Shown: in pieces, positions 1 to 64,000 of the stretch
Position numbering within the stretch: the first letter of the stretch is position 1
Layout: each line of letters starts with the position of its first letter
The notes under the pieces: generated by a model
What the model was told of the DNA's origin: nothing
The model's input: the letters and a program-made list of their open reading frames with translations, nothing else
The model's database searches: none
Translations under genes and position numbers: made by a program
DNA from: Salegentibacter salegens
GTDB lineage: Bacteria; Bacteroidota; Bacteroidia; Flavobacteriales; Flavobacteriaceae
Direction of reading: 5' to 3'
DNA: 64,000 bases
Assembly (NCBI RefSeq): GCF_900142975.1
Contig: NZ_LT670848.1
Coordinates: 682,001-746,000 of the forward strand

Positions 1-419
1 TACGGGGTCACAGGGTGAATGAAGCTCCCGCGGTACTCTTGCGCCATGGGAAAGTATTTGTAACATTTTCTGCCAGTGCTACAGATGCCAATTATTCTAT
101 AGGCTTAATGTGGGCTTATGCCGATGCTAATTTGCTTGATCCCGATTCTTGGCATAAATTATCAAAACCGGTATTTTATAGCAATCCCGATCTGGATCGC
201 TTTGGTCCCGGCCACAACAGTTTTACAAAAGCTAAAGACGGCAAGACAGATATAATGATCTATCACGCCCGTGATTATAAGGAAATTGAGGGAGAGGCAC
301 TATACGATCCCAATCGTCACACCCGCGCAAGAGTGCTGAGGTGGAAAGACGGAATGCCCTTTTTTGGCCAGGAACTAAGTGATAAAGAAATGAGTCAAAG
401 AAATACTAAGCAGAATTAA
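1..419 (+). CDS. GH43-type glycosidase, C-terminal part (cut by window start)
   Basis: The reading frame is open to the first base (codons start at position 3), so the apparent GTG start at 15 is probably an internal valine and the gene begins outside the window. About 138 residues remain. Visible blocks are NEAPAVL, FVTFSAS followed by Y-S-I-G, GPGHNSFT and MIYHARDY, then DPNRHTRARVLRW. These match the last blades of five-bladed family 43 beta-propellers (alpha-L-arabinofuranosidase or xylosidase type), where the GPGHNS block supports the active site. Enzymes of this family remove arabinose or xylose side chains from plant or algal polysaccharides. The N-terminal signal and catalytic acids cannot be seen, so substrate is not assigned. 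It ends before a perfect hairpin at 491-519. Confidence 0.75.
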   Translation, partial: RGHRVNEAPAVLLRHGKVFVTFSASATDANYSIGLMWAYADANLLDPDSWHKLSKPVFYSNPDLDRFGPGHNSFTKAKDGKTDIMIYHARDYKEIEGEALYDPNRHTRARVLRWKDGMPFFGQELSDKEMSQRNTKQN

Positions 420-490
420 ATAAAGATTTTTAAATCGTTATTCTGATTATTTCAGAATCCGGGATGTTGACATTCAAAAGCAAGAGACAT

Positions 491-519
491 AACCTGCTCA
501 CCTCGATGGTGAGCAGGTT
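491..519 (+). terminator. 12-bp perfect hairpin after the GH43 gene
   Basis: AACCTGCTCACC, a 5-base loop and GGTGAGCAGGTT form a perfect 12-bp stem 70 bases after the GH43 stop. Only a short T run (TTTA) follows, so it is a probable but not classical intrinsic terminator. Confidence 0.55.
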
Positions 520-701
520 TAGCCAGGGGAAGTAGAAATTTATTTACCTGAGGTCTTTATATTATTTCTCATCATATTCGTGTGATTTTGCAGTTATTTA
601 TTTTAGAACGCTCAATAATTTTATAACTTAAACCTACTTTTTCTAATTCCCACTACATCTAAAATGTTAGACAGTATTTAGAAGCTACTAAAAATTAGGT
701 T

Positions 702-1066
702 ATGAAAACAACACCCAAACACAACCAGCGAATGGCAAAAATGACTTTTGCTTCGGTATATCCGCATTATCTAGCAAAGGCGGAGAAGAAAGGCCGGACA
801 GAAGAAGAATTGTAGAAGGTTATTGAATGGTTAACAGGTTATGATGAAAAAAGCAAAAGGAACTTATTGAAGAGAAAGTAAGCTTTGAGAATTTTTTCAA
901 TAAAACAAATCTAAATGCAAATGCGCACCTCATTACCGGAGTAATTTGTGGCTATCGGGTAGAGGAAATCGATAATCCTTTGACCCAAAAAGTAAGATAT
1001 TTAGACAAATTGGTAGATGAATTGGCGAAAGGCAAAAAGATGGAAAACATTCTGCGAACTAAGTAG
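702..1066 (+). pseudogene. DUF2200 family protein, disrupted by a stop and a frameshift
   Basis: The start ATG at 702 opens a frame with MTFASVYPHYLAKAEKKGR, then hits an in-frame TAG at 813-815 where the family has an ordinary residue. The same frame carries on with [12 protein letters not shown] and then shifts by one base near the A-rich stretch at about 855. The remaining protein ([44 protein letters not shown]) runs in the second frame to the TAG at 1064. Together they rebuild a roughly 120-residue DUF2200 protein, a small family of unknown function. Two independent lesions show that the gene is dead and not a sequencing slip. No neighbour suggests a role. Confidence 0.8.
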
Positions 1067-1265
1067 TGCCTTTACTAATAGTAAGACTGGAACAACTGAG
1101 GTTGTTGCGACGGAGTTCCTATTGTTACCTACAATTCCGCACGAGTACAAATTTTATTAAAAACAATATATCCGACCTTCCTTAATAACTCATTATGTTT
1201 GAGTACTTCATAAATTGATTTTTATTTCAGCGTATAGACACCCTTATTCTTACTCAAAATCTTTG

Positions 1266-1273
1266 TAATTTTG
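1266..1273 (+). promoter_or_regulatory. Possible -7 box for the antiterminator gene
   Basis: TAATTTTG fits the Bacteroidota -7 consensus TAnnTTTG, about 78 bases before the UpxY-like start codon. The upstream -33 region has only TTATTC where TTG is expected, so this is a weak call. Confidence 0.3.
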
Positions 1274-1350
1274 ATTCTACTAACTAACAATTCAATCTAA
1301 ATTTCTTCAAAATCACCCTACTGCGAAGAGATAAAAAATAAATCTTAGAT

Positions 1351-1824
1351 ATGTCGTGGTACGTTTTATATACCAAACCCAGAATGGAAAAAAAAGTGGC
1401 CGAAGGTTTGGAACAAATGGGGGTGGAGGTCTATTGTCCTTTGATCACTGAAATAAAACAATGGAACGACCGGAAGAAAAAGCTTAGAACCCCTCTTTTT
1501 AAATCCTATGTATTTATTAAACTCGAAGAAAAAAGCCGAAACCAGGTTTTTGATGTACCGGGCGTGGTGCGGTATTTATTCTGGTTAGGCAAACCTGCAA
1601 TAGTAAAAGACAGGGAAATAGAAATAATCCGGGAGTGGCTGGAAGAAGATAGGGTAGACGATGCTAAGGTAGAACACCTTAACGCGGGTGATAAAATAAC
1701 CATTAAAAACGGAGCCTTTAAACAGCAAGAAGCCATTATTCGGGATATAGGAAAAAGAAAAATGCGTCTCGTGCTGCCACATCTTGGGTTTACGGTAGAA
1801 GTAAAAACCAAAGAGGTTATTTAG
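1351..1824 (+). CDS. UpxY/NusG-like transcription antiterminator
   Basis: The 157-residue protein has the NusG N-terminal fold: it starts MSWYVLYTKPRMEKKVAEGL, continues with YCPLITE and then LFKSYVFIKL and VPGVVRYLFW. A C-terminal KOW segment (around residues 110-150) contains INGAF-like and PHLGFTVEV blocks. This is the layout of UpxY/LoaP-type specialised NusG paralogues, which ride on RNA polymerase and prevent early termination in long polysaccharide operons. It is the first gene before the polysaccharide genes and is followed by a 760-base untranslated stretch, the usual position. It most likely controls the operon that starts at 2588. Confidence 0.85.
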   Translation: MSWYVLYTKPRMEKKVAEGLEQMGVEVYCPLITEIKQWNDRKKKLRTPLFKSYVFIKLEEKSRNQVFDVPGVVRYLFWLGKPAIVKDREIEIIREWLEEDRVDDAKVEHLNAGDKITIKNGAFKQQEAIIRDIGKRKMRLVLPHLGFTVEVKTKEVI

Positions 1825-2587
1825 TTAAAATTTTTTATGATCTTCTAAATTTAATTTTATTCCAGGCAACTTTCCCTGAGGCTTCCAGGTTACTTATTCT
1901 TCTTTCTTCTGATGAAAATATTTAATTTTTTCTTTAATAAATGCCAGGCGAAATTCAACAAGTTTTTCAGGCTATGAATATGGAATAAATATCTGTAAAC
2001 CTTACATTAAATTTAAGGAATGGTCACATTCAATTCATTTTTGTTATGCAGAAAGGGATTAAATTTAAAAATTAATGAAAGTTAATTTTAGTTAGGAATT
2101 TTAACATATTGGACTTGGCAGGGCTCTTAGATGTGTTCTATCTTCGCGGCTTTAACGGAAAACAAATTCTATTTACGCTTTTCCATAATTTTTTTTAATT
2201 GTTGCCGTTATTATGGGCAGCAACTATATAAAAACAGTTGATAATTGAAGATACAGCGAGGGTCAAAAATGTGACTCACTGTGGCGAAGCCGTATTCAGT
2301 TGGCAGTTGTGGGTAGGAAGTTTCCAGTTTTTTAACCGACAACTCACAATCGATAACTGACAACCGAATAAAAACCAAATCTATCGTCTACGGACTAACA
2401 ACTGACAACTAATCATTTTGCAGCTCCCTACAATTGCAAAATACCTAAACCTTTTTATGGTGTAACCCACCTCCGTACTCCGACGGAAAAAATCTAAATT
2501 TTTAGCAACAGTAACTGAAGCGCTTGTAAAAGTGTCTAAAGCTATGCTCTTGTCTTAAAATCACTGACTGATCAAAGAATAATAGAA
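1825..2587 (+). other. Long non-coding leader between antiterminator and polysaccharide genes
   Basis: I find no credible gene in these 763 bases. Between about 2297 and 2414 the sequence contains degenerate copies of the decamer AACTGACAAC in both orientations (for example CAGTTGGCAGTTGT at about 2297, ATAACTGACAACC at about 2353, CAACTGACAACT at about 2399), a dispersed-repeat style common in flavobacterial intergenic DNA. The length and position fit an operon leader in which an UpxY-like factor would act, but no specific recognition site can be named. Confidence 0.5.
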
Positions 2588-3976
2588 ATGAACGAAAACA
2601 TTAAAATTGCAGTAATAGGCCTTGGATATGTAGGGCTTCCTTTAGCCAGGCTTTTCGCTACTAAGTTCCCGGTAGTAGGATTTGATATCAACAAAGACAG
2701 GGTAGCAGAGCTTCAAAAAAGACACGACAGTACACTCGAAGTAGAAGATGAAATACTTCAACAGGTTCTGGTTAGTGATATAAAATCTTTAGCGACGCGT
2801 CATCCTGAACTTGTCACCTCGAGCGCAGTCGAGAGGTCAGGGTCGACTGGGAATCGTCATCCTGAACTTGTTTCAGGATCTAACACGAATGAAACTCAAA
2901 ATGGCTTGTATGTTACTGATCAATTAGAAAACATTGCGGACTGCAACCACTACATCATCACCGTCCCCACCCCAATAGATAAAAATAACCGCCCCGATCT
3001 TACTCCGCTATACAAAAGCAGCGAAAGCGTGGCTAAGGTGTTAAAGCAAGGAGATATCGTGATCTATGAATCTACCGTGTATCCAGGAGTTACGGAAGAC
3101 GAATGTGTGCCGGTACTGGAGAAGCATAGCGGACTCAAATTCAACGAAGATTTCTTTGTAGGTTATTCGCCGGAAAGGATTAACCCGGGAGATAAGGAGC
3201 ATACGGTAGAGAAAATCTTAAAAGTAACCGCGGGTTCTACACCTGAAGTTGGGAAAAAAGTAGATGCGCTTTATAAAGAAGTGATTACCGCCGGTACCCA
3301 CCTGGCACCAACTATTAAAGTAGCTGAAGCCGCTAAGGTGATAGAGAATTCCCAACGAGATATTAATATTGCTTTTGTAAACGAATTGGCAAAGATTTTT
3401 AATAAGATGAATATTGACACCCAGGATGTTTTGGAAGCCGCAGGAACAAAATGGAACTTTTTGCCCTTTAAACCCGGTCTTGTAGGTGGGCATTGTATAG
3501 GCGTAGATCCTTATTACCTGGCGCAAAAAGCTCAGGAAATAGGCTATCATCCCGAAATCATCCTGGCGGGAAGGCGTATGAATGACTCTATGGGAAAATA
3601 TGTAGCGACTGAAGTGATTAAGCTGATGTTGCAAAACGAACTTAAAGTAAAAGGTGCCAACATCCTGGTATTGGGTTTCACTTTTAAAGAGAACTGCCCA
3701 GATGTGCGGAATACCAGGGTGGTAGATGTAGTCAACGAACTGCAATCTTATGGCACCAACCTCACTATTTACGATCCCCTGGCGAATCCTGCAGAGGTTA
3801 AACACGAATATGGCCTGCAAACCACCAGACAACTACCTAAACAGAAGTTTGATGCAGTGGTTTTAACTGTTGCTCATAAAGAGTTCTTGGAGATGGACCT
3901 GGAGCAGTTTAAAGCTAAACCTGCGGTGGTATATGATGTGAAGGGTGTATTAAAAATAGTAGAAGGGAAGTTATGA
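2588..3976 (+). CDS. tviB: UDP-HexNAc 6-dehydrogenase (TviB/WbpO family) carrying a repeat insertion
   Basis: This NAD-dependent enzyme oxidises C6 of a UDP-N-acetylhexosamine to the uronic acid, a precursor for surface polysaccharide. The N-terminal Rossmann motif is VIGLGYVGLPLA. TVPTPID, SPERINPGD, EAAKVIENSQRDINIAF and the active-site loop GGHCIGVDPYYLA follow, and the C-terminal half has GFTFKENCPDVRNTRVVD, the TviB/WbpO signature. At 462 residues it is about 35-40 longer than usual. The excess is residues 71 to about 100, encoded by two palindromic intergenic-type repeats (RHPELVTSS and RHPELVSGS) placed between the second Rossmann strand and the LYVTDQLENI block. The frame is kept, so the protein may still be active. 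It is the first gene of the polysaccharide operon. Confidence 0.9.
   Translation: MNENIKIAVIGLGYVGLPLARLFATKFPVVGFDINKDRVAELQKRHDSTLEVEDEILQQVLVSDIKSLATRHPELVTSSAVERSGSTGNRHPELVSGSNTNETQNGLYVTDQLENIADCNHYIITVPTPIDKNNRPDLTPLYKSSESVAKVLKQGDIVIYESTVYPGVTEDECVPVLEKHSGLKFNEDFFVGYSPERINPGDKEHTVEKILKVTAGSTPEVGKKVDALYKEVITAGTHLAPTIKVAEAAKVIENSQRDINIAFVNELAKIFNKMNIDTQDVLEAAGTKWNFLPFKPGLVGGHCIGVDPYYLAQKAQEIGYHPEIILAGRRMNDSMGKYVATEVIKLMLQNELKVKGANILVLGFTFKENCPDVRNTRVVDVVNELQSYGTNLTIYDPLANPAEVKHEYGLQTTRQLPKQKFDAVVLTVAHKEFLEMDLEQFKAKPAVVYDVKGVLKIVEGKL
2798..2886. repeat. Two palindromic dispersed repeats inserted in-frame in tviB
   Basis: Two units both begin CGTCATCCTGAACTTGT. The first (2798-2841) continues into the palindrome CCTCGAGCGCAGTCGAGAGG, and the second (2855-2886) closes as TTTCAGGATCT, forming a hairpin. 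The same family occurs between genes at 56099-56126 as AGATCCTGAA..TTCAGGATGACG. Both units are read in frame as HPELV peptides. Confidence 0.85.
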
Positions 3977-4146
3977 CGTAGTTGCGTATTCTCGTAATTG
4001 GGTTAGAACCATTCAATTCCGACGATTTCTCTAGAGGACCTGGATGATATGAAAGAAAATATATCGTATAAACTAATTTAGGCACGACTGATTTAAAATC
4101 AAAACAATAAAGATATGAATCAATTTATTTAGGATCAAAGAATTAA

Positions 4147-5640
4147 ATGTCCTCTTCAAAAACCATAGCTAAAAACACTTTATTCCTATATTTTAGGATG
4201 TTCCTGGTAATGGGGGTTACGCTTTATATGTCCCGAATCGTACTGGAGCAACTTGGTGTGTCAGATTTCGGTATTTATTCTTTAGTAGGGGGAATTGTAG
4301 CTTTATTTGGTTTTTTAAATTCTTCTATGTCCTCAGCTACTCAACGATATTTGGCGTTCGATCTTGGAAAAAAGGATGAAAGTAGGTTACAAAAAACCTT
4401 TAGTGTAACACTAACTATCCATATAGCAATTGCAGTAATCATTTTATTTTTTGCAGAGACCATAGGACTCTGGTATGTGAATAATAAAGTTGTATTACCT
4501 CCCGATAGGCTTTTTGCAGCTAATATTGTTTATCAATTTTCTGTTTTAACGGCTTTAATAGGCATCATCCAAGTGCCTTATGATTCACTTATCATTGCTT
4601 ATGAAAAGATGAATGTTTATGCGTATATAAGTATTGTTGAAGTATGTTTAAAATTAGGCTTGGTGTTTCTTTTAGTTGTTTATGGAGGTGATAAGTTGAT
4701 TGCTTATGCGGCAATGATGTTTTTAGTTTCCCTGATTATTAGAATTGCCTATCAAATCTATTGTAGGAGAAATTATAAAGCAAGTAAATATAGTTTTGAA
4801 TATGACAAAACTTATTTTAAAGAATTGATTAGCTATTCAGGGTGGAATCTTTTTGGAGGTCTTGCTTCTGTAAGTAGAGGGCAGGGAATTAATATTGTAC
4901 TTAACTTATTTTTCGGAACAGTTGTAAACGCAGCTTATGGCTTAACCTTACAAGTGCAAAGTGCCGTTAATCAGTTTGTAACAAATTTTCAAAGAGCTGT
5001 TAATCCTCAAATTATAAAAACTTATTCAGAAGGAAATTTAGAACGAATGCATAAACTTGTCATTCAAAGCTCAAAATTTTCTTTTTTGTTGATGTTGCTC
5101 ATAATTGCTCCAATTTTGTTTAATACCGATTTCATTTTAAACCTTTGGCTTAAAAACCCACCACAATACACCACTATTTTTGTACAATTAAGTTTAATAG
5201 GCGTTTTAGTAGACTGTATATCTGGACCATTAATGGTTGCGGTGCAGGCTACTGGGAAAATTAAAAATTATCAAATTTTAATAGGAAGTCTCATTATTTT
5301 AACTCTACCACTTGCAGCTATTTGGCTGTATTATGGAGGTAAACCTGCGGTAGTTTTTTATTCGATAATATTAATTAATTTTTTATCATTAATATCTCGT
5401 TTATTCTTCTTGAAAGCCTTATTAAATTTAAAAATTAGTAAATTCTTAAAGGGTACCTTTTTAAGAATTGTTTTGGTATCGGCTATTGTTTATGTGCTTT
5501 TTACTCTATTGAAAGAATATAATTTATCCAATGGATGGTGGAGTCTAATAATTACACTCCTCATCAGTGCATTCTGTGTTTTGTCTATAGGTTTAAGTAA
5601 ATCGGATTATGTTTTGTTAAAGTCTTTTATAAAAAAATGA
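4147..5640 (+). CDS. Wzx-like polysaccharide flippase (MATE/MOP superfamily)
   Basis: The 497-residue protein is strongly hydrophobic with roughly twelve to fourteen predicted membrane helices, beginning SSSKTIAKNTLFLYFRMFL and then YMSRIVLEQLGVSDFGIYSLVGG, the standard N-terminus of lipid-linked oligosaccharide flippases. It would move undecaprenyl-diphosphate-linked repeat units across the inner membrane to the periplasm. It lies in the polysaccharide operon and its stop overlaps the start of the nitroreductase-like gene (ATGA), implying translational coupling. The low GC and A/T-rich codon use compared with tviB are typical of variable polysaccharide loci and hint at lateral transfer. Confidence 0.88.
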   Translation: MSSSKTIAKNTLFLYFRMFLVMGVTLYMSRIVLEQLGVSDFGIYSLVGGIVALFGFLNSSMSSATQRYLAFDLGKKDESRLQKTFSVTLTIHIAIAVIILFFAETIGLWYVNNKVVLPPDRLFAANIVYQFSVLTALIGIIQVPYDSLIIAYEKMNVYAYISIVEVCLKLGLVFLLVVYGGDKLIAYAAMMFLVSLIIRIAYQIYCRRNYKASKYSFEYDKTYFKELISYSGWNLFGGLASVSRGQGINIVLNLFFGTVVNAAYGLTLQVQSAVNQFVTNFQRAVNPQIIKTYSEGNLERMHKLVIQSSKFSFLLMLLIIAPILFNTDFILNLWLKNPPQYTTIFVQLSLIGVLVDCISGPLMVAVQATGKIKNYQILIGSLIILTLPLAAIWLYYGGKPAVVFYSIILINFLSLISRLFFLKALLNLKISKFLKGTFLRIVLVSAIVYVLFTLLKEYNLSNGWWSLIITLLISAFCVLSIGLSKSDYVLLKSFIKK

Positions 5641-6677
5641 GAGAAAAATTTAAAAATATCATAAGGGGTATTTTAGGTGATAATTTTACTGAAGCCTTCC
5701 TTCAAAAAGCTAAGAAAAACAGAAGTTTATTTTACTTATTAACAAATACATATAGCGATTTTCGACTTTATTACCAATACTCTACCCTCTTTAAACTTGA
5801 TAATTTAAAGAAAGAAGAGGCATTGTTAATTCTTGACTATCATTCTATTGAAAAGGGAATGTTATACCTAAACATGAAACCCAGATTTGCTCAAAATAGG
5901 GTGGAAAGAATTCACAAATATTTGAAATCAGAGAATCTATTAGAAAATTTAAACAGAACGCAGATTGAAGTTACTCTAAAAGTGATGTGTAAATATTATG
6001 AAATACATCAAGAGAAAAATATTAATATTGAGGATTATTTTTCTCAGGAACTTTATGAAAAATATAAGTTACTGCTTAAAAATAATTATGTAAAAGAATT
6101 TTCCGGTGCTATTGATTCATCTTATGAAGATTTTTACCAAAATGCATCCGCATCTTTTGATAAATTTGCCATCTCTAGAAAAAGTATTCGAACCTACACA
6201 GGAGAAAAAGTAAAGCCTGAATTAATTGAGAAAGCTATTTCTTTGTCATTAACAGCGCCTTCCGTCTGTAATAGGCAAGCTAACACGGTCTATTTATTGG
6301 AGGATAAGGAAAAAATAGATAAAGTTTTGAAAATCCAGGGTGGTTTTACTGGGTATGAAGAGAAAGTAAGCCAATTATTAATTCTCACTAATAATAGAAA
6401 TTATTATTATACTGTAGGGGAAAGAAATCAATTTTATATTGATGGTGGCGTTTTTCTTTTAAATCTTTTGTACTCTCTTCACTTCTATAATATAGCAAGC
6501 TGTCCCGCTAATTGGGGGAAAATGGTCAAGGATGAAAAGGAATTAGATAAAATTATTTCAATTCCTAAATCGGAGAAAATTATTTGCCTTATTCCAATTG
6601 GTATTGCAACAGCCAATTTTAGAGTTACTTTATCTAAACGTAGGAATGTAGAAGAAACTTTAAAGAAGCTACAATAG
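5637..6677 (+). CDS. Nitroreductase-family protein of a polysaccharide operon
   Basis: The first 170 of 346 residues are an unassigned helical region (it contains LDYHSIEKGM). The second half is an FMN nitroreductase-type domain: FAISRKSIRTYTGEKV, LSLTAPSVCNRQ, IDGGVFLLNLLYSLH and IPIGIA. Such two-part proteins recur in bacterial exopolysaccharide clusters next to pyruvyl transferases. The reaction is not known, but a flavin-dependent redox step on a sugar or cofactor is the reasonable guess. Its start overlaps the flippase stop and it precedes the pyruvyl transferase by 100 bases. It is complete and shows no frameshift. Confidence 0.8.
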   Translation: MREKFKNIIRGILGDNFTEAFLQKAKKNRSLFYLLTNTYSDFRLYYQYSTLFKLDNLKKEEALLILDYHSIEKGMLYLNMKPRFAQNRVERIHKYLKSENLLENLNRTQIEVTLKVMCKYYEIHQEKNINIEDYFSQELYEKYKLLLKNNYVKEFSGAIDSSYEDFYQNASASFDKFAISRKSIRTYTGEKVKPELIEKAISLSLTAPSVCNRQANTVYLLEDKEKIDKVLKIQGGFTGYEEKVSQLLILTNNRNYYYTVGERNQFYIDGGVFLLNLLYSLHFYNIASCPANWGKMVKDEKELDKIISIPKSEKIICLIPIGIATANFRVTLSKRRNVEETLKKLQ

Positions 6678-6777
6678 AATCTTATATTATTCATTTACAA
6701 ACTCGTTAACTTTAATAACATGTTGAGAAAGAACGAGAAATAAATCTAACTCGTTCAATTTTAGAAAGAATCAAATC

Positions 6778-7923
6778 ATGAAAATAGGAATTATCACTCA
6801 TCCACTAATCTATAATTATGGAGGGATATTACAAAACTATGCCCTCCAGGATATCTTAAAAGAAATGGGGCATGAAGTTTATACCATCGATAGGCTGCCT
6901 AAAACACCTATCAAAACTAAATTTTTGTCTTTAGGGAAAAGAATCTTGCTGAAATTAAGCGGAAAAAATATCAAATTAAGGGGGTGGCAGTCCAATGAAG
7001 AATTTAAAATTATAAATAAAAATACAAGAGGGTTTGTTGAAAACAATATCATTCTTACAGAAGGAATTACAAATAATTCTGAAATAAATAAAATTCATAG
7101 AAAGTATAAGTTTGATGCTTATGTGGTGGGGAGCGACCAGGTATGGAGACGCAATGAAGCAAGAGGGAATAATCTTGAATTTCTTGACTTTCTTGAAGAT
7201 AACAATGAGGTAAAAAAAATAGCTTATTCGGCTTCTTTTGGAGTATCCGAATGGGAATTTAATGAAGAAGAAACAAAGAAATTTAAAAGATTGGCCCAAT
7301 TATTTGATCCTATTTCTGTGCGAGAAGATGCTGCTGTTCAACTTTGCCAGGATTATTTAAATGTTGAGGCACAACATCTAGTAGATCCCACAATGTTATT
7401 GACAAAAGATAAGTTTATTTCTGTGGTTGAGGCTAAAAATATCAAAAAGAGCGACGGAAATTTATTTTCTTATGTATTAGATAGAAATGAAACTAAGAAG
7501 AAAATAATTGATAATATAAGTGAGGAATTAGGAATGAAATACTTTGAAGTGATGCCGGAACAAAACTTTAAGATAGAATTAGAGCATGGTTTCGACATTC
7601 ATCAATGTGTCTTCCCTGAAATTGAAGAATGGTTAAGAGCTTTTATAGATGCTAAATTTGTGATTACCGATTCTTTTCATGGAACTGCTTTTGCTATACT
7701 TTTTAACAAGCCTTTTATAGCTATTGTTAATAAAAGAAGAGGTGCATCAAGATTTTACTCATTACTAAAAACTTTCGGATTAGAAAATAGGGCAATTACC
7801 GAAGAAGACTCAATAGATTTTAAATTAATTAGCGAAGAAATTGATTTTGCTAAGGTGAATAGAATTCTGAATCAAGAAAGAGAAAAATCAAAAAACTTTT
7901 TAAAAGAAGCTTTAAATGACTAA
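6778..7923 (+). CDS. Polysaccharide pyruvyl transferase family protein
   Basis: This 381-residue protein starts MKIGIITHPLIYNYGGILQN and has the family hallmarks YVVGSDQVWR, KIAYSASFG, an S-V-R-E-D segment and the C-terminal ITDSFHGTAFAILFNKPFI block with its conserved histidine. PF04230 enzymes (WcaK/CsaB type) move pyruvate from phosphoenolpyruvate onto a sugar to make a ketal, giving the polysaccharide a negative charge. It overlaps the following glycosyltransferase by 8 bases, so both are translated from one message. The acceptor sugar cannot be deduced. Confidence 0.88.
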   Translation: MKIGIITHPLIYNYGGILQNYALQDILKEMGHEVYTIDRLPKTPIKTKFLSLGKRILLKLSGKNIKLRGWQSNEEFKIINKNTRGFVENNIILTEGITNNSEINKIHRKYKFDAYVVGSDQVWRRNEARGNNLEFLDFLEDNNEVKKIAYSASFGVSEWEFNEEETKKFKRLAQLFDPISVREDAAVQLCQDYLNVEAQHLVDPTMLLTKDKFISVVEAKNIKKSDGNLFSYVLDRNETKKKIIDNISEELGMKYFEVMPEQNFKIELEHGFDIHQCVFPEIEEWLRAFIDAKFVITDSFHGTAFAILFNKPFIAIVNKRRGASRFYSLLKTFGLENRAITEEDSIDFKLISEEIDFAKVNRILNQEREKSKNFLKEALND

Positions 7924-8433
7924 GCTTAAATTGTCTATAATTGTTCCTGTATATAATATAGAAGAGGACCTCTCTTTTTGTTTAAATTCAATACTTACAC
8001 AAGATTTTAAAGATTATGAATTATTAATAATTAATGATGGAAGCACTGATAATTCAGGCGATATTTGTGAAGATTATGCTTTAAAAGATAACAGAATAAA
8101 TGTTTATCATCAAAAAAATGCAGGGGTAAGTGCAGCAAGAAACTTAGGTTTAGAAAAAGCCAGGGGCGAATGGATTTGCTTTGTAGATGGAGATGATGAA
8201 TTATATCCAAACTCGTTAACTATAGTTTTTGAAGAAGCTAAAAAACGGCTTTCCCAAGTGATCATCGCCAGGGCTTTTACTTATGAAAAAGGCAAAATAA
8301 AAAAAGAAAAATATAAATTTGATGATTCTTTTTTAGAAGTGACTTTTGACGGTTATAGATTGATTACTGAAAAATCTTATAAAAGAGGGACGGTTTGGGG
8401 GTGTCTTTTTAAGCGTGATTTCTTAGAACAGAA
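7916..8433 (+). pseudogene. Family 2 glycosyltransferase, truncated by IS256
   Basis: The N-terminal GT-A fold of a family 2 glycosyltransferase is clear: LSIIVPVYNIEEDL, LIINDGSTD, NAGVSAARNLGLEKARGEWI and the metal-binding FVDGDDELYP. About 173 residues are native. The last residues of the open frame (RV then stop) are read from the IS256 end that begins at 8434. Family members usually need 300 or more residues, so the acceptor-binding half is missing. The lost 3' half is not found elsewhere in the window, and the base sequence on the far side of the IS is unrelated. This fits a deletion between two IS256 copies and not a simple insertion. Confidence 0.85.
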
Positions 8434-8495
8434 GAGGGTGTAATCTCAAGTCTGTCTAGACTTTGAAAATTAAATTAAAATTTTTAGACTAGATT

Positions 8496-9734
8496 ATGAC
8501 ACAAGAAGAGATTAAGGAATTAAAGGAAAAAGCATTAAAACAATTTTTATCAGGAGAATCCCTAACCGGCAAAAACGGCGCTTTTGCTCCAATGCTTAGG
8601 GAGTTTATGGAAGAGGCCCTGGAAGCAGAAATGTCTTCGCACCTTTCCGATGAAGAAAAAGGCTCAAAAGCAGGTAATAAGCGTAATGGCAAAGGCAAAA
8701 AGACCCTAAAGAGCAGCCAAGGGGACGTCACCATTAACACGCCCCAGGATCGTAACAGTACCTTTGAGCCGGAGATCGTAGCGAAACGCCAGCGTATCCT
8801 GGCCGATAATTTAGAAAAGCAGATTATAGGCATGTACGGGATGGGCAATAGCCTGCGGGATATCTCAGCTCATATAGAGGAAATGTATGATTCCAAGATA
8901 TCCACACACGTTCTAAGTGATATTACGGACCGGGTGATTCCCAAGGTTAAGGAATGGCAGGATCGCCCCTTGGAGCCGGTATATTGCATCCTATGGCTCG
9001 ACGCGATGCACTTCAAGGTACGCGAAGAAGGCAAAGTAAAGCACAAGGCCTTGTATAATATTTTAGGAATAAATAAAGCTGGAAGAAAGGAAGTGCTGGG
9101 TATGTATATCTCGGAAAGTGAAGGGGCCAATTTTTGGCTTCAGGTGCTGACCCAATTAAACAACCGTGGCTTAAAAGATATTCTGATTGCCTGTACGGAT
9201 AATCTTACGGGCTTTAGTGAAGCCATTCATTCTGTTTATCCCAAGACTGATATTCAGCTATGTATTGTCCACCAGATCCGCAATAGTATGAAGTATGTGG
9301 CCAGTAAGGATCAAAAAGATTTTATGAAAGACCTTAAACTGGTGTACAAGGCTGACACCAAAGACCAGGCTGAATCGGCTTTACTGGATCTGGAAGAAAA
9401 ATGGGGCAAAAGATATCCCATAGTGATCCGTTCCTGGAATGATAACTGGGACCGATTGAGTGCTTATTTTGAATATACCGCACCCATTAGAAAACTCATA
9501 TACACCACAAATGCCGTAGAGGCTTTTCACCGGCAGGTAAGAAAAGTAACCAAGACCAAAGGCGCTTTTACCAATGATATGGCACTATTGAAGCTGGTTT
9601 ACCTAGCTACCAGAAGAATTGAAAAGAAATGGAACGCCCCACTGCAGAACTGGGGTTTGGTAGTTCAACAATTAGCTATTAAATTTGAAGGTCGGCTAGA
9701 GTTGGACTTAGCCACCAATGAAACGAAAAACTAA
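8496..9734 (+). CDS. IS256-family (mutator-like) transposase, copy 1
   Basis: The 412-residue DDE transposase is identical at protein level to the one at 26731-27969. The catalytic aspartates are in ILWLDAMHFKV and LIACTDNLTGF, the zinc/His region is CIVHQIRNSMKYV, and the glutamate is in YTTNAVEAFHRQ. The N-terminal third (SHLSDEEKGSKAGNKRNGKG) is the DNA-binding part. It is intact and probably functional. Two identical copies within 20 kb imply recent activity. Its start lies 62 bases inside the left end, and a 32-bp perfect palindrome follows its stop. Confidence 0.95.
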   Translation: MTQEEIKELKEKALKQFLSGESLTGKNGAFAPMLREFMEEALEAEMSSHLSDEEKGSKAGNKRNGKGKKTLKSSQGDVTINTPQDRNSTFEPEIVAKRQRILADNLEKQIIGMYGMGNSLRDISAHIEEMYDSKISTHVLSDITDRVIPKVKEWQDRPLEPVYCILWLDAMHFKVREEGKVKHKALYNILGINKAGRKEVLGMYISESEGANFWLQVLTQLNNRGLKDILIACTDNLTGFSEAIHSVYPKTDIQLCIVHQIRNSMKYVASKDQKDFMKDLKLVYKADTKDQAESALLDLEEKWGKRYPIVIRSWNDNWDRLSAYFEYTAPIRKLIYTTNAVEAFHRQVRKVTKTKGAFTNDMALLKLVYLATRRIEKKWNAPLQNWGLVVQQLAIKFEGRLELDLATNETKN

Positions 9735-9738
9735 AATT

Positions 9739-9770
9739 TTCTTCTCCCGGGGGTACCCCCGGGAGAAGAA
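9739..9770. terminator. 32-bp perfect loopless palindrome after the IS256 transposase
   Basis: TTCTTCTCCCGGGGGT is followed directly by its exact complement, just after the transposase stop codon and before the right terminal repeat. In RNA it would form a very stable GC-rich hairpin that could end transposase transcription and block readthrough from outside. The same palindrome is present in copy 2. Confidence 0.7.
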
Positions 9771-9796
9771 GCAGACAGAGTTGAGCTAACACTCCC

Positions 9797-10598
9797 TGGA
9801 GAATGGGTTTCACCACCTCAAAAATACTTTAGTGAATCACATTTAAACTGTTTTGGACTTTCATTCTTTTTAGCATCTGTAGAAGCTTTTAATGACAATA
9901 ATGATTTCGTGCTTCTTGACGACGTGATATCCAGTTTCGATACTAATCATAGAAAAAGATTTGCTGAGTTGATTTTTGAGAAGTTTTCAAAATATCAGAT
10001 TATTCTGCTCACACACGAATATGATTGGTTCAAAAATTTCGTTAGTCCTCTGGCCAAGCAGAAAAACTGGATTATAAACGAAATTAAATGGACAGAGAGT
10101 AAAGGTACATTTTTAGATGAAAAACCTAACGACTTGAAAGAGCGTATAGAAAAGTCTATCGTCGAAAGCAATATTGAAGGTTTGGGTAATCCTATAAGGA
10201 TTTATTTAGAACATTCACTTAAAGAAATATGTTCAAACTTGGATGTAAAGGTAAGTTTTAGGTATAATGACTTTAATGAAAAACGAATGCCCGATGAATT
10301 AATAAACGCGTTAAAATCCCGAATAAAGGATAAAAGCGAGGAACTTAAGGAAGAGTTTCCTACCATTGAGCGTGTAGCTAATTCAGCCTTATTTGGAAAT
10401 CTACTTTCCCACGATAACCCTTCCAATCCGAAAATTGGGGATTTGAAAGCATTCTGGTCCGATATCTTAGCGTTAGAAAATATATTCGTTTGCGATAAAG
10501 AAGATTGTAGAAGACCGAGAGTTTCGTTAAAAAATTACGATACTGTGGCGAAGACTATTAGATGTGGCTGTGGGCACTCTAATTATGATTGGAAATAA
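9797..10598 (+). pseudogene. C-terminal half of the zinc-hook SMC-like ATPase, separated by inversion
   Basis: The frame begins at the IS256 border (codons from 9798: G-E-W-V-S-P-P-Q) and continues for about 266 residues. It carries the ABC signature variant FSESHLNCFGL, Walker B FVLLDDVISSFD with D-loop, and the switch histidine in ILLTHEYDWF. About 190 further residues end in a zinc-ribbon-like C..C/C.C cluster (VCDKEDC, RCGCGH). It has no Walker A. That is in the other half at 28032-29667, which ends in the same G-E codons inside an identical 8-bp duplication. Joined, they give an 809-residue ATPase. The GTG at 9909 could start a fragment but would leave a useless partial nucleotide-binding domain. 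Confidence 0.88.
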
Positions 10599-10603
10599 CG
10601 AAT

Positions 10604-10969
10604 TCAAAAAGGCCCTTTATTCCTCGGCCCATTATGAGTAACCTTCCATTTGCCATCTTCTTGAACCAGCTTAAAAACCCCGGGCTTCGTATCGTAAGCT
10701 GTGGAATATTTTACCCAAGCCACATCATCGTCCATAGCTTCACCTATTATCTTAAAATTGGAGTCTGAGCTTTTTTCTTGAGCAAACATTTCTTGAATAC
10801 TTGAAAGGTTTGCATAGCCTTCCGCTGTGGTATGTTTTTTTAAGGTTGCTTCATCACCGTGATAAAAACTTTCGGCAACAACTTTGGCAGTTTCAGTTGG
10901 GGTAAGGGTTTTATTCTGAGAACAGGAAATAAATAAAAGTACTAGCGAGCAAATAACTAAATGTTTCAT
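10604..10969 (-). CDS. Small lipoprotein with NTF2-like (DUF4878) fold, tra-operon end
   Basis: At 121 residues, it has the lipoprotein signal MKHLVICSLVLLFISCSQ (lipobox FISC) for export and lipid anchoring. The rest resembles DUF4878/NTF2-like domains: TPTETAKVVAESFYHGD, then a helix-rich part and KLVQEDGKWKVTHNG. It sits 7 bases after traN on the same strand and is probably the last gene of the transfer operon. It may be a surface accessory, and a role in exclusion or stabilising the transfer apparatus is only a guess. It converges, with 5 bases between, on the ATPase fragment. Confidence 0.65.
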   Translation of the reverse strand: MKHLVICSLVLLFISCSQNKTLTPTETAKVVAESFYHGDEATLKKHTTAEGYANLSSIQEMFAQEKSSDSNFKIIGEAMDDDVAWVKYSTAYDTKPGVFKLVQEDGKWKVTHNGPRNKGPF

Positions 10970-10976
10970 AGCCTTA

Positions 10977-11831
10977 TCAATTTGGATTATTAATGTATTT
11001 ATGTGATATTCTCAGTTCAATATTACGTTCGCCATCTTTCTCATTCAGTTCCAAAATTGCCCTTCGATCATTTGATAATGAAAACTTAGGCAACACATAA
11101 ACGAATCGTACCGTTTCATTTTCTGCGATTTTAGAAGGCAGATTCTGTATGTAAATCGGTTCCTGATACAGCCGTTGCAACGATTTCCTTTTTCCTTTTT
11201 GTCTTGTTTCAATAGAGAGTTTCAAGAAATTCAAATCGTAATCCAAAGTAGAATTATTCTCAATCTGGATAACGAAGTAGAGCTCTTCTTTATCGAAAAC
11301 AATATTTTCAACACTTAAAATTATGTCTTCGTTTCGTTTCTTAATCTTTCCGATGCGCTGTTTTCTGTCAAGAAGATAGGAGCAGAATTTTTCATAATAA
11401 TACTTCCTGTAATCAACACTTTTTTCAGAAGTCTCAGCCTGAATCGAATCCTTCACTTTTGGCTTTTCATTTCCAATACTGTTGGACATTGGAATGAAAT
11501 AATTGAGCTTTAAAAGCTTCTCTTTATACCTTACAATGTACGAAAAAATGGAACCATTTCTATTGACTACCAGAAGATTACTTTCTTCTCCAGGCTTTCC
11601 CTGTAGCAGTCCAAAATATTGTTCTTTTTCACGGTTGTAAGTAAACACAAAATTCTCTGAACCGGTTATTCCTTGTCGAATGGGTTCAGGAAAAAAGAGT
11701 GCAACATTTTTAGTGTCATTGGCATAAATAGTGTCCAGAACTTTAGTTATTTGAGGTGTAGCTTGTGCCGAGCAAGGTAGAGGTGTAAAAGCGCAAATTA
11801 GTATAGCTGATATTAAAATAAATGGTCTCAT
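10977..11831 (-). CDS. traN: Conjugative transposon protein TraN (DUF4138)
   Basis: This 284-residue exported protein has a Sec signal (RPFILISAILICAFTPLPCSA). The following LDTIYANDTKNVALFFPEPI and FVFTYNREKEQYFGLLQGK blocks are the start of the TraN family, the VirB9-like outer-membrane component of Bacteroidota type IV secretion systems. The C-terminal half contains YRKYYYEKFCSYLLDRKQ and a beta-rich domain ending LRISHKYINN. Its start overlaps the traM stop by 4 bases, indicating coupled translation in the tra operon. It is complete and expected in the outer membrane channel with TraM. Confidence 0.88.
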   Translation of the reverse strand: MRPFILISAILICAFTPLPCSAQATPQITKVLDTIYANDTKNVALFFPEPIRQGITGSENFVFTYNREKEQYFGLLQGKPGEESNLLVVNRNGSIFSYIVRYKEKLLKLNYFIPMSNSIGNEKPKVKDSIQAETSEKSVDYRKYYYEKFCSYLLDRKQRIGKIKKRNEDIILSVENIVFDKEELYFVIQIENNSTLDYDLNFLKLSIETRQKGKRKSLQRLYQEPIYIQNLPSKIAENETVRFVYVLPKFSLSNDRRAILELNEKDGERNIELRISHKYINNPN

Positions 11832-12757
11832 AGCTTTGGTTTTAGAATTAGTTTATAGTTGTTCAATACGGTTACTTTTACGTTTCGATTGTTACGTTTA
11901 AGTATCTTAGTAATGCCGCTTATTTGCGGAACACTCGGGATGTTGATATCGCCAATTATATCATCCAAAACTTCATTGGTTGCCTCAGCACGAAAATTGT
12001 TTTCAACATAAATACCTTCACTACCATCTTGCAGATCAAATGCTTTGAGTTTCGTGGGATGATGATCGATATTCTCAATTTCAATCAAAGCACGGTTAGG
12101 CTGAAAGCTGATAAATCCAAATACGAATGTATTCTTAGGCATCTTTCTGTTATTGATTGTTGCAGCTTTGGTAAGTCGCATTCTTAGTCTGGTATTCGCT
12201 TTTACAATCTGATCGCCATCGACCACCACATAAATAGTTTCGTCTGTATTACTGATACTTGAAATCTCATTGTGTCTGGGTGCAGCTGCAAAGAACAATT
12301 GATGTTCCAGACCAAGTTCTTTGGCTTGAATTTTTAGCTCTCTATTTATTTCAGCTGAATCAATTTGCTGTGCATCGTTTCGGGTATCTCTCTTTACTCC
12401 GATATTCTGATAAGACTTTTCGGAATATTGGATCCTACCTGCATCATAAATACTGTCCACGATGCGTTCTTTTTCTCGTTCGGGTAGATCCGGATCATAA
12501 AAGCCCATAGAATCGATCAGTTTCTCATCATAAATACTAGGAGCGTTGGTTTCGCGAACCTCTTTCAAATCATTGATGGCATCCAGTTTAGAATCGTATT
12601 CTTTCTGGTTTTCTTCTAAATCGGGTACCAAGGTCTGCTCAAGGTTTTTATTTTCACTTTCATCATCGCCCATTACCATCAGGGAATAGGAAATAAGAAA
12701 TATAAAAATTACAGCTAGTACTGCTGCGAATACAATTTTATTCTTTTCTATTTTCAT
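11828..12757 (-). CDS. traM: Conjugative transposon protein TraM
   Basis: At 309 residues, it has a single N-terminal membrane helix (KIVFAAVLAVIFIFLISYSLMV), a long charged and helical periplasmic linker, and a C-terminal VirB10-like domain (residues about 180-305: IYVVVDGDQIVKANTRLRMRLTK is its core, shown only in part). TraM spans the envelope and links the inner-membrane energiser to TraN. It lies between traK and traN, and the usual traL between traK and traM is not present: the 121-base gap before it carries no convincing gene. The frame is open upstream of the chosen ATG, but the membrane helix placement supports this start. Confidence 0.85.
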   Translation of the reverse strand: MKIEKNKIVFAAVLAVIFIFLISYSLMVMGDDESENKNLEQTLVPDLEENQKEYDSKLDAINDLKEVRETNAPSIYDEKLIDSMGFYDPDLPEREKERIVDSIYDAGRIQYSEKSYQNIGVKRDTRNDAQQIDSAEINRELKIQAKELGLEHQLFFAAAPRHNEISSISNTDETIYVVVDGDQIVKANTRLRMRLTKAATINNRKMPKNTFVFGFISFQPNRALIEIENIDHHPTKLKAFDLQDGSEGIYVENNFRAEATNEVLDDIIGDINIPSVPQISGITKILKRNNRNVKVTVLNNYKLILKPKL

Positions 12758-12878
12758 CTGTTGCTGTTTATTTATTTTTCGTTTGTCAGATGTAATTCGC
12801 CAATCAACATTCCGGCTAATGCCCCAAATTGTTAAGGCTCATTTCATAAGAGTGGTTTTTTAAATGCCGATTATCGGC

Positions 12879-13493
12879 TCAGTTTTCATTGTTTAATTTT
12901 TTTAAGGTGTTTTCGAAGTAGTCTGCAATCAATAATCCGTGTGGATTGTTGGGGAAGTTTCGGTCAACCATAATCAGATTCCCGGTTGAAATCAATTCGT
13001 AAGTGTCGATTATCGACCCTCTATTGATTTCAAAAATGGTTGTTGTAGTAAAACTGTATGAGCCATTATTATCTGTAATCCGAGAATCGATACTCAGTAC
13101 TTTTTGAAGTAATGAATACTGTAACAATCGATTATATACACCATCAGCTTTTTTCTGACGGTACAGGTTGTCCACGGAACTATTACCTAGCCATAGTGCT
13201 TTTTTTAAATTACGTTCATAGTTACTGGCATCGATATTATAGAAGTAATTATGAAAAAGTTCTAAATGTGCCAAAGCCTCGACTTTGAAATTCTCTTTTT
13301 GGGTAACAAGTTTGAGCGGAATGATACTGCCGTCGGTATTGATGGCGAAGGCACTATTGAGCGCATTTTTATGAGTGGTAAAAGCTATCCAAACCGAAAA
13401 GGTACTGGTTAGCAATGCACAAACGACAACGGCCAAAACGATAAATCGGTTTAAATTCAGGACGCTATATATATTCTTGTATGGTGTATTCAT
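12879..13493 (-). CDS. traK: Conjugative transposon protein TraK
   Basis: At 204 residues, it begins MNTPYKNIYSVLNLNRFIVL with one transmembrane helix (residues 15-37) and a periplasmic domain containing AEALAHLELFHNYFYNID-like text (ALAHLELFHNYFYNI) and SLLQKVLSIDSR. This is the TraK family, the VirB8-like assembly factor of Bacteroidota conjugation systems, which nucleates the channel at the inner membrane. It follows traJ by 11 bases and is part of the continuous traE-traN operon. Length and features match intact family members. Confidence 0.87.
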   Translation of the reverse strand: MNTPYKNIYSVLNLNRFIVLAVVVCALLTSTFSVWIAFTTHKNALNSAFAINTDGSIIPLKLVTQKENFKVEALAHLELFHNYFYNIDASNYERNLKKALWLGNSSVDNLYRQKKADGVYNRLLQYSLLQKVLSIDSRITDNNGSYSFTTTTIFEINRGSIIDTYELISTGNLIMVDRNFPNNPHGLLIADYFENTLKKLNNEN

Positions 13494-13504
13494 GTTGTTT
13501 TAGA

Positions 13505-14347
13505 TTAGCTAGTAAACAGTCTAAGCGTGAAGGACGTGGCACGCCTGTATAATTTGAATTTCAGAAAAACTATAAAACCAACAGATCCAAGCTGTACCAC
13601 AGGAGCAAAAAAGCCTTGGCCTACATCTGTTCCGAAAAGATTTGTCCAAAAATTAGTATTAAGCTCGGTATAGATTGCATTGATAAATATATTGACCAAA
13701 AAGAAGGCAGGCACGAGCATATAAACCGCAGCGTATAACTTGAAAAATGAGTAGGCCAGGGAGCGGAATTTTTCAAATACCGCTAAGCTAATGACCAATG
13801 GGAAAAAGGCCTGCATTATGCCCAATAGAAAGTAACGTTCTGCAAGAAATAGCGGATAAATAAACAAATCCAGAATCCAAAGGAAGAGACTAATAATAAA
13901 AGCGAAAATTTTGAAGCCATATAGTGGCGTTACCAGAGCTTCATAAAGTAGGGTCATTGCATTTTTCGCAGCGTCCATAAGATTAACATCTTCCTCAATG
14001 GGAATATCCTGCATCTGTAAAGGCAATAAGGCAGGTGCAGTTCCGCGATATTGCCCTTCTATGGAAACAAGGATGCTATCAAAGAATCCTAATACTTGTG
14101 TTGAAAAAATAACCAATATCACTACTGCAAAATTTTTGGCCAATTCCCCCGGGCTCAGTCCCCAAGTGTAACCGTCCTTATCCGCAATACCTTCATTGTA
14201 TTTCTTTAGGATATTGATCAGGAAAAACAGGACAGCAAGCGTTTTCATTCCTGCAATGGTGTATTGCGAGAAACTACTATTCTGTATAGTCTGGAAAATA
14301 GTATCAATATATTCCAGCCCTATCCCTAAAATGATAGTTGCGGCCAT
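13505..14347 (-). CDS. traJ: Conjugative transposon protein TraJ
   Basis: This 280-residue polytopic membrane protein has about six to seven helices. Conserved blocks include GLEYIDTIFQTIQNS, IADKDGYTWGLSPGELAKNF and LFLAERYFLLGIMQAFFPLVI, matching TraJ (VirB6-like), the inner-membrane channel protein of the type IV secretion system. It follows traI with a 2-base gap and precedes traK by 11 bases. It is slightly shorter than some homologues (around 300-330 residues) at the C-terminus but shows no frameshift, so it is probably complete. Confidence 0.87.
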   Translation of the reverse strand: MAATIILGIGLEYIDTIFQTIQNSSFSQYTIAGMKTLAVLFFLINILKKYNEGIADKDGYTWGLSPGELAKNFAVVILVIFSTQVLGFFDSILVSIEGQYRGTAPALLPLQMQDIPIEEDVNLMDAAKNAMTLLYEALVTPLYGFKIFAFIISLFLWILDLFIYPLFLAERYFLLGIMQAFFPLVISLAVFEKFRSLAYSFFKLYAAVYMLVPAFFLVNIFINAIYTELNTNFWTNLFGTDVGQGFFAPVVQLGSVGFIVFLKFKLYRRATSFTLRLFTS

Positions 14348-14349
14348 TT

Positions 14350-14982
14350 CTAATATTCGGTTTCGCGGTTATTTACTTTGTCTTGCATTTTTCTGAAGGA
14401 AATAATATCCTCGTAACGTTTGGTTTTTGTCTTGATGTTCGAGACCATTTCTCTAGATTCCAGTTCTTTTTCTTTTAAAATTTCTGCACGTTCCGCATCA
14501 CTCATTTTTAGGTAATCATTCGATAGAATTTCATCGATGAAATCCATTGTGTCCAGGGAATTTTCTATAATGGCACTAAACGATTCCGATACCCTTGCCA
14601 CTTCATCAGGTTTGATGTAAGGACTGTCAAGAATATCTCTCAAATCACTTTGCATCACTTGGATGAGGCGTTGGTTGTTCCGTCCAATTTCACGAACAGC
14701 TTTTAATTGTCTAACCACATCGTTGACCTTTTCAATGTTTTCTTTTTGTGTCTTTAAGAACATTACTGTCTTGATTATGTTTGCGGTCTGCTTACCTGAT
14801 TCTATAAGTTGTTTTACCAAACTGATAAAATTGGTGTTGTCATAAGTGGGCATTCCTTGGCACGCAGCGCGTGCAGGCAATAACAAAGCGATGGCCATTG
14901 CTATCATTAATGTTTTGATTTTTGCTTTACTCAAAGCTTGCCTGTTGCTTGAGTGTTCGTGAATTTTCTTCGAAAATTTCAT
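14350..14982 (-). CDS. traI: Conjugative transposon protein TraI (DUF4141-like)
   Basis: This 210-residue exported protein has a hydrophobic signal around residues 24-40 (LMIAMAIALLLPARAA) followed by a long, mostly helical periplasmic region with coiled-coil character (NIEKVNDVVRQLKAVREIGR; SESFSAIIENSLDTMDFIDE). This is the usual shape of TraI/VirB5-like proteins in CTnDOT-type systems. It lies between traG and traJ, the expected order. Function is inferred from family and position. VirB5-like proteins sit on the pilus or in the periplasm. Confidence 0.82.
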   Translation of the reverse strand: MKFSKKIHEHSSNRQALSKAKIKTLMIAMAIALLLPARAACQGMPTYDNTNFISLVKQLIESGKQTANIIKTVMFLKTQKENIEKVNDVVRQLKAVREIGRNNQRLIQVMQSDLRDILDSPYIKPDEVARVSESFSAIIENSLDTMDFIDEILSNDYLKMSDAERAEILKEKELESREMVSNIKTKTKRYEDIISFRKMQDKVNNRETEY

Positions 14983-14993
14983 AATGTTTATAT

Positions 14994-17399
14994 TTAAGAG
15001 TTTATATAGATTTTGATAGCTTCTTCCATTGAGCCAGTCTTTTCATAAATCGCCATTATGGCTTCGTTTTCCTGTCCATCGGTCAGGTAAGCTGCATATA
15101 CTTCTTTCGGCACTTCGAGCCTAAAAATGTTGCTTTCCTTTCCAATCTTGATGAACATTTCGGTGTACTTCCGTGGACCGGAAAAGTTGTTCTTGATGGA
15201 CTTTAATTGGTTCAGATCGTGGCTCGAAAGGTTGAGTCTTTTAACTAGTTCATCATAGCCTTTTTCATTATTGAGGCTGTAGATAACTTGCGTGTTTTCC
15301 AGAATACTTGCTGAAGTCGAATTATTCGGAAGCTGATTAATGGACTGTAGTATAATGCCAATCGCACCATTCTGTTTACGGATGGCTTGATAATAGAATT
15401 CCACACTTTCCAGTACGTTTTCAAACTTCAGTTGCTTGGCAAACTCATCAAATAGAATGATGCCTTTTTCCGCACGATTCTTCCAAATGGTTCGTTGGAT
15501 TGCCGACTTAATCAGCTTCAACATTACGGATAGGATTTCCTTATTATCCTTTACTTCATCCAATTCAAAAACTATCAATCGTTTGTCCTCAATTTTATAG
15601 GTCTGGTCTTCACCTAACTCAAATAGGAAACTATATAGACCATCGCCGACGTACTCGGACATTACATGCAAGAAGCTTGTGACATTGAAATAGTCGGGAT
15701 GGATTTTAAGGGTGTCTAGAAGGACTTCCTGATTCCTTTCTATAAAGACGTAGAAACCTTCTAAAGAATGATTTTCGGAAGTGCTATCGTAATAATGACG
15801 CAGTATTTTCTTGACGGAAACAGATTGTGCCTTGGTTATTTTTAAATCTGAAGCGAATAATTCAAACAGGAAAACAGATAAATCTTCAAGGCGTTCTGGT
15901 GTCAAATCATTTTGATTGCTGATGTAAAATGGATTGATACCCAAATTCTTTCCACTCTCGTAACGCAATACTGTGTATTGTTCAGGATATAGTTTAGCAA
16001 ATTTTGTGTAGGATCCTCCAAGATCTATAATAACCAGGCGAACACCACTTTCAAAGTATTGACGTAGAATATTATTGGCTAGAAAGGATTTGCCCTCGCC
16101 TGTAGGGGCGAAGATGGCAAAATTGCGTGCTTTAATTCGTTTTTTACGCTCATCCCAGACATCTTTGAGAACTGGAATATTATGTTCACGATCATTGAAG
16201 ATGATTCCGGTAGCATCTGATTTGTAATTGGTGTTGTTGATGAACAAGCACAATGCGTGCTTTAAATCGGTAACGTATAAATCATTATTGGAGAAGTTGG
16301 ACGAAAAACAGCAATAACTGTTAAGTATATAATTCTTCCGCTCCTCCCCTCTCGGATAATATGGGATGATATCCAGTTCCTTGAATTCAGTTTTAATCTT
16401 TGAGGTAATTTTATCCAACTCTTTAGCATCCTTTGACCAATAAATAATATTGAGATGACCACGGATGATCCGTGCATTATCATCGGCATTGATTTGGTCT
16501 AGAATATGTTGAATTTTTCCAAGTACCACTTTGTTCTGTGAACCGAAATTGGAACTTTTGTTAAGTTCCTCTATTTTCTTATCGAGCAACTTGCGCCACT
16601 TATGTTTATCATCCAAGTACAGGATCTGATTTACAATGTGGTTCTCATTAAGGGTAAGCCCTAGACCATCAATAAACCCTTGATGAAATACAAAATCGTC
16701 AGAAGTGAATTTCTCATTGGTCTTGCTACTCTGTACACTTTCGCCAAAGCACAGTTCGCTATTGATGGCAAGGGCATCAAAATGGTTTTCGCCAATATTG
16801 ACGCTTTTCTTATCTAGTAAAATATCAGTATCGAAACCCTCATTGAAGCCATTGAAATAGGTCTCCGTGAGACCGACAATTTCTTTTTCATTTAATGGTT
16901 TGAGAGACACTCTCCGGCTATTGTTGATAAAAGAAACTGCATCGCTTACCGAGTTGGCGAAGCTCTTTATGTTCTCATCCAGTTCTTGTACAATTCCCTT
17001 AGAAACCTTTCTGAAAGGATTGACATATTTTGAATTGTTGAGTGCTTTGTTCTTGGTCAAAATGAAGAACAAATAACACTTATGTTCGATATGCCCACGA
17101 CCTTTAAAATGCTCGTGTGTGGCTTTTTCCAAAAAAGTCTTATTCGGAAGCTTTTCTGAAGAATAGGACTTTTTAAGGTAGATATCCTGTTTGTGAACCA
17201 CAGTCCCAACAGGCAAGGACTTCAAAGCCTGGCACCAAGCACCGTGAATGTCCTCAAAGTCCTTTTCAGAGAGGGAATAGATTTCTGGCAGATTCCCTTC
17301 ATAGCATAAAACCACGTTGCCATTATTGGCAAATACGATATTGTCCTGAATATCCGCAATGGGTTGATATGCTGAAAGGTTAATCTTGTTCATAATCAA
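14994..17399 (-). CDS. traG: Conjugation ATPase TraG (VirB4-like)
   Basis: At 801 residues, this is the motor ATPase that energises substrate transfer and channel assembly at the inner membrane. Walker A is FAPTGEGKSFLANNI (around residue 430) and Walker B is KGIILFDEFAKQLKF (around residue 650), followed by NGAIGIILQSINQLP. The N-terminal half contains the TraG family blocks KTFLEKATHEHFKGRGH and YFNGFNEGF. Its start overlaps the traF stop by 20 bases, so the two are co-translated. The GC content and codon use match the other tra genes. It is full length and likely functional. Confidence 0.92.
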   Translation of the reverse strand: MIMNKINLSAYQPIADIQDNIVFANNGNVVLCYEGNLPEIYSLSEKDFEDIHGAWCQALKSLPVGTVVHKQDIYLKKSYSSEKLPNKTFLEKATHEHFKGRGHIEHKCYLFFILTKNKALNNSKYVNPFRKVSKGIVQELDENIKSFANSVSDAVSFINNSRRVSLKPLNEKEIVGLTETYFNGFNEGFDTDILLDKKSVNIGENHFDALAINSELCFGESVQSSKTNEKFTSDDFVFHQGFIDGLGLTLNENHIVNQILYLDDKHKWRKLLDKKIEELNKSSNFGSQNKVVLGKIQHILDQINADDNARIIRGHLNIIYWSKDAKELDKITSKIKTEFKELDIIPYYPRGEERKNYILNSYCCFSSNFSNNDLYVTDLKHALCLFINNTNYKSDATGIIFNDREHNIPVLKDVWDERKKRIKARNFAIFAPTGEGKSFLANNILRQYFESGVRLVIIDLGGSYTKFAKLYPEQYTVLRYESGKNLGINPFYISNQNDLTPERLEDLSVFLFELFASDLKITKAQSVSVKKILRHYYDSTSENHSLEGFYVFIERNQEVLLDTLKIHPDYFNVTSFLHVMSEYVGDGLYSFLFELGEDQTYKIEDKRLIVFELDEVKDNKEILSVMLKLIKSAIQRTIWKNRAEKGIILFDEFAKQLKFENVLESVEFYYQAIRKQNGAIGIILQSINQLPNNSTSASILENTQVIYSLNNEKGYDELVKRLNLSSHDLNQLKSIKNNFSGPRKYTEMFIKIGKESNIFRLEVPKEVYAAYLTDGQENEAIMAIYEKTGSMEEAIKIYINS

Positions 17400-17664
17400 A
17401 GCTTGAATTTCTTTTATTACTAATTATGGTTGGAAAAGCCTTCTTCATTTGAAAGACTTGTGGTGTGTTATTTATTCTGGTCAAAACAATGTATAATGCA
17501 GCATTGATTATGAAGAGTCCTATAATTATCCCAAAGCTGAATGAAAAGATGATAACCAAAAGCGAAGCGAGTATGGTGACCATCATTAATGCAAACAGTG
17601 AAATAGACAGTCCAAAGATGACCGCTTGTTTTCTGATATTTTTATAGACCTCGAACGTTTTCAT
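17380..17664 (-). CDS. traF: Conjugative transposon protein TraF (DUF4133)
   Basis: This 94-residue protein has two adjacent membrane helices (residues 14-60) preceded by FEVYKNIRKQAVIFGLS and followed by a short cytosolic tail. DUF4133/TraF is the VirB3-like small partner that docks the VirB4-like ATPase to the membrane. It lies 2 bases after traE and overlaps traG by 20 bases, which is the standard order. It is complete. Confidence 0.87.
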   Translation of the reverse strand: MKTFEVYKNIRKQAVIFGLSISLFALMMVTILASLLVIIFSFSFGIIIGLFIINAALYIVLTRINNTPQVFQMKKAFPTIISNKRNSSFDYEQD

Positions 17665-17666
17665 CG

Positions 17667-17954
17667 CTATACTACAATTCCGATTAGATATGTAAATATT
17701 CCTACGACAGCCCCTGCGATAAGGACGAAGACGAGCACCCGGGTAATCCCTTTTTTGAGGTCTGCATTTTCCCCGAAGAAGTGTCCTGCGTTAAATAGGA
17801 AGCCAACCAAAAAAATTGCGCCCAGAAGAAAAGGAAATATTCTCCTGATGGTATCAGAGATTTCATTGACACTATTCTCGATCCCACCAATTTGTGCAAA
17901 AAGAGAAGTCGAGAGCAATGAAAGAAAAATTGCCAAATAGAGTGATTTTTTCAT
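17667..17954 (-). CDS. traE: Conjugative transposon protein TraE (DUF4134)
   Basis: This 95-residue protein has a cleavable signal (KKSLYLAIFLSLLSTSLFAQ) and two further helices joined by a short loop (FLLGAIFLVGFLFNAGHFFG; VLVFVLIAGAVVGIFTYLIG). This is the VirB2/pilin-like TraE (DUF4134). It is the first gene of the tra operon here; the traA-traD genes usually found upstream are absent. Its start faces a divergent amidase gene across about 190 bases that contain an array of ATTTGAT half-sites. Confidence 0.87.
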   Translation of the reverse strand: MKKSLYLAIFLSLLSTSLFAQIGGIENSVNEISDTIRRIFPFLLGAIFLVGFLFNAGHFFGENADLKKGITRVLVFVLIAGAVVGIFTYLIGIVV

Positions 17955-18004
17955 AACGGAAAAGTTTAGATTTTTGATTCATTTTCGTTCTTTTAAATTT
18001 ACAT

Positions 18005-18097
18005 ATATTTGATTATAAATAACTGATAATCAAATATTTGTGTATAAAATATTATTTGATTTAGTTTGAATTCCGTTGCCATTATTTGACATCAAAT
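18005..18097. promoter_or_regulatory. ATTTGAT operator-like array between traE and amidase
   Basis: A perfect 12-bp inverted repeat, ATATTTGATTAT - 9 bases - ATAATCAAATAT (18005-18037), is followed by ATTTGAT at 18054-18060 and by the palindrome ATTTGACATCAAAT at 18084-18097. The half-sites lie in the only divergent spacer of the transfer region, so they probably bind a regulator of the tra operon. The regulator is not identified. Confidence 0.5.
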
Positions 18098-18143
18098 TCT
18101 ATGGATTTTGGAAGGTAGGTTGTTGATAACCCGAAAAGTGAAA

Positions 18144-18389
18144 ATGAAAAAAGTGCTCAAAAACGTCAGTTTTGTCTTTTTGCTTCTAAAAATGTGTTTC
18201 GTTTTTGGGCAGGAAATAGGCAGTCAGAAAATAATAATCATTGATCCCGGACACGGTGGAAAAGATTCTGGTGCGATTGGAATAAATGGAATTAAGGAGA
18301 AGGATTTCGTACTCGATATTGCTTTGGAAATTTTGAAGGTAAACGAACAGTCGGAAATACCATTGGAAATCTATTTAACGAGATATACT
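18144..18389 (+). pseudogene. N-acetylmuramoyl-L-alanine amidase, 5' part (split by IS21)
   Basis: The chosen ATG at 18144 begins MKKVLKNVSFVFLLLKMCFV, a signal peptide; an upstream TTG in the same frame is less likely. The catalytic N-terminal motif IIIDPGHGGKDSGAIG of Amidase_3 zinc enzymes follows, then LEIYLTRYT where the IS21 begins. Removing the IS and one copy of the 7-bp duplication ATATACT joins this frame with the 3' part at 20992-21387 to give an intact 213-residue amidase. Such enzymes open peptidoglycan for the conjugation channel. As it stands the gene makes a useless fragment that ends in IS sequence at about 18443. Confidence 0.9.
18383..18389. repeat. IS21 target duplication, left copy
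   Basis: ATATACT lies immediately left of the IS end. The matching copy is at 20985-20991. Confidence 0.9.
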
Positions 18390-18394
18390 TGGGT

Positions 18395-18538
18395 ATTCCG
18401 GGGTAAACTGTACAGGTCATTCCTGTCCAAAGTGAACACCTGATTCCTGAGCAAACTGTACACCTTATTCCTGGGTAAAGTGAACAGTTCATTCCTGCTC
18501 AAAGTGAACACCTGATTCCGGGGCAAACTGGACAGTTT
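18395..18538. repeat. Six tandem 24-bp repeats at the IS21 left end
   Basis: Units start ATTCC at 18395, 18419, 18443, 18467, 18491 and 18515, exactly 24 bases apart. Each has the pattern ATTCCnGnnnAAAnTGnACA, alternating between AAACTG and AAAGTG forms. Two inverted copies lie at the right end (about 20939-20984). IS21 ends commonly hold a few such sites; six is a long array. Confidence 0.9.
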
Positions 18539-18584
18539 TTAATGATGGTTTTAGGTTATATTATGTGATACAAATCAACATAGT

Positions 18585-20138
18585 ATGGCCAATAAAACAA
18601 TAGGATCAGTTATGATACGAGAAATCATCAGAATGAAAAACAATGGATTTTCCAATATCAGGATATCCAAAAGCCTTGGCAAATCAAGGACTACCGTAGT
18701 AAAATATCTTAGCGCTTTTGAGGAATCTGGTTTTGACCTCAAGGAACTTTTAAGCCTCTGCGACAATGATCTTTTTGAACTGTTTGAGCCTAATGACACC
18801 CTTACCCCCAATGATACCGCACATACCAATCTATACGCTTTCTTTCCCTACGTGGAGAAAGAGTTGAAACGCACTGGAGTCACACGATATATTCTTTGGG
18901 AAGAGTATAAGCAAAAACATCCGGAAGGAATTATGTACAGTCGGTTCTGTTACCACTACAGTAAATGGAATCAGAAGTCCGATGGATATATGCCCACTGT
19001 TTATAAAGCAGGGGATAAGCTGTTCATCGATTATGCGGGCAAAAAGCTTCATATCATTGACAGGGAAACAGGTGAAATAATACCGGTAGAAGTATTTGTG
19101 GGAACCTTGGGAGCCAGTCAATATACCTATGTAGAGGCTTCTTTCTCTCAGAAAATTCCAGATTTTATAAACAGTACCCAGAATTGCCTTCATTTTTTTG
19201 GAGGTGTTCCAGCCTGTATTGTTCCGGACAATCTGAAATCAGCCGTGACAAAATCAAACAAATATGAGCCTTTTATAAATGAGCAGTTTGCAGGCTTTGC
19301 CTCCCATTATGACACCGCTATTATGCCCGCCCGTCCTGTAAAACCAAAAGATAAATCTTTGGTAGAGGGCGCTGTAAATATAACCTACACCCGCATTTAT
19401 GCAGCCCTTCGAAACGAGGAATTTTATAGTCTTAATGCCCTGAACGCCGCAATCAAAAAACTTCTGGTCTCCTATAACAATGCTCCTTTTCAAAAGAAGA
19501 AGCTCAGCCGTTCAGAGCTGTTTCTGGAAATAGAAAAACAAGAGCTTAAACCGCTGCCAATTGAGCGGTATGAGCTCAGGGAATATAAGACAGCGACGGT
19601 ACAGAAGAACTGCCATATTTATTATTCTGGCGACAAAAATTATTACAGCGCGCCCCATGCTCTAATTGGGAAAAAAGTAAAGGTGATCCTAACCCAGAAC
19701 ACGGTCGAAATATATCATGCGCGTGCTCGTGTTGCCCTGCACCTGCGCAGTAGAAAACCTTATGCTTATACCACTCTAAAAGGGCACATGCCAGTAAGCC
19801 ACACCTATAATACAAATTGGAGCCCTGAATATTTTATCAACTGGGCCCACGGCATCGGCCCCTCGGCGAAGGAGTGTATTGAAAAAATACTTCAAAGAAA
19901 ACAATATCCCGAACAAAACTACAAGAGCTGTGTGGGCATCTTAACCCTGGCCACCAAAACCAGCAAGGAGCGTCTCAACAATGCCTGTACCAGAGCTTTG
20001 GTATATGACGCCGTAGGCTACAACCAGATTAAAAATATCCTGGAGAAAGGGCTTGACAAGCAGATAACACTGCTGGATTACATAGAGGTCACACCCATAA
20101 AGCACGAGAACATCAGAGGATCAAAATACTATGCTTAA
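18585..20138 (+). CDS. istA: IS21 transposase IstA
   Basis: This 517-residue protein has an N-terminal helix-turn-helix (IREIIRMKNNGFSNIRISKS, LGKSRTTVVKYL) and a DDE integrase core: the first aspartate in KLFIDYAGKKLHI, the second in CIVPDNLKSAV, and the glutamate in DKSLVEGAVNI. The C-terminal part (HIYYSGDKNYYSAPHALIGK) is the usual DNA-binding beta domain. It binds the 24-bp end repeats and performs strand transfer with the help of IstB. It is complete and followed 18 bases later by istB. Confidence 0.95.
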   Translation: MANKTIGSVMIREIIRMKNNGFSNIRISKSLGKSRTTVVKYLSAFEESGFDLKELLSLCDNDLFELFEPNDTLTPNDTAHTNLYAFFPYVEKELKRTGVTRYILWEEYKQKHPEGIMYSRFCYHYSKWNQKSDGYMPTVYKAGDKLFIDYAGKKLHIIDRETGEIIPVEVFVGTLGASQYTYVEASFSQKIPDFINSTQNCLHFFGGVPACIVPDNLKSAVTKSNKYEPFINEQFAGFASHYDTAIMPARPVKPKDKSLVEGAVNITYTRIYAALRNEEFYSLNALNAAIKKLLVSYNNAPFQKKKLSRSELFLEIEKQELKPLPIERYELREYKTATVQKNCHIYYSGDKNYYSAPHALIGKKVKVILTQNTVEIYHARARVALHLRSRKPYAYTTLKGHMPVSHTYNTNWSPEYFINWAHGIGPSAKECIEKILQRKQYPEQNYKSCVGILTLATKTSKERLNNACTRALVYDAVGYNQIKNILEKGLDKQITLLDYIEVTPIKHENIRGSKYYA

Positions 20139-20156
20139 ACCTATAAATACAAAACA

Positions 20157-20891
20157 ATGAACACAAATGCTACTATTGAAAAGATGCAGAAAATGCGTCT
20201 AAACGGAATGAAACGAGCCTATGAATCTTCTTTTGAGACCAGGAACCAGGACACCTTCACCAACGATGAATTCATTGCCTGGCTTATCGAATCGGAAGAT
20301 ACCCAGCGCAACAACAACAGGACGGACCGCCTACTGAAAAACGCCCGCTTCCATTACCAGGCGTCCATTGAGGAGATCAATTACACCCCCGACAGGGATC
20401 TTGACCGTAACCTGCTCACCCGGCTTTCAGACTGTTCTTTCATCGACCGTCATGAAAATATGATCATCACCGGTTGTACCGGAACAGGAAAATCCTTTTT
20501 GGCAACGGCACTTGGCTACCAGGGCTGTATCAAAGGATATAAGGTGCTCTACTATAATCTGGGAAAGCTCTTTAACAAATTGACAATGGCCAAAGCTGAT
20601 GGAACTTATATGAAAGAACTCACTAAAATAGAAAATCACGACCTTTTAATTATAGATGATTTTGGCCTACAGGCCATCAACAATGAAAAACAGCTTATAC
20701 TGATGGATCTGATCGAAGACCGCAACCAAAGAAAATCCACTATCTTCTGTTCACAGCTACCGGTAAAAAATTGGTATGACCTGATAGAGGAAAAAACAAT
20801 TGCTGATGCCATTTTAGATCGAATTATACACTCAGCAATTAGGTTCGAACTCAAAGGAGAATCTATGAGAAAGAAAATGAAAAACAACTAA
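20157..20891 (+). CDS. istB: IS21 helper ATPase IstB
   Basis: This 244-residue AAA+ protein is related to DnaC. Walker A is ITGCTGTGKSFLATALG, Walker B is DLLIIDDFGLQ, and the sensor region is STIFCSQLPVKNWYDLI. IstB assembles on target DNA and stimulates IstA. It directly follows istA and ends about 90 bases before the right terminus. It is complete. Confidence 0.95.
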   Translation: MNTNATIEKMQKMRLNGMKRAYESSFETRNQDTFTNDEFIAWLIESEDTQRNNNRTDRLLKNARFHYQASIEEINYTPDRDLDRNLLTRLSDCSFIDRHENMIITGCTGTGKSFLATALGYQGCIKGYKVLYYNLGKLFNKLTMAKADGTYMKELTKIENHDLLIIDDFGLQAINNEKQLILMDLIEDRNQRKSTIFCSQLPVKNWYDLIEEKTIADAILDRIIHSAIRFELKGESMRKKMKNN

Positions 20892-20984
20892 AAATTTTTG
20901 TCTAATTTTATTACCAAGAAACCATCAAAAAATGACTGTACAGTTTAGGCAGGAATAGGGTGTCCAGTTTCGCCGGAATATTCA

Positions 20985-21387
20985 ATATACTGATACGCTC
21001 ATTTCGCTATCGGATAGAACTAAGCTTGTCAAAGTTCTAAATGCAGATGTATTTATTTCGTTGCATTGCAATCATTCCGACAATCCAAATGCTAGAGGGA
21101 TTGAAGTGTATGTGGCCAACGGGAAATCTAAATATTTTGAAGAAAGTACTTGGCTCGCTTATCAATTGCAAGCTGAGTTTAAAGATAGATTAGGTTTTGA
21201 GAGTAGGGGCGTGAAGTTTGCGAATTTTCAGGTGTTACGAGAAACTCAAGATTATTTTCCAGCTGTGCTTTTGGAATTGGGTTTTTTGAGTAATTGGGAT
21301 GAATCTTGCTATTTTTTAAAAACTGATAATATCAAAGCTACTGCATTAGCCATTTTAATGGGATTGTATAACTATTTCAATATTTAA
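20985..21387 (+). pseudogene. N-acetylmuramoyl-L-alanine amidase, 3' part
   Basis: It begins with the second copy of the IS21 target duplication (ATATACT) and continues in frame as DTLISLSDRTKLVKVLNADV, then the zinc ligand region ISLHCNHSDNPNARGIEVYV and the catalytic glutamate in AVLLELGFLSN. These are the second half of Amidase_3. It completes the 5' part at 18144-18389. A start at 21061 (TTG) is possible for a fragment but would omit part of the domain. A small gene follows 2 bases after the stop. Confidence 0.9.
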
Positions 21388-21389
21388 TT

Positions 21390-21491
21390 ATGAAAAATTT
21401 TTTTGATGAATTAGTCAGGAGTTTGAAAGAGCTGCTTGGTATTTTATGTACTATGATAGTTTTATGGTTTAAGAAGACAAAAAATAAATAA
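21390..21491 (+). CDS. Tiny membrane protein (33 aa) after the amidase
   Basis: The ATG at 21390 follows the amidase stop by 2 bases. The product, starting MKNFFDELVRSLKELLGIL with a single hydrophobic helix and ending WFKKTKNK, has the look of a small membrane peptide made with the amidase, possibly a peptide that helps secrete or hold the enzyme. Similar mini-genes are easy to find by chance in AT-rich DNA, so this is a tentative call based on spacing and amphipathic-plus-helix composition. Confidence 0.4.
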   Translation: MKNFFDELVRSLKELLGILCTMIVLWFKKTKNK

Positions 21492-21494
21492 ATA

Positions 21495-21882
21495 TTATCT
21501 TCTATCTGGCCTAGTAAAATTCATCATTCTTTCTGATTCAGCACTATTATACTCAGATTGTATTCTTTTCTTTAAAAAATTTTTAATGGGTATAAAACTT
21601 AATTGATCAGGGGAGGCATTCAAAATATTAAGTACCTTCTCCCATCGTTTAGCGTGTAATTCGCCCCAAATCACATCTCCCATCTGCACTCCAGGATTAC
21701 CAACCCAATCTATTGTCTTGAAAAATTCAACGTCATTATTTATACTTAAAAAATATAAAAATAGCTCATCGTGTTTTATTTGTACATTCGTTCTAATAGT
21801 ATCGAAAATCACTTCAATATAGGTTCGATTTGTATGATTTTTTTTAATTATATCTTTCAAGAAGATAAAGGCAGTCTTTAAC
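21495..21882 (-). pseudogene. Large NTPase-like protein, C-terminal end (split by IS66)
   Basis: This frame holds about 126 native residues (from KTAFIFLKDIIKKN through EFFKTIDWVGNPGVQMGDVI to ERMMNFTRPDRR). The apparent start codon MDTL is in the IS66 terminus and not native. Deleting IS66 and one copy of the 8-bp duplication TCTTTAAC joins it in frame to the fragment at 24352-26668 (the seam reads D-G-K-Q-L-K-T-A-F). The total length of both parts is exactly divisible by three. No enzymatic motif is visible in this end. Confidence 0.85.
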
Positions 21883-21943
21883 GTATCCATTCGGCTAAGT
21901 ACCCCTTATAAAACTTGAATAATTTTGTAAGCAGTTCTTTTGC

Positions 21944-23584
21944 CTATTTATTCAGCTGTAATTTTTTGTAATTCTGGGGATAGAGATTCTTAATATCCTT
22001 ATACTTGATGATCATGATATTCTCTAAGGTATATTTTAACCACTGGTAAGGATTTACCTCATGTTTTTTGCAGATGGCAAAAAAGGAATAGATTGCTGCG
22101 GCTCTTTGCGCAGCCTGATGGGACCCGGCAAATAGGTAGTTTTTTCTACCGATTGCAATGGTTCGGATTTTATTCTCTATTAAATTATTGTCAATACGTA
22201 AATTGCCGTCATAGAGGTATGCACACAACGCATCCCACCTGGAGACGCTATAGGCAAGGGCTTTTCCTATCAGACTTTTGGGCAGGGTGCGGGCAAGCTG
22301 CTGGGTCATCCATTTCCCCAATTCATTGATCACCGGTAGTGCCTTTTTCAGCCTAAGCTCCTTGGTGTCTTCAGGGCCCAGCTTAGCTTCTTTGATTTCT
22401 CTTTCAATGGCATATAAACATTGTATCTGCCTTAAGGCATGTTTTGCCCTTTGCGGATCATTATCCAAGGATTTTTCATAATAACGTCTGGCATGAGCCC
22501 AGCATCCTAGATGGGTTACCCCTTCCTTTTTAGCATATTCATCATACACTACATAACCATCTGTCTGAAGATAGCCTTTAAAGTCTTTCAGCATATGGAC
22601 AGGTGCCTTTTGCCCACGGGTAGGCTGGTAGTCAAAGACTACATTTCCATCGATCGGGCTATGGTATACCCAATAGTAACCCAGATGGGTTTTTCCTTTT
22701 TTTCCCTCATCCTGGACTTTTATTGTCGTCTCGTCTACTTGCAAGTAGCCTTGGGATTTTACATCTGCTATTAATTCTTCAAAGAGAGGAACAATCCGGT
22801 CGAGCCCTTTGGCACACCAGCCATTGATAGTAGAAGGAGCAATGGGTATCTTTTCCCTTTTAAAACGCTGAAGCTGCCGGTAAAGTGGTAAATGGTCACA
22901 GAATTTATCGACCAATATGGAAGTTACAAGTCCGGCCCCGGCAATACCTTTATCGATCACCCGCTCCGGTAGTTCCCCAATGACCACACCTTCGCCAGAC
23001 TTGTGGGCATATTTATACCGAATATACCTGCGGATAAAAAACCGTGCAGGTTCGCAGTCCAGTTCATCGGTAACTTCCTGACCGATACATTTCCTTCCGG
23101 AGATATCCTCCTGGGGATAGATCTTCACTTCTTCTACCGGGAGATGGTCTGGTAATGGCTGGCGGCCTTTATGATTGGTATTTTTCTTCTTGCGCTGGTA
23201 GGTAATCTTCTCAGTAAAGGCTTCTTCCCGGTTTTGAAGTTCTTGGGTATTGGGCTCAAAAGGCAGGGTCAACTGATCCTTATCCTCAAAACGCTCGCGT
23301 TTCTGACCAAACTGCATCCTTCGAAACATATCCAGCTGGCTTTCCAGATAAGCTACTTTTTCTTCAAGAACCCCAGATTTGCTTAAATATTTACGAAGTT
23401 GCTCATCGCCCCGGGCAAGTTCCTTGTCTGCTTGTTTTAAATCTTTCTCCTGTTGCTTTAATTCTTGCTGAAATTTTTGAAGCTCTTTTTTATGGGAAGC
23501 GATCGCTTTGGAATGCTCTTGGGACTGCTCTTTTATAAGGGCCAACAATTGTTGTTTTGAGAAGGATTCAAGGGCTTTTTCCAT
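21944..23584 (-). CDS. tnpC: IS66 transposase TnpC
   Basis: This 546-residue protein has an N-terminal coiled coil (residues about 15-75, KQQLLALIKEQSQEHSKAI), a zinc-finger-like region with the leucine-zipper context of IS66 transposases, and the DDE core: YLQVDETTIKVQD, YLQTDGYVVYDEY with HLGCWAHARRY, and LIENKIRTIAIGRKNYLFAG. It cuts and joins the IS66 ends. The open frame is intact, so the element is probably active. Confidence 0.95.
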   Translation of the reverse strand: MEKALESFSKQQLLALIKEQSQEHSKAIASHKKELQKFQQELKQQEKDLKQADKELARGDEQLRKYLSKSGVLEEKVAYLESQLDMFRRMQFGQKRERFEDKDQLTLPFEPNTQELQNREEAFTEKITYQRKKKNTNHKGRQPLPDHLPVEEVKIYPQEDISGRKCIGQEVTDELDCEPARFFIRRYIRYKYAHKSGEGVVIGELPERVIDKGIAGAGLVTSILVDKFCDHLPLYRQLQRFKREKIPIAPSTINGWCAKGLDRIVPLFEELIADVKSQGYLQVDETTIKVQDEGKKGKTHLGYYWVYHSPIDGNVVFDYQPTRGQKAPVHMLKDFKGYLQTDGYVVYDEYAKKEGVTHLGCWAHARRYYEKSLDNDPQRAKHALRQIQCLYAIEREIKEAKLGPEDTKELRLKKALPVINELGKWMTQQLARTLPKSLIGKALAYSVSRWDALCAYLYDGNLRIDNNLIENKIRTIAIGRKNYLFAGSHQAAQRAAAIYSFFAICKKHEVNPYQWLKYTLENIMIIKYKDIKNLYPQNYKKLQLNK

Positions 23585-23622
23585 ACTATAAAAGTACGGT
23601 TTTTTAGCCTTTAAAGCAACAA

Positions 23623-23997
23623 TTATTTTACATTTTTATCAGCAAAAACAAGGGGTTTGGGAGGGTTGTACCTGGAAAGGTGACGCAGTTTTTCTGCTTT
23701 AATCCCTTCAATCATCATCACCAGTTGGCCCCAACTCACACCTCCTGATCGCAGGCCTTTGGGCAGGGAGAACGTACCCTTTTCCAGGCGCTTATAATAA
23801 ATGACAAAACCCCCGGATTCCCAGTGCAGGAGTTTGATGTGGGTGGCCCGGCGGTTGATAAAAATAAACACATCTCCACTAATAGGATCTTTTCCCATCT
23901 TACCGGTTACCAATCCCGATAGGCCGTGGAATCCTTTGCGCATATCACAAGCTCCCTTATAGAGATAATACCGGTGGGAAGAACTTAAACTGAACAT
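23623..23997 (-). CDS. tnpB: IS66 accessory protein TnpB
   Basis: The 124 residues match the IS66 Orf2-like family: YYLYKGACDMRKGFHGLSGL, FIFINRRATHIKLLHWESGG and YYKRLEKGTFSLP. It is required for transposition of complete IS66 elements though its mechanism is unclear. It starts 3 bases after the tnpA stop, implying coupled expression. It is complete. Confidence 0.93.
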   Translation of the reverse strand: MFSLSSSHRYYLYKGACDMRKGFHGLSGLVTGKMGKDPISGDVFIFINRRATHIKLLHWESGGFVIYYKRLEKGTFSLPKGLRSGGVSWGQLVMMIEGIKAEKLRHLSRYNPPKPLVFADKNVK

Positions 23998-24000
23998 AAG

Positions 24001-24285
24001 CTACAGGTTGATCAGTGCAGATAATTGACCCAAACCAATACCGGAAACCTCTAATTGCACGCCATTAGGATACCTAAGGCGGTACTGAGATTGGAAAAAA
24101 TCTGCTTTATCAGGAGATAATTTTACAAAACCGTCAAAAGCTTCCTCTTTTGTGTTTTTCCATTTTTTTAACCAGTAAAAAAACTTACTGGGGGCTATCC
24201 CATGGTTACGGCAGAAAGTTTTCTTACTTAAACCACTAATTTCCCATTCCTTGATTATTTCAAACATACTGGCTTGCTTATCCAT
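24001..24285 (-). CDS. tnpA: IS66 accessory protein TnpA
   Basis: This 94-residue protein has a helix-turn-helix: FEIIKEWEISGLSKKTFCRN then HGIAPSKFFYWLKKWK. It matches the small first gene of IS66 elements, which is thought to bind DNA. It begins inside the IS, and the NTPase fragment reads a few codons into the IS on the same strand in another frame. It is complete. Confidence 0.9.
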   Translation of the reverse strand: MDKQASMFEIIKEWEISGLSKKTFCRNHGIAPSKFFYWLKKWKNTKEEAFDGFVKLSPDKADFFQSQYRLRYPNGVQLEVSGIGLGQLSALINL

Positions 24286-24351
24286 TTATTTTTTGTGGCA
24301 AGCTAGAATTTATCTGAAGTTTACAAAAGATGTACTTAGCCGTTTGGATAC

Positions 24352-26668
24352 TCTTTAACTGTTTTCCATCTAAATCATTAAAGATTATGGAGACAGAGTG
24401 ACCACCTAGTCCAAAGTAAACATCCTTATTCGTTAGAAAGTCAATTACTCTTTCTATTTCGTCCATTCTTTCCGGATAATCCCATATAAATGAAAGATTA
24501 AGGTCTTTGTTATCTCTATGTACATCATACTCTGAATAAAAATATGAGAAAAAGTCGAATAAGAACTCCTTATGGGTTGCGTAGATATTGGCGAATCCTT
24601 TCATTTGATAATCAAAAGAAACTGATGATTTTGATAGTTCAAATTGTTGTAAATAGGATTCTTTAATTAAATTATAATCATTCTCAAATAACACTAGTGC
24701 ATCTTTAAAAGGATATTCGGATAATCTGATTTCTTGTGAATCCGTCTTAATTTTATTATGAACTATACTCATAATTTCCTTAACCGCATTTCTATTCTTT
24801 TTCGAAAACTTAACATACTGGTCAATATAAAGATAAACGAAACCACTTAGTGAATGAATAGTATTAATAAGCCTTTCAAAATATGCGTCATTCACAAATT
24901 CATTAGGTAATCGGTTAAAAAATTCAAGTTTCCAATTGATAGATTTTTCGTTATCCCAATTATATAATATTTCCCATAATTTTAATGCATATTCTTCAGA
25001 GTGGTTAACAATCGTAGAAATAGTTTTATGCAAGTACCGAATGTCATAATTTTTATTCAAATAGGACTCTAAAAAGTTTAGCCCAAGTTCAGGGTGCTGA
25101 ACAAAATTTTCAGAAAGCACCACTTCAATTGAATTTTCGATTTGAGAGTGTGTATTATCCTTTACACTCTGAAAATTATCAATAGTTTTTAAAAAAACAT
25201 CAAACTCTTTTTTAGAATTACACTTGAAATTTTCCTTCAAATCATCGCTTTTTATTTTTTCATATTCTTGCCAATTATCAAATTCATATTCTTCCTTATC
25301 TCTAAATCTATTCCAGTCCAGCTTTTTATAATCGCGATATTCTTGGGTGTCATATATTGGTATCAATTCCAAATAGGTCATATTGGTTATTTTTTTCTCT
25401 CTTTTGAGGGATGCAATTAGCCTATTTGTCACATAAGTTTCTTTGAAAGAATTTGGAGAAAATTTCTCTTTTATGAATGGCACTAATAATGTTAAGTCGA
25501 AATCTAGAATCTCACAATTTCTTTCTCTAAAATCAGGTTTATATTTATTAATTGTTCTAATGACTTCATTTCTATAATTATCTACCAATGAAAATAATGT
25601 TTCCCATATAACAGTTCGTATTTTCTTTATTTCATCGGTTGCAGGTAGAGGGTAATCGTAGAAAGAAATTGTGTTTTTCCTTCCCCCGTGAGTCATATGA
25701 TGGGAGTGTTTTAAAAAGCTATCAGCTATTGCAAAGAATGCGATGGAATAATGCACCTTTTTACCTTCAATATTATCTCTTATATGTTGAATAAAAAGTG
25801 CCTGTCTTTGGTAACCATACCTTTCATCAGGTTCATCAAAAAGTAGATTTTCTCTTATTCTACGAATGAACTCAGGAAGATGTTCTGGTTTCTTTCTTAC
25901 GTATTCAAAACCTAATTGAATAGCTGGAATGAATGCTTCCGTTTGATGTCTAAAAAATCTAGATACATAGTCTATGGTTTCTTCTTTTTTATATACAAAA
26001 TCGTTTGTTTCATAGTGTGTGTCATAATTTGGCTCTTCTGGCTCAATAATCGAACTAATTCTACTTAAAAAAAATGCTAATGTTTCGTCTGGCTTATAAA
26101 ACCAAAACAAATCTAGAAAGTCTATTAACTTGTTTTCTTCTTTTTGCACCGAATCAATATATTTATCTAATGCAGGGTTAATTTTAGAAATTACATTTTC
26201 ATAGCCGAAGGAATTATTAGCAGGGTATATAGCTTCTCTAAAGGAATATTTGTGAGTTTCAAAATAGTTAAACAATAGCTTTTCAAAAGGCAGCCAATTA
26301 TCCCTAATAAATACGACATAGAAAAAGTAAGTTGCCATTACTTGTTCAGAAATGCGAATATGATTGTATTGAATTTCTACTAACTCTCTTTTATGTAACT
26401 CTTCAATAGCTTCATTAAAAACATAATAATCCATTTCGAAAATTGAGAGGAGTCTTTCTACAACTTCTTTATTTTCTCTATCTATGGTAAAGAAAAACGA
26501 AACTAAACCTAAAGCTTTAAGAAGGTCGGGCTTATCAAATAGGTTAAAATCCATTGAGAAACTTGTGAAATAAGTCTCGAATAAATCTGATACGTCGCCA
26601 AACAAGAATTTAGACTCTTTTTCAAGGGCAATACGAGCACCCATAATTGCTAATCTTGGATTACCGTT
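24352..26668 (-). pseudogene. Large NTPase-like protein, middle part (cut by IS256 and IS66)
   Basis: The frame is open to the exact IS256 border at 26668, reading N-G-N-P-R-L-A-I-M-G-A-R-I-A-L, so the apparent ATG at 26644 is internal. This GNPRLA block resembles the end of the nucleotide-binding module of STAND/NACHT-type ATPases, followed by a winged-helix-like part and a long helical region (about 770 residues, with KYIDSVQKEENKLIDFLDLF and EIYYNHIRISEQVM-like text). Walker A and B would be in the missing 5' part. Native sequence stops at the IS66 border, and the last 24 or so residues of the open frame are IS sequence. STAND proteins often act in anti-phage defence. That role here is inference from one motif and the cargo context. 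Confidence 0.7.
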
Positions 26669-26694
26669 GGGAGTGTTAGCTCAACTCTGTCTGC

Positions 26695-26726
26695 TTCTTC
26701 TCCCGGGGGTACCCCCGGGAGAAGAA
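26695..26726. terminator. 32-bp perfect palindrome, IS256 copy 2
   Basis: This is the same loopless GC-rich palindrome as in copy 1, just after the transposase stop on the minus strand. Confidence 0.7.
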
Positions 26727-26730
26727 AATT

Positions 26731-27969
26731 TTAGTTTTTCGTTTCATTGGTGGCTAAGTCCAACTCTAGCCGACCTTCAAATTTAATAGCTAATTGTTGA
26801 ACTACCAAACCCCAGTTCTGCAGTGGGGCGTTCCATTTCTTTTCAATTCTTCTGGTAGCTAGGTAAACCAGCTTCAATAGTGCCATATCATTGGTAAAAG
26901 CGCCTTTGGTCTTGGTTACTTTTCTTACCTGCCGGTGAAAAGCCTCTACGGCATTTGTGGTGTATATGAGTTTTCTAATGGGTGCGGTATATTCAAAATA
27001 AGCACTCAATCGGTCCCAGTTATCATTCCAGGAACGGATCACTATGGGATATCTTTTGCCCCATTTTTCTTCCAGATCCAGTAAAGCCGATTCAGCCTGG
27101 TCTTTGGTGTCAGCCTTGTACACCAGTTTAAGGTCTTTCATAAAATCTTTTTGATCCTTACTGGCCACATACTTCATACTATTGCGGATCTGGTGGACAA
27201 TACATAGCTGAATATCAGTCTTGGGATAAACAGAATGAATGGCTTCACTAAAGCCCGTAAGATTATCCGTACAGGCAATCAGAATATCTTTTAAGCCACG
27301 GTTGTTTAATTGGGTCAGCACCTGAAGCCAAAAATTGGCCCCTTCACTTTCCGAGATATACATACCCAGCACTTCCTTTCTTCCAGCTTTATTTATTCCT
27401 AAAATATTATACAAGGCCTTGTGCTTTACTTTGCCTTCTTCGCGTACCTTGAAGTGCATCGCGTCGAGCCATAGGATGCAATATACCGGCTCCAAGGGGC
27501 GATCCTGCCATTCCTTAACCTTGGGAATCACCCGGTCCGTAATATCACTTAGAACGTGTGTGGATATCTTGGAATCATACATTTCCTCTATATGAGCTGA
27601 GATATCCCGCAGGCTATTGCCCATCCCGTACATGCCTATAATCTGCTTTTCTAAATTATCGGCCAGGATACGCTGGCGTTTCGCTACGATCTCCGGCTCA
27701 AAGGTACTGTTACGATCCTGGGGCGTGTTAATGGTGACGTCCCCTTGGCTGCTCTTTAGGGTCTTTTTGCCTTTGCCATTACGCTTATTACCTGCTTTTG
27801 AGCCTTTTTCTTCATCGGAAAGGTGCGAAGACATTTCTGCTTCCAGGGCCTCTTCCATAAACTCCCTAAGCATTGGAGCAAAAGCGCCGTTTTTGCCGGT
27901 TAGGGATTCTCCTGATAAAAATTGTTTTAATGCTTTTTCCTTTAATTCCTTAATCTCTTCTTGTGTCAT
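26731..27969 (-). CDS. IS256-family transposase, copy 2
   Basis: The 412 residues are identical to the copy at 8496-9734, with the same DDE residues (LDAMH, CTDN, AVEAFH). The intact frame suggests it is still competent. Because both copies match, homologous recombination between them is easy and would flip the 17-kb segment between them back and forth. Confidence 0.95.
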   Translation of the reverse strand: MTQEEIKELKEKALKQFLSGESLTGKNGAFAPMLREFMEEALEAEMSSHLSDEEKGSKAGNKRNGKGKKTLKSSQGDVTINTPQDRNSTFEPEIVAKRQRILADNLEKQIIGMYGMGNSLRDISAHIEEMYDSKISTHVLSDITDRVIPKVKEWQDRPLEPVYCILWLDAMHFKVREEGKVKHKALYNILGINKAGRKEVLGMYISESEGANFWLQVLTQLNNRGLKDILIACTDNLTGFSEAIHSVYPKTDIQLCIVHQIRNSMKYVASKDQKDFMKDLKLVYKADTKDQAESALLDLEEKWGKRYPIVIRSWNDNWDRLSAYFEYTAPIRKLIYTTNAVEAFHRQVRKVTKTKGAFTNDMALLKLVYLATRRIEKKWNAPLQNWGLVVQQLAIKFEGRLELDLATNETKN

Positions 27970-28031
27970 AATCTAGTCTAAAAATTTTAATTTAATTTTC
28001 AAAGTCTAGACAGACTTGAGATTACACCCTC

Positions 28032-28039
28032 ATTCTCCA
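28032..28039. repeat. IS256 target duplication, copy at the N-terminal half
   Basis: The minus strand reads TGGAGAAT. The partner copy is at 9797-9804, 18 kb away and in opposite orientation. Confidence 0.9.
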
Positions 28040-29667
28040 TTGTATTCATATTCTATTGTGATACCATTAAGTTCATCATCCTCTCCAATGGTAACAATTT
28101 TTATTTCCTGAAATGGTTCGTCAGGGTTCATATATTGATAAAACCCATTGATTTTTTCGGAAAAAGCACTAATGAAGTTATCAAGACCCTCCTTTTGTTT
28201 TTTAATGAATTCGTTATAAATAATCTCTATGGTTTTTCTTTGCTTTTCCAACTTTATGCGTTGTTTTTCAAAGTGTTTTATTTTTATAAAAGCATCTTTG
28301 GAGGCGGAGACATTAGAATAAACGACAGCTGAATTATCTTTTTCCTGAATTTTTTTAATTTCTTTTATTCTATCTATAATCACAGATTGAAAATCAAAAT
28401 CTGATGCTTGAAATCCGACCATATCTTTATTAGGAATTTTATTTCCTGAGGTTACTTTTTCAACACTAGCTCTTTGGAATTTTTCAATTTTATCTTTTAA
28501 AGCAGTCGTTCCCGCATGAATTGCTTTATGATCTTCCTGCTTAATCAACTTTTCCAACAGTAAATTGTCCAGTCTTTTTATCCGCTCTACTGTTATGACT
28601 CCTATAGATTGTTTTGCCTTATCAAAAAACGCTTTTTTCTTTGAAGATTCTTCAATTTCCTTAATCCTAGCAGCGATTTCATTGCGCAAGTCTTCAATAC
28701 TTTTGGGTTGAAGACAAAGTGGACAACTTTCTTCCTTATGGTATTTTTTCGCTAAAACAGTATCACCAGTTTTTAGTAGTTCTGCGAGAAAAGTTTGCAT
28801 TATACTTTCAACATCTCCCGCTATTTTTTCAAATTCTTCATAATATTTTTCATACTCTGTATTTATGAATTCAATTTCTACTTTCAAAGTATCTGTAGCA
28901 GCTTTGACCTTTTCCAAAAAAGTCAGTTCTTCATTAAGCTTATTATTAGTCCCTTTCTTAAGAAGCTCCAGAAGAGAATCGATATCCTCAATTTCTTTCA
29001 CCTCAATACCAGTTTTCAAAGGAGCTATTTTTTTATTTATAACTTCAATCAAATCTTCTTTCCGGCTAACTGCAGCTCCAATTTTTTCAATAAGCACCTC
29101 TTTTTGAGTGTTTATTTGAGCTTCAAAATTTTGATTTTTTATTTCAGTTTTTAGTGAACTGTAACTTTTTCTTAAAACATCCTTTTTTTTTGTAACCTCT
29201 GAATAACCGATGATATCAGATAAGTATTTGAGCTTGTCGCCTTTGGTATTATCAATAAAATCTCTGAGATATTGATATCGTAGAAGTAAGTTTTCCTTTG
29301 TGGAATCGTCAAGGTATTTTCCAAATTCTTCGGTTGTATTAGAAAACTCGGCGCCAAGTTTACCACGCTTAACGAATAAGGATTTAGTAGCGTTAAAAGC
29401 TTCTCCTTTAATATAAGAAACACTTACTTCAGATACATCTTCGTCAGTAAGTGTTGCATTCCTTAAAGCATCCTTTAAATCAATCTCACCACTTGAAAGA
29501 TGGGAAACCCTGTTTGTGTAAAACCATTCCAACGCGTCAGAAATACTACTCTTCCCAGTTCCATTGTCACCATAAAGCAAAATAGATCTTCCATTTAAAG
29601 GTAGTTCTAAGCTATCTTTTGCTCCCCTAATTCCTTTAATACTAATATTTCTAATCTTTATCGACAT
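28032..29667 (-). pseudogene. Zinc-hook SMC/Rad50-like ATPase, N-terminal half
   Basis: About 545 residues. It begins MSIKIRNISIKGIRGAKDSL with Walker A LLYGDNGTGKSSISDAL (P-loop at residues 33-40), then a long coiled coil with a central CPLC motif at residues 315-318 (EESCPLCLQPKS), a Rad50/RloC-like zinc hook that would join two molecules. A second coiled coil returns to the head domain (YMNPDEPFQEIKIVTIG) and stops at the IS256 border in the 8-bp duplication. Walker B and the signature are on the other half (9797-10598). The restored 809-residue protein would be a DNA-binding ATPase. It is the last gene of the type III restriction operon, and its start overlaps the small gene before it by 17 bases. 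Confidence 0.88.
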
Positions 29668-29839
29668 CCGTTTCTCTTAATGTTTGTAATTCATTTTTGA
29701 CGTTGGTATCTGATAACTTGTCATCTTTATATAACTTGTTCAACATCTTGGCGATTTCAGGATCAACGTTCTCGATTTTATCAATATTTTCGAAAAAATC
29801 GTCTAATATTTCTTTTCCTGATTTTACTTTTTCATCCAT
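29651..29839 (-). CDS. Small acidic protein (62 aa) of the restriction operon
   Basis: I do not recognise this 62-residue protein. It is acidic and helical (DEKVKSGKEILDDFFENIDK, then DPEIAKMLNKLYKDDKL) and has no membrane segment. It lies 5 bases after the GIY-YIG gene and overlaps the ATPase start by 17 bases, so it is co-translated with the ATPase. A role as inhibitor, adaptor or subunit of the ATPase is plausible because of this coupling, but nothing in the sequence proves it. Confidence 0.6.
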   Translation of the reverse strand: MDEKVKSGKEILDDFFENIDKIENVDPEIAKMLNKLYKDDKLSDTNVKNELQTLRETDVDKD

Positions 29840-29844
29840 AGTTT

Positions 29845-30315
29845 TTACTTAAAATATTTCCAATCAATTTTAAAACTTGTAGTAAGCGTATTATTCAAAA
29901 TTTCAAATCCTGTTTTATTATTACAAATGGGATAAACCCCATAATACTCAACAAAATTCAAAATAAAATAACTCTCTAAATCTTCAATTCTAAAATGCCA
30001 TATATTTCGCAACATTTCGAAATTAATATAGGTAAACAAAAGTGGTTCAACTTTTCTATAACTCGATAATCCAACATTCTTAGACTTTCCATCGAAATGT
30101 CCAATCAATCTACTTCCTATGCTGTTAGTTCTTTTTTCGCTCATGCCGATATATAACAATTTTGAAGTCTCGAATGGATATCGAATATCGATAGATTGGC
30201 TGAAAATAAAGTAGAGTCCTGCGATACCATTTAAAGGTCTAATATTAGATGGTATAAATGGCTTAGGGCTGTCAAAATATATAGTTACTTCATTTGTCAT
30301 ACCATTAAAACGCAT
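29845..30315 (-). CDS. GIY-YIG fold protein
   Basis: The 156 residues carry the GIY-YIG core: AGLYFIFSQ (the GIY part), LLYIGMSEK (the YIG part), an arginine in NSIGSRLIGHFDGKS, and a glutamate region in FRIEDLESYFILNF. GIY-YIG domains are usually metal-dependent nucleases. Here it is inserted in an R-M operon and could cut invading or modified DNA. The gene overlaps the mod stop by 11 bases if the first ATG (30315) is used; a second ATG at 30300 is possible. It is complete. Confidence 0.72.
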   Translation of the reverse strand: MRFNGMTNEVTIYFDSPKPFIPSNIRPLNGIAGLYFIFSQSIDIRYPFETSKLLYIGMSEKRTNSIGSRLIGHFDGKSKNVGLSSYRKVEPLLFTYINFEMLRNIWHFRIEDLESYFILNFVEYYGVYPICNNKTGFEILNNTLTTSFKIDWKYFK

Positions 30316-32305
30316 TAAATTTATCTCCCATATAATGCTTCAAATTCCATTTCTTCGTAGTGTCCAAAGCTCTTTCCAAAACAATTAACTTCAGATCTGT
30401 ATGGTCCTGTAAATAACTAACCGTTTCATCTGCCAAACTTACGTCTAGGCATATCAAGGTCTGCTTGTCGCCGTCTGATGCCAAGAAGATTTCATTCTGC
30501 TTGAACTGTTCCTGTTTTTCTAAGGTGTAGTTGAGTTTAAAACCGTTTTTGATTAAAATTTCAGTAATGAGTTCTTCGCGGTTAAAGGCAGAAACGAGTT
30601 GGGCTTCTTTTTCGGTAATGTATTTTTTGAGTAACGCCACATTTTCTTCGTCAGATTTCTCGGGGTCGGGAGCGTATTCTACCCTTGGGAAATTGGACTT
30701 GACCAATTTAAACACTTTAAAGCCCAAGCCTTTCAATTGTTCTTTTTTCGTTTCTTCTTTGGTGAATAAATCTGGGGTTTCTTTCTTCTTTCCAGCAACG
30801 ATGTTATCAATCACGCGTTTGTTTCGCTCAATGGTAATATCACTTATTTTTTTATAACCTGCTTTAAATGCTTCGCTTTTTTCATCTGTTGCTTCTGGAA
30901 GCTGAACCATAATGTATTTTCTATTACCGCCGTCTTCCTGATTAAGTTCAGCTATAGCCTGTCCGGCTGTCCCAGAACCTGAGAAAAAATCAAGAAAGAT
31001 ATCGTTACCCTCCAAAGTGTTCATTTGAAATAAGTATTTTATTAGATCAACAGGCTTAGGATAACCGTCAAAAATAAGTCCCATCTTATCTAATATACTT
31101 GAAGCTTTCTGAGGACCACCTAATCCGTTAAGGACCGTTATGACGTGACTTTGCTCAGATTTTCTGCCCTTTACGGCCTCTATTGCGCCCGTATTAGAAA
31201 TTTCAAATTTGGTTTCTTGCCCTTTTGAATCTAATATCGGCTCACAATTATTTTCAATATATCTTTCTAACAATTCTTTAGAGCTCCAACCGCTTTCTAC
31301 TATGACCTCATTCGTTAAATGTCCATTCTTAATAACCGCATTTTCTTTATAATGTGGCCAAGAATCTGTTCGTTTTTCGATAACTCCATCTTTAATCAAA
31401 GAAGGAAAACCAATAGGAATTTTCACTCCACTTATTGGGTTTTTAGGTCCATTTTTCACTATTGTATTCCTAATTTCCGAAAGAAACAACTTACTTCCTT
31501 CAGGAGTACTTGGATCTATAATTGGTGGTGCTGGAAATTTTTCCGCAATTTTTGCATATGTCAATATGTATTCGTGTACATTTTTGAATTTCGCCTGATT
31601 GTCAAAATTGCCATCAGTTCTCCAAGAGAATTGAGCCATAAAATTTTCTTCCCCAAAAACTTCATCGCATAATTTCCGTAGATGATGCATTTCATTATCA
31701 TCAATCGATATAAAAATAACACCGTCTTCTTTTAATAACTGCCGTGCAATCAATAGACGACTGTACATCATATTTAACCAATTACTGTGAAAACGACCAT
31801 CCGTTTCAGTGTTGGTATCCACTTTAAATCCCTCTTCTGTCATTTCAGCATCTTCCCAGTACTCTTTTCTATTTTGGTCAAAATTATCAGAATAGACAAA
31901 ATCTTTTCCGGTATTATAGGGCGGGTCAATATAAATGCACTTCACCTGTTCCCGGTAACCGTTGCTCAGCAACTTAAGCACTTGCAAGTTTTCGCCTTCA
32001 ATGATTAGGTTTTCACTGTTATTGGGATTTACGCTTCTTCCTTCATCATAAACAAGTGTGGCATTTGTAGGGGTAAAAGCTTCCCGCTTAGCCTTGCTTT
32101 TCCCGAACCAACGAAACTCATAGCGCTCGGTGTCGTTCACGCTTTCGGGGTCAATAACTTTTTTAAGTTCGTTCAGGTTAAGCTTTCCCTCATCGGTAAA
32201 CAAGTCTGGCATCAATTGTTTTAACTGTTCCAGGCGTTCCTTGTTCCAGTCGTGCGACTGTACTTTTTCCAAAGGGTTTTCTATGGTTTCTTTCGTATTG
32301 CTCAT
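30305..32305 (-). CDS. mod: Type III restriction-modification DNA methyltransferase (Mod)
   Basis: At 666 residues, this is an adenine-N6 methyltransferase. The catalytic motif IV is IYIDPPYNTGKDF (residues 125-137), and motif I is DFFSGSGTAGQA (around residue 440) followed by KYIMVQLPE. The motif IV before motif I order is the beta class of type III Mod proteins. The middle holds the target-recognition domain (from about residue 230). Mod sets the recognition site and forms the complex with Res. It lies between the DUF1016 and GIY-YIG genes with 6 bases and an overlap, respectively. It is complete. Confidence 0.93.
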   Translation of the reverse strand: MSNTKETIENPLEKVQSHDWNKERLEQLKQLMPDLFTDEGKLNLNELKKVIDPESVNDTERYEFRWFGKSKAKREAFTPTNATLVYDEGRSVNPNNSENLIIEGENLQVLKLLSNGYREQVKCIYIDPPYNTGKDFVYSDNFDQNRKEYWEDAEMTEEGFKVDTNTETDGRFHSNWLNMMYSRLLIARQLLKEDGVIFISIDDNEMHHLRKLCDEVFGEENFMAQFSWRTDGNFDNQAKFKNVHEYILTYAKIAEKFPAPPIIDPSTPEGSKLFLSEIRNTIVKNGPKNPISGVKIPIGFPSLIKDGVIEKRTDSWPHYKENAVIKNGHLTNEVIVESGWSSKELLERYIENNCEPILDSKGQETKFEISNTGAIEAVKGRKSEQSHVITVLNGLGGPQKASSILDKMGLIFDGYPKPVDLIKYLFQMNTLEGNDIFLDFFSGSGTAGQAIAELNQEDGGNRKYIMVQLPEATDEKSEAFKAGYKKISDITIERNKRVIDNIVAGKKKETPDLFTKEETKKEQLKGLGFKVFKLVKSNFPRVEYAPDPEKSDEENVALLKKYITEKEAQLVSAFNREELITEILIKNGFKLNYTLEKQEQFKQNEIFLASDGDKQTLICLDVSLADETVSYLQDHTDLKLIVLERALDTTKKWNLKHYMGDKFNAF

Positions 32306-32311
32306 AAACTA

Positions 32312-33298
32312 TTATTCAAGGTCTTTTTCAATAAATTGTTGCAGTTCTTCCTCGCTTGGTAGGTACATTTGGTATTTTGAGGCAAAAAGGTTTTTCTTAT
32401 CATTGAGCACCGAGTATTTTGCAACCACATTATCGGTGTCGGCACATAATAATATCCCAATCGTGGGATTGTCATTTTTAGATTTTTCGCGTTCATCAAA
32501 CATACGCACATACATATCCAGCTGCCCAATATCCTGATGGCTCAGTTTTCCGCTCTTGATGTCAATGACCACAAAACACTTAAGATGGTAATTGTAAAAT
32601 ACCAAATCAATAAAGAAATCAGAGGTTTCGGTACGGACCAATTTTTGTTGTGCCACAAACGCAAAGCCTTTACCCAGTTCCAGTAGAAAGGTCTGTAAAT
32701 GGGCAATAATTCCTTTTTCAATATCCTTTTCTTTGTGTGTTAAATTAGCAGGAAGGTCAAGAAACTCAAGTACATAAGGGTTTTTGATGAAATCGAGTTT
32801 GGATAATTCGTTAGTTTCCGAAGCAATTTCCTTATTGGATTGGTTGGATAAAATGCGTTGGTAATATTGACTGCTGATATTGCGATCCAGCTTTCGGGTG
32901 CTCCAATGTTGACTGATGGACTCCTTTAGATAAAATTGCTTCACAGTTTTATCTTCCACACGTATTAATAAACGATAATGTGACCAACTCAATTCGGGAC
33001 GCACTGTGTCCCGAATTGGAAAGCTTAAATAAAACTGTCGAATTCTGCGAAGTTCGCGGGCGTCGAAACTTTTACCAAAATCATTGCTTAGGTTTTTGGC
33101 AAGTTCTTTTAATAAATAGGTTCCATATTCTGCTCTTTCACTACCCTTCTGTTCTTCCTCTACAATGCGTTTACCTATTTCCCAATACGCAAACACCATC
33201 GCCGAATTAACTGCGGTAGCGACTTTTTGACGAGCCTGTTCTAAAATATCCCTTATTTCCTGTAGAAGGGCGTTATGCTGTTTATTGGGTTTCATCAA
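32312..33298 (-). CDS. DUF1016 / YhcG-type PD-(D/E)XK nuclease-like protein
   Basis: The 328 residues consist of an N-terminal DUF1016_N part (AMVFAYWEIGKRIVEEEQKG; DLRRIRQFYLSFPIRD-type text; LSWSHYRLLIRVED) and a C-terminal nuclease fold with FFIDLVFYNYHLKCFVVIDI and then KSGKL, giving the D...D.K arrangement of PD-(D/E)XK enzymes. These proteins are scattered in defence islands. Here it lies between res and mod with 6-7 base gaps, which breaks the usual mod-res pair and suggests it works with the complex. A hairpin in its coding region (32990-33018) recurs between genes at 36575-36603. Confidence 0.85.
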   Translation of the reverse strand: MMKPNKQHNALLQEIRDILEQARQKVATAVNSAMVFAYWEIGKRIVEEEQKGSERAEYGTYLLKELAKNLSNDFGKSFDARELRRIRQFYLSFPIRDTVRPELSWSHYRLLIRVEDKTVKQFYLKESISQHWSTRKLDRNISSQYYQRILSNQSNKEIASETNELSKLDFIKNPYVLEFLDLPANLTHKEKDIEKGIIAHLQTFLLELGKGFAFVAQQKLVRTETSDFFIDLVFYNYHLKCFVVIDIKSGKLSHQDIGQLDMYVRMFDEREKSKNDNPTIGILLCADTDNVVAKYSVLNDKKNLFASKYQMYLPSEEELQQFIEKDLE

Positions 33299-33305
33299 TC
33301 CTAAT

Positions 33306-36023
33306 CTATTTTATTTCTTGTATTTTCTTGACATCCTTGTGCGCCTCACTTTTAAAATATGAATAATCTTTGACCGGAGCTTTGTATTTTACATCCACAC
33401 CCAGTGTAGCAAAGTGTTTTAGCGCACATTTAATTTTATAGACCTCACTTTCCTTTAGCGACTTTTTATCATTGATATCGTTCGTTCCCTTTGTTTCAAT
33501 GACGAAATAAAACTCACTTTCAGCCCCATCTTTTAGGCTTTTGCGTTTCATCACAATACCAAAATCAGGCTCATATTCACCTATGGGCGTTTTGATTTTA
33601 TAATAAGAAGGTAGCTTAAGGAAACAGACCACTTCATCATCGCTATCAGCCGTCAAAGCGAATTTATGCTCTACCTCGCTATCTACTAAGGTTTTGTCAA
33701 AAATTCCACGCTTAGGAGTTGGGGTGTAGCGTTTATCATCCAATTGCTTTACGAAATCTTCAAAATCAAAAGGAAAGATTTCACTCGTTAAATGGTAATC
33801 CAAACCACGCAGCATTTCTTCCAACTCAATATTCTTAATAAGAGCAGAAGCACGGTGAATGAACTGTGGTGGATTTTTGGCAAACTGGGAGTGATCAATA
33901 TCTCGAATAATGGAAAAAGTGGTGGTATAACTCAGGCTCGTATTTTCGCTGAGTTCTTCCACCAAATCCAGTGCCGTATAACTGGCTTTAAGTTTATAAC
34001 TTTCGCTTCCGCCAAATTCATCCTTAAGTTGCGTTTCGGTAATGGAGCTAATGGAACGACTGGTAACTTCTGCCACATAATCGGCAATATCGATTTGATT
34101 GAGCGCTTCCCGGCTTCTTTCGATAAGTGCTTCTTCGTCAAAGGCTACGGTATAATTGGTTTTTTTAGCGAGTGCAGACCAGAACCGTTTAAAAGCTTTA
34201 TTCACGCTATCATTATCATTCCGCTTAAAACGAACCTCATTTTGAGGTCTTCCCTTGTGAGAATGCGTCATTCCCGCACCGGCGGTTTGTGTACCATAAA
34301 CCTCTTTAATTTCTTCCTGATATTGGGTTACAAAGGTTTCATAGGTTTCATTAGGAATTACGGTAAGCTGATTGATGCGGTCAGCATCAGAAACATCAGG
34401 TTTGTCATAAACGCGGTTCCCCTTATCATTAACACATATTCGTAAACCCCGACCAATCTCTTGGCGTTTTTTGATTTCGGAATAGGAATTGCTCAGTGTA
34501 GCAATATTAAAAATATTGGGATTATCCCAACCAACACCCAAAGCGGAATGTGAAAAGACAAACTCGATTTTATTGGCCACAGTGTCACCATAATTGAGCA
34601 AGCCTTCTTTATCTTTTAAGATAGCATCAAAAACATCGCTGTTTTTCCGCATTGCGTTTTCGCTATCTGTAAACTCGCCTTTTCCAGTTTTGGCAAAATA
34701 CGAGCCCTGAATATACTCGATATGCTCGGCTGTTGGTACTTGATTGTCGTGGAATTCAGGATAAAGCGCTTTGTATTTTTCTATAAATATTCTTTTGATG
34801 ATGGGATCATCGCTCACATAGTTGGCCACCTTATCGATAAAAATAAGGGATAAACATTTGATTCCTTGTTCCCTTAGTTTTTGTTTTTTGGTAAAATGTC
34901 GGATGATAAGCCATTCTAATTGTAAATTCCAAATGCTCTGCACGTTTCCGGAACCCTGTTTTTCAAATATTTCTGTTCCGTTAGTAAAGACTATCGACCA
35001 TTTTTGGGTACGAAGGCTCTTTTGAATACGTTCTATTTTATAATTTAGGTAACTTGGATTATTCGTCTTTTCCCCTAGATTGTCGCCATCTTTTAACCAA
35101 GCTGTATTCTTGAATTGAATTTTTCCGCTGGCCATCTGGTGCCAGGCTTTTATTTTTACTTTTATACTTCCGCTCTTGTTTTGAACATCTGAAAACTCAA
35201 GCTTTAGCGTGGCTTCATCATTTTTTTCGGTAACGGTAAGCACCTCTATTTTTTTGACCAAACCATCTTTGTAACTATCGTAAGGAGTTAGACGATACAG
35301 TTTGTTTTTAGAAACCTTATGAGTGGCAGAATACCGTAATTTAAAAAGTGGATTGAGCTTTTTAATCTGCTTGATGGAATTGGGAGTATCCATCCCTTCC
35401 TGTGGCTCATCCATTATAATGATTGGTTTGGTCCGTCCTATCGCTTCAATAAAGGGGATATTGGCAAACAAATCTTCGCGTTGGGCTTGGTTCAATATCT
35501 TGTCTTCTGAATTGAAGGAAGCCAAGGTCATAATCATTATTTGAGGATGTTGTTCTTCAATAAAATTGGTCACCTTGCTCAAACGCTTGCTGTCATACTC
35601 GAAAGCTTTGGGGGTAAATCCATATATATCCTCCAGTTGATTATCAAAGGTCTCTACTGTATTTAATATTCCTTGCCGGATTGCGACAGAAGGCACAAGA
35701 ATAATGAACTTGGTAAAACCGTAATGTTTATAAAGTTCATAAATGGTTTTTAGATACACTAAGGTTTTACCGGTTCCAGTTTCCATTTCGATGGTCAATT
35801 CGTGTTCGGGTGTAAGTTTGGCGATCTCTTCGGTAATTCCATTTTCTTGAATGACCGTTTTAATATTCTCCTGTATCTCTTCCGCTGAAAGCGAAATTCT
35901 ATTGCAACGAATGCCTTCATTACTGGAATTGTCAAAGGTGTTTTTAACCGTACCATCAAAAACGTCAACCACTGCTTTAATGGCTATTTGTTGATATGCT
36001 AATTCTTCTAACTTGATTCCCAT
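33306..36023 (-). CDS. res: Type III restriction endonuclease subunit (Res)
   Basis: At 905 residues, this is a superfamily 2 helicase plus nuclease. Walker A is EMETGTGKTLVYLKT (about 80-90), motif II is IIIMDEPQEGMD, and the motif V/VI region is SHSALGVGWDNPN then KRQEIGRGLRICVN. The C-terminal nuclease is PD-(D/E)XK: YEPDFGIVMKRK and FYFVIETKG. Res moves on DNA from two opposed Mod-bound sites and cuts when they meet. The start shares one base with the XRE gene stop, so both are coupled. It is complete. Confidence 0.93.
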   Translation of the reverse strand: MGIKLEELAYQQIAIKAVVDVFDGTVKNTFDNSSNEGIRCNRISLSAEEIQENIKTVIQENGITEEIAKLTPEHELTIEMETGTGKTLVYLKTIYELYKHYGFTKFIILVPSVAIRQGILNTVETFDNQLEDIYGFTPKAFEYDSKRLSKVTNFIEEQHPQIMIMTLASFNSEDKILNQAQREDLFANIPFIEAIGRTKPIIIMDEPQEGMDTPNSIKQIKKLNPLFKLRYSATHKVSKNKLYRLTPYDSYKDGLVKKIEVLTVTEKNDEATLKLEFSDVQNKSGSIKVKIKAWHQMASGKIQFKNTAWLKDGDNLGEKTNNPSYLNYKIERIQKSLRTQKWSIVFTNGTEIFEKQGSGNVQSIWNLQLEWLIIRHFTKKQKLREQGIKCLSLIFIDKVANYVSDDPIIKRIFIEKYKALYPEFHDNQVPTAEHIEYIQGSYFAKTGKGEFTDSENAMRKNSDVFDAILKDKEGLLNYGDTVANKIEFVFSHSALGVGWDNPNIFNIATLSNSYSEIKKRQEIGRGLRICVNDKGNRVYDKPDVSDADRINQLTVIPNETYETFVTQYQEEIKEVYGTQTAGAGMTHSHKGRPQNEVRFKRNDNDSVNKAFKRFWSALAKKTNYTVAFDEEALIERSREALNQIDIADYVAEVTSRSISSITETQLKDEFGGSESYKLKASYTALDLVEELSENTSLSYTTTFSIIRDIDHSQFAKNPPQFIHRASALIKNIELEEMLRGLDYHLTSEIFPFDFEDFVKQLDDKRYTPTPKRGIFDKTLVDSEVEHKFALTADSDDEVVCFLKLPSYYKIKTPIGEYEPDFGIVMKRKSLKDGAESEFYFVIETKGTNDINDKKSLKESEVYKIKCALKHFATLGVDVKYKAPVKDYSYFKSEAHKDVKKIQEIK

Positions 36024-36340
36024 TAACTTTTGTCGTTCTTAGTGTTGTTGTATTTAATTTTCTGCTCAGCCACCTTCAAGGCTTTTTCTGCTAATTCTTC
36101 ATCTTGAATTTCATAGAGTATCTTTTCGCTCAAATACTGAACAATTAAATCTTCCTGATTCAAGTCCAGAATTTCAGCCAGTTGAATAATCTGTTCCTTC
36201 TTTGCATTGCGCTCCCCACGCTCAATCTTACTAAGGATAGCGGTATCGATATCCAAAAGAGCAGCTACTTGTCTAAGCAATAGCCCTTTTTCTTCTCGAT
36301 GCTTCCTGAGTATTTCCCCAACGGAATTATTTTTCTTCAT
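36023..36340 (-). CDS. XRE-family regulator of the restriction operon
   Basis: The HTH_3 helix-turn-helix is GEILRKHREEKGLLLRQVAA followed by LLDIDTAILSKIERGERN. I place the start at the ATG at 36340 (MKKNNSVGE, 105 residues) and not at the upstream ATG at 36385, because the first 45 bases of the longer frame consist of a palindromic TTGACAA operator. The short acidic C-terminal tail would allow dimerisation. As in other R-M loci, it probably represses or times its own operon. Its last base is the first base of res. Confidence 0.85.
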   Translation of the reverse strand: MKKNNSVGEILRKHREEKGLLLRQVAALLDIDTAILSKIERGERNAKKEQIIQLAEILDLNQEDLIVQYLSEKILYEIQDEELAEKALKVAEQKIKYNNTKNDKS

Positions 36341-36385
36341 TTGACAACTATCAGTTGATGTATTTGATTTGACAATATTTGTCAA
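36341..36385 (-). promoter_or_regulatory. TTGACAA operator cluster before the XRE gene
   Basis: The palindrome TTGACAA-N3-TTGTCAA (36369-36385) and a third half-site TTGACAA at 36341-36347 lie directly upstream of the chosen start. They are the natural binding site for the XRE protein and would autoregulate the R-M operon. This supports the downstream start. Confidence 0.6.
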
Positions 36386-36792
36386 TTATAACGAAAATTC
36401 CAAGAACGAATTCAAATTGATGTTAAGGAGTTATTAACAACTGTAAAATTGCCTTTTGTTTTAATCGTATTGGTCAGCTGATGATTGCACCACCATTTAC
36501 ACCACCTATTGCACCACCACGTTTTATTAGACGACAAAGTGTGGTAGCCTCATATTTATCTCTGAGGATAGATTCAATTCGGGACGCAGTGAGTCCCGAA
36601 TTGGGAAAGCGTTAAATTAGTGGTAAAAGGTCCACTTTTTCTTTGAACAAGTATCGATCGCACCTTTACATAAATCTGCTCAAAAACTCGCCTGTAAATC
36701 AGCTAGTTAAATCCATATTTGTGTTTTAAAATGAGATATGGAACCGTTTTGTGGGTATTGAAATTGTTCCTTACGGAATATACAGCGCCAAC
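36386..36792. other. Gap with fragment of a second DUF1016 gene
   Basis: No intact gene is present. From about 36550 to 36615 the minus strand reads AFPIRDSLRPELN, matching FPIRDTVRPELS of the DUF1016 gene, and the bases CAATTCGGGAC-7-GTCCCGAATTG (36575-36603) form a perfect 11-bp hairpin that is also found in that gene. The fragment continues for a few residues and ends. It looks like a decayed copy of a DUF1016 gene. At about 36485-36520 GCACCACC is repeated. Confidence 0.5.
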
Positions 36793-37614
36793 TTAAAAAA
36801 GAGAAGTTTGGATTTCAATATCTGGTGTAAAAGTGCCAATTATCATAAATGGATTTTTGGAACGGTAGTGAAAGGCTTTTGTAGTGCCTAAATAGAGATG
36901 AATATCCTTTTTCAGTGCAAAATAATTAAAGTATTTTTCTTTTACTTTTTCGACTGCTATAGCTTCATTTCCTTCTGCGGCTGCAAGCGTGTTACGATAC
37001 AATTGTCCAATTTCCCAATCTTCAATCATCATAGTACTGGATATCCCATTCTCATCTTCAATAACGTATGAAAACTTGTATGGAAGTTTTTCAACTACCT
37101 CGAAAGAAAGTTCTTCCATATCAAATAGATTTCCTTGGTCGTTCAATGCTTTTAACTGGTCGAGTTTTTTCTTATCCCATTCTGCCGATACCTTTTCAAC
37201 TTTGAAATCGGTAATCTTAGTAGGTTTAAAGACAGCCAATGATGTGCAGATTTTCTTATCGTGAGCTTCACTAATGAGTGCCTTTATATCAGTGTGGACA
37301 TTCTTGAGAACAATCCGTTTACGTTTGTACCAATTCCCCTTTGTATCAATACTATCCAATAACGCTATGGGCGTTTCAATGGTCGCAGGACGATAGCTTT
37401 CTGGTCTGAAGTCCTTATCATTTTTTATTATGTCAAGTTCTATCCATTGATATTTCTTATACTTCTCGTCGTGTTTGAGTTTACGAAAAGGTATTGGGTA
37501 TAAGCGAATCCAAGTTCCATCTTCAAGAAATCCAGCTGTGCAGACCAGTTCGCCATATGTTCCTGAAAGGGATGGATAAGTCTTAACTGTAACCAATACT
37601 TTAGTTAGGGCCAT
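36793..37614 (-). CDS. Uncharacterised partner of the DUF488 protein
   Basis: The 273 residues begin LTKVLVTVKTYPSLSGTYGE, then LVCTAGFLEDGTWIRLYPIP. I recall this type as a companion of DUF488 genes in many bacteria but know no function. There is a mixed alpha/beta N-terminal part and a C-terminal domain with DIHLYLGTTKAFHYRS and MIIGTFTP. It has no signal or membrane segment. It starts 3 bases after the DUF488 gene, so the two are translated from one message and very likely act together. The shared strand with the restriction operon places it in a defence region, an inference from context. Confidence 0.6.
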   Translation of the reverse strand: MALTKVLVTVKTYPSLSGTYGELVCTAGFLEDGTWIRLYPIPFRKLKHDEKYKKYQWIELDIIKNDKDFRPESYRPATIETPIALLDSIDTKGNWYKRKRIVLKNVHTDIKALISEAHDKKICTSLAVFKPTKITDFKVEKVSAEWDKKKLDQLKALNDQGNLFDMEELSFEVVEKLPYKFSYVIEDENGISSTMMIEDWEIGQLYRNTLAAAEGNEAIAVEKVKEKYFNYFALKKDIHLYLGTTKAFHYRSKNPFMIIGTFTPDIEIQTSLF

Positions 37615-37617
37615 TTT

Positions 37618-38502
37618 TTAAATATGCTTTAATTCGTATTTGAAAACAGGGGATGTTTTAAGTTTTTCAGCAAGGTGTGTTCTATGGCATTGACAAGTAT
37701 CGGCCTCAAAACACGTAAGAGCTATTCTTTTGTGTTTTTTCAATAGCGCAAGGATTTGAGTTTGATTTTCAGTAGTTTCCTTTAAAACAGTTGCTTTATA
37801 TTCATCGAAAAGAACATCATAATCTGCTTGGTTATTTAGTTCTCGTCTTTTACTCGAATCGATACCTACCTCGGGTATATGAATATACTCGATGCCCAAT
37901 CTATTGCAAAAGCCACTCAACAATTTTTTACTAAAACCATATTTTTGGCTCAATGGATTGCGCCTCACATCAACAAGCAGCTTAACATTATTTTTTATTA
38001 GTCTATTCAAGTATTCCTCTAGAGAAATACCCTCATATCCAATAGTAAACAAGACGGTTGCTTCTTCATTAGGCCGAGCCTCAATTACTCTTTTATAAAG
38101 CCTTTCAGGAAGGATTTTTTCTGCTATAGAGCTATTGGTTGCATAATAAGGAAAATTGATATAGGTATGTTTTGTAATGACATCCGTTTTCATTCCACCA
38201 TACCGCTCAAAAGTCTCGTCCACAAGTTTTTGGTCACTTGCAGTTAATTCATTAAAATACTTTTTCTTCGTATTGAGACCATAGCTTTTATCCTTGGTTG
38301 TTAACCAATCGTGTTTTACCATAGCCTGAAGATCGGCTTTTAAGGAGTAGGAATAACAGCCATAACGGTAGGGAACAAAGTCATAATTAGGTTTCTTCTG
38401 CATTTGGGTAAGCAAAAAAACTAACTTTTGAAGGCGAGTACTTTCTAACCCATCTTCAAATTTTTCCATTAACGCAAAGACTATTTTTCTCCTATAAAAC
38501 AT
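37618..38502 (-). CDS. SocA/Panacea-like plus DUF488 fusion protein
   Basis: This 294-residue protein has two parts. The first 130 residues (RRKIVFALMEKFEDGLESTR, LQKLVFLLTQM, VPYRYGCYSYSLKADLQAM) resemble the DUF4065/SocA fold found in antitoxins. The rest is DUF488: TIGYEGISLEEYLNRL, KLLVDVRRNPLSQKYGFSKK, IEYIHIPEVG and LTCFEADTCQCHRTHLAEKL, with its conserved E-x-D-x-C-x-C-H-R cluster. DUF488 proteins are thought to bind nucleotides or RNA, but their reaction is not established. It is followed by the unknown partner 3 bases later and preceded by a promoter-like box. Confidence 0.75.
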   Translation of the reverse strand: MFYRRKIVFALMEKFEDGLESTRLQKLVFLLTQMQKKPNYDFVPYRYGCYSYSLKADLQAMVKHDWLTTKDKSYGLNTKKKYFNELTASDQKLVDETFERYGGMKTDVITKHTYINFPYYATNSSIAEKILPERLYKRVIEARPNEEATVLFTIGYEGISLEEYLNRLIKNNVKLLVDVRRNPLSQKYGFSKKLLSGFCNRLGIEYIHIPEVGIDSSKRRELNNQADYDVLFDEYKATVLKETTENQTQILALLKKHKRIALTCFEADTCQCHRTHLAEKLKTSPVFKYELKHI

Positions 38503-38506
38503 AATG

Positions 38507-38538
38507 CAAAACTACCGATAACTAAGACCAATTAACAA
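38507..38538 (-). promoter_or_regulatory. Promoter of the DUF488 pair, probably leaderless
   Basis: On the minus strand, TTG - 21 bases - TAGTTTTG fits the Bacteroidota promoter. The -7 box ends 4 bases before the ATG at 38502, so the transcript would begin at or close to the start codon. Confidence 0.45.
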
Positions 38539-38588
38539 TTTATTCTACTTTGATTTTAATTAACTATTTGTGAAATTGGTAGCAAGTA

Positions 38589-40172
38589 TTATTTATTAAA
38601 AATAGACCTCGCCTCCTCATAAATCCTTTCAAAATTCGCCTCTAAATCTGCATTAGAAAATTCTTTTGCACACTGTGGAAATTCCCTCTCAATCTTCTGC
38701 AACTTAAACTGAACTTTTTTATCCTTCCCATCGGCATACGTAATAAACTCTCCCTGCTTCAATCGAAAGAAAACATCCGCTCTTATTTTTGGAATTTCCT
38801 TCTCTCCTATTGTGACGCGCGTATCAAAGTCAAGGTTATAACCCCGGCTTACGCTTTTTGTTGGATCTTTAACTATCTCGAAGAAACGTTCGTAATATTT
38901 CGCGGTGTCCGGATCGTTGACCTTTCCGAAAAACTGATAAGAAAGGTTACTTAAAATTGCCTTGCTTGCTTTGTCGCCATACATTATATCGTTCTGAATC
39001 TTGTCCTGCATCACATAAATCGTTGCGATGTCATAACTCCGTAATGTTGCGGGAATACGATGCATATTCAATAAGCGAATTGTGGGAGCCTCTTCCATCA
39101 GTAAGAAAGACGGTTTGGAATTTCGAACACTCATTTGCTTGGTAATCGTATGGATGATCGTAGCGATTACAGGCGAATAAGAAGTGTCAAATTTTGGATT
39201 GTTCACTATGGAAATGATTGCTGGATTATCTTCACTATTTATATTCAATGGCACTTCGTCTGAGGATAGTGCCATAAATATCCTTTGAGTACTTATTCGT
39301 TTCAGCGCATTTGCCAAGGTGCTTTTTACTCCTGCGGTCTGCCTTTCTGAATCTTTGCCACTAATAAAAGCGTCTGCCATTGCCCTGGATGTGGTATTGG
39401 TTTCCAAAAACTGGATAAGGCTATCCGTGTCCAGAAACTGATATATAGCAATCAAATGGGGAAGTGTACAGAATTGGGGATACGTAGTTTTTAGTTTCCA
39501 AATCAATCCACCAATTAATCCTTCCGCAGCATCATTGAAAAATTTGGTCGTTCCACTTGTTCCGGATTCTCGCTGTTCCAATAGGTTTTCAATTAACACC
39601 CTTGACACCTCATTTACGCTTTCCTCATTCTCTAAATAACGTGGAGCTATAGGATTTACTCTGTGAATGATTTTATCAAAGGAAACGACCTTAAATGGGA
39701 TTTCACCATCCTTGAATAGGGGGTAGGCCATTTCGGTAAGTTCAAAATCTTTGTAGTCGTGAATGATCCCGCAGAACTTATACTTTTGAAAATGCTTTAG
39801 AAAACCATAAATTACGCTTTCCGTTTTACCACTTCCGGCGGAACCAATAACGGATGCACCACGTTTGATGTTTTCTAGTTTAAAATTTCCTTTGGTTGTG
39901 GGAAAGTTAACCCGATATTTTATGTCCTCGTTTTTGGGCCTATCAGTTTTATGCAAAAACACATACATCCCTACATTAATTAATGTCAGAGGGCTGACCA
40001 AATAAAGTGCTATTAATACCAATGATGTTTCTTCATTTAAATAAAACACAAGAGCACCAAGCATTATAAAATTGACAAGGAAGGCATATCTGCTTACCCG
40101 ATACAATCCATAGAAAACAGTACTGGCAAAACCAATAAGAAAAAGCACCATTAAAAAATTGTCCATTTCCAT
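38589..40172 (-). CDS. mobC: Type IV coupling protein (MobC/VirD4-like)
   Basis: This 527-residue membrane-anchored ATPase brings the relaxase-DNA complex to the channel. Helices lie at residues 5-25, 30-45 and 50-75 (the hydrophobic FLMVLFLIGFASTVF start). Walker A is VIGSAGSGKTESVIYG (residues 108-120), and Walker B is SFLLMEEAPTIRLL. The motif ATIYVMQDKIQNDIMYGD in the C-terminal half is typical of coupling proteins. It closely follows the relaxase (9 bases), the normal mobA-B-C order, and is complete. Confidence 0.9.
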   Translation of the reverse strand: MEMDNFLMVLFLIGFASTVFYGLYRVSRYAFLVNFIMLGALVFYLNEETSLVLIALYLVSPLTLINVGMYVFLHKTDRPKNEDIKYRVNFPTTKGNFKLENIKRGASVIGSAGSGKTESVIYGFLKHFQKYKFCGIIHDYKDFELTEMAYPLFKDGEIPFKVVSFDKIIHRVNPIAPRYLENEESVNEVSRVLIENLLEQRESGTSGTTKFFNDAAEGLIGGLIWKLKTTYPQFCTLPHLIAIYQFLDTDSLIQFLETNTTSRAMADAFISGKDSERQTAGVKSTLANALKRISTQRIFMALSSDEVPLNINSEDNPAIISIVNNPKFDTSYSPVIATIIHTITKQMSVRNSKPSFLLMEEAPTIRLLNMHRIPATLRSYDIATIYVMQDKIQNDIMYGDKASKAILSNLSYQFFGKVNDPDTAKYYERFFEIVKDPTKSVSRGYNLDFDTRVTIGEKEIPKIRADVFFRLKQGEFITYADGKDKKVQFKLQKIEREFPQCAKEFSNADLEANFERIYEEARSIFNK

Positions 40173-40181
40173 AATGTTAAT

Positions 40182-41213
40182 TTAGATTCCTATAGAACTT
40201 GATTTGATGGCCACTTCCGCACCACGTCGCAGCCTGTTAAATATTTTCATTGCCAGTTGTGCTTGTGTGACAGGAATAGTCGGCATCATCGGAATGCCCG
40301 CTTTACCCATTATTTTAAACGCCAATGCTTTTTCATTGGTGGGTAATTTCATCAATGATGCAAAGTAAATTTTCGGATTTTTTATGAAATCCTTTCTTGC
40401 CTTGTAGGTCTCGGCTAAGTTTCTTTGGTAGCCAAAAGTTTTATCAAAGGTTTTTTCGGCACTCGTAAAAAACTTATCACGGTCAAAACCCCGCTTTACC
40501 GTCTTACCATTCAATTCAACATCGGAAGCTTTGTATTTGCTTCCTGGGGACAAGCTGAATTTATTAGACGAATCTTTCCGACTCATAATAATATGGATGT
40601 GGCTTTGGCTGCCTTCCTTTTGCATTCCCTGCACGATCCGTTTTCCGTTTTGTTGATTGGGAGCTCCCTTTTCCAAATTTGCGATTTCCCGTTCCATTTT
40701 TTTGATATTACCGGGGAGTTCGCCACGCTCCACTTTTCGGATATCATTTTTTAGCTGAAGTATTTTTGTGGCAAAGGGTTGGTTCTGTTTAACATGTTTA
40801 TCCGTTCCCTTAAATGTCCGTTGATGCTCAATTTTTGCATAATACTTTATGTCATCAATATTGATCGGTCGCCCTTTGATTTCCCGGTTAAAGGAAACCA
40901 CATAATCCTTCATCAGCTCGCGGGTATATCTTTTCAGATCTTCGCTGTGGTTCTGCAAACGGTTCAGTTCATATTTTGAAGGGCTGACGGTTACGGAATA
41001 AAACCTCGGTTCGGTCTTTTCCAATTTTGCGGTGTTGCTATCGATTTCCCTGACCACTTCCTCGGCCGAAATCTCATCGCCGTATTGGTTGAAAAAATGC
41101 TCCAGTTCCTCTTGTTCCAATCCCTGGTTTTCCTTTTCCAGATAGCCCACAAAATCCGCTGAACTTTTGGAATAATTTCCTCCCATTTTTTGTGGTGTGA
41201 TCGTGATGTACAT
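40182..41213 (-). CDS. mobB: MobB-type relaxase (DUF5712 / BfmB-like)
   Basis: The 343 residues begin MYITITPQKMGGNYSKSS; KYYAKIEHQRTFKGTDKHV and the histidine motif SQSHIHIIMSRKD (around residues 205-217) follow. The layout matches Bacteroidota relaxases that nick at oriT and pilot the single strand. The catalytic tyrosine is one of several near the N-terminus (Y13, Y29) and cannot be fixed. The operon order accessory protein, relaxase, coupling protein is standard. It is complete. Confidence 0.85.
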   Translation of the reverse strand: MYITITPQKMGGNYSKSSADFVGYLEKENQGLEQEELEHFFNQYGDEISAEEVVREIDSNTAKLEKTEPRFYSVTVSPSKYELNRLQNHSEDLKRYTRELMKDYVVSFNREIKGRPINIDDIKYYAKIEHQRTFKGTDKHVKQNQPFATKILQLKNDIRKVERGELPGNIKKMEREIANLEKGAPNQQNGKRIVQGMQKEGSQSHIHIIMSRKDSSNKFSLSPGSKYKASDVELNGKTVKRGFDRDKFFTSAEKTFDKTFGYQRNLAETYKARKDFIKNPKIYFASLMKLPTNEKALAFKIMGKAGIPMMPTIPVTQAQLAMKIFNRLRRGAEVAIKSSSIGI

Positions 41214-41225
41214 AGCTTCAAATTT

Positions 41226-41642
41226 TTAAAGTTCTTTACTGGTATTTCGCTTTTCTTGAAACCGAACTTCCTTCCTTTCCTCCGTAAATTTCTTTTCCAG
41301 AATGAGAGGTTTCTTTTTGGGTTCTTCAGCCTGGAAAAGTGACTCCATCATCGCCACGGTCGGTTTGGTTTGGGTCTTTTCCATGTCCCTCATTATGGCA
41401 ATTACTGCATTGATTCTTTTGAGAAGTTTGGCCTCGATCGTCCTCCCGGTAGGGCCCAATTTTTCACGTGGCGAGATTTCGTTGCAGAAGAAAAAATCGA
41501 GCATCGTGGCCATCGCTTCGGTGTGCGATTTGAAATGAGTTTTGGAAAATTCCTGAAAACGTTTGGCTGTTGCCCGCTTAAACCTGATTGTGATGAATGA
41601 GTCCATTTCTTTCGCTTTTTTGTGCATTTGACGTAAATCCAT
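41226..41642 (-). CDS. BfmA/BtgA-family mobilisation accessory protein
   Basis: The 138 residues include a ribbon-helix-helix-like start (SFITIRFKRATAKRFQEFSK, then SHTEAMATMLDFFF) and a charged tail. BfmA/BtgA proteins bind oriT and help the relaxase nick. It is the first gene of the mob operon (12 bases before mobB) and faces the non-coding region 41643-42056, the best oriT candidate. It is complete. Confidence 0.8.
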   Translation of the reverse strand: MDLRQMHKKAKEMDSFITIRFKRATAKRFQEFSKTHFKSHTEAMATMLDFFFCNEISPREKLGPTGRTIEAKLLKRINAVIAIMRDMEKTQTKPTVAMMESLFQAEEPKKKPLILEKKFTEERKEVRFQEKRNTSKEL

Positions 41643-42001
41643 CCCTATTTACAGGCTGTTTCAGGGCATTTGACGCAAATTGAAGAAACCTATATAATCC
41701 ATTAATTTTCAAAGGATTGAAAATCAATGGATTAAATCAGAAAAGGAATATATAACGTGGCTTTGCCCGTTACCCTCTTGCTATTCCTTTTCGTCCCGCC
41801 AAGCGGGACAAAAATTTCATACAATTTGACTAAACGCCAATTGCCATTTTCGGAATTGAAAAATTCCTGTATGTAAAATATAGATGGATATAGCTACCAG
41901 CGAAAGTCAAAAATAGGATAGCTATATAAAATTATGTATGCTGAATTTCAGCATTTTAAATATACATCTTTTAATACATAAATTGAAAATTTATCCCATA
42001 A
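41643..42001. other. Candidate oriT region
   Basis: There is no gene in these 359 bases. They contain several inverted repeats: AATCCATTAATTTTCAA - 4 - TTGAAAATCAATGGATT (41696-41733, 16 of 17 paired), GTCCCGC - 3 - GCGGGAC (41793-41809), and ATGCTGA - 3 - TCAGCAT (about 41938-41955). The position directly upstream of the mob operon and the stems make this the likely transfer origin. The nick site cannot be read. Confidence 0.45.
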
Positions 42002-42030
42002 AAAAAGATCCGGACTCGCCAGATCTTTTT
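42002..42030 (-). terminator. Terminator of radC
   Basis: AAAAAGATC - 11 - GATCTTTTT is a symmetrical hairpin with A and T runs on either side, 27 bases after the radC stop. It would end transcription from the radC side. Confidence 0.7.
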
Positions 42031-42056
42031 AAAGTTTTTAATTTAAGAAGCTAAGA

Positions 42057-42219
42057 TTACAGAATCCCTTCATCTGCAAAAGAGAAGTAATCCCCATCTG
42101 GAATAATGATGAGATGATCCAATAGTTTTACATCCAAAAAATTACCCGCATTTTTGATTTTATTCGTCAGTTGCTTATCTGCTTCACTGGGTTTTAAATT
42201 TCCCGATGGATGGTTATGG
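42057..42219 (-). pseudogene. radC: RadC/JAB-domain protein, 3' part (split by RIT)
   Basis: The minus strand reads AHNHPSGNLKPSEADK across the seam, then LTNKIKNAGNFLDVKLLDHL, IIIPDGDYFSFADEGIL and stop. This is the metal-binding JAMM/JAB motif (HNHPSGN...D) of RadC proteins, common near ssb genes in mobile elements. Joined to the 5' part at 45735-46025, after removing the RIT and one ATGG copy, it gives an in-frame 149-residue protein. It is untranslatable alone. Confidence 0.9.
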
Positions 42220-42221
42220 CC

Positions 42222-42330
42222 ATTATGTAAAGCTTTACATAAATTGCATTATGCAAACTAAATGGATATGTAAAGTAAACAGCTCTACCTGCTTAATTCA
42301 GTGGTCTATTCCCCAGAATACTTTACATAA
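42222..42330. repeat. Recombinase-site-like repeats, RIT left end
   Basis: The perfect palindrome TTATGTAAAGCTTTACATAA lies at 42223-42242, TTGCATTATGCAA at 42244-42256, ATATGTAAAG at 42267-42275 and CTTTACATAA at 42321-42330. They match the repeats at the right end and are probably recombinase binding sites. Confidence 0.8.
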
Positions 42331-42334
42331 CCTT

Positions 42335-43348
42335 TTAAAATTTCTTCAGCCACATCATCAAATTTTCATTTTTTGTCCAGTTGGCTGTTTCATCCGGATT
42401 GATATTCACGTATGCTTTTTCCAAGGCTTTCCGTTTTTGTTTGGAATCTGCCCTGGCATAGATTTCTGTAGTTTGAACGGAAACATGACCCAGTATATCC
42501 CGAATATACACCAGGTTCACTCCAGCTTGTAGTAAGTGCATTGCTTTAGAGTGTCGAAGGGAATGACAGCTTATTTTATCAGGAAGCATCATTTTATTTG
42601 CTGCCCTTGCCTTTTTAAAATATTTCTGGACAATGTAATGAATCCCAGCACGTGTGAGTTTTTCTTTTCTACTATTAAAGAATAATGGATACATATTGGC
42701 AGAAGCTGTATCCAACCGGTTCTCCTTTAAATAGTTTTTAAGGTGGCCGGTTTGGGCATCCAGCATGGGTACCACACGGGCTTTCTTTCCCTTACCAATA
42801 ATTTTGATGACAGGCGGAGTGTCAAGTCTTAACATAGATGGGGTCAGGTCAATGATTTCCTGTACCCTGGCTCCAGTATCGTACATTAAAGACAATAGCG
42901 CCAAGTCCCTTCGGCCTTTCAGTGTAGTGTGGTCGGGTTGTTGCAGTAACAGTTTCATTGCCTCAATAGTTAGGTAGGTAATAGATTTATTCTGAGATCT
43001 TTTAAACCTAATGGACAAAATATTCTGGCATTGATATAGATGTTCCAGGCTTTCTTGTTGTAGGAACCTGTAGAAGGAGTGGATAGCCGCCAAACGGGCA
43101 TTACGGGTAGCGTTTCCACAATTCCTTATATTTTGTAACCAGTCAAGGTATTCCAGGATCACTTTTTTGGTTACCTTATCTAATGTTAGTTTCTCTATTT
43201 TTATTTTTTTTTCCTTCTGAAGGAATTCAATTAATAAAACAAAGGTATCTCGATATGCTATAATCGTATTATTACTGACTCCTTTTTCGTGGGGCAGGTA
43301 TCTGGATACAAAATCAGAGATATACTTGGAAAAATCAGTTGGCTTCAT
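42335..43348 (-). CDS. RIT tyrosine recombinase, third gene
   Basis: About 337 residues from the ATG at 43348 (MKPTDFSKYISDFVSRYLPH); a longer frame from 43372 would overlap the previous gene further. It has a SAM-like core-binding domain (NTIIAYRDTFVLLIEFLQ) and a catalytic domain with the first arginine in YDTGARVQEIIDL, CHSLRHSKAMHLL, GHVSVQTTEIYARAD and the tyrosine in EIYAR. All key residues R-H-x-x-R-H-Y are present. It overlaps the previous gene by 14 bases, as RIT genes do. Confidence 0.9.
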   Translation of the reverse strand: MKPTDFSKYISDFVSRYLPHEKGVSNNTIIAYRDTFVLLIEFLQKEKKIKIEKLTLDKVTKKVILEYLDWLQNIRNCGNATRNARLAAIHSFYRFLQQESLEHLYQCQNILSIRFKRSQNKSITYLTIEAMKLLLQQPDHTTLKGRRDLALLSLMYDTGARVQEIIDLTPSMLRLDTPPVIKIIGKGKKARVVPMLDAQTGHLKNYLKENRLDTASANMYPLFFNSRKEKLTRAGIHYIVQKYFKKARAANKMMLPDKISCHSLRHSKAMHLLQAGVNLVYIRDILGHVSVQTTEIYARADSKQKRKALEKAYVNINPDETANWTKNENLMMWLKKF

Positions 43349-44312
43349 AGTTCTTATATTTAGGGAATACATCCAAACAGGTCATATCTATTTCCTTGAT
43401 CAAATCTGGGTACATATTGGCAGTAAGCCTTACATAATGATTGGTAGCACCTAATGATCCATGCCCTAGATAATTGGAAAGAATAGGCAGGGAAGCATAA
43501 AGGTCTACACCAGCTTCAGCCATACAAGCCAGAGAAGTAACCGCAAAAGTATGACGTAGATCATGGAGACGCGGGGCCTGGTTTTCTCCCGTATGGTAAA
43601 TAGCTGCATTGTTCAAACACTTTTTAAACCAGCTTCTTACCCCTTGGCCACATTTAGTTCCATTGCTGCCAACAAAGAAGTATTCCAAGCGATCCTTGTA
43701 GGGAAGTTGTTCCCTGTAATGCCTATATTCTTTACAAACAGCAACCAGTGAAGTTGAAATAGGAATAATTCGCTCCTTCCCATTCTTGGAATCTTTTATT
43801 CGTAAATAATTTTCTTCCAGGTTTACGTCTTCAACTGTCATGACAAGGGCTTCTCCAATACGCACCCCTGTTGCGTATAATACCCTAAGCAATGCCGGCA
43901 TACACATTAAAGAGGAATGCATATTCCTTTGTACTAGCCTTAATTCATCAGCGGCTTTAAATATGGCATTAATTTCTTTTGATGAATAAATGTAGGGGAC
44001 AAAGGTGCTTTTAGGGTGCCGGGGAAGTTTAGGTATATATGAGGGAATACCAATATCGCATAGATAAGAAGAAAATAGTGCAAGATGCCTTATTCTATCG
44101 TACCGGTAAATCTCAGATTTATTGCTTCGTTCTTCTCCCCATTTCTGGGTAAACTCCTTAGTGATTCCCTTAGTTTTTTCATTACGCTGATGGGCTAGCT
44201 GATCAATTTGGAATAAGATAATTTTCCCAGTAGTAAATTTAAAACCCAGCTTTGTTTTCATAGCGATGAATTGCGCTATGGTCGGGCCGTATATGCTATC
44301 ATAATTAGTCAT
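43335..44312 (-). CDS. RIT tyrosine recombinase, second gene
   Basis: The start ATG at 44312 is preceded by AGGAGG, a true Shine-Dalgarno rare in this phylum; the longer frame from 44396 lacks support. The product is about 325 residues. The arginine is in LYATGVRIGEAL, then LHDLRHTFAVTSL, and the active tyrosine is in GHGSLGATNHYVRLT. It is related to but distinct from its two neighbours. Its first 8 bases overlap the end of the first gene (ATGACTAA), so the three proteins are made together and probably act as a complex. Confidence 0.9.
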   Translation of the reverse strand: MTNYDSIYGPTIAQFIAMKTKLGFKFTTGKIILFQIDQLAHQRNEKTKGITKEFTQKWGEERSNKSEIYRYDRIRHLALFSSYLCDIGIPSYIPKLPRHPKSTFVPYIYSSKEINAIFKAADELRLVQRNMHSSLMCMPALLRVLYATGVRIGEALVMTVEDVNLEENYLRIKDSKNGKERIIPISTSLVAVCKEYRHYREQLPYKDRLEYFFVGSNGTKCGQGVRSWFKKCLNNAAIYHTGENQAPRLHDLRHTFAVTSLACMAEAGVDLYASLPILSNYLGHGSLGATNHYVRLTANMYPDLIKEIDMTCLDVFPKYKNYEAN

Positions 44313-45576
44313 AAAAAACCCCTCCTTTCTGTGAATAAAAATCAAGTGAGACCGGGGGAACTTCCAACATGCACTGTTGCATGGATTTGAGGTCAATCCT
44401 TAAATAATATCGTGTGGATTCTGTATTTTTATGTCCTAGTACCTCTGAGATAATTGGGAGCACTGTACTTTCTTCCAACATCCTAAATCCAAGACTATGT
44501 CGCAAGGAATGTGGGCCAAACCGTTTACCTTTAGTATTGATGCCAGCCTTTATATATGCCCTTTGGACGATATGGGTCACCACATTGCTTGAACTAAAAT
44601 AACCATATGGTGGCCTTTCTGATAAAAAAATACAGGGTTCTTCGGATTTTGCCCTTCCGTATTTCAAATAATCAATGATCGCATTCCCAACATCGGGCAA
44701 TAAGGGAAGTATTAACTCTTTACCTGTCTTGACTTGTTCTATTTCAATAGTGCTGGTGTCCCAATGCAGGTTTACAAACTTCAACCTGGAAATATCCGAA
44801 GCTCGGAGTCCTAGTCTAGCAGCCAAAAGAATAATGGCATAATTCCGTTTTCCTATTGCACTGGACCGGTCTACTGATACGATCAGTTTTTCTATTTCTT
44901 CTTTGGAATATGTGGAAGGTAATTTAGGTTGACCAATAATCCTGTACTTGGGTATCTTTTTGGAATAGTCGACTCCTAAAAGCTTCTGTTCAAATAAGTA
45001 CTTTAGAAAACCCCGAAGCGTTGAAAGAATAGGAACTATCAAAGTTTTTCCGCAATCAATGGTATTAATATACTGTAGAAGGACAGCTAAATCAATATCT
45101 TTTATTGCATAGATTTTGTTTTTATTACAATATTCTAGAAAAAGAAAAAGACAGCGTTTATAGCAATGCAGGCGGATAGCGGATAACCTTTCTTCTCTGT
45201 GTTTATAATCCAAGAACCCAACTATTGCCCCACCTAAAACCCCGTCAAAAACAAGAGGAGCTTTTTTCGGTGGCAGGTTCGGTACTTTGATCTGGCCGGT
45301 AGCTTGGAATTCGGTGAGTTTTCTCGTACCATTTGCTAGAAATTGTTCCTGTTTGGAAAGCTTACGCCCTTTACGACCTTCAAACTCATAGTAAAGGAAT
45401 TGCTCTTCAACTTTCTGGTCATAATTATGGATTCCGTGGGAGACCATAAATTCCTTCAGTCGTTGCCAACCTCTTCGATAAACACCAACGGTATTTCCAG
45501 AATAGGCGTGTGTGGATTCAAGGTAATTCCCGACTTCGGACATCAATTCATTGAAAGCTCTAATTTGTTCATTCAT
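44305..45576 (-). CDS. RIT tyrosine recombinase, first gene
   Basis: The 423-residue protein has an N-terminal SAM-like domain (YSGNTVGVYRRGWQRLKEFM), a second linker region (AIRLHCYKRCLFLFLEYCNK), and a catalytic domain with the arginine in AARLGLRASDISRL, HSLRHSLGFRML and GHKNTESTRYYLRID (tyrosine in RYYLR). It is the longest of the three, which is typical of the first RIT gene. It is complete. The upstream 140 bases hold the right-end repeats. Confidence 0.9.
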   Translation of the reverse strand: MNEQIRAFNELMSEVGNYLESTHAYSGNTVGVYRRGWQRLKEFMVSHGIHNYDQKVEEQFLYYEFEGRKGRKLSKQEQFLANGTRKLTEFQATGQIKVPNLPPKKAPLVFDGVLGGAIVGFLDYKHREERLSAIRLHCYKRCLFLFLEYCNKNKIYAIKDIDLAVLLQYINTIDCGKTLIVPILSTLRGFLKYLFEQKLLGVDYSKKIPKYRIIGQPKLPSTYSKEEIEKLIVSVDRSSAIGKRNYAIILLAARLGLRASDISRLKFVNLHWDTSTIEIEQVKTGKELILPLLPDVGNAIIDYLKYGRAKSEEPCIFLSERPPYGYFSSSNVVTHIVQRAYIKAGINTKGKRFGPHSLRHSLGFRMLEESTVLPIISEVLGHKNTESTRYYLRIDLKSMQQCMLEVPPVSLDFYSQKGGVFYD

Positions 45577-45652
45577 AATACCATTATCTAGATGTGAATA
45601 ATTCCTCTAAATAAAAGCTTGTCTATTGAATTCTGAACGAGAAAAGAATAAT

Positions 45653-45735
45653 ATTATGTAAAGGAAAACACTTATAATCTGCTGGATTTGAATATTCTAA
45701 AACAATAGCTTTACATAATAATTTACTTTGCATAA
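45653..45735. repeat. Recombinase-site-like repeats, RIT right end
   Basis: TTATGTAAAG at 45654-45663, CTTTACATAA at 45709-45718 and CTTTGCATAA at 45726-45735 mirror the left-end repeats. They lie between the first recombinase gene and the border with radC. Confidence 0.8.
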
Positions 45736-46025
45736 TGGGCTAAAATTATTGATGTTGAAAGTGACTTTAAAATCACAGCAAAAAGAATTCGTACATCCAC
45801 CAGCGTACCTGTGATTCCCCCGGTGGAAACTTCAAAAATTCCTTTCACTTTATTGGAATTGTTTAAAAGCATGACCTTAAAGCATTCCTGTAAGCCAATG
45901 CGGTCTTTATCCCAAGCATCAAATAATAATTCGGCAGCACTTGCAGAAGAAGTAATTTTTGGAGCCTGAGAAACTTTGAAATTTCCCTGATATTTTATCG
46001 ATATTTCGTTAACTTTAGTTTTCAT
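45735..46025 (-). pseudogene. radC: RadC/JAB-domain protein, 5' part
   Basis: It starts MKTKVNEISIKYQGNFKVSQ, then ELLFDAWDKDRIGLQECFK and VDVRILFAVILKSLSTSIIL, the normal start of the mobile-element RadC family, and ends at the RIT border in the ILAH block just before the JAMM motif. The restored seam reads ILAHNHPSGN. Without its catalytic histidines this fragment is inactive. It is followed upstream by ssb on the same strand. Confidence 0.9.
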
Positions 46026-46099
46026 TGTGATCTGATTTTTTAAGTGAATAATGAAAGAGGGCGCAACTTTCGAGAGGAACGCCCTCTTATTTTTTTTGA

Positions 46100-46456
46100 T
46101 TATTCGTTAGTGTCATTTCCATTCCTGCCACCTAGTAACAGGATTTCACTAGCTATAACTTCCGTAACATACCTTTTCTCACCATCGCTGGTTTCATAGG
46201 AGCGGGAAGATAGTTTTCCTTCAATGGCGATTTCTTTGCCTTTCCCGGCATATTTCTCTACAATCTCCGCAGTTTTCCCCCACGCCACAATATTGTGCCA
46301 TTGGGTGTCCTGTACTTTTTCACCTTTTGAATCTTTATAAAATTCATTGGTTGCAATAGAAAAGTTTGCTACTTTTTTACCGCTTTCCAGGTTTTTAATT
46401 TCAGGGGCGTTCCCCACATTTCCGATTAACTGAACTTTGTTTCTGAGTGTACTCAT
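46100..46456 (-). CDS. ssb: Single-stranded DNA-binding protein
   Basis: The ATG at 46456 starts MSTLRNKVQLIGNVGNAPEI. The OB fold continues with KKVANFSIATNEFYKDSKGE, DTQWHNIVAWGKTAEIVEKY and GKEIAIEGKLSSRSY, giving 118 residues. The upstream in-frame ATG at 46498 adds 14 residues that are not part of the family. The tail is very short and lacks the D-D-(D)-I/L-P-F end, so this is a plasmid/ICE-type SSB that protects transferred single strands and not the main cellular SSB. It lies before radC, as is common in mobile elements. Confidence 0.9.
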   Translation of the reverse strand: MSTLRNKVQLIGNVGNAPEIKNLESGKKVANFSIATNEFYKDSKGEKVQDTQWHNIVAWGKTAEIVEKYAGKGKEIAIEGKLSSRSYETSDGEKRYVTEVIASEILLLGGRNGNDTNE

Positions 46457-47242
46457 AATTGAAAAATTTAAATGAATTAATTTGTTTCCTGCTATCACCC
46501 ACAGGTAGGTTGAAAAAATTTACTTATTGTATCCTGAGCGTTTTCCTTTTTTGATTTTTTAACTCTTTTTCCGCTTCAGTTTTATGGATTTGATACGATT
46601 TCATTGTTTCTGATTTAAAATTTACTTCCCGTAGAGCCTTCACTGTTACCTTTTTTGATGCTTATACAGTTTCAGGATTTAGAATTAGGGAGGACTTATA
46701 AAAAGGGAGCGTAGGGACCGGCTTTATGCAGTCTGGACTAACTTCTAAATCATGGTATTTTGCATTACAAAAAAGGTAAAGACAGTGGAGGCAGGGGAGT
46801 GGGTTTAACTTAATATGGGAAGTATTAAAGTAATTTGAAAAGGAAAAAAGAATAATAAATGGAATTCCAAACAAGCGGGCTTAATCCAAAAATTATAAGT
46901 TGTAATGAAGTTTCTCGATTTTATATCGGGTTAGCGAAATGGAAATGTGTAATTTTTGGATTGTGTCCAAGACTTTTTAGAGAAGCTCTTTGCCATGAAT
47001 GAAGCTTTTCGCGGAATGTAGGGGAATGTGCTGACTGGGTAAAAAATAAATCACAAGACTTATTAAAAGTTAAATTAGGTTTATTTTTTAATAAAGCTCT
47101 ATGGAAAATTGCTGAATAACTTTTAAAATTTACATTTAAATTGAATTTTCCGAAAATTTGAAATTAAAAGAGCACAAATGAGAATAAATAAAATTTACGG
47201 ATTAAAAGATTCTTTTTCTGTACCTATTCTGTACCCATCGCA
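46457..47242. other. Non-coding end of the ICE, next to tRNA-Met
   Basis: I see no convincing gene in these 786 bases. One 26-residue frame (46524-46604, minus strand, MKSYQIHKTEAEKELKNQK) might be a remnant. Two direct copies of TTCTGTACC lie 11 bases apart at 47216-47224 and 47227-47235, just before the tRNA terminator, and could be part of the attachment region. The integrase that would have used it is not present in the window. Confidence 0.4.
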
Positions 47243-47275
47243 TAAAAAAAAGGCCTTCAATTTCTTGAAAGCCTT
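47243..47275 (-). terminator. Terminator of the tRNA-Met gene
   Basis: On the minus strand AAGGCTTTCAA - 4 - TTGAAGGCCTT (one mismatch) is followed by a run of T, 11 bases after the tRNA 3' end. This is a classical intrinsic terminator. Confidence 0.8.
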
Positions 47276-47285
47276 ATTCTATTTG

Positions 47286-47359
47286 TAGCGAGAAGGGGGC
47301 ACGATCCCCTGACCTCCGGGTTATGAATCCGACGCTCTAACCAACTGAGCTACCTCGCC
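47286..47359 (-). tRNA. tRNA-Met (CAT anticodon)
   Basis: The minus strand reads GGCGAGGTAGCTCAGTTGG and continues with a normal D arm, an anticodon loop TTCATAA (anticodon CAT), T stem AGGGG/CCCCT and an acceptor stem that closes with two G.T pairs. The D arm has G-G in the loop. No CCA is encoded, as expected. The ICE region begins just downstream of its 3' end, a common integration site. Confidence 0.92.
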
Positions 47360-47365
47360 ATAACT

Positions 47366-47398
47366 CTTGTAAACTGCCTATTGGCCTGACTTTACAAG
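47366..47398 (-). other. Hairpin in the tRNA-Met 5' leader
   Basis: CTTGTAAA and TTTACAAG pair across 17 bases just upstream of the tRNA 5' end. It could be a processing signal. Confidence 0.35.
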
Positions 47399-47425
47399 CA
47401 TTCTTACTAATTGTGAATGCGGGTG

Positions 47426-47456
47426 CAAATATATAAACATTTTGTATTGACACAAA
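47426..47456 (-). promoter_or_regulatory. Promoter of tRNA-Met
   Basis: On the minus strand TTTG - 19 bases - TATATTTG gives an ideal Bacteroidota promoter about 65 bases before the tRNA. Confidence 0.75.
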
Positions 47457-47540
47457 CATTATTTTCTAAAATATTTAATTTGTTTTCTTTTTATCTTTCT
47501 AATTAATATCTATATTGCCCGAAACTAATTAAATCTAAAA

Positions 47541-47930
47541 ATGGAAGATAAGATAAAGTACGAAATGGAATTTCCCATTCAGGCTTCTCCTTCATTGTTA
47601 TACCAATATATTTCAACCCCTTCTGGACTAAGTGAATGGTATGCAGATAATGTAAATTCACGGGGCGAATTGTTTACTTTTATTTGGGAAGGAAGTGAAG
47701 AGAAAGCCAAATTGGTAAGCAAAAAAAGTGATGAGCGCGTAAAATTTAAATGGCTTGATGATGAAGATACTCCATATTTTTTCGAGATAAGAATTCAGGT
47801 AGACGAAATTACCAAAGATGTTTCTATAATGATTACCGATTTTGCCGAAGATGATGATGAAATTGAAGAAGGCAGAATGCTTTGGGAAAATATGATCTCA
47901 AACCTTAAACAGGTGCTTGGATCGGCTTAA
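47541..47930 (+). CDS. START-like (SRPBCC/AHSA1) domain protein
   Basis: The 129 residues form a helix-grip fold: YEMEFPIQASPSLLYQYIST, GLSEWYADNV, FTFIWEGSEEKA, KFKWLDDEDTPYFFEIRI and an acidic stretch at the end. Proteins of this shape bind hydrophobic ligands or act as Hsp90 partners. No ligand is known for this flavobacterial branch. It is a single gene with an intrinsic terminator 25 bases after the stop. It is complete. Confidence 0.8.
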   Translation: MEDKIKYEMEFPIQASPSLLYQYISTPSGLSEWYADNVNSRGELFTFIWEGSEEKAKLVSKKSDERVKFKWLDDEDTPYFFEIRIQVDEITKDVSIMITDFAEDDDEIEEGRMLWENMISNLKQVLGSA

Positions 47931-47955
47931 TAATCCTAAGATAAATATTACCTTT

Positions 47956-47981
47956 GCCCCGTTCTAAAACGGGGCTTTTTT
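47956..47981 (+). terminator. Intrinsic terminator touching the next start codon
   Basis: GCCCCGTT - CTAA - AACGGGGC (8-bp perfect stem) followed by TTTTTT at 47976-47981. The ATG of the next gene starts at the next base (47982). Confidence 0.9.
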
Positions 47982-48827
47982 ATGATAAATTTAAACGGAA
48001 ATTTAGTAGAAGATAACCAGGCATCACTTTCGGTAACCAATCGGGGATTTGCCTATGGAGATTCAGTATTTGAAACCATTCGCGTAATTAGTGGTAAAAT
48101 AATGTTCTGGGAAGATCATTATTTTAGACTAATGGCTTCGATGCGTATTATGCGTATGGAAATTCCGGCAAATTTTTCTCCGGAATTCCTCGAAGAAGAG
48201 ATTTTAGATTTGGTAAAAGAAAACGGCCTGGATACCACTGCAGCCCGTGTAAAATTTTCTGCATATCGAGAAGAAGGCGGCTATTATAGACCTGCAACCC
48301 GTGAAATAGGATTTATAATCACTACAGAAGAACTTGCTGATGCGTTCTATTTGTTGAATGAAAATGATTATGAGGTAGAGCTCTTTAAAGATCATTATGT
48401 TACCAGCGGTTTATTTTCTACAATAAAATCGAATAATCGCGCAATTAATGTGCTTGGAAGTATTTTTGCTTCTGAAAACGGATATGAAAATTGCTTCCTG
48501 ATTAATGAAAAGAAGAATGTGGTTGAAGCCTTAAATGGTAATTTATTCCTTGTAAAAGGCGATAAAATAAAAACACCTCCGCTAACCGATGGTGCTTTAA
48601 ATGGGATAACCCGCAAGAAATTGTTGGAAATAGTTAAAGATTTACCAAATCTTATCCTGGAAGAAACTTCAATTTCTCCATTTGAACTTCAAAAAGCTGA
48701 TGAATTGTTTATTACCAATGTAATTACAGGAATTCAACCGGTAACAAAATATCGTAAAAAGAAGTTTGATAATAAAGTAGCAAAAGACCTGCTTTCAAAA
48801 TTAAACGTGAAAGCTAGACTGGGTTAG
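47982..48827 (+). CDS. Class IV aminotransferase (PabC/IlvE-like)
   Basis: This 281-residue, PLP-dependent enzyme starts MINLNGNLVEDNQ, with NRGFAYGDSVFETIRV, the lysine region STIKSNNRAIN, then VVEALNGNLFLVKG, DGALNGITRKKLLEI and ADELFITNVITGIQPV. This matches fold-type IV enzymes: 4-amino-4-deoxychorismate lyase (folate synthesis) or branched-chain aminotransferases. The short length and single-copy context favour the lyase, but it is not certain. The start codon follows the previous gene's terminator directly, so its message must be leaderless, come through the terminator, or have a shifted start. The end overlaps the YqgE gene (convergent) by 4 bases. Confidence 0.82.
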   Translation: MINLNGNLVEDNQASLSVTNRGFAYGDSVFETIRVISGKIMFWEDHYFRLMASMRIMRMEIPANFSPEFLEEEILDLVKENGLDTTAARVKFSAYREEGGYYRPATREIGFIITTEELADAFYLLNENDYEVELFKDHYVTSGLFSTIKSNNRAINVLGSIFASENGYENCFLINEKKNVVEALNGNLFLVKGDKIKTPPLTDGALNGITRKKLLEIVKDLPNLILEETSISPFELQKADELFITNVITGIQPVTKYRKKKFDNKVAKDLLSKLNVKARLG

Positions 48828-49384
48828 TTGTAGCTGGGATTTTCTGGCGCATTAGACCATAAAATGTATTCTCCGCCAAGTTGCATCATTTTATCTTTCC
48901 AGAAAGAGCGATAAGGGCGCTCTATAATGTCTTTCGCGTTTTCATTTGTAGTAACAATCCAGGCATGGGAGTTTAATTCTTCATCCAGTTGGTTGGCATC
49001 CCAGCCCGAATATCCTAAAAAGAACCGTATCTCTTTCTCACTAATTAAATCCTGATTAATGAGTTCTGTAACCACATCAAAATTACCACCCCAGTAAATG
49101 CCATTGGCAATTTCTACGCTTTGCGGAATAAGATCGGGAATTTTGTGTATAAAGTAAAGATTATCCTGTTCTACCGGGCCGCCGTTGTAGATTTTAAAAT
49201 TTGAAGAAAGTTCGGGAACAAGATCTTTTAAGGTAAAGTCTAATGCTTTATTAAGTATAAAACCCACAGAACCCGCTTCAGTATGATCGGCAAGCAAAAC
49301 AACAGAGCGGTTAAATGCTACATCTCCAATTATAGAAGGTTCTGCTACCAATAGATGGCCTTTGGTTGGTTTTAAAGCAATCAT
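48824..49384 (-). CDS. YqgE/AlgH family protein
   Basis: The 186 residues match DUF179: GHLLVAEPSIIGDVAFNRSV, GSVGFILNKALDF, IYNGGPVEQDNLYFIHK, FLGYSGWDANQLDEEL. The family is widespread in Gram-negative bacteria, and its function is not settled. It precedes HU with 120 bases between, probably as an independent gene. It is complete. Confidence 0.9.
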   Translation of the reverse strand: MIALKPTKGHLLVAEPSIIGDVAFNRSVVLLADHTEAGSVGFILNKALDFTLKDLVPELSSNFKIYNGGPVEQDNLYFIHKIPDLIPQSVEIANGIYWGGNFDVVTELINQDLISEKEIRFFLGYSGWDANQLDEELNSHAWIVTTNENAKDIIERPYRSFWKDKMMQLGGEYILWSNAPENPSYN

Positions 49385-49455
49385 TTTAGCATGTTTTTAT
49401 CTAAGCTACCATTAATTTGAAAAAAAATCAAATTAATACTTATATTATTTTCATT

Positions 49456-49482
49456 AAAAAAGCCCCCCAAATGGGAGGCTTT
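49456..49482 (-). terminator. Terminator of the HU gene
   Basis: On the minus strand AAAGCCTCCC - 4 - GGGGGGCTTT with a T run following; the stem is 10 bp with one G.T pair. Confidence 0.82.
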
Positions 49483-49505
49483 CAATCTTTTACTAATATA
49501 AATTA

Positions 49506-49778
49506 TTAGTTTACAGCTTTTTGTAAATCTGCACCGGCCTTAAATTTAACTACATTTTTAGCAGCAATTTTAATGGTTTTTCCGGTTTGTGGGTTTCTTC
49601 CTTCACGGGCAGCTCTTTTAGAAACTGACCAAGATCCAAATCCTACTAGAGAAACACGATCACCTTTTTTAAGAGACTTTTCTACGTTTTCCAAGAAAGA
49701 TTCTAAGGCTTTTTTTGCAGCTGCTTTTGAGATTCCAGCGTTTTCAGCCATTGCATCAATTAAATCTGTTTTGTTCAT
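49506..49778 (-). CDS. hup: HU family DNA-binding protein
   Basis: This 90-residue nucleoid protein starts [19 protein letters not shown], then [20 protein letters not shown] and the beta arm signature [20 protein letters not shown]. It dimerises and bends DNA without sequence preference. It is a single gene with a consensus promoter (49830-49859) and its own terminator, which fits high constitutive expression. It is complete. Confidence 0.95.
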
Positions 49779-49829
49779 AATTTGAATTTTAAATAAATTG
49801 TTGGTTAAACATTCTGTTAAATTGCTTTA

Positions 49830-49859
49830 CAAATTTATATGGAATTCTCGGCCGTGCAA
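49830..49859 (-). promoter_or_regulatory. HU promoter
   Basis: On the minus strand TTG (49857-49859) - 19 bases - TAAATTTG (49830-49837), a consensus Bacteroidota promoter about 50 bases before the start codon. Confidence 0.8.
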
Positions 49860-49963
49860 GTAATATCAAGGGAAATGCAGGATTTTGTTAATAAGTCGGC
49901 CATTTTGTTAATAAACAAGTCAAATTTTAGTTGATTTTTATCCGTTTCAGCAACCATAAGGCC

Positions 49964-50914
49964 TTAGCGGAATTTTGCCCCTTCAGAAAAATTATATCCG
50001 TTTAAAAGTGATTTTACATCCATTTTACGCTTTCCGGGAAGTTGTAATTCTTCAACAATTAAATAACCGCCCTGTGCGGCTACCTTTAGCATTTTATCTT
50101 CAACAATTATACTTCCATTTTCTAAAGAATGACTGGCATTTTCTTTTTTACAGTCATAGATTTTTACTTTTTCTTCTTTTTCCTCGTTAAACAAAATGCA
50201 CCAGGCCGCTGGGTAAGGGTTTAGCCCGCGAATTAGGTTGTGAATTTCATCTAAAGAATCGTTCCAGTTAATCTTTGTGTTTTCCCGATTTAACTTTGGT
50301 GCATCTTTTAATAATTGATCAAATGGCTGTGGGGTAGGGGTGAGATTGCCTTCTTCTATAAGCTCCAGGGTTTCTACTACCACTCCAGACCCTAGTTCCA
50401 TTAGCTTATCGTGCAGGTCGCCTACGCTTTCTTCAGGAGCTATATCAATTTCCTTCTGAAGGATCATCGCCCCGGTATCAATTTTTTCATCTAAGAAAAA
50501 GGTTGAAACGCCTGTTTTTGTTTCATTATTAATAATTGCCCAGTTTATTGGCGCAGCACCGCGATATTGCGGAAGCAGGGAAGCGTGAAGGTTAAAAGTG
50601 CCGAATTTTGGTAAATTCCAAACCACTTTTGGTAACATTCTAAAAGCCACCACTACCTGCACGTTAGGATCAAGGGCTTTTAGTTCTTCAATAAAAGTTT
50701 TATCTTTTAAATTGGTTGGTTGCAAAACATTTAAACCTTTGCTTACCGCGAATTTTTTCACCGGACTTTCCTGTAATTTTCTTCCGCGCCCAGCGGGTTT
50801 ATCGGGTGCGGTAATTACACCAACTACATTATAATTGGCGCCTAAAATACTTTTCAGGCTGGCCACGGCAAAATCTGGCGTGCCCATAAATACTATTCTC
50901 AATGAACTCATCAT
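49964..50914 (-). CDS. fmt: Methionyl-tRNA formyltransferase
   Basis: This 316-residue enzyme formylates initiator Met-tRNA with 10-formyl-THF. The signature is FNLHASLLPQYRGAAPINWA, the N-terminus is RIVFMGTPDFAVASL, and DKPAGRGRKLQESPVK and DTGAMILQKEI are also present. The C-terminal OB-like domain begins around residue 210. Its start overlaps the recQ stop (ATGATGA), so the two genes are co-transcribed. It is complete. Confidence 0.95.
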   Translation of the reverse strand: MMSSLRIVFMGTPDFAVASLKSILGANYNVVGVITAPDKPAGRGRKLQESPVKKFAVSKGLNVLQPTNLKDKTFIEELKALDPNVQVVVAFRMLPKVVWNLPKFGTFNLHASLLPQYRGAAPINWAIINNETKTGVSTFFLDEKIDTGAMILQKEIDIAPEESVGDLHDKLMELGSGVVVETLELIEEGNLTPTPQPFDQLLKDAPKLNRENTKINWNDSLDEIHNLIRGLNPYPAAWCILFNEEKEEKVKIYDCKKENASHSLENGSIIVEDKMLKVAAQGGYLIVEELQLPGKRKMDVKSLLNGYNFSEGAKFR

Positions 50915-52812
50915 TTATTTATTTTGTAAATATTCCCGGTTTTTCGGGAAATTAATTCTTTGTCTATTAATAAGCGTAACACTTCTAAAACCTGTTCTTC
51001 GGGGTAATTTATGGCTTCGGTAAGTTGGCGGGAAGAAGCATCAGAGGTTTTTAAAGTTTTTATTATCTCTCTGTAAATCTCGTTTTTTAATTCCCTGGTT
51101 AAAGGCGCAGCTTGTTTTTGGCAAACAGAACAAATTCCGCAGTTTTCAACTTTTTCTTCCCCAAAATATGCGAGTAATTGCTTGCTTCTGCAAATCTTAT
51201 CGTTTTCGAGATAGGCTAAAACCGAATCAATTTTTTCCTTTTTAGATTTATTATGTTGCTTTATATAAGGTGCCAGCGGAAAAATAACCAAATCATCTTC
51301 TCGTGGAACCAAAAATAATACGGTAGCATCATGTTCAGCAAAAACATATTCCAGTACCTGGTCTTTTTCTAGCTCTTCGAGAAACTTAAGTGCTTTTTTT
51401 TGATCCAGGTTAGATTTCTTGCAAACCGAAGCCAAATCTATGGCTGTTTTATTTTCCAGGATTCCGCCGTAGGTTCGTAAAAGTGCTTTTACAAAACTTT
51501 CGTATTTCTGATTTTGTTCTAAATAATACTGAAGTTGCTTCCCCGAAATTGTAAAATGAATACTGGTTTTTTTATGAAATTCCTTTGAAAGTTTCAGTAC
51601 GCTGCACCTATCTAAAAGCTGAAGCACCTCGTAGGTTTTTGAAAAGGGAAGTTCGTATTGAGCACAAAATTCAGAAAAACTAAAATTGTGTTCGGTTTCT
51701 TCACCTTCGCCATAAGCGATCCTGAAATAGGTATTCAGCTTTTTATAGACCAGTTTTACATCTTCCAGTTGCGGTAAATTCGCCAGAAATTGATTTTTTA
51801 AAACCGGAATATCTCCTTTATTGGTAAGCATCGTAGTGACAGCTTTTTCACCATCTCTCCCGGCACGACCGGCTTCCTGGAAATAACTTTCTAAAGATTC
51901 GGGAAGGTTTAAATGAATTACCTGCCTAACATCTGGCTTGTCTATTCCCATTCCAAACGCCGTGGTAGCCACCATGATGTGATGCTTGTTTTCTAACCAA
52001 TTATTAAGCCTTTTGGTTTTTTCTTTAGGTTGTAATCCACCGTGAAACGCATCGGCTTTATGACCTTTTTTATTTAATAAATCAGCGATTTCCAAACTTG
52101 CTTTTCGGCTTCGCACATAAATGATCGCGGCTTCATTTTTATTATTCAATAATTGATATAGCCGATAATATTTGTCTTCAGCTATTAAAACATTGTAGGC
52201 AATATTAGGCCGATAAAACGAATCTTTTAGAATTTCAATATTTTCTAATTCCAGCTCTTTAGCAATGTCTTTTACCACTGCCGGTGTTGCCGTGGCTGTA
52301 AGTGCAATAAATGGTGTCCCGGGTTTTAAATCTTTTAAGAGCGAAATATTTCGGTAAGCAGGTCTAAAATCGTGGCCCCACTGGGAAATACAGTGTGCTT
52401 CATCTACCGCGATTAGGTTTACATTCATCAATTTAATACGTTCCTGTACCAGATCTTGTTGTAGCCTTTCAGGAGATAAATAGAGGAATTTATAATTTCC
52501 GTAGATGCAATTATCGAGAGCGGCATCAAGATCGCGAAAAGCCATCCCGCCGGTAAGAGCCATTGCTTTGATACCTTTTTGTTGAAGCGCATTTACCTGG
52601 TCTTCCATTAAAGCTACCAATGGGGAGATTACGATACAAATTCCCTCCTGCATTAAGGCCGGAATTTGAAAACATAGTGATTTCCCGCCGCCGGTGGGCA
52701 TTAAGGCCAGCACATTTTTTTGCTTCAGGAGTTTTTCTATTACAGGTTCCTGTAGCGGCCTGAAGGACGAATGTCCCCAGTATTTTTTTAATATGTAGTG
52801 CGCGTTGTGCAA
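50911..52812 (-). CDS. recQ: ATP-dependent DNA helicase RecQ
   Basis: At 633 residues, this is a 3'-5' superfamily 2 helicase in repair and recombination. The motifs are ALMPTGGGKSLCFQIPAL, VDEAHCISQWGHDFRP, FIALTATATPAV, ATTAFGMGIDKPDVR, and QEAGRAGRDGEKAV. A zinc-binding set CRSKQLLAYFGEEKVENCGI then C-S-V-C follows, and the protein ends in a winged helix without a clear HRDC domain. It precedes fmt. It is complete, and it is a RecQ of the short type common in this phylum, possibly not the only one in the genome. Confidence 0.93.
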   Translation of the reverse strand: MHNAHYILKKYWGHSSFRPLQEPVIEKLLKQKNVLALMPTGGGKSLCFQIPALMQEGICIVISPLVALMEDQVNALQQKGIKAMALTGGMAFRDLDAALDNCIYGNYKFLYLSPERLQQDLVQERIKLMNVNLIAVDEAHCISQWGHDFRPAYRNISLLKDLKPGTPFIALTATATPAVVKDIAKELELENIEILKDSFYRPNIAYNVLIAEDKYYRLYQLLNNKNEAAIIYVRSRKASLEIADLLNKKGHKADAFHGGLQPKEKTKRLNNWLENKHHIMVATTAFGMGIDKPDVRQVIHLNLPESLESYFQEAGRAGRDGEKAVTTMLTNKGDIPVLKNQFLANLPQLEDVKLVYKKLNTYFRIAYGEGEETEHNFSFSEFCAQYELPFSKTYEVLQLLDRCSVLKLSKEFHKKTSIHFTISGKQLQYYLEQNQKYESFVKALLRTYGGILENKTAIDLASVCKKSNLDQKKALKFLEELEKDQVLEYVFAEHDATVLFLVPREDDLVIFPLAPYIKQHNKSKKEKIDSVLAYLENDKICRSKQLLAYFGEEKVENCGICSVCQKQAAPLTRELKNEIYREIIKTLKTSDASSRQLTEAINYPEEQVLEVLRLLIDKELISRKTGNIYKINK

Positions 52813-52822
52813 ATAGCCTGGA

Positions 52823-53356
52823 TCAAATTTGATTTAAAATAAATGTGGTTCTGTCCGTTATCGAGGTTTTTGGAACTACAATAGGGGTGTACCCGTAAGT
52901 TTTATAGGTTTCAAAAAGATATTTAGAGATTAGACTTGCCTCCTTAAAAGATTCGTAGCGTTCGTTATCGCTTTGGTAAATTTCTTCCCAGGGTGGTAAA
53001 AAGAATATTTTATCATAAGAATATTCTTTGCAAGCATCGGTAAAATAAGAGGAATATTCGGTTTTAAAATAATCCATATAAGCAAGCACATCGGGGAGAC
53101 CGCGATCTATAAAGATAGTGGGAGTAGGAATCATATCGGCTTCACGATGCTGAATTTTTCGGCCTTCCAGCAGTTTTTCGCTAAAGAGCAAAGGTTTTTC
53201 AAGGAATAATTGATCTATTCCCTGTTTTTGGGCTTCTAAAGTTACCTGTCTGGAAATTTCATGAAGACATTCATGACCATGTTTTTCCAATTGGCGGATT
53301 ATAGAAGATTTTCCGGTACCGGGACCGCCGGTAATTACTATTTTCTGTTTTTTCAC
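52823..53356 (-). CDS. Small AAA-type ATPase/kinase (AAA_28-like)
   Basis: The 177 residues carry the P-loop VITGGPGTGKSSIIRQLEK, a Walker B-like TIFIDRGLPDVLAYM and FFLPPWEEIYQSDNERYES. This family resembles the kinase part of NadR (ribosylnicotinamide kinase) and Ttd14-type GTP-binding proteins. The substrate is unknown. It is 10 bases upstream of recQ and may be co-transcribed with recQ-fmt. It is divergent from the DUF493 gene. It is complete. Confidence 0.75.
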   Translation of the reverse strand: MKKQKIVITGGPGTGKSSIIRQLEKHGHECLHEISRQVTLEAQKQGIDQLFLEKPLLFSEKLLEGRKIQHREADMIPTPTIFIDRGLPDVLAYMDYFKTEYSSYFTDACKEYSYDKIFFLPPWEEIYQSDNERYESFKEASLISKYLFETYKTYGYTPIVVPKTSITDRTTFILNQI

Positions 53357-53407
53357 GCTGCAAATTTCGACATTTGAAATTGATTATAAAAATGTATGCA
53401 ATCCATG

Positions 53408-53415
53408 TATCTTTG
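53408..53415 (+). promoter_or_regulatory. -7 box for the DUF493 gene
   Basis: TATCTTTG matches TAnnTTTG, 25 bases before the start codon at 53441. No good -33 TTG is at the right distance. Confidence 0.5.
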
Positions 53416-53440
53416 CAGCCTAAAATTAAGTTAGAAAATT

Positions 53441-53734
53441 ATGAGTGGAACGAAAGATCAGGAAGAGTTTTATAACAAATTAAGAGCTCAATTACAGGAT
53501 ACATCCCTTTGGCCATCTGAGTATCTCTATAAATTTATAGTTCCTGCAAAATCGAATCAGGTGAAAATTATTGATGAGATTTTTAATAATATGGGAGCGG
53601 TTATTACTACTCGAAAATCTAAAAAGGGAACTTATATAAGTACATCGGTTAATGTACGAATGAAGAATCCCGATGCTGTAATTGAAAAATATAAAGAAGT
53701 GGCCAAAAAAGTAGAAGGTGTAATCTCTTTATAA
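53441..53734 (+). CDS. DUF493 (YbeD-like) protein
   Basis: The 97 residues with YEFIVPAKS-like core (LYKFIVPAKSNQVKIIDEIF), KKGTYISTSVNVRMKN and EKYKEVAKKVEGVISL match the small DUF493 ferredoxin-like fold. Its role is unknown, and the E. coli relative YbeD lies near lipoate genes. It has its own -7 box and is complete. Confidence 0.88.
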   Translation: MSGTKDQEEFYNKLRAQLQDTSLWPSEYLYKFIVPAKSNQVKIIDEIFNNMGAVITTRKSKKGTYISTSVNVRMKNPDAVIEKYKEVAKKVEGVISL

Positions 53735-53739
53735 TCCAC

Positions 53740-53935
53740 CAGGATGTTTAATTCACCATCATAGGCTTGCCCCAATTGAAGGAGTAATTTTACGAACCAT
53801 ACCTAAAGGGCCTGCCTGGAAGTTCTGAATTTTTAATTTCTCAAAATTTTTATCTATCCCGATAATATTTAGTATTTTGCAGCGATTAACTTCTACAATA
53901 AATAACCTCTGGGGCAAGCCTATGAGGCATTAAAT
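53740..53935. repeat. Mobile-looking element with 14-bp perfect ends
   Basis: ATAGGCTTGCCCCA (53761-53774) and its exact complement TGGGGCAAGCCTAT (53910-53923) bound a 163-base piece. Imperfect pairing continues outwards for about ten more bases (TTTAAT near both ends). Between them the minus strand holds an open frame ending QAGPLGMVRKITPSIGASL, with a stop that overlaps the end repeat, like the tail of a transposase gene. It may be a remnant or non-autonomous element. It also forms the whole gap between DUF493 and DUF4290. Confidence 0.5.
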
Positions 53936-54019
53936 GGAAGATTTTTTTGATTTTGAGCCTGGCCTCAAAGTATTTAAGTCTCGATTATCGAGTAAAGTAT
54001 CATCTTATAAATTTCAATT

Positions 54020-54667
54020 TTGACACACGCATTAGAATATAACTCCGAAAGGAGACACTTAATTATTCCCGAATATGGAAGACATCTTCAAAAAATGGTG
54101 GAAGAAGCCATTGAAATTGAAGATGATAAAGAACGTAACCAGGTTGCAAAATCTATTATTGCCGTAATGGGTAATATGCAACCGCATCTTCGTGACGTAC
54201 CCGATTTTCAGCATAAATTATGGGATCAATTATTTATAATTAGTGATTTTAAGCTTGATGTAGAATCACCTTTTCCTAAACCAACCCGGGAAATGCTGGC
54301 AGAGCGTCCTGAAATGTTGGGTTATCCTCAAAATTTTCCAAAATATCGTTTCTACGGAAATAATATTAACCGAATGATTAATGAGGTTAAAGACTGGGAA
54401 GAAGGCCCTTTAAAAGAAGGTTTGGTTTTAACGATAGCCAACCATATGAAAAAATCTTACCTTAATTGGAATCGTGATACTGTAGAAGACGAGATAATTT
54501 TTGAACATCTTCGGGAACTTAGCGGCGGGAAAATTAATTTAAAAAACGCCGATGAAGATCTTAGTGACGCTTCCAGCCTTATTAGAAACAAAAAGAAGCA
54601 CACCGGTAAAAACAATAATCCTAAAAAATCCAACCGCAAAGGTGGGGGTGGCCGTAAGCGCTACTAA
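54020..54667 (+). CDS. DUF4290 family protein
   Basis: The 215 residues begin at a TTG (54020; the codons upstream lead to a stop at 54008): ALEYNSERRHLIIPEYGRHL, then QKMVEEAIEIEDDKERNQVA, IIAVMGNMQPHLRD, FPKYRFYGNNINRMI, with a basic tail (KKHTGKNNNPKKSNRKGGGG). This Bacteroidota-specific family of unknown role is nearly always next to murA, as here (16 bases). The basic tail could bind RNA or DNA. It is complete. Confidence 0.85.
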   Translation: MTHALEYNSERRHLIIPEYGRHLQKMVEEAIEIEDDKERNQVAKSIIAVMGNMQPHLRDVPDFQHKLWDQLFIISDFKLDVESPFPKPTREMLAERPEMLGYPQNFPKYRFYGNNINRMINEVKDWEEGPLKEGLVLTIANHMKKSYLNWNRDTVEDEIIFEHLRELSGGKINLKNADEDLSDASSLIRNKKKHTGKNNNPKKSNRKGGGGRKRY

Positions 54668-54683
54668 ATAATATTTTACTTTC

Positions 54684-55997
54684 ATGGGAACTTTCCAAAT
54701 TGAGGGCGGGCAGAAACTTAGTGGCGAAATTCAACCACAGGGAGCCAAAAATGAAGCCTTGCAAATTCTTTGTGCCGTATTATTAACTTCAGATGAAGTT
54801 GTGATTAATAATATTCCAGATATCCTGGATGTGAATAAATTAATTCAGCTTCTTGAAAATCTTGGAGTTAAGATCAAAAAACTTGGAAAAGGAAGTTATT
54901 CTTTTAAAAGTGATGATCTGGATTTAGATTATTTAAGTAGTGACCAGTTTAAAAAAGACGGTAGTGGTTTACGAGGATCAATTATGATCGTAGGACCATT
55001 ACTCGCACGATTTGGGAAAGGATTTGTACCAAAACCAGGTGGAGATAAAATTGGTAGAAGAAGACTTGATACGCATTTTGAAGGTTTTATTAAACTGGGT
55101 GCTAAATTTAGATATAATAAAGAAGAACGTTTTTACGGCGTTGAAGCTCCAAATGGGCTAAAAGGTGACTATATGCTCCTGGAAGAAGCTTCTGTTACCG
55201 GTACCGCCAATATTGTAATGGCAGCTGTTCTTGCTGAAGGAACTACTACCATTTATAACGCCGCCTGCGAACCTTATTTACAGCAACTTTGTAATATGCT
55301 GAATTCAATGGGTGCAAAAATTAGGGGCGTAGGTTCTAATCTCTTAACTATTGAAGGAGTAGATTCTTTAAAAGGTTGTGAGCATAGAATTTTGCCTGAT
55401 ATGGTTGAAATTGGCTCCTGGATTGGGATGGCAGCGATGACCAAAAGCGAAATTACCATTAAAAATGTTCGCTGGGATATGTTGGGCATTATTCCAACAA
55501 CCTTTAGAAAATTAGGAATTACTATTGAACGTAAGGGAGACGATATTTTTATACCTGCACACACTAATGGTTATGAAGTGCAAAGTTTTATAGATGGTTC
55601 TATAATGAATATTAGCGATGCTCCCTGGCCTGGTTTTACGCCAGATTTATTGAGTATTGTCTTGGTGGTTGCTACTCAGGCTCGCGGAAGCGTACTTATA
55701 CACCAAAAAATGTTTGAAAGCCGATTGTTCTTTGTTGATAAATTGATAGATATGGGTGCGAAAATCATTTTATGTGATCCACACAGGGCTACGGTAATTG
55801 GGCACGATTTCCAGTCGCAGTTAAAAGCTACCACGATGACTTCGCCTGATATTAGAGCCGGAATTTCCTTACTTATCGCAGCACTTTCAGCTAAAGGAAC
55901 TTCTACTATTCATAATATTGAACAAATAGACCGGGGTTACGAAAATATAGACGAACGCCTTAAAGCACTGGGTGCTAAAATAGAGCGGGTGGCTTAA
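54684..55997 (+). CDS. murA: UDP-N-acetylglucosamine 1-carboxyvinyltransferase, Asp active-site variant
   Basis: This 437-residue enzyme makes UDP-GlcNAc-enolpyruvate, the first step of peptidoglycan synthesis. It starts GTFQIEGGQKLSGEIQPQGA with the KNEAL block (K22-N23). The active-site loop reads KPGGDKIGRRRLDTHFEGF: the usual cysteine (Cys115 in E. coli) is aspartate here (residue 121). MurA with Asp at this site is known in Mycobacterium and Chlamydia and is insensitive to fosfomycin. The rest is normal. It is coupled with DUF4290 upstream and is complete. Confidence 0.95.
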   Translation: MGTFQIEGGQKLSGEIQPQGAKNEALQILCAVLLTSDEVVINNIPDILDVNKLIQLLENLGVKIKKLGKGSYSFKSDDLDLDYLSSDQFKKDGSGLRGSIMIVGPLLARFGKGFVPKPGGDKIGRRRLDTHFEGFIKLGAKFRYNKEERFYGVEAPNGLKGDYMLLEEASVTGTANIVMAAVLAEGTTTIYNAACEPYLQQLCNMLNSMGAKIRGVGSNLLTIEGVDSLKGCEHRILPDMVEIGSWIGMAAMTKSEITIKNVRWDMLGIIPTTFRKLGITIERKGDDIFIPAHTNGYEVQSFIDGSIMNISDAPWPGFTPDLLSIVLVVATQARGSVLIHQKMFESRLFFVDKLIDMGAKIILCDPHRATVIGHDFQSQLKATTMTSPDIRAGISLLIAALSAKGTSTIHNIEQIDRGYENIDERLKALGAKIERVA

Positions 55998-56098
55998 GCA
56001 ATCAATTAAAAACATATAAAAGAGTCTTTCTAAAAGACAGGCTTTCGTCAAGCAAGAACTTGTATCAGCTTCTAACATGTTTGGAATCACAAATAACT

Positions 56099-56126
56099 TA
56101 GATCCTGAAATAAATTCAGGATGACG
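56099..56126. repeat. Palindromic dispersed repeat (tviB-insertion family)
   Basis: AGATCCTGAA - 7 - TTCAGGATGACG is an intergenic copy of the repeat found in tviB at 2855-2886. A more degenerate relative lies at about 56040-56075 (TCAAGCAAGAACTTGTATC). Confidence 0.75.
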
Positions 56127-56135
56127 CTAAAAATA

Positions 56136-56184
56136 AGCATAAAAAAATCCGGATTAATATGAATCATCCGGATTTTTTTATGCT
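56136..56184. terminator. Bidirectional terminator between murA and the 486-aa gene
   Basis: AGCATAAAAAAATCCGGAT - 11 - ATCCGGATTTTTTTATGCT is a perfect 19-bp stem with A and T runs on each side. It ends both convergent genes. Confidence 0.92.
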
Positions 56185-56199
56185 GAAAAACTTCAGAAA

Positions 56200-57660
56200 C
56201 TAAACTTCTGTTTTAGCTTTTTTCTTATTCTCTTTATAATGGAAAAGATTATGTTCTTTAATCATTTTCGTGGTTTTTTCAGGAAGCATATCTTCCCAAC
56301 CTTCTTTTCCTTCGCTAATCATTTGTAGCACTTCTCTAGAGTAGACGTCCAGAATTTCAGGATTATAATTTTCAATATCTTCAACTCTTCCGTTATATTT
56401 AAAGAATTTATACAATTCTTTCATTCTAGGATGAACTTTTAGATTATCGCTGGTAGTAATTTCCCCGGTTTCAGAATCTTTAAGCGGGTAGAGGTAAACC
56501 TTAAGATCTTTAAAGAATAATTTACCAAAAGCTTCCAAAATACCACCGCTTAAGTGTCTGTAATATTTCTCATCAAATACATCAACCAGGTTATTTACGC
56601 CCATAGTTAAGCCCATACGTTGCTTAGAATATCTTGAGAAATATTCAACTACACGATAATACTCCTGGAAATTAGAGATCATTACGGTTTGGCCCAGGGA
56701 GCATAAAAGTTTTGCCCGGTCCATAAAATCGCGTTCATCAATTTCACCTTCGGCCCTAAGATTAGAAAGGGTAATTTCAAAAATCACTTCTGTATTTTCT
56801 TTTTCTACCTTGCTTTCTTTCAGGAATAGTTCAAGCGAACGCTCATACATATCCATATTTACCTTGGTAACGGGTCTAAAACTTCCGCGTAGCGCAAGAA
56901 TATTCTTTTTATAAAGAATTTTAGCAGGAAGTACGTTATTACCATCAGGAGCAAACATTACGGCATCTGTCATTCCGTTTTTAACAAGTTGTAAACTCAT
57001 TAAACGGTTATCTACACCTTCAAATCGCGGTCCGCTAAAGTTTATGGTATCTATTTCTATTTGATCTTTGTCTATATGATCGTAGAGGTAACGTAAAAGT
57101 TTCTTAGGATTATCATATTTGTAATAAGCGCCATAAATAAGGTTTACGCCAAGTATTCCAAGCGTATTTTGCTGATGGCGTGCATCGTTTTCATGAAATC
57201 TAACGTGCAGGCTAATCTCGTTATAATCTTCTTCAGGACTCACCTGGTATCTAATTCCTACCCATCCGTGACCTTTATATTTTTTTGCAAAATCTATAGT
57301 AGCAACGGTATTGGCATAACTAAAGAAAAGTTTATTTGGATGTTTTTCGCGGGAAATTCGTTGTTCTATTAGGCCAATTTCGTGGGAAAGCATCTTTTTT
57401 AATCGTGCCTCAGTTACATATCTCCTGTCATTTTCAACTCCGTAAATAGCATCACTAAAGTCTTTATCGTAGGCACTCATTGCTTTTGCGATAGTACCTG
57501 AAGCGCCACCGGCTCTAAAAAAATTTCTTACAGTTTCCTGGCCGGCACCAATTTCAGAGAAAGTTCCGTAGATATTTTCGTTTAAATTAATGCGAAGTGC
57601 TTTGCTTTTTATAGAAGGAACATTTTCAAATTCCTTATCGCCCATTATTGTAATTGGCAT
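56200..57660 (-). CDS. Conserved 486-aa cytosolic protein of unknown function
   Basis: I do not recognise an enzymatic family for this large protein. It starts MPITIMGDKEFENVPSIKSK (a shorter start MGDKEF is possible at 57645) and has the block IYGTFSEIGAGQETVRNFFR, then AGGASGTIAKAMSAYDKDFS, and FHENDARHQQNTLGILGVNL. A lysine-rich tail ends it. There is no signal peptide or membrane helix, so it is cytosolic. The family seems to be conserved in Flavobacteria. It is convergent with murA and divergent with the MBL hydrolase. It is full length. Confidence 0.7.
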   Translation of the reverse strand: MPITIMGDKEFENVPSIKSKALRINLNENIYGTFSEIGAGQETVRNFFRAGGASGTIAKAMSAYDKDFSDAIYGVENDRRYVTEARLKKMLSHEIGLIEQRISREKHPNKLFFSYANTVATIDFAKKYKGHGWVGIRYQVSPEEDYNEISLHVRFHENDARHQQNTLGILGVNLIYGAYYKYDNPKKLLRYLYDHIDKDQIEIDTINFSGPRFEGVDNRLMSLQLVKNGMTDAVMFAPDGNNVLPAKILYKKNILALRGSFRPVTKVNMDMYERSLELFLKESKVEKENTEVIFEITLSNLRAEGEIDERDFMDRAKLLCSLGQTVMISNFQEYYRVVEYFSRYSKQRMGLTMGVNNLVDVFDEKYYRHLSGGILEAFGKLFFKDLKVYLYPLKDSETGEITTSDNLKVHPRMKELYKFFKYNGRVEDIENYNPEILDVYSREVLQMISEGKEGWEDMLPEKTTKMIKEHNLFHYKENKKKAKTEV

Positions 57661-57740
57661 AATTTTTCTTTTATGTGTGATTTCTTTTTTGCGTATACCA
57701 AAGGTACTAAAATCGGTAAGGTATTGAAAAAAAATATCTT

Positions 57741-57748
57741 TACTTTTG
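57741..57748 (+). promoter_or_regulatory. -7 box for the MBL hydrolase gene
   Basis: TACTTTTG fits TAnnTTTG, 17 bases before the TTG start at 57766. The spacing to a -33 TTG at 57724 is shorter than usual, so confidence is limited. Confidence 0.4.
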
Positions 57749-57765
57749 CCTAAAACACAGAATTC

Positions 57766-58527
57766 TTGGAAGTAATATTTTTAGGTACAGGCACCTCACA
57801 GGGAATCCCTATTATAGGCAGTAAACACCCGGTATGCCTTAGTGATAACCCCAAAGATAAACGCTTGCGGGTGTCGGTATTGGTAAAGTGGGAAGGATAT
57901 AATATCCTTATTGATTGTGGTCCCGATTTTAGGATGCAAATGCTTGCAAACCCTGTAGAAAACCTTGATGCCATTCTATATACCCACGAGCATAACGACC
58001 ATACTGCAGGTTTAGACGATATAAGGCCTTTTTTCTTCCGCCAGGGAGATATTCCGGTTTTTGCTCATAAAAGAGTGCTGGAATCTCTTACAAAGCGATT
58101 TAACTATATATTTACTTCAACAAATAAATATCCCGGCGCGCCAGGTGTACAGGAAAATGAAATTGTAAATGAAGCTTTTTATTTTAAAGATTTAAAAATC
58201 ACTCCCATAGATTATATGCACAACCGCCTTCAAGTCTTCGGGTTTAGACTTAAAGATTTCGCTTATCTTACCGATCTTAAATCTATTAAGGAAGAAGAAG
58301 TTCAAAAACTGGATGGCGTAAAGGTTATGGTAGTAACCGCTCTAAGAATTGAGCCGCATCATTCTCATTTAAACCTCGAAGAAGCATTAGAATTTATTGC
58401 ACGGGTGAAGCCCGAAAGAGCTTATTTAACCCATATTAGCCATTTACTGGGTTTTCACGATGAAGTGCAGAAGCAACTTCCCGATAATGTGTTTGTGGCT
58501 TACGATAACCTAAAAATCACTATTTAA
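57766..58527 (+). CDS. MBL-fold metal-dependent hydrolase (PhnP/RNase Z-like)
   Basis: The 253 residues begin at TTG (57766; the upstream frame ends in a stop at 57751): EVIFLGTGTSQGIPIIGSKH, then the metal site YTHEHNDHTAGLDDIRPF (HxHxDH), MHNRLQVFGFRL, AYLTDLKSI and AYLTHISHLLG. The layout is that of small MBL proteins such as PhnP (cyclic phosphate phosphodiesterase). The true substrate is unknown. It precedes a small membrane protein gene by 1 base. It is complete. Confidence 0.85.
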   Translation: MEVIFLGTGTSQGIPIIGSKHPVCLSDNPKDKRLRVSVLVKWEGYNILIDCGPDFRMQMLANPVENLDAILYTHEHNDHTAGLDDIRPFFFRQGDIPVFAHKRVLESLTKRFNYIFTSTNKYPGAPGVQENEIVNEAFYFKDLKITPIDYMHNRLQVFGFRLKDFAYLTDLKSIKEEEVQKLDGVKVMVVTALRIEPHHSHLNLEEALEFIARVKPERAYLTHISHLLGFHDEVQKQLPDNVFVAYDNLKITI

Positions 58528-58528
58528 G

Positions 58529-59029
58529 ATGCGTAAAAATATATTGCTTTACCTCTTTATTTTTTCTCTTTTGTTTACCATTTTTATTTATGTAAACGAC
58601 AAAAAAATTCTCGATGCCCGGGATGCGAAAATTCAGAGTTTAAAAGCAGAAGTTGAAAGACTTGAATCAGAAACAGATTCTGTTGCGGCTTTAGACGAAA
58701 ATAGCGGTTATTTTTCTTTGATGGATAACGAAGATGCAATGACTTATTTTGAAAATAAAGGAATTGAAGCTGCCGAGGTTCTTGAAGCTATAGAAAATGA
58801 ATTAATGAACCAGAATAAGGTTGATATTGATAATTCTTATGTGCCTTTTGAGGGTATGGAAGGCGATATGCATATCAATAAAATCAAGGTTTTAAACCAT
58901 AAATGGGTAATTGCTGATTTTACCGATGGTACCTACTGGGGCGAAGTGTTTTTCACCTATTTTATTGATGAAGATGGAAATCCCGAACTAATTGCCGAAA
59001 AGTCTTTTATTTATCCCGCAGCAAATTAA
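58529..59029 (+). CDS. Membrane-anchored protein with coiled coil, unknown
   Basis: The 166 residues have an N-terminal helix (NILLYLFIFSLLFTIFIYV), a coiled coil (KILDARDAKIQSLKAEVERL) and a C-terminal compact domain (HINKIKVLNHKWVIADFTDG, YWGEVFFTYFIDEDGN). It is likely anchored in the inner membrane with a periplasmic domain. It starts 1 base after the MBL gene stop and overlaps the next gene (convergent) by 4 bases. No function is known. Confidence 0.7.
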   Translation: MRKNILLYLFIFSLLFTIFIYVNDKKILDARDAKIQSLKAEVERLESETDSVAALDENSGYFSLMDNEDAMTYFENKGIEAAEVLEAIENELMNQNKVDIDNSYVPFEGMEGDMHINKIKVLNHKWVIADFTDGTYWGEVFFTYFIDEDGNPELIAEKSFIYPAAN

Positions 59030-59685
59030 ATTCGCTCTTTAAGCCATTCTCGTAATTCAAAAAAATTCTGTGGAGCTACCCCGTGACCTACCGGAAATTC
59101 TGAATAGCTATTTTCAATGTTTAGCTGATCTAAAATTGGTTTGCTTTTGCGAGCCCATTCTATAGGAATCACCTGGTCTACAGATCCGTGAGAGCAGTAA
59201 AAGGATAGTTTAGAAAAATCGTTTTTATCATATCCTGGTTTCAAAATTCCTTTATTAATATAACCACTTAGCGCGATTATATTTTTAATCTTTTCAGGGT
59301 AGGAGAGGGCTACTGCATAACTTAAAATACTGCCCTGGCTAAAGCCTAAAAGCGTTACGTTTTCAGCATCTAAATGGTAGGCTTCAATCGCTTCCTCTAT
59401 AAATTTGGCAATTAAATCCCGTGATTCTTTGGCCTGCTCATCGTCGCTGAATTTACCGTCCTGGTTATCCCAATGAATAGCATACCAGGCGTTTCCATAA
59501 GGTTGCATTGCGTAAGGCGCTTTTACCGAAATAACGAATAATTCATCGGGTAATTCTTCAGCAAAAGAGAAAAGATCGTTCTCATCGCTGCCATAGCCGT
59601 GAAGCATAATGAGCAATGCTGGCTTTTCAGTTTGGGTTTTCGGTTTTCTAATAAGGTGGTGGAGAGAAAGTTCTTTGGTATTCAT
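59026..59685 (-). CDS. Phospholipase/carboxylesterase family alpha/beta hydrolase
   Basis: The 219 residues show the alpha/beta hydrolase fold: LLIMLHGYGSDENDLFSFAE, then the nucleophile serine in LLGFSQGSILSYAVA, the aspartate in CSHGSVDQVIPIEWA and the histidine in FPVGHGVAPQNFFEL. The family hydrolyses short acyl esters or thioesters. No signal is seen, so it is cytosolic. It is directly followed upstream by the DUF4870-like gene. It is complete. Confidence 0.88.
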   Translation of the reverse strand: MNTKELSLHHLIRKPKTQTEKPALLIMLHGYGSDENDLFSFAEELPDELFVISVKAPYAMQPYGNAWYAIHWDNQDGKFSDDEQAKESRDLIAKFIEEAIEAYHLDAENVTLLGFSQGSILSYAVALSYPEKIKNIIALSGYINKGILKPGYDKNDFSKLSFYCSHGSVDQVIPIEWARKSKPILDQLNIENSYSEFPVGHGVAPQNFFELREWLKERI

Positions 59686-60012
59686 TTAATTTATTGTACT
59701 AAACCATTTTTGAAAATATGTACCTAAAATCGGCACTTCTTTTTGTTCGCCTTGTATCGCAGTCACCAGGCCATAAATACCCAAAACCGCAATAAAAATA
59801 TAAAAGGCCGATGAAATTAACCAGCTGTCAAATAATCCTACTAAAACCCCTAAAACATAGAAAGTCACGTGAATGCCAAAGGCCTGCCTAATGTGAAATG
59901 AAGCAAACGGATTTTTATGCTCGTTGTTCATAAAATAGGCGATAATAGTACCAATAATTGTAAGGTAAGCCACAATAGCGGGGGTTTTTCCTTCTTCAGC
60001 AACAGTTTTCAT
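59686..60012 (-). CDS. Small DUF4870/Tic20-like membrane protein
   Basis: The 108 residues have three to four helices: AIVAYLTIIGTIIAYFMN, a loop NNEHKNPFASFHIRQAFGIH, and two further helices. It matches the DUF4870 family, which is of unknown role. It lies between the hydrolase (0 bases) and the PyrC-like gene (42 bases), all on the minus strand. It is complete. Confidence 0.8.
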   Translation of the reverse strand: MKTVAEEGKTPAIVAYLTIIGTIIAYFMNNEHKNPFASFHIRQAFGIHVTFYVLGVLVGLFDSWLISSAFYIFIAVLGIYGLVTAIQGEQKEVPILGTYFQKWFSTIN

Positions 60013-60054
60013 AGTAGTTAATTATTATACAAAGGTATTAAAATAAGAACGGAA

Positions 60055-61305
60055 TTATAAACCAAAATTCCCCGCTTTGGTAATTATTCCCAAAGCTTTT
60101 CCTTTTAGTTGATGCCCTTTAAAAATACTGTTTTTTGAAGTCGAAAAAATATGGGCGTCGGTAAAGTCATATTTTTCATTCGGAATAAATAAACTTAAAT
60201 CAGCAGGATTTCCTTCTTTAATTTCGATGTCTTCCACGCTAAATCTTTGTTTTCCATTTGAAAGCATTTCAACAACTTCTTCGGTAGAAAAAATGTTGTT
60301 TAAAGCTCCAAAAGCAGACTCCAATCCAATAGTACCATAAAGTGCATTATCAAATTCAACTTTCTTATGCTCAGTATCCATTGGGCTGTGATCGCTAGTA
60401 AGCATATCTATGGTTCCGTCTTTTAAACCTTTTATAAGTGCTTTTATATCTTCTTTGGTTCTTAATGGCGGTAAAACTTTAGCATTGGTATCAAAATCTT
60501 GTAAGAGTTCGTCGGTAAAGCTCAAGTTATGAATAGCTACACTACAGCTAACATCTAATCCTTTCTTTTTAGCTTCCCGAATTAAAGAAACCGATTTTTT
60601 AGTGGAAATTGTAGGAATATGCAGTTTTCCACCGGTATATTCCAGAAGATATAGATCTCGCGTAATTTGCAATTCTTCGGCCAGGTTGGGAATTCCTTTT
60701 AATCCCAGCGAAGTACTGTTTTGTTCCTCGTTTACCATTCCCTTGCCGGCAATACGATCTTCCTGCGGAAAAGATTGCACTAATCCATCAAAATTCTGAG
60801 CATATTGAAGCGCTATTTTTAGCAAATTTGGATTTTTCACAGCACGTTTATAATCTCCAAAAGCAATGGCGCCTCCCTGTTTCATATCATAAAGTTCGGC
60901 AAGATCTACGCCTTCACTTTTAATAGTTAAAGCTCCTGTAGGAAACATTTTAACCGGGTGATGCGCTGCCTTTGATTTTACCGAAGTAATCGCCCCGTTA
61001 TTGTCAAGAATCGGATAAGTATTGGGATTTAAAACAATACTGGTAAATCCGCTTTTTGCTGCGGTATCCAGGCCGTTAGCAATAGTTTCCCGCTCTTCAA
61101 AACCGGGTTCTCCAAAACTCACACTACTATCAAACCAACCCCGGGAAACGTGAAGATTTTCTTCAGCAATCACTTTATCGGCTTTGGTCGTGATGTCTTT
61201 TCCTATTTTTTTAATAATCCCGTCTTCAATTAAAATATCCAGCTTTTTATTGTTGTAAGCTGAGTGTTTATCTATGATTGTAGCCGATTTTAAAAGTAGT
61301 TTCAT
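60055..61305 (-). CDS. Dihydroorotase-like protein lacking the metal ligands
   Basis: This 416-residue member of the amidohydrolase superfamily is in the dihydroorotase branch: DSSVSFGEPGFEERETIANG replaces the usual D-x-H-x-H-F-R-E-P-G, so both histidines of the HxH motif are serines. The HCED site reads S-F-P-Q-E-D, the HxxH(V/I)ST site reads LHIPTISTKKS, and only the aspartate of TSDHSPMD is kept. With all but one metal ligand lost, it is probably not a working hydrolase. Such PyrC' proteins are known as structural partners of aspartate transcarbamoylase. A true pyrC should exist elsewhere. Confidence 0.85.
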   Translation of the reverse strand: MKLLLKSATIIDKHSAYNNKKLDILIEDGIIKKIGKDITTKADKVIAEENLHVSRGWFDSSVSFGEPGFEERETIANGLDTAAKSGFTSIVLNPNTYPILDNNGAITSVKSKAAHHPVKMFPTGALTIKSEGVDLAELYDMKQGGAIAFGDYKRAVKNPNLLKIALQYAQNFDGLVQSFPQEDRIAGKGMVNEEQNSTSLGLKGIPNLAEELQITRDLYLLEYTGGKLHIPTISTKKSVSLIREAKKKGLDVSCSVAIHNLSFTDELLQDFDTNAKVLPPLRTKEDIKALIKGLKDGTIDMLTSDHSPMDTEHKKVEFDNALYGTIGLESAFGALNNIFSTEEVVEMLSNGKQRFSVEDIEIKEGNPADLSLFIPNEKYDFTDAHIFSTSKNSIFKGHQLKGKALGIITKAGNFGL

Positions 61306-61361
61306 CTATTTATAATTTTGATCCCAATCTGTTGCTAATTACAATTCTGGTAAAATACTGG

Positions 61362-63287
61362 TCATTTAAGATATTTTAAGAGGAGCATTTCTGCGCTTAA
61401 AAATATCAGTGCAAAAATAACAAAGCATTTCCAAAGCTCGTTGCTTTGCCCGGCTGCTTTTATTTCATTAAAATAAGAACCTATACTAGAATGTATTTCT
61501 ACGTTTTCTGTTTCCTGCGGAATAGTATATTCCAGTTCGCTTTCTACCCTGGGCGAGTTAAAACTTATGTAGCCCTGGTTTTCGTTTTTATATTCCAGCG
61601 AATAATTTCCTGAAGCTATTTCCAATCCGGAAGTTAAGATTTCCAGATTGTCGCCCAGTACACGTTGCTGAGGAATAAAATCTTCAGTTTCTGAAACAAT
61701 GTGAACCACCTCGTCCTGTTGCGTTTGAAGCTGAATTTTAATCTCATTTTCCTTCCCCGTTTCGTAATAAAGATCTGGCGTTTTTAAAGCGGTAAGACCC
61801 ATATTATAAAAAACCGGAACGATTAAGGGAGAATTTCTAAAATTAGAATTTTCGGGATTTAAGGCTGCCGAGAATAGAAATACATTATCCAGTTCCAGTA
61901 AAAAACCGGAGTTATTTTGAAATGAAATCACCTTATTCCCATGTTGCATATTATAATAAGTCTGCACCTTCGGATAATCGAAATTATCAATTCTTTCCTC
62001 AAAAACACCGGTGAGCAAAGGATGATCAAAAGCGAGGTCGGTTATTAAAGTTTCCTGGGTTTTTAACTCAGAGAATGTAGGGGCATTTATACGGTTAAGT
62101 AAATTATTATAAGAACTTTTATCTATACTTTCTGAAGGAATAATTACCAGTGGTACCGCATTCTTTTGAAGGTTTAGAAGGTTCGATTCTAAAGCGCCAG
62201 ACACTACTTTCAGCTCATTAAGAATCACCAAATCGGCATCGTTTAGTCTATTGAAATCAAGCTGATCTATTTCAAAAATAGTAGTATTAAATTCAGGTGG
62301 GGTGAGGATGCGGCTAAGAAAAGTGGCATCTTTACCCTGGCTTATCCCTACCACCTCGGCCGGTTTAAGCTTATTCAGACTAAAAAAAAGCGAATTATCG
62401 TATGCCAAAGAGGCGTCTTCAATTTTTATAATTCCGTTAGAAATTTCTTCAGCATTAATCTTAAAACTGGTTTCTGAATTTTGATTTTCTTCAAAATTCA
62501 CGGCTGTTTTTGCTAAAAGTGCTTCGCCATTATAAACCGAAATACTCACAGATTCTGAAACTTCTGCTGTACTACTCAATAGAACTTGCAAACTAATTTC
62601 AGAAGTTTCACGATTGCTTATAAACACTGAATCTAAACTGATATTCTGAGTATTTTCGGGAATCGCTGGAATAATATGATAATTTAAATTGGAAGCATTT
62701 GATAATTCCGCTGTATTTAGATTCTGCTGAAAATCAGAAATAAAAATAAGATTTTTATTTCCGGTAGAATTTTTTAGAAGTTGCTTTGCTCTTAAATTCA
62801 GCGTATTAAACTCTGAAGAATTTTCTGCAAAATCGAGGTTTTGGAGTTCGGTGATTAATTCTTCCGCAGAAAGATTTCGAAATTCAGTATTATGAGTAAA
62901 AAAGCTTATTTCTTCGTTTTCAGGAAGGTTTTTAATCAAATCCTGAACAGCGGCGGAGAGCAATTCGCCATTTTGCCCCGTGGCCTGCATACTGTAAGAA
63001 TTATCTAGAAAAATAAGCTTATCGCTTTGGGCGGATTCAGGATTTTTGGCAGGGAAATATGGTTGGGCAAATGCCAAAATTAAAGAGGCTAACATTAGCA
63101 TTCTAGTCACTAAAACCAGCCATTTCTTTAACCGCGAACTTTTTCGGGTTTGCCGAATAACTTTTTTTAGAAATTTTACATTGGTGAAATCTTCTTTCTG
63201 AAAACGGCGTAGTTGAAATAAATGAACAGCCAGCGGTATGAGTAGTAAAAACAGGGCATAAAGTAGTTCCGGCTGTTTAAATTCCAT
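61362..63287 (-). CDS. BatA-like membrane protein with von Willebrand A region
   Basis: The 641 residues begin with the BatA double-helix domain (KQPELLYALFLLLIPLAVHL, then WLVLVTRMLMLASLILAFA), a vWA-like region with the metal site LIFLDNSYSMQATGQNGE and LIFISDFQQNLNT, and a long beta-rich middle. It ends in a single C-terminal helix. Such proteins are in the inner membrane of Bacteroidota and may present partner proteins in the periplasm. It lies 56 bases upstream of the PyrC-like gene. It is complete. Confidence 0.82.
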   Translation of the reverse strand: MEFKQPELLYALFLLLIPLAVHLFQLRRFQKEDFTNVKFLKKVIRQTRKSSRLKKWLVLVTRMLMLASLILAFAQPYFPAKNPESAQSDKLIFLDNSYSMQATGQNGELLSAAVQDLIKNLPENEEISFFTHNTEFRNLSAEELITELQNLDFAENSSEFNTLNLRAKQLLKNSTGNKNLIFISDFQQNLNTAELSNASNLNYHIIPAIPENTQNISLDSVFISNRETSEISLQVLLSSTAEVSESVSISVYNGEALLAKTAVNFEENQNSETSFKINAEEISNGIIKIEDASLAYDNSLFFSLNKLKPAEVVGISQGKDATFLSRILTPPEFNTTIFEIDQLDFNRLNDADLVILNELKVVSGALESNLLNLQKNAVPLVIIPSESIDKSSYNNLLNRINAPTFSELKTQETLITDLAFDHPLLTGVFEERIDNFDYPKVQTYYNMQHGNKVISFQNNSGFLLELDNVFLFSAALNPENSNFRNSPLIVPVFYNMGLTALKTPDLYYETGKENEIKIQLQTQQDEVVHIVSETEDFIPQQRVLGDNLEILTSGLEIASGNYSLEYKNENQGYISFNSPRVESELEYTIPQETENVEIHSSIGSYFNEIKAAGQSNELWKCFVIFALIFLSAEMLLLKYLK

Positions 63288-63330
63288 AAAGCTTTAAAAA
63301 GTTTTTCAAATATATGAAATGGAATTTAAG

Positions 63331-64000
63331 CTAAGGCCGTTTAATTTTGAATTTAAAAGTACTGCCTTTACCTTTTTCAGAAAACACTTCAATACTACCA
63401 TTCATTTGTTCTATATGTTTCTTTACCGTAGCAAGGCCTATGCCGCTGCCGGGATTGCCATACCTATCTTTTGCATCCAGCGTGGCAAAAAGTTGAAAGA
63501 TTTTTTCTTTATCGTTTTTAGATATTCCTATACCATTATCGCTTATTTCAAAACCATAATAAGTTGCAGTGGTTTTAAAACTAATAGCTACTTTTCTAAC
63601 TTCCCGGGTATTATATTTTAAAGCATTACTTATTAAATTCATAAACACCTGGCTTAGCGCAGCTTTATTTATATTTTTAAGATGACCTTCACTAGGGTAA
63701 GTAATTTCTACATTTTCTTCTAATTTATAAAGATCGGTAATTCTTTTTAAGAGGGTAGGGAGGTGCACATCTTCATAGTCTTTTTCTAAAACGTGATCAC
63801 TGCGATAAAAACTTAGAATTCCATCTACATAATTTCTAAGGGAATAAGAAGATTCTACTAAAAAGTCGAGATATTGTCTACTTTGTTCATCAAGTTTTTC
63901 TTTGTTTTCGTCTTTTAGCAATTCGGTTAAAGAAATAATATTAGCGAGAGGAGATTTAATATCGTGTGAAACCAGGCTGGCAAATTTTTCCAGTTCTTTG
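63331..64000 (-). CDS. Sensor histidine kinase, C-terminal part (cut by window end)
   Basis: The frame is open to the right edge. The part that remains includes the phosphoacceptor helix ELEKFASLVSHDIKSPLANI (His in SHD), then the ATPase: NLISNALKYNTREV (N box), ISDNGIGISKNDKEKIFQLF (G1/F box) and GNPGSGIGLATVKKHIEQMN (G2). It is a classical HATPase. The sensor region is beyond the window. The stop is 44 bases from the BatA-like gene. It phosphorylates an unknown response regulator. Confidence 0.92.
   Translation of the reverse strand, partial: KELEKFASLVSHDIKSPLANIISLTELLKDENKEKLDEQSRQYLDFLVESSYSLRNYVDGILSFYRSDHVLEKDYEDVHLPTLLKRITDLYKLEENVEITYPSEGHLKNINKAALSQVFMNLISNALKYNTREVRKVAISFKTTATYYGFEISDNGIGISKNDKEKIFQLFATLDAKDRYGNPGSGIGLATVKKHIEQMNGSIEVFSEKGKGSTFKFKIKRP

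Follow-up and report, generated by a model that had tools for sequence, protein, structure and literature searches.

Target duplications at identical IS256-family copies trace an inverted conjugation block and suggest a megabase inversion and a deletion in Salegentibacter salegens

How does one gene come to lie in two pieces on opposite strands, some 17 kb apart, with a copy of the same insertion sequence (IS) set against each piece? This is the arrangement of an SMC/Rad50-like ATPase gene in the stretch of Salegentibacter salegens DNA analysed here (the window), whose 64,000 nucleotides are positions 682001-746000 of a 4,009,999-base genome on a single contig. The 5’ part, on the Walker A side and with a CPLC motif, occupies 28032..29667 on the minus strand, and the 3’ part, on the Walker B side, occupies 9797..10598 on the plus strand and is read in frame from 9798. 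Coordinates and homologs confirm the starting point of a sequence-only reading of this locus, namely that both are halves of one ATPase and that each touches an IS end. The 8 bases which that reading had seen at the IS border of both halves, TGGAGAAT, are likewise present on both flanks, at 9797..9804 on the plus strand adjoining IS copy A and at 28032..28039 on the minus strand adjoining copy B, where the plus strand reads ATTCTCCA. The account that we consider probable for this locus is an IS insertion, inversions of 17 kb and ~1.2 Mb by recombination between inverted IS copies, and a deletion.

When the two ATPase parts were aligned separately (545 residues from 28033-29667 minus; 266 residues from 9798-10595 plus), the 3’ part was found to begin one residue position before the end of the 5’ part, as projected from the alignment ends, in all 120 homologs compared, which were the best 120 of 713 matches to the 5’ part. 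Such a two-residue overlap (GE) is what an 8-bp duplication yields, and together with the single TGGAGAAT of the related genome G309 it upholds the proposal that an IS was inserted in the gene with duplication of 8 bp. An intact protein of 809 residues had been suggested as something to seek in relatives, and it exists: the nearest homolog, P0001, has 809 residues, of which 1-545 correspond to the 5’ part and 544-809 to the 3’ part at 95% identity each, and joining the halves gives a continuous frame. The two parts are contiguous both in G309 and in nine of ten homolog loci from titled genome records; the tenth, L062, stops at a contig edge. None of these ten loci has an IS match at E 1e-3.

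The ATPase is therefore broken in the present genome, and a natural question is what the intact protein does. An intact homolog, P0002, is recognised by Lamassu models for LmuB (best E 3e-26), and as Lamassu is a defence system, a defence role is likely for the unbroken protein. Directly upstream of the gene, at 29845..30315 on the minus strand, lies a gene for a GIY-YIG-like protein (PF20815, E 0.0004, below its cutoff), which holds the same position in 10 of 10 loci, is 98% identical in G309, and is itself preceded by a type III restriction enzyme and methylase in four of the ten. This neighbour gave no match to the PADLOC models at E 0.01, and no solved structure is related to the ATPase by sequence at E 0.001.

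The two IS copies, A (8434..9796, plus; transposase 8496-9734) and B (26669..28031, minus; transposase 26731-27969), are 1,363 nt each, 100% complementary and inverted, with 16,872 nt between them. The copy A transposase (412 aa) is of the Mutator type, matching PF00872 over residues 14-380 (E 1.6e-101), and that of copy B has the identical sequence. The terminal inverted repeats are imperfect, with ends GAGGGTGTAATCTCAA and, reversed, GGGAGTGTTAGCTCAA. Elements of the IS256 family typically duplicate 8 bp of their target (8-9 bp), and a PF00872 transposase together with 8-bp target duplications fits this family. An exact search of the whole genome for the IS ends found 43 left and 46 right ends, amounting to 43 full copies identical over 1,363 bases and three partial ones: a piece of 304 bases at 261007 and, at 956376-956459, two right-end pieces that face each other. 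Some IS match occurs in at least 11 of the 15 genomes of the genus, this one counted. Among the matches listed for the other 14, identity is ~90% in the best long ones (G001) and as high as 99% in short pieces (139 bases in G008), and a full copy identical to those here is absent. Given 43 identical copies here and none among the matches listed elsewhere in the genus, the copies look like the product of recent spread.

Which of the two orders is the earlier one at the ATPase seam? The 3’ ATPase part matched 18 of 397 family genomes, the present one included, and the strong matches are confined to this genome and G309 (94%), with the remainder at 35% or less. A parallel search with TraN matched 118 of the 397; of the three copies in G309, one starts 385 bases past the ATPase and faces it. 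Window positions 46003-28031, reversed, map in blocks to G309 2112312-2126075, and positions 9797-18385, forward, continue in blocks at G309 C1:2126067-2134587. Counting a last piece from 21008-21302, eight blocks align ~21 kb in G309, all in the order predicted for the restored element. The two sides share nine bases at the seam, where TGGAGAAT is single, the gene is continuous and there is no IS. Since the order in G309 is the restored one, the tra block of the window is turned round relative to that of the related element, with its breakpoints at the IS borders; this comparison, with one outgroup element, bears on the ATPase seam and leaves the 1.2-Mb and 2-Mb events discussed below outside its scope.

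The inverted tra block itself (10604..18385, minus) was recognised by Pfam and NCBIfam matches, in agreement with the sequence-only reading of a tra region between the copies, and is the portion colinear with G309 C1:2126067-2134587. It includes TraN (10977-11831), TraM (11828-12757), TraK (12879-13493) and TraG (14994-17399), among others. Of the components of a Bacteroidota conjugative transposon, a TraG-type ATPase and a MobB relaxase are present: the TraG-type ATPase model TIGR03783 scored 329.1 bits against a cutoff of 261.55 and the MobB relaxase model NF041495 scored 408.2 bits against a cutoff of 200; the equivalog models for TraK, TraM and TraN all match, each below its curated cutoff. 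A tRNA-Met at 47285-47359 was considered as the attachment site of the element and found no support: the 20 bases tested from its 3’ end occur in a single copy at up to 3 mismatches, and where the G309 blocks come to the corresponding end, no tRNA lies in the surrounding 20-kb stretch (L157).

Homologous recombination between inverted identical repeats inverts the DNA between them, and between direct repeats it deletes that DNA. The features expected of the former are found here: identical inverted arms, swapped target duplications and, at the ATPase seam, an uninverted relative that is free of the IS. We therefore favour a course in which an IS256-family element entered an integrated conjugative element within its ATPase gene and duplicated TGGAGAAT, as the flanks and the empty site of G309 show, after which homologous recombination between inverted IS copies would have flipped the 17-kb tra block; the breakpoints of this flip are observed, and the recombination is its presumed cause. 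To this extent the sequence-only reading holds, in that the order of G309 supports inversion of 17 kb bounded by two inverted IS copies. The part of it that lacks support in its original form concerns the second copy, which is no plain insertion.

The rationale for this statement comes from the flanks. Read in the orientation of the IS, copy A has GAACAGAA on its left and TGGAGAAT on its right, and copy B has TGGAGAAT on its left and AACGGTAA on its right, so that GAACAGAA stands on the outer side of A and a different 8-mer, AACGGTAA, on that of B. The 8 bases on each side were accordingly compared for all 43 full copies in the genome. They are identical in 35 and unmatched in eight, namely A (690434), B (708669), C (1917607), P (205335), Q (2198098) and those at 1951873, 3655688 and 261311. 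Four left-right identities link different full copies: TGGAGAAT is common to A right and B left, GAACAGAA is common to A left and the right side of copy C, 1.23 Mb away, and P and Q are linked in both directions. Two random genomic 8-mers agree by chance with a probability of ~4e-5, so that ~0.002 agreements are expected in the 56 left-right pairs of these eight copies, against the four observed. Through ATATTTCC, a fifth link connects the left flank of 1951873 with a right-end piece ~1 Mb away (956437-956459). The reciprocal swap of flanks at P and Q suggests a further inversion of ~2 Mb, or half the chromosome. A history complete with two copies does not fit the unlike flanks GAACAGAA and AACGGTAA or the chain that leads on to copy C, and on this reading a second inversion, of ~1.2 Mb, and a deletion are needed.

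What, then, would the second inversion have separated? Copy A cuts a family 2 glycosyltransferase gene recognised by Pfam, whose 5’ part (7916..8431, plus) matches full-length relatives. Its proposed 3’ part lies beside copy C (L020), where GAACAGAA is shared and a frame would continue the gene, and past this frame are an EpsG-family gene and then a glycosyltransferase-like gene below the Pfam cutoff. On the window side of the proposed join are NusG-like, UDP-sugar dehydrogenase, flippase-like, pyruvyl transferase and GT2 genes, and the natural reading is that one polysaccharide cluster was cut in two by the A/C event. The glycosyltransferase join is proposed because both sides carry one 8-mer, the frame fits and the surrounding genes agree. 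Against it, homology did not confirm the 3’ part: against seven full-length relatives its score was reached by 6 to 229 of 300 shuffles, and in the 396 other family genomes it drew just five weak matches (best E 3.5e-5).

The deletion is suggested by what remains after these assignments. Once the flanks have been matched, the leftover ends of copy C are AAAATCGA and AACGGTAA, one to each side, and these orphans have no partner in the 43 full copies and three right-end pieces, nor a one-mismatch partner among the ends without matching flanks. AACGGTAA falls within a gene whose relatives are nSTAND3 NTPases. The fragment adjoining copy B, by which it is cut, spans 24278..26668 on the minus strand and corresponds to residues 350-1135 of the 1,251-residue P0206; the genome matches P0206 only there and at residues 1114-1251, with IS66 genes (21944-24285) between the two remaining pieces, and residues 1-349 have no match anywhere in it. 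The absence of these 349 residues is thus observed, and together with the orphan flanks AAAATCGA and AACGGTAA it is most readily explained if recombination of two directly repeated IS copies deleted the start of the nSTAND3-type gene and left these ends as its scar.

Taken together, the present order would need at least two inversions, of 17 kb and ~1.2 Mb, and the deletion. The ~1.2 Mb between the window and copy C could have been inverted, splitting the polysaccharide cluster, before or after the 17-kb flip, and the 17-kb step, which is the event proposed in the sequence-only reading, appears in both possible histories. We infer an earlier order in which the left polysaccharide genes would have been followed by A, the 1.2-Mb segment in reverse orientation, B, the tra block, C and the right flank of C. 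Whether the alternative arose by inversion or by an error of assembly, the arrangement with matching duplications at the ATPase came first or is the correct one.

An error of assembly is the alternative that survives best, although we regard it as unlikely. The true order would then be the one with matching duplications, and identical IS copies would have been misjoined at three places here and at least two elsewhere. Inversion between identical inverted copies is also an ambiguity for assembly, P/Q and A/B/C are permutations of just this kind, and the present order is known from one assembly, in which a misjoin at identical repeats would look alike. There is precedent in a Bifidobacterium longum genome that was judged to be misassembled at IS21- and IS256-family copies (PMC1285363). 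Nevertheless, at 35 of the 43 identical copies the joins carry matching duplications, which indicates that the assembly handled most copies well, and at A/B/C the partnerless ends and the missing part of a gene are left unexplained by a mere permutation of joins. GC skew was tried as a test of order with 40 samples and given no weight: the stretch that starts at ~2.6 Mb and runs across 0 up to 0.85 Mb has mostly positive skew, values between 0.95 and 2.55 Mb stay near zero (-0.09 to +0.05), and origin and terminus are readable by eye only.

If the inversions are real, are they still in motion? The 17-kb inversion is possibly reversible. It is unlikely that the strain holds a live multi-copy system which keeps swapping segments of 17 kb to 2 Mb through identical IS256 copies, such that a culture would be a mixture of orders and the record a snapshot. 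A maintained switch acting on the ATPase or on the conjugation block is very unlikely. Recombination between inverted identical repeats can run both ways, as a switch would demand; however, flipping the segment back would, to judge from the seam, yield an IS-interrupted gene and not an intact ATPase. The gene would be broken in either order, so the inversion would be no on/off switch for it; the start of the nSTAND3-type gene is lost, and similar swaps occur at unrelated IS copies.

Recombination between older copies could in principle be replaced by one-step replicative (intramolecular) transposition of the IS, which likewise yields two inverted copies flanking an inverted segment. We consider this highly improbable, since it predicts the same outer 8-mer on both copies in opposite sense, whereas GAACAGAA and AACGGTAA were found, and since the partner of GAACAGAA is a third copy, C. 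That the 17-kb segment with an IS copy at both ends is a composite transposon inserted into the glycosyltransferase gene can be dismissed almost entirely, because this predicts one outer duplication where the plus strand reads GAACAGAA and ATTCTCCA, and because the ATPase parts that flank the segment on opposite sides are contiguous in G309.

The locus illustrates how keeping account of the target duplications of one IS in one genome can point to hidden megabase inversions and a deletion, with one seam checked here against an outgroup. It is also a warning that a gene annotated as split or truncated may be one gene that was cut by an IS and moved apart. The kind of event is well known and the detail here is unusual; a search of an open-licence library found no paper on IS inversions in flavobacteria. 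Strand-composition patterns exposed the error in B. longum NCC2705 (PMC1285363), where IS256-family copies likewise stand at the ends of doubtfully ordered segments, whereas the sampled pattern in the present genome is not decisive. Long inversions with inverted repeats at their ends, frequently insertion sequences, are described in Pseudomonas aeruginosa and Escherichia coli (PMC5372343) and share with the present case the mechanism and the reuse of one repeat copy at breakpoints; that work compared several strains per species, as against one genome and a related element here. A close precedent is Staphylococcus aureus OC8 (PMC5065196), in which a 1.04-Mb inversion (36% of the genome) lies between two IS256 copies. 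There too the genome has multiple IS256 copies, two of which in opposite orientation bound a megabase inversion, the proposed model includes a deletion between direct copies, and the breakpoints were followed by means of insertion-site sequences. The S. aureus inversion was checked by PCR, whereas the present analysis draws on sequence alone and takes the earlier order of the seam from an outgroup element; it also differs in belonging to another phylum and in having, in addition, a 17-kb inversion that lies within a conjugative element and splits an ATPase gene.

Elsewhere on the chromosome, two copies of the IS256-family element lie in opposite orientation at genome positions 205335-206697 (locus L037) and 2198098-2199460 (locus L016). 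Comparison of their flanks reveals that the 8-bp sequences AATGATCA and CCATAGGA are completely exchanged between the two copies. The pair represents either a clean reciprocal inversion of ~2 Mb, half of the chromosome, or else an ambiguity of the assembly. At genome positions 956376-956459 (locus L072), all that remains of the element is two facing right ends of 58 bases each, whose overlap forms a palindrome. One outer flank of these right ends, ATATTTCC, recurs on the left side of the full copy spanning 1951873-1953235 (locus L019), and this sequence common to the remnant and the full copy is the mark of another rearrangement, spanning ~1 Mb. At 261007-262673 (locus L035), a full copy is followed directly by the final 304 bases of a second copy in the same orientation, and the outer flanks of this tandem differ from each other. 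For the copy at 3655688 (locus L001), neither flank finds a counterpart at any other end of the element, and this copy is likely a deletion scar.

The GIY-YIG-like protein (window 29845-30315) adjoins the SMC/Rad50-like ATPase (28032-29667 and 9797-10598) in all 10 homologous loci from titled genome records, and a type III restriction-modification system precedes the pair in four of these. PADLOC returned no match for the whole unit; the two proteins possibly constitute a defence unit.

Several window segments differ from G309, an outgroup Flavobacteriaceae genome carrying a related conjugative element. In the type III methylase (30305-32305), residues 1-252 and 409-666 match G309 and the stretch between does not, a pattern that would fit an exchange of the recognition part. 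An IS21-type element, comprising an IstB-like gene (20157-20891) and its partner gene (18585-20138), lies within 18386-21007, a region almost uninterrupted in G309, where window positions 18385 and 21008 map 21 bases apart; spaced 24-base repeats occur at 18394-18534. The candidate defence pair PDC-M19A/B (36793-38502) is unmatched in the G309 stretch, which is elsewhere colinear with the window. Likewise unmatched in that 100-kb stretch are three consecutive, overlapping tyrosine recombinase genes (42335-45576), a trio that looks like a recombinase-in-trio (RIT) element.
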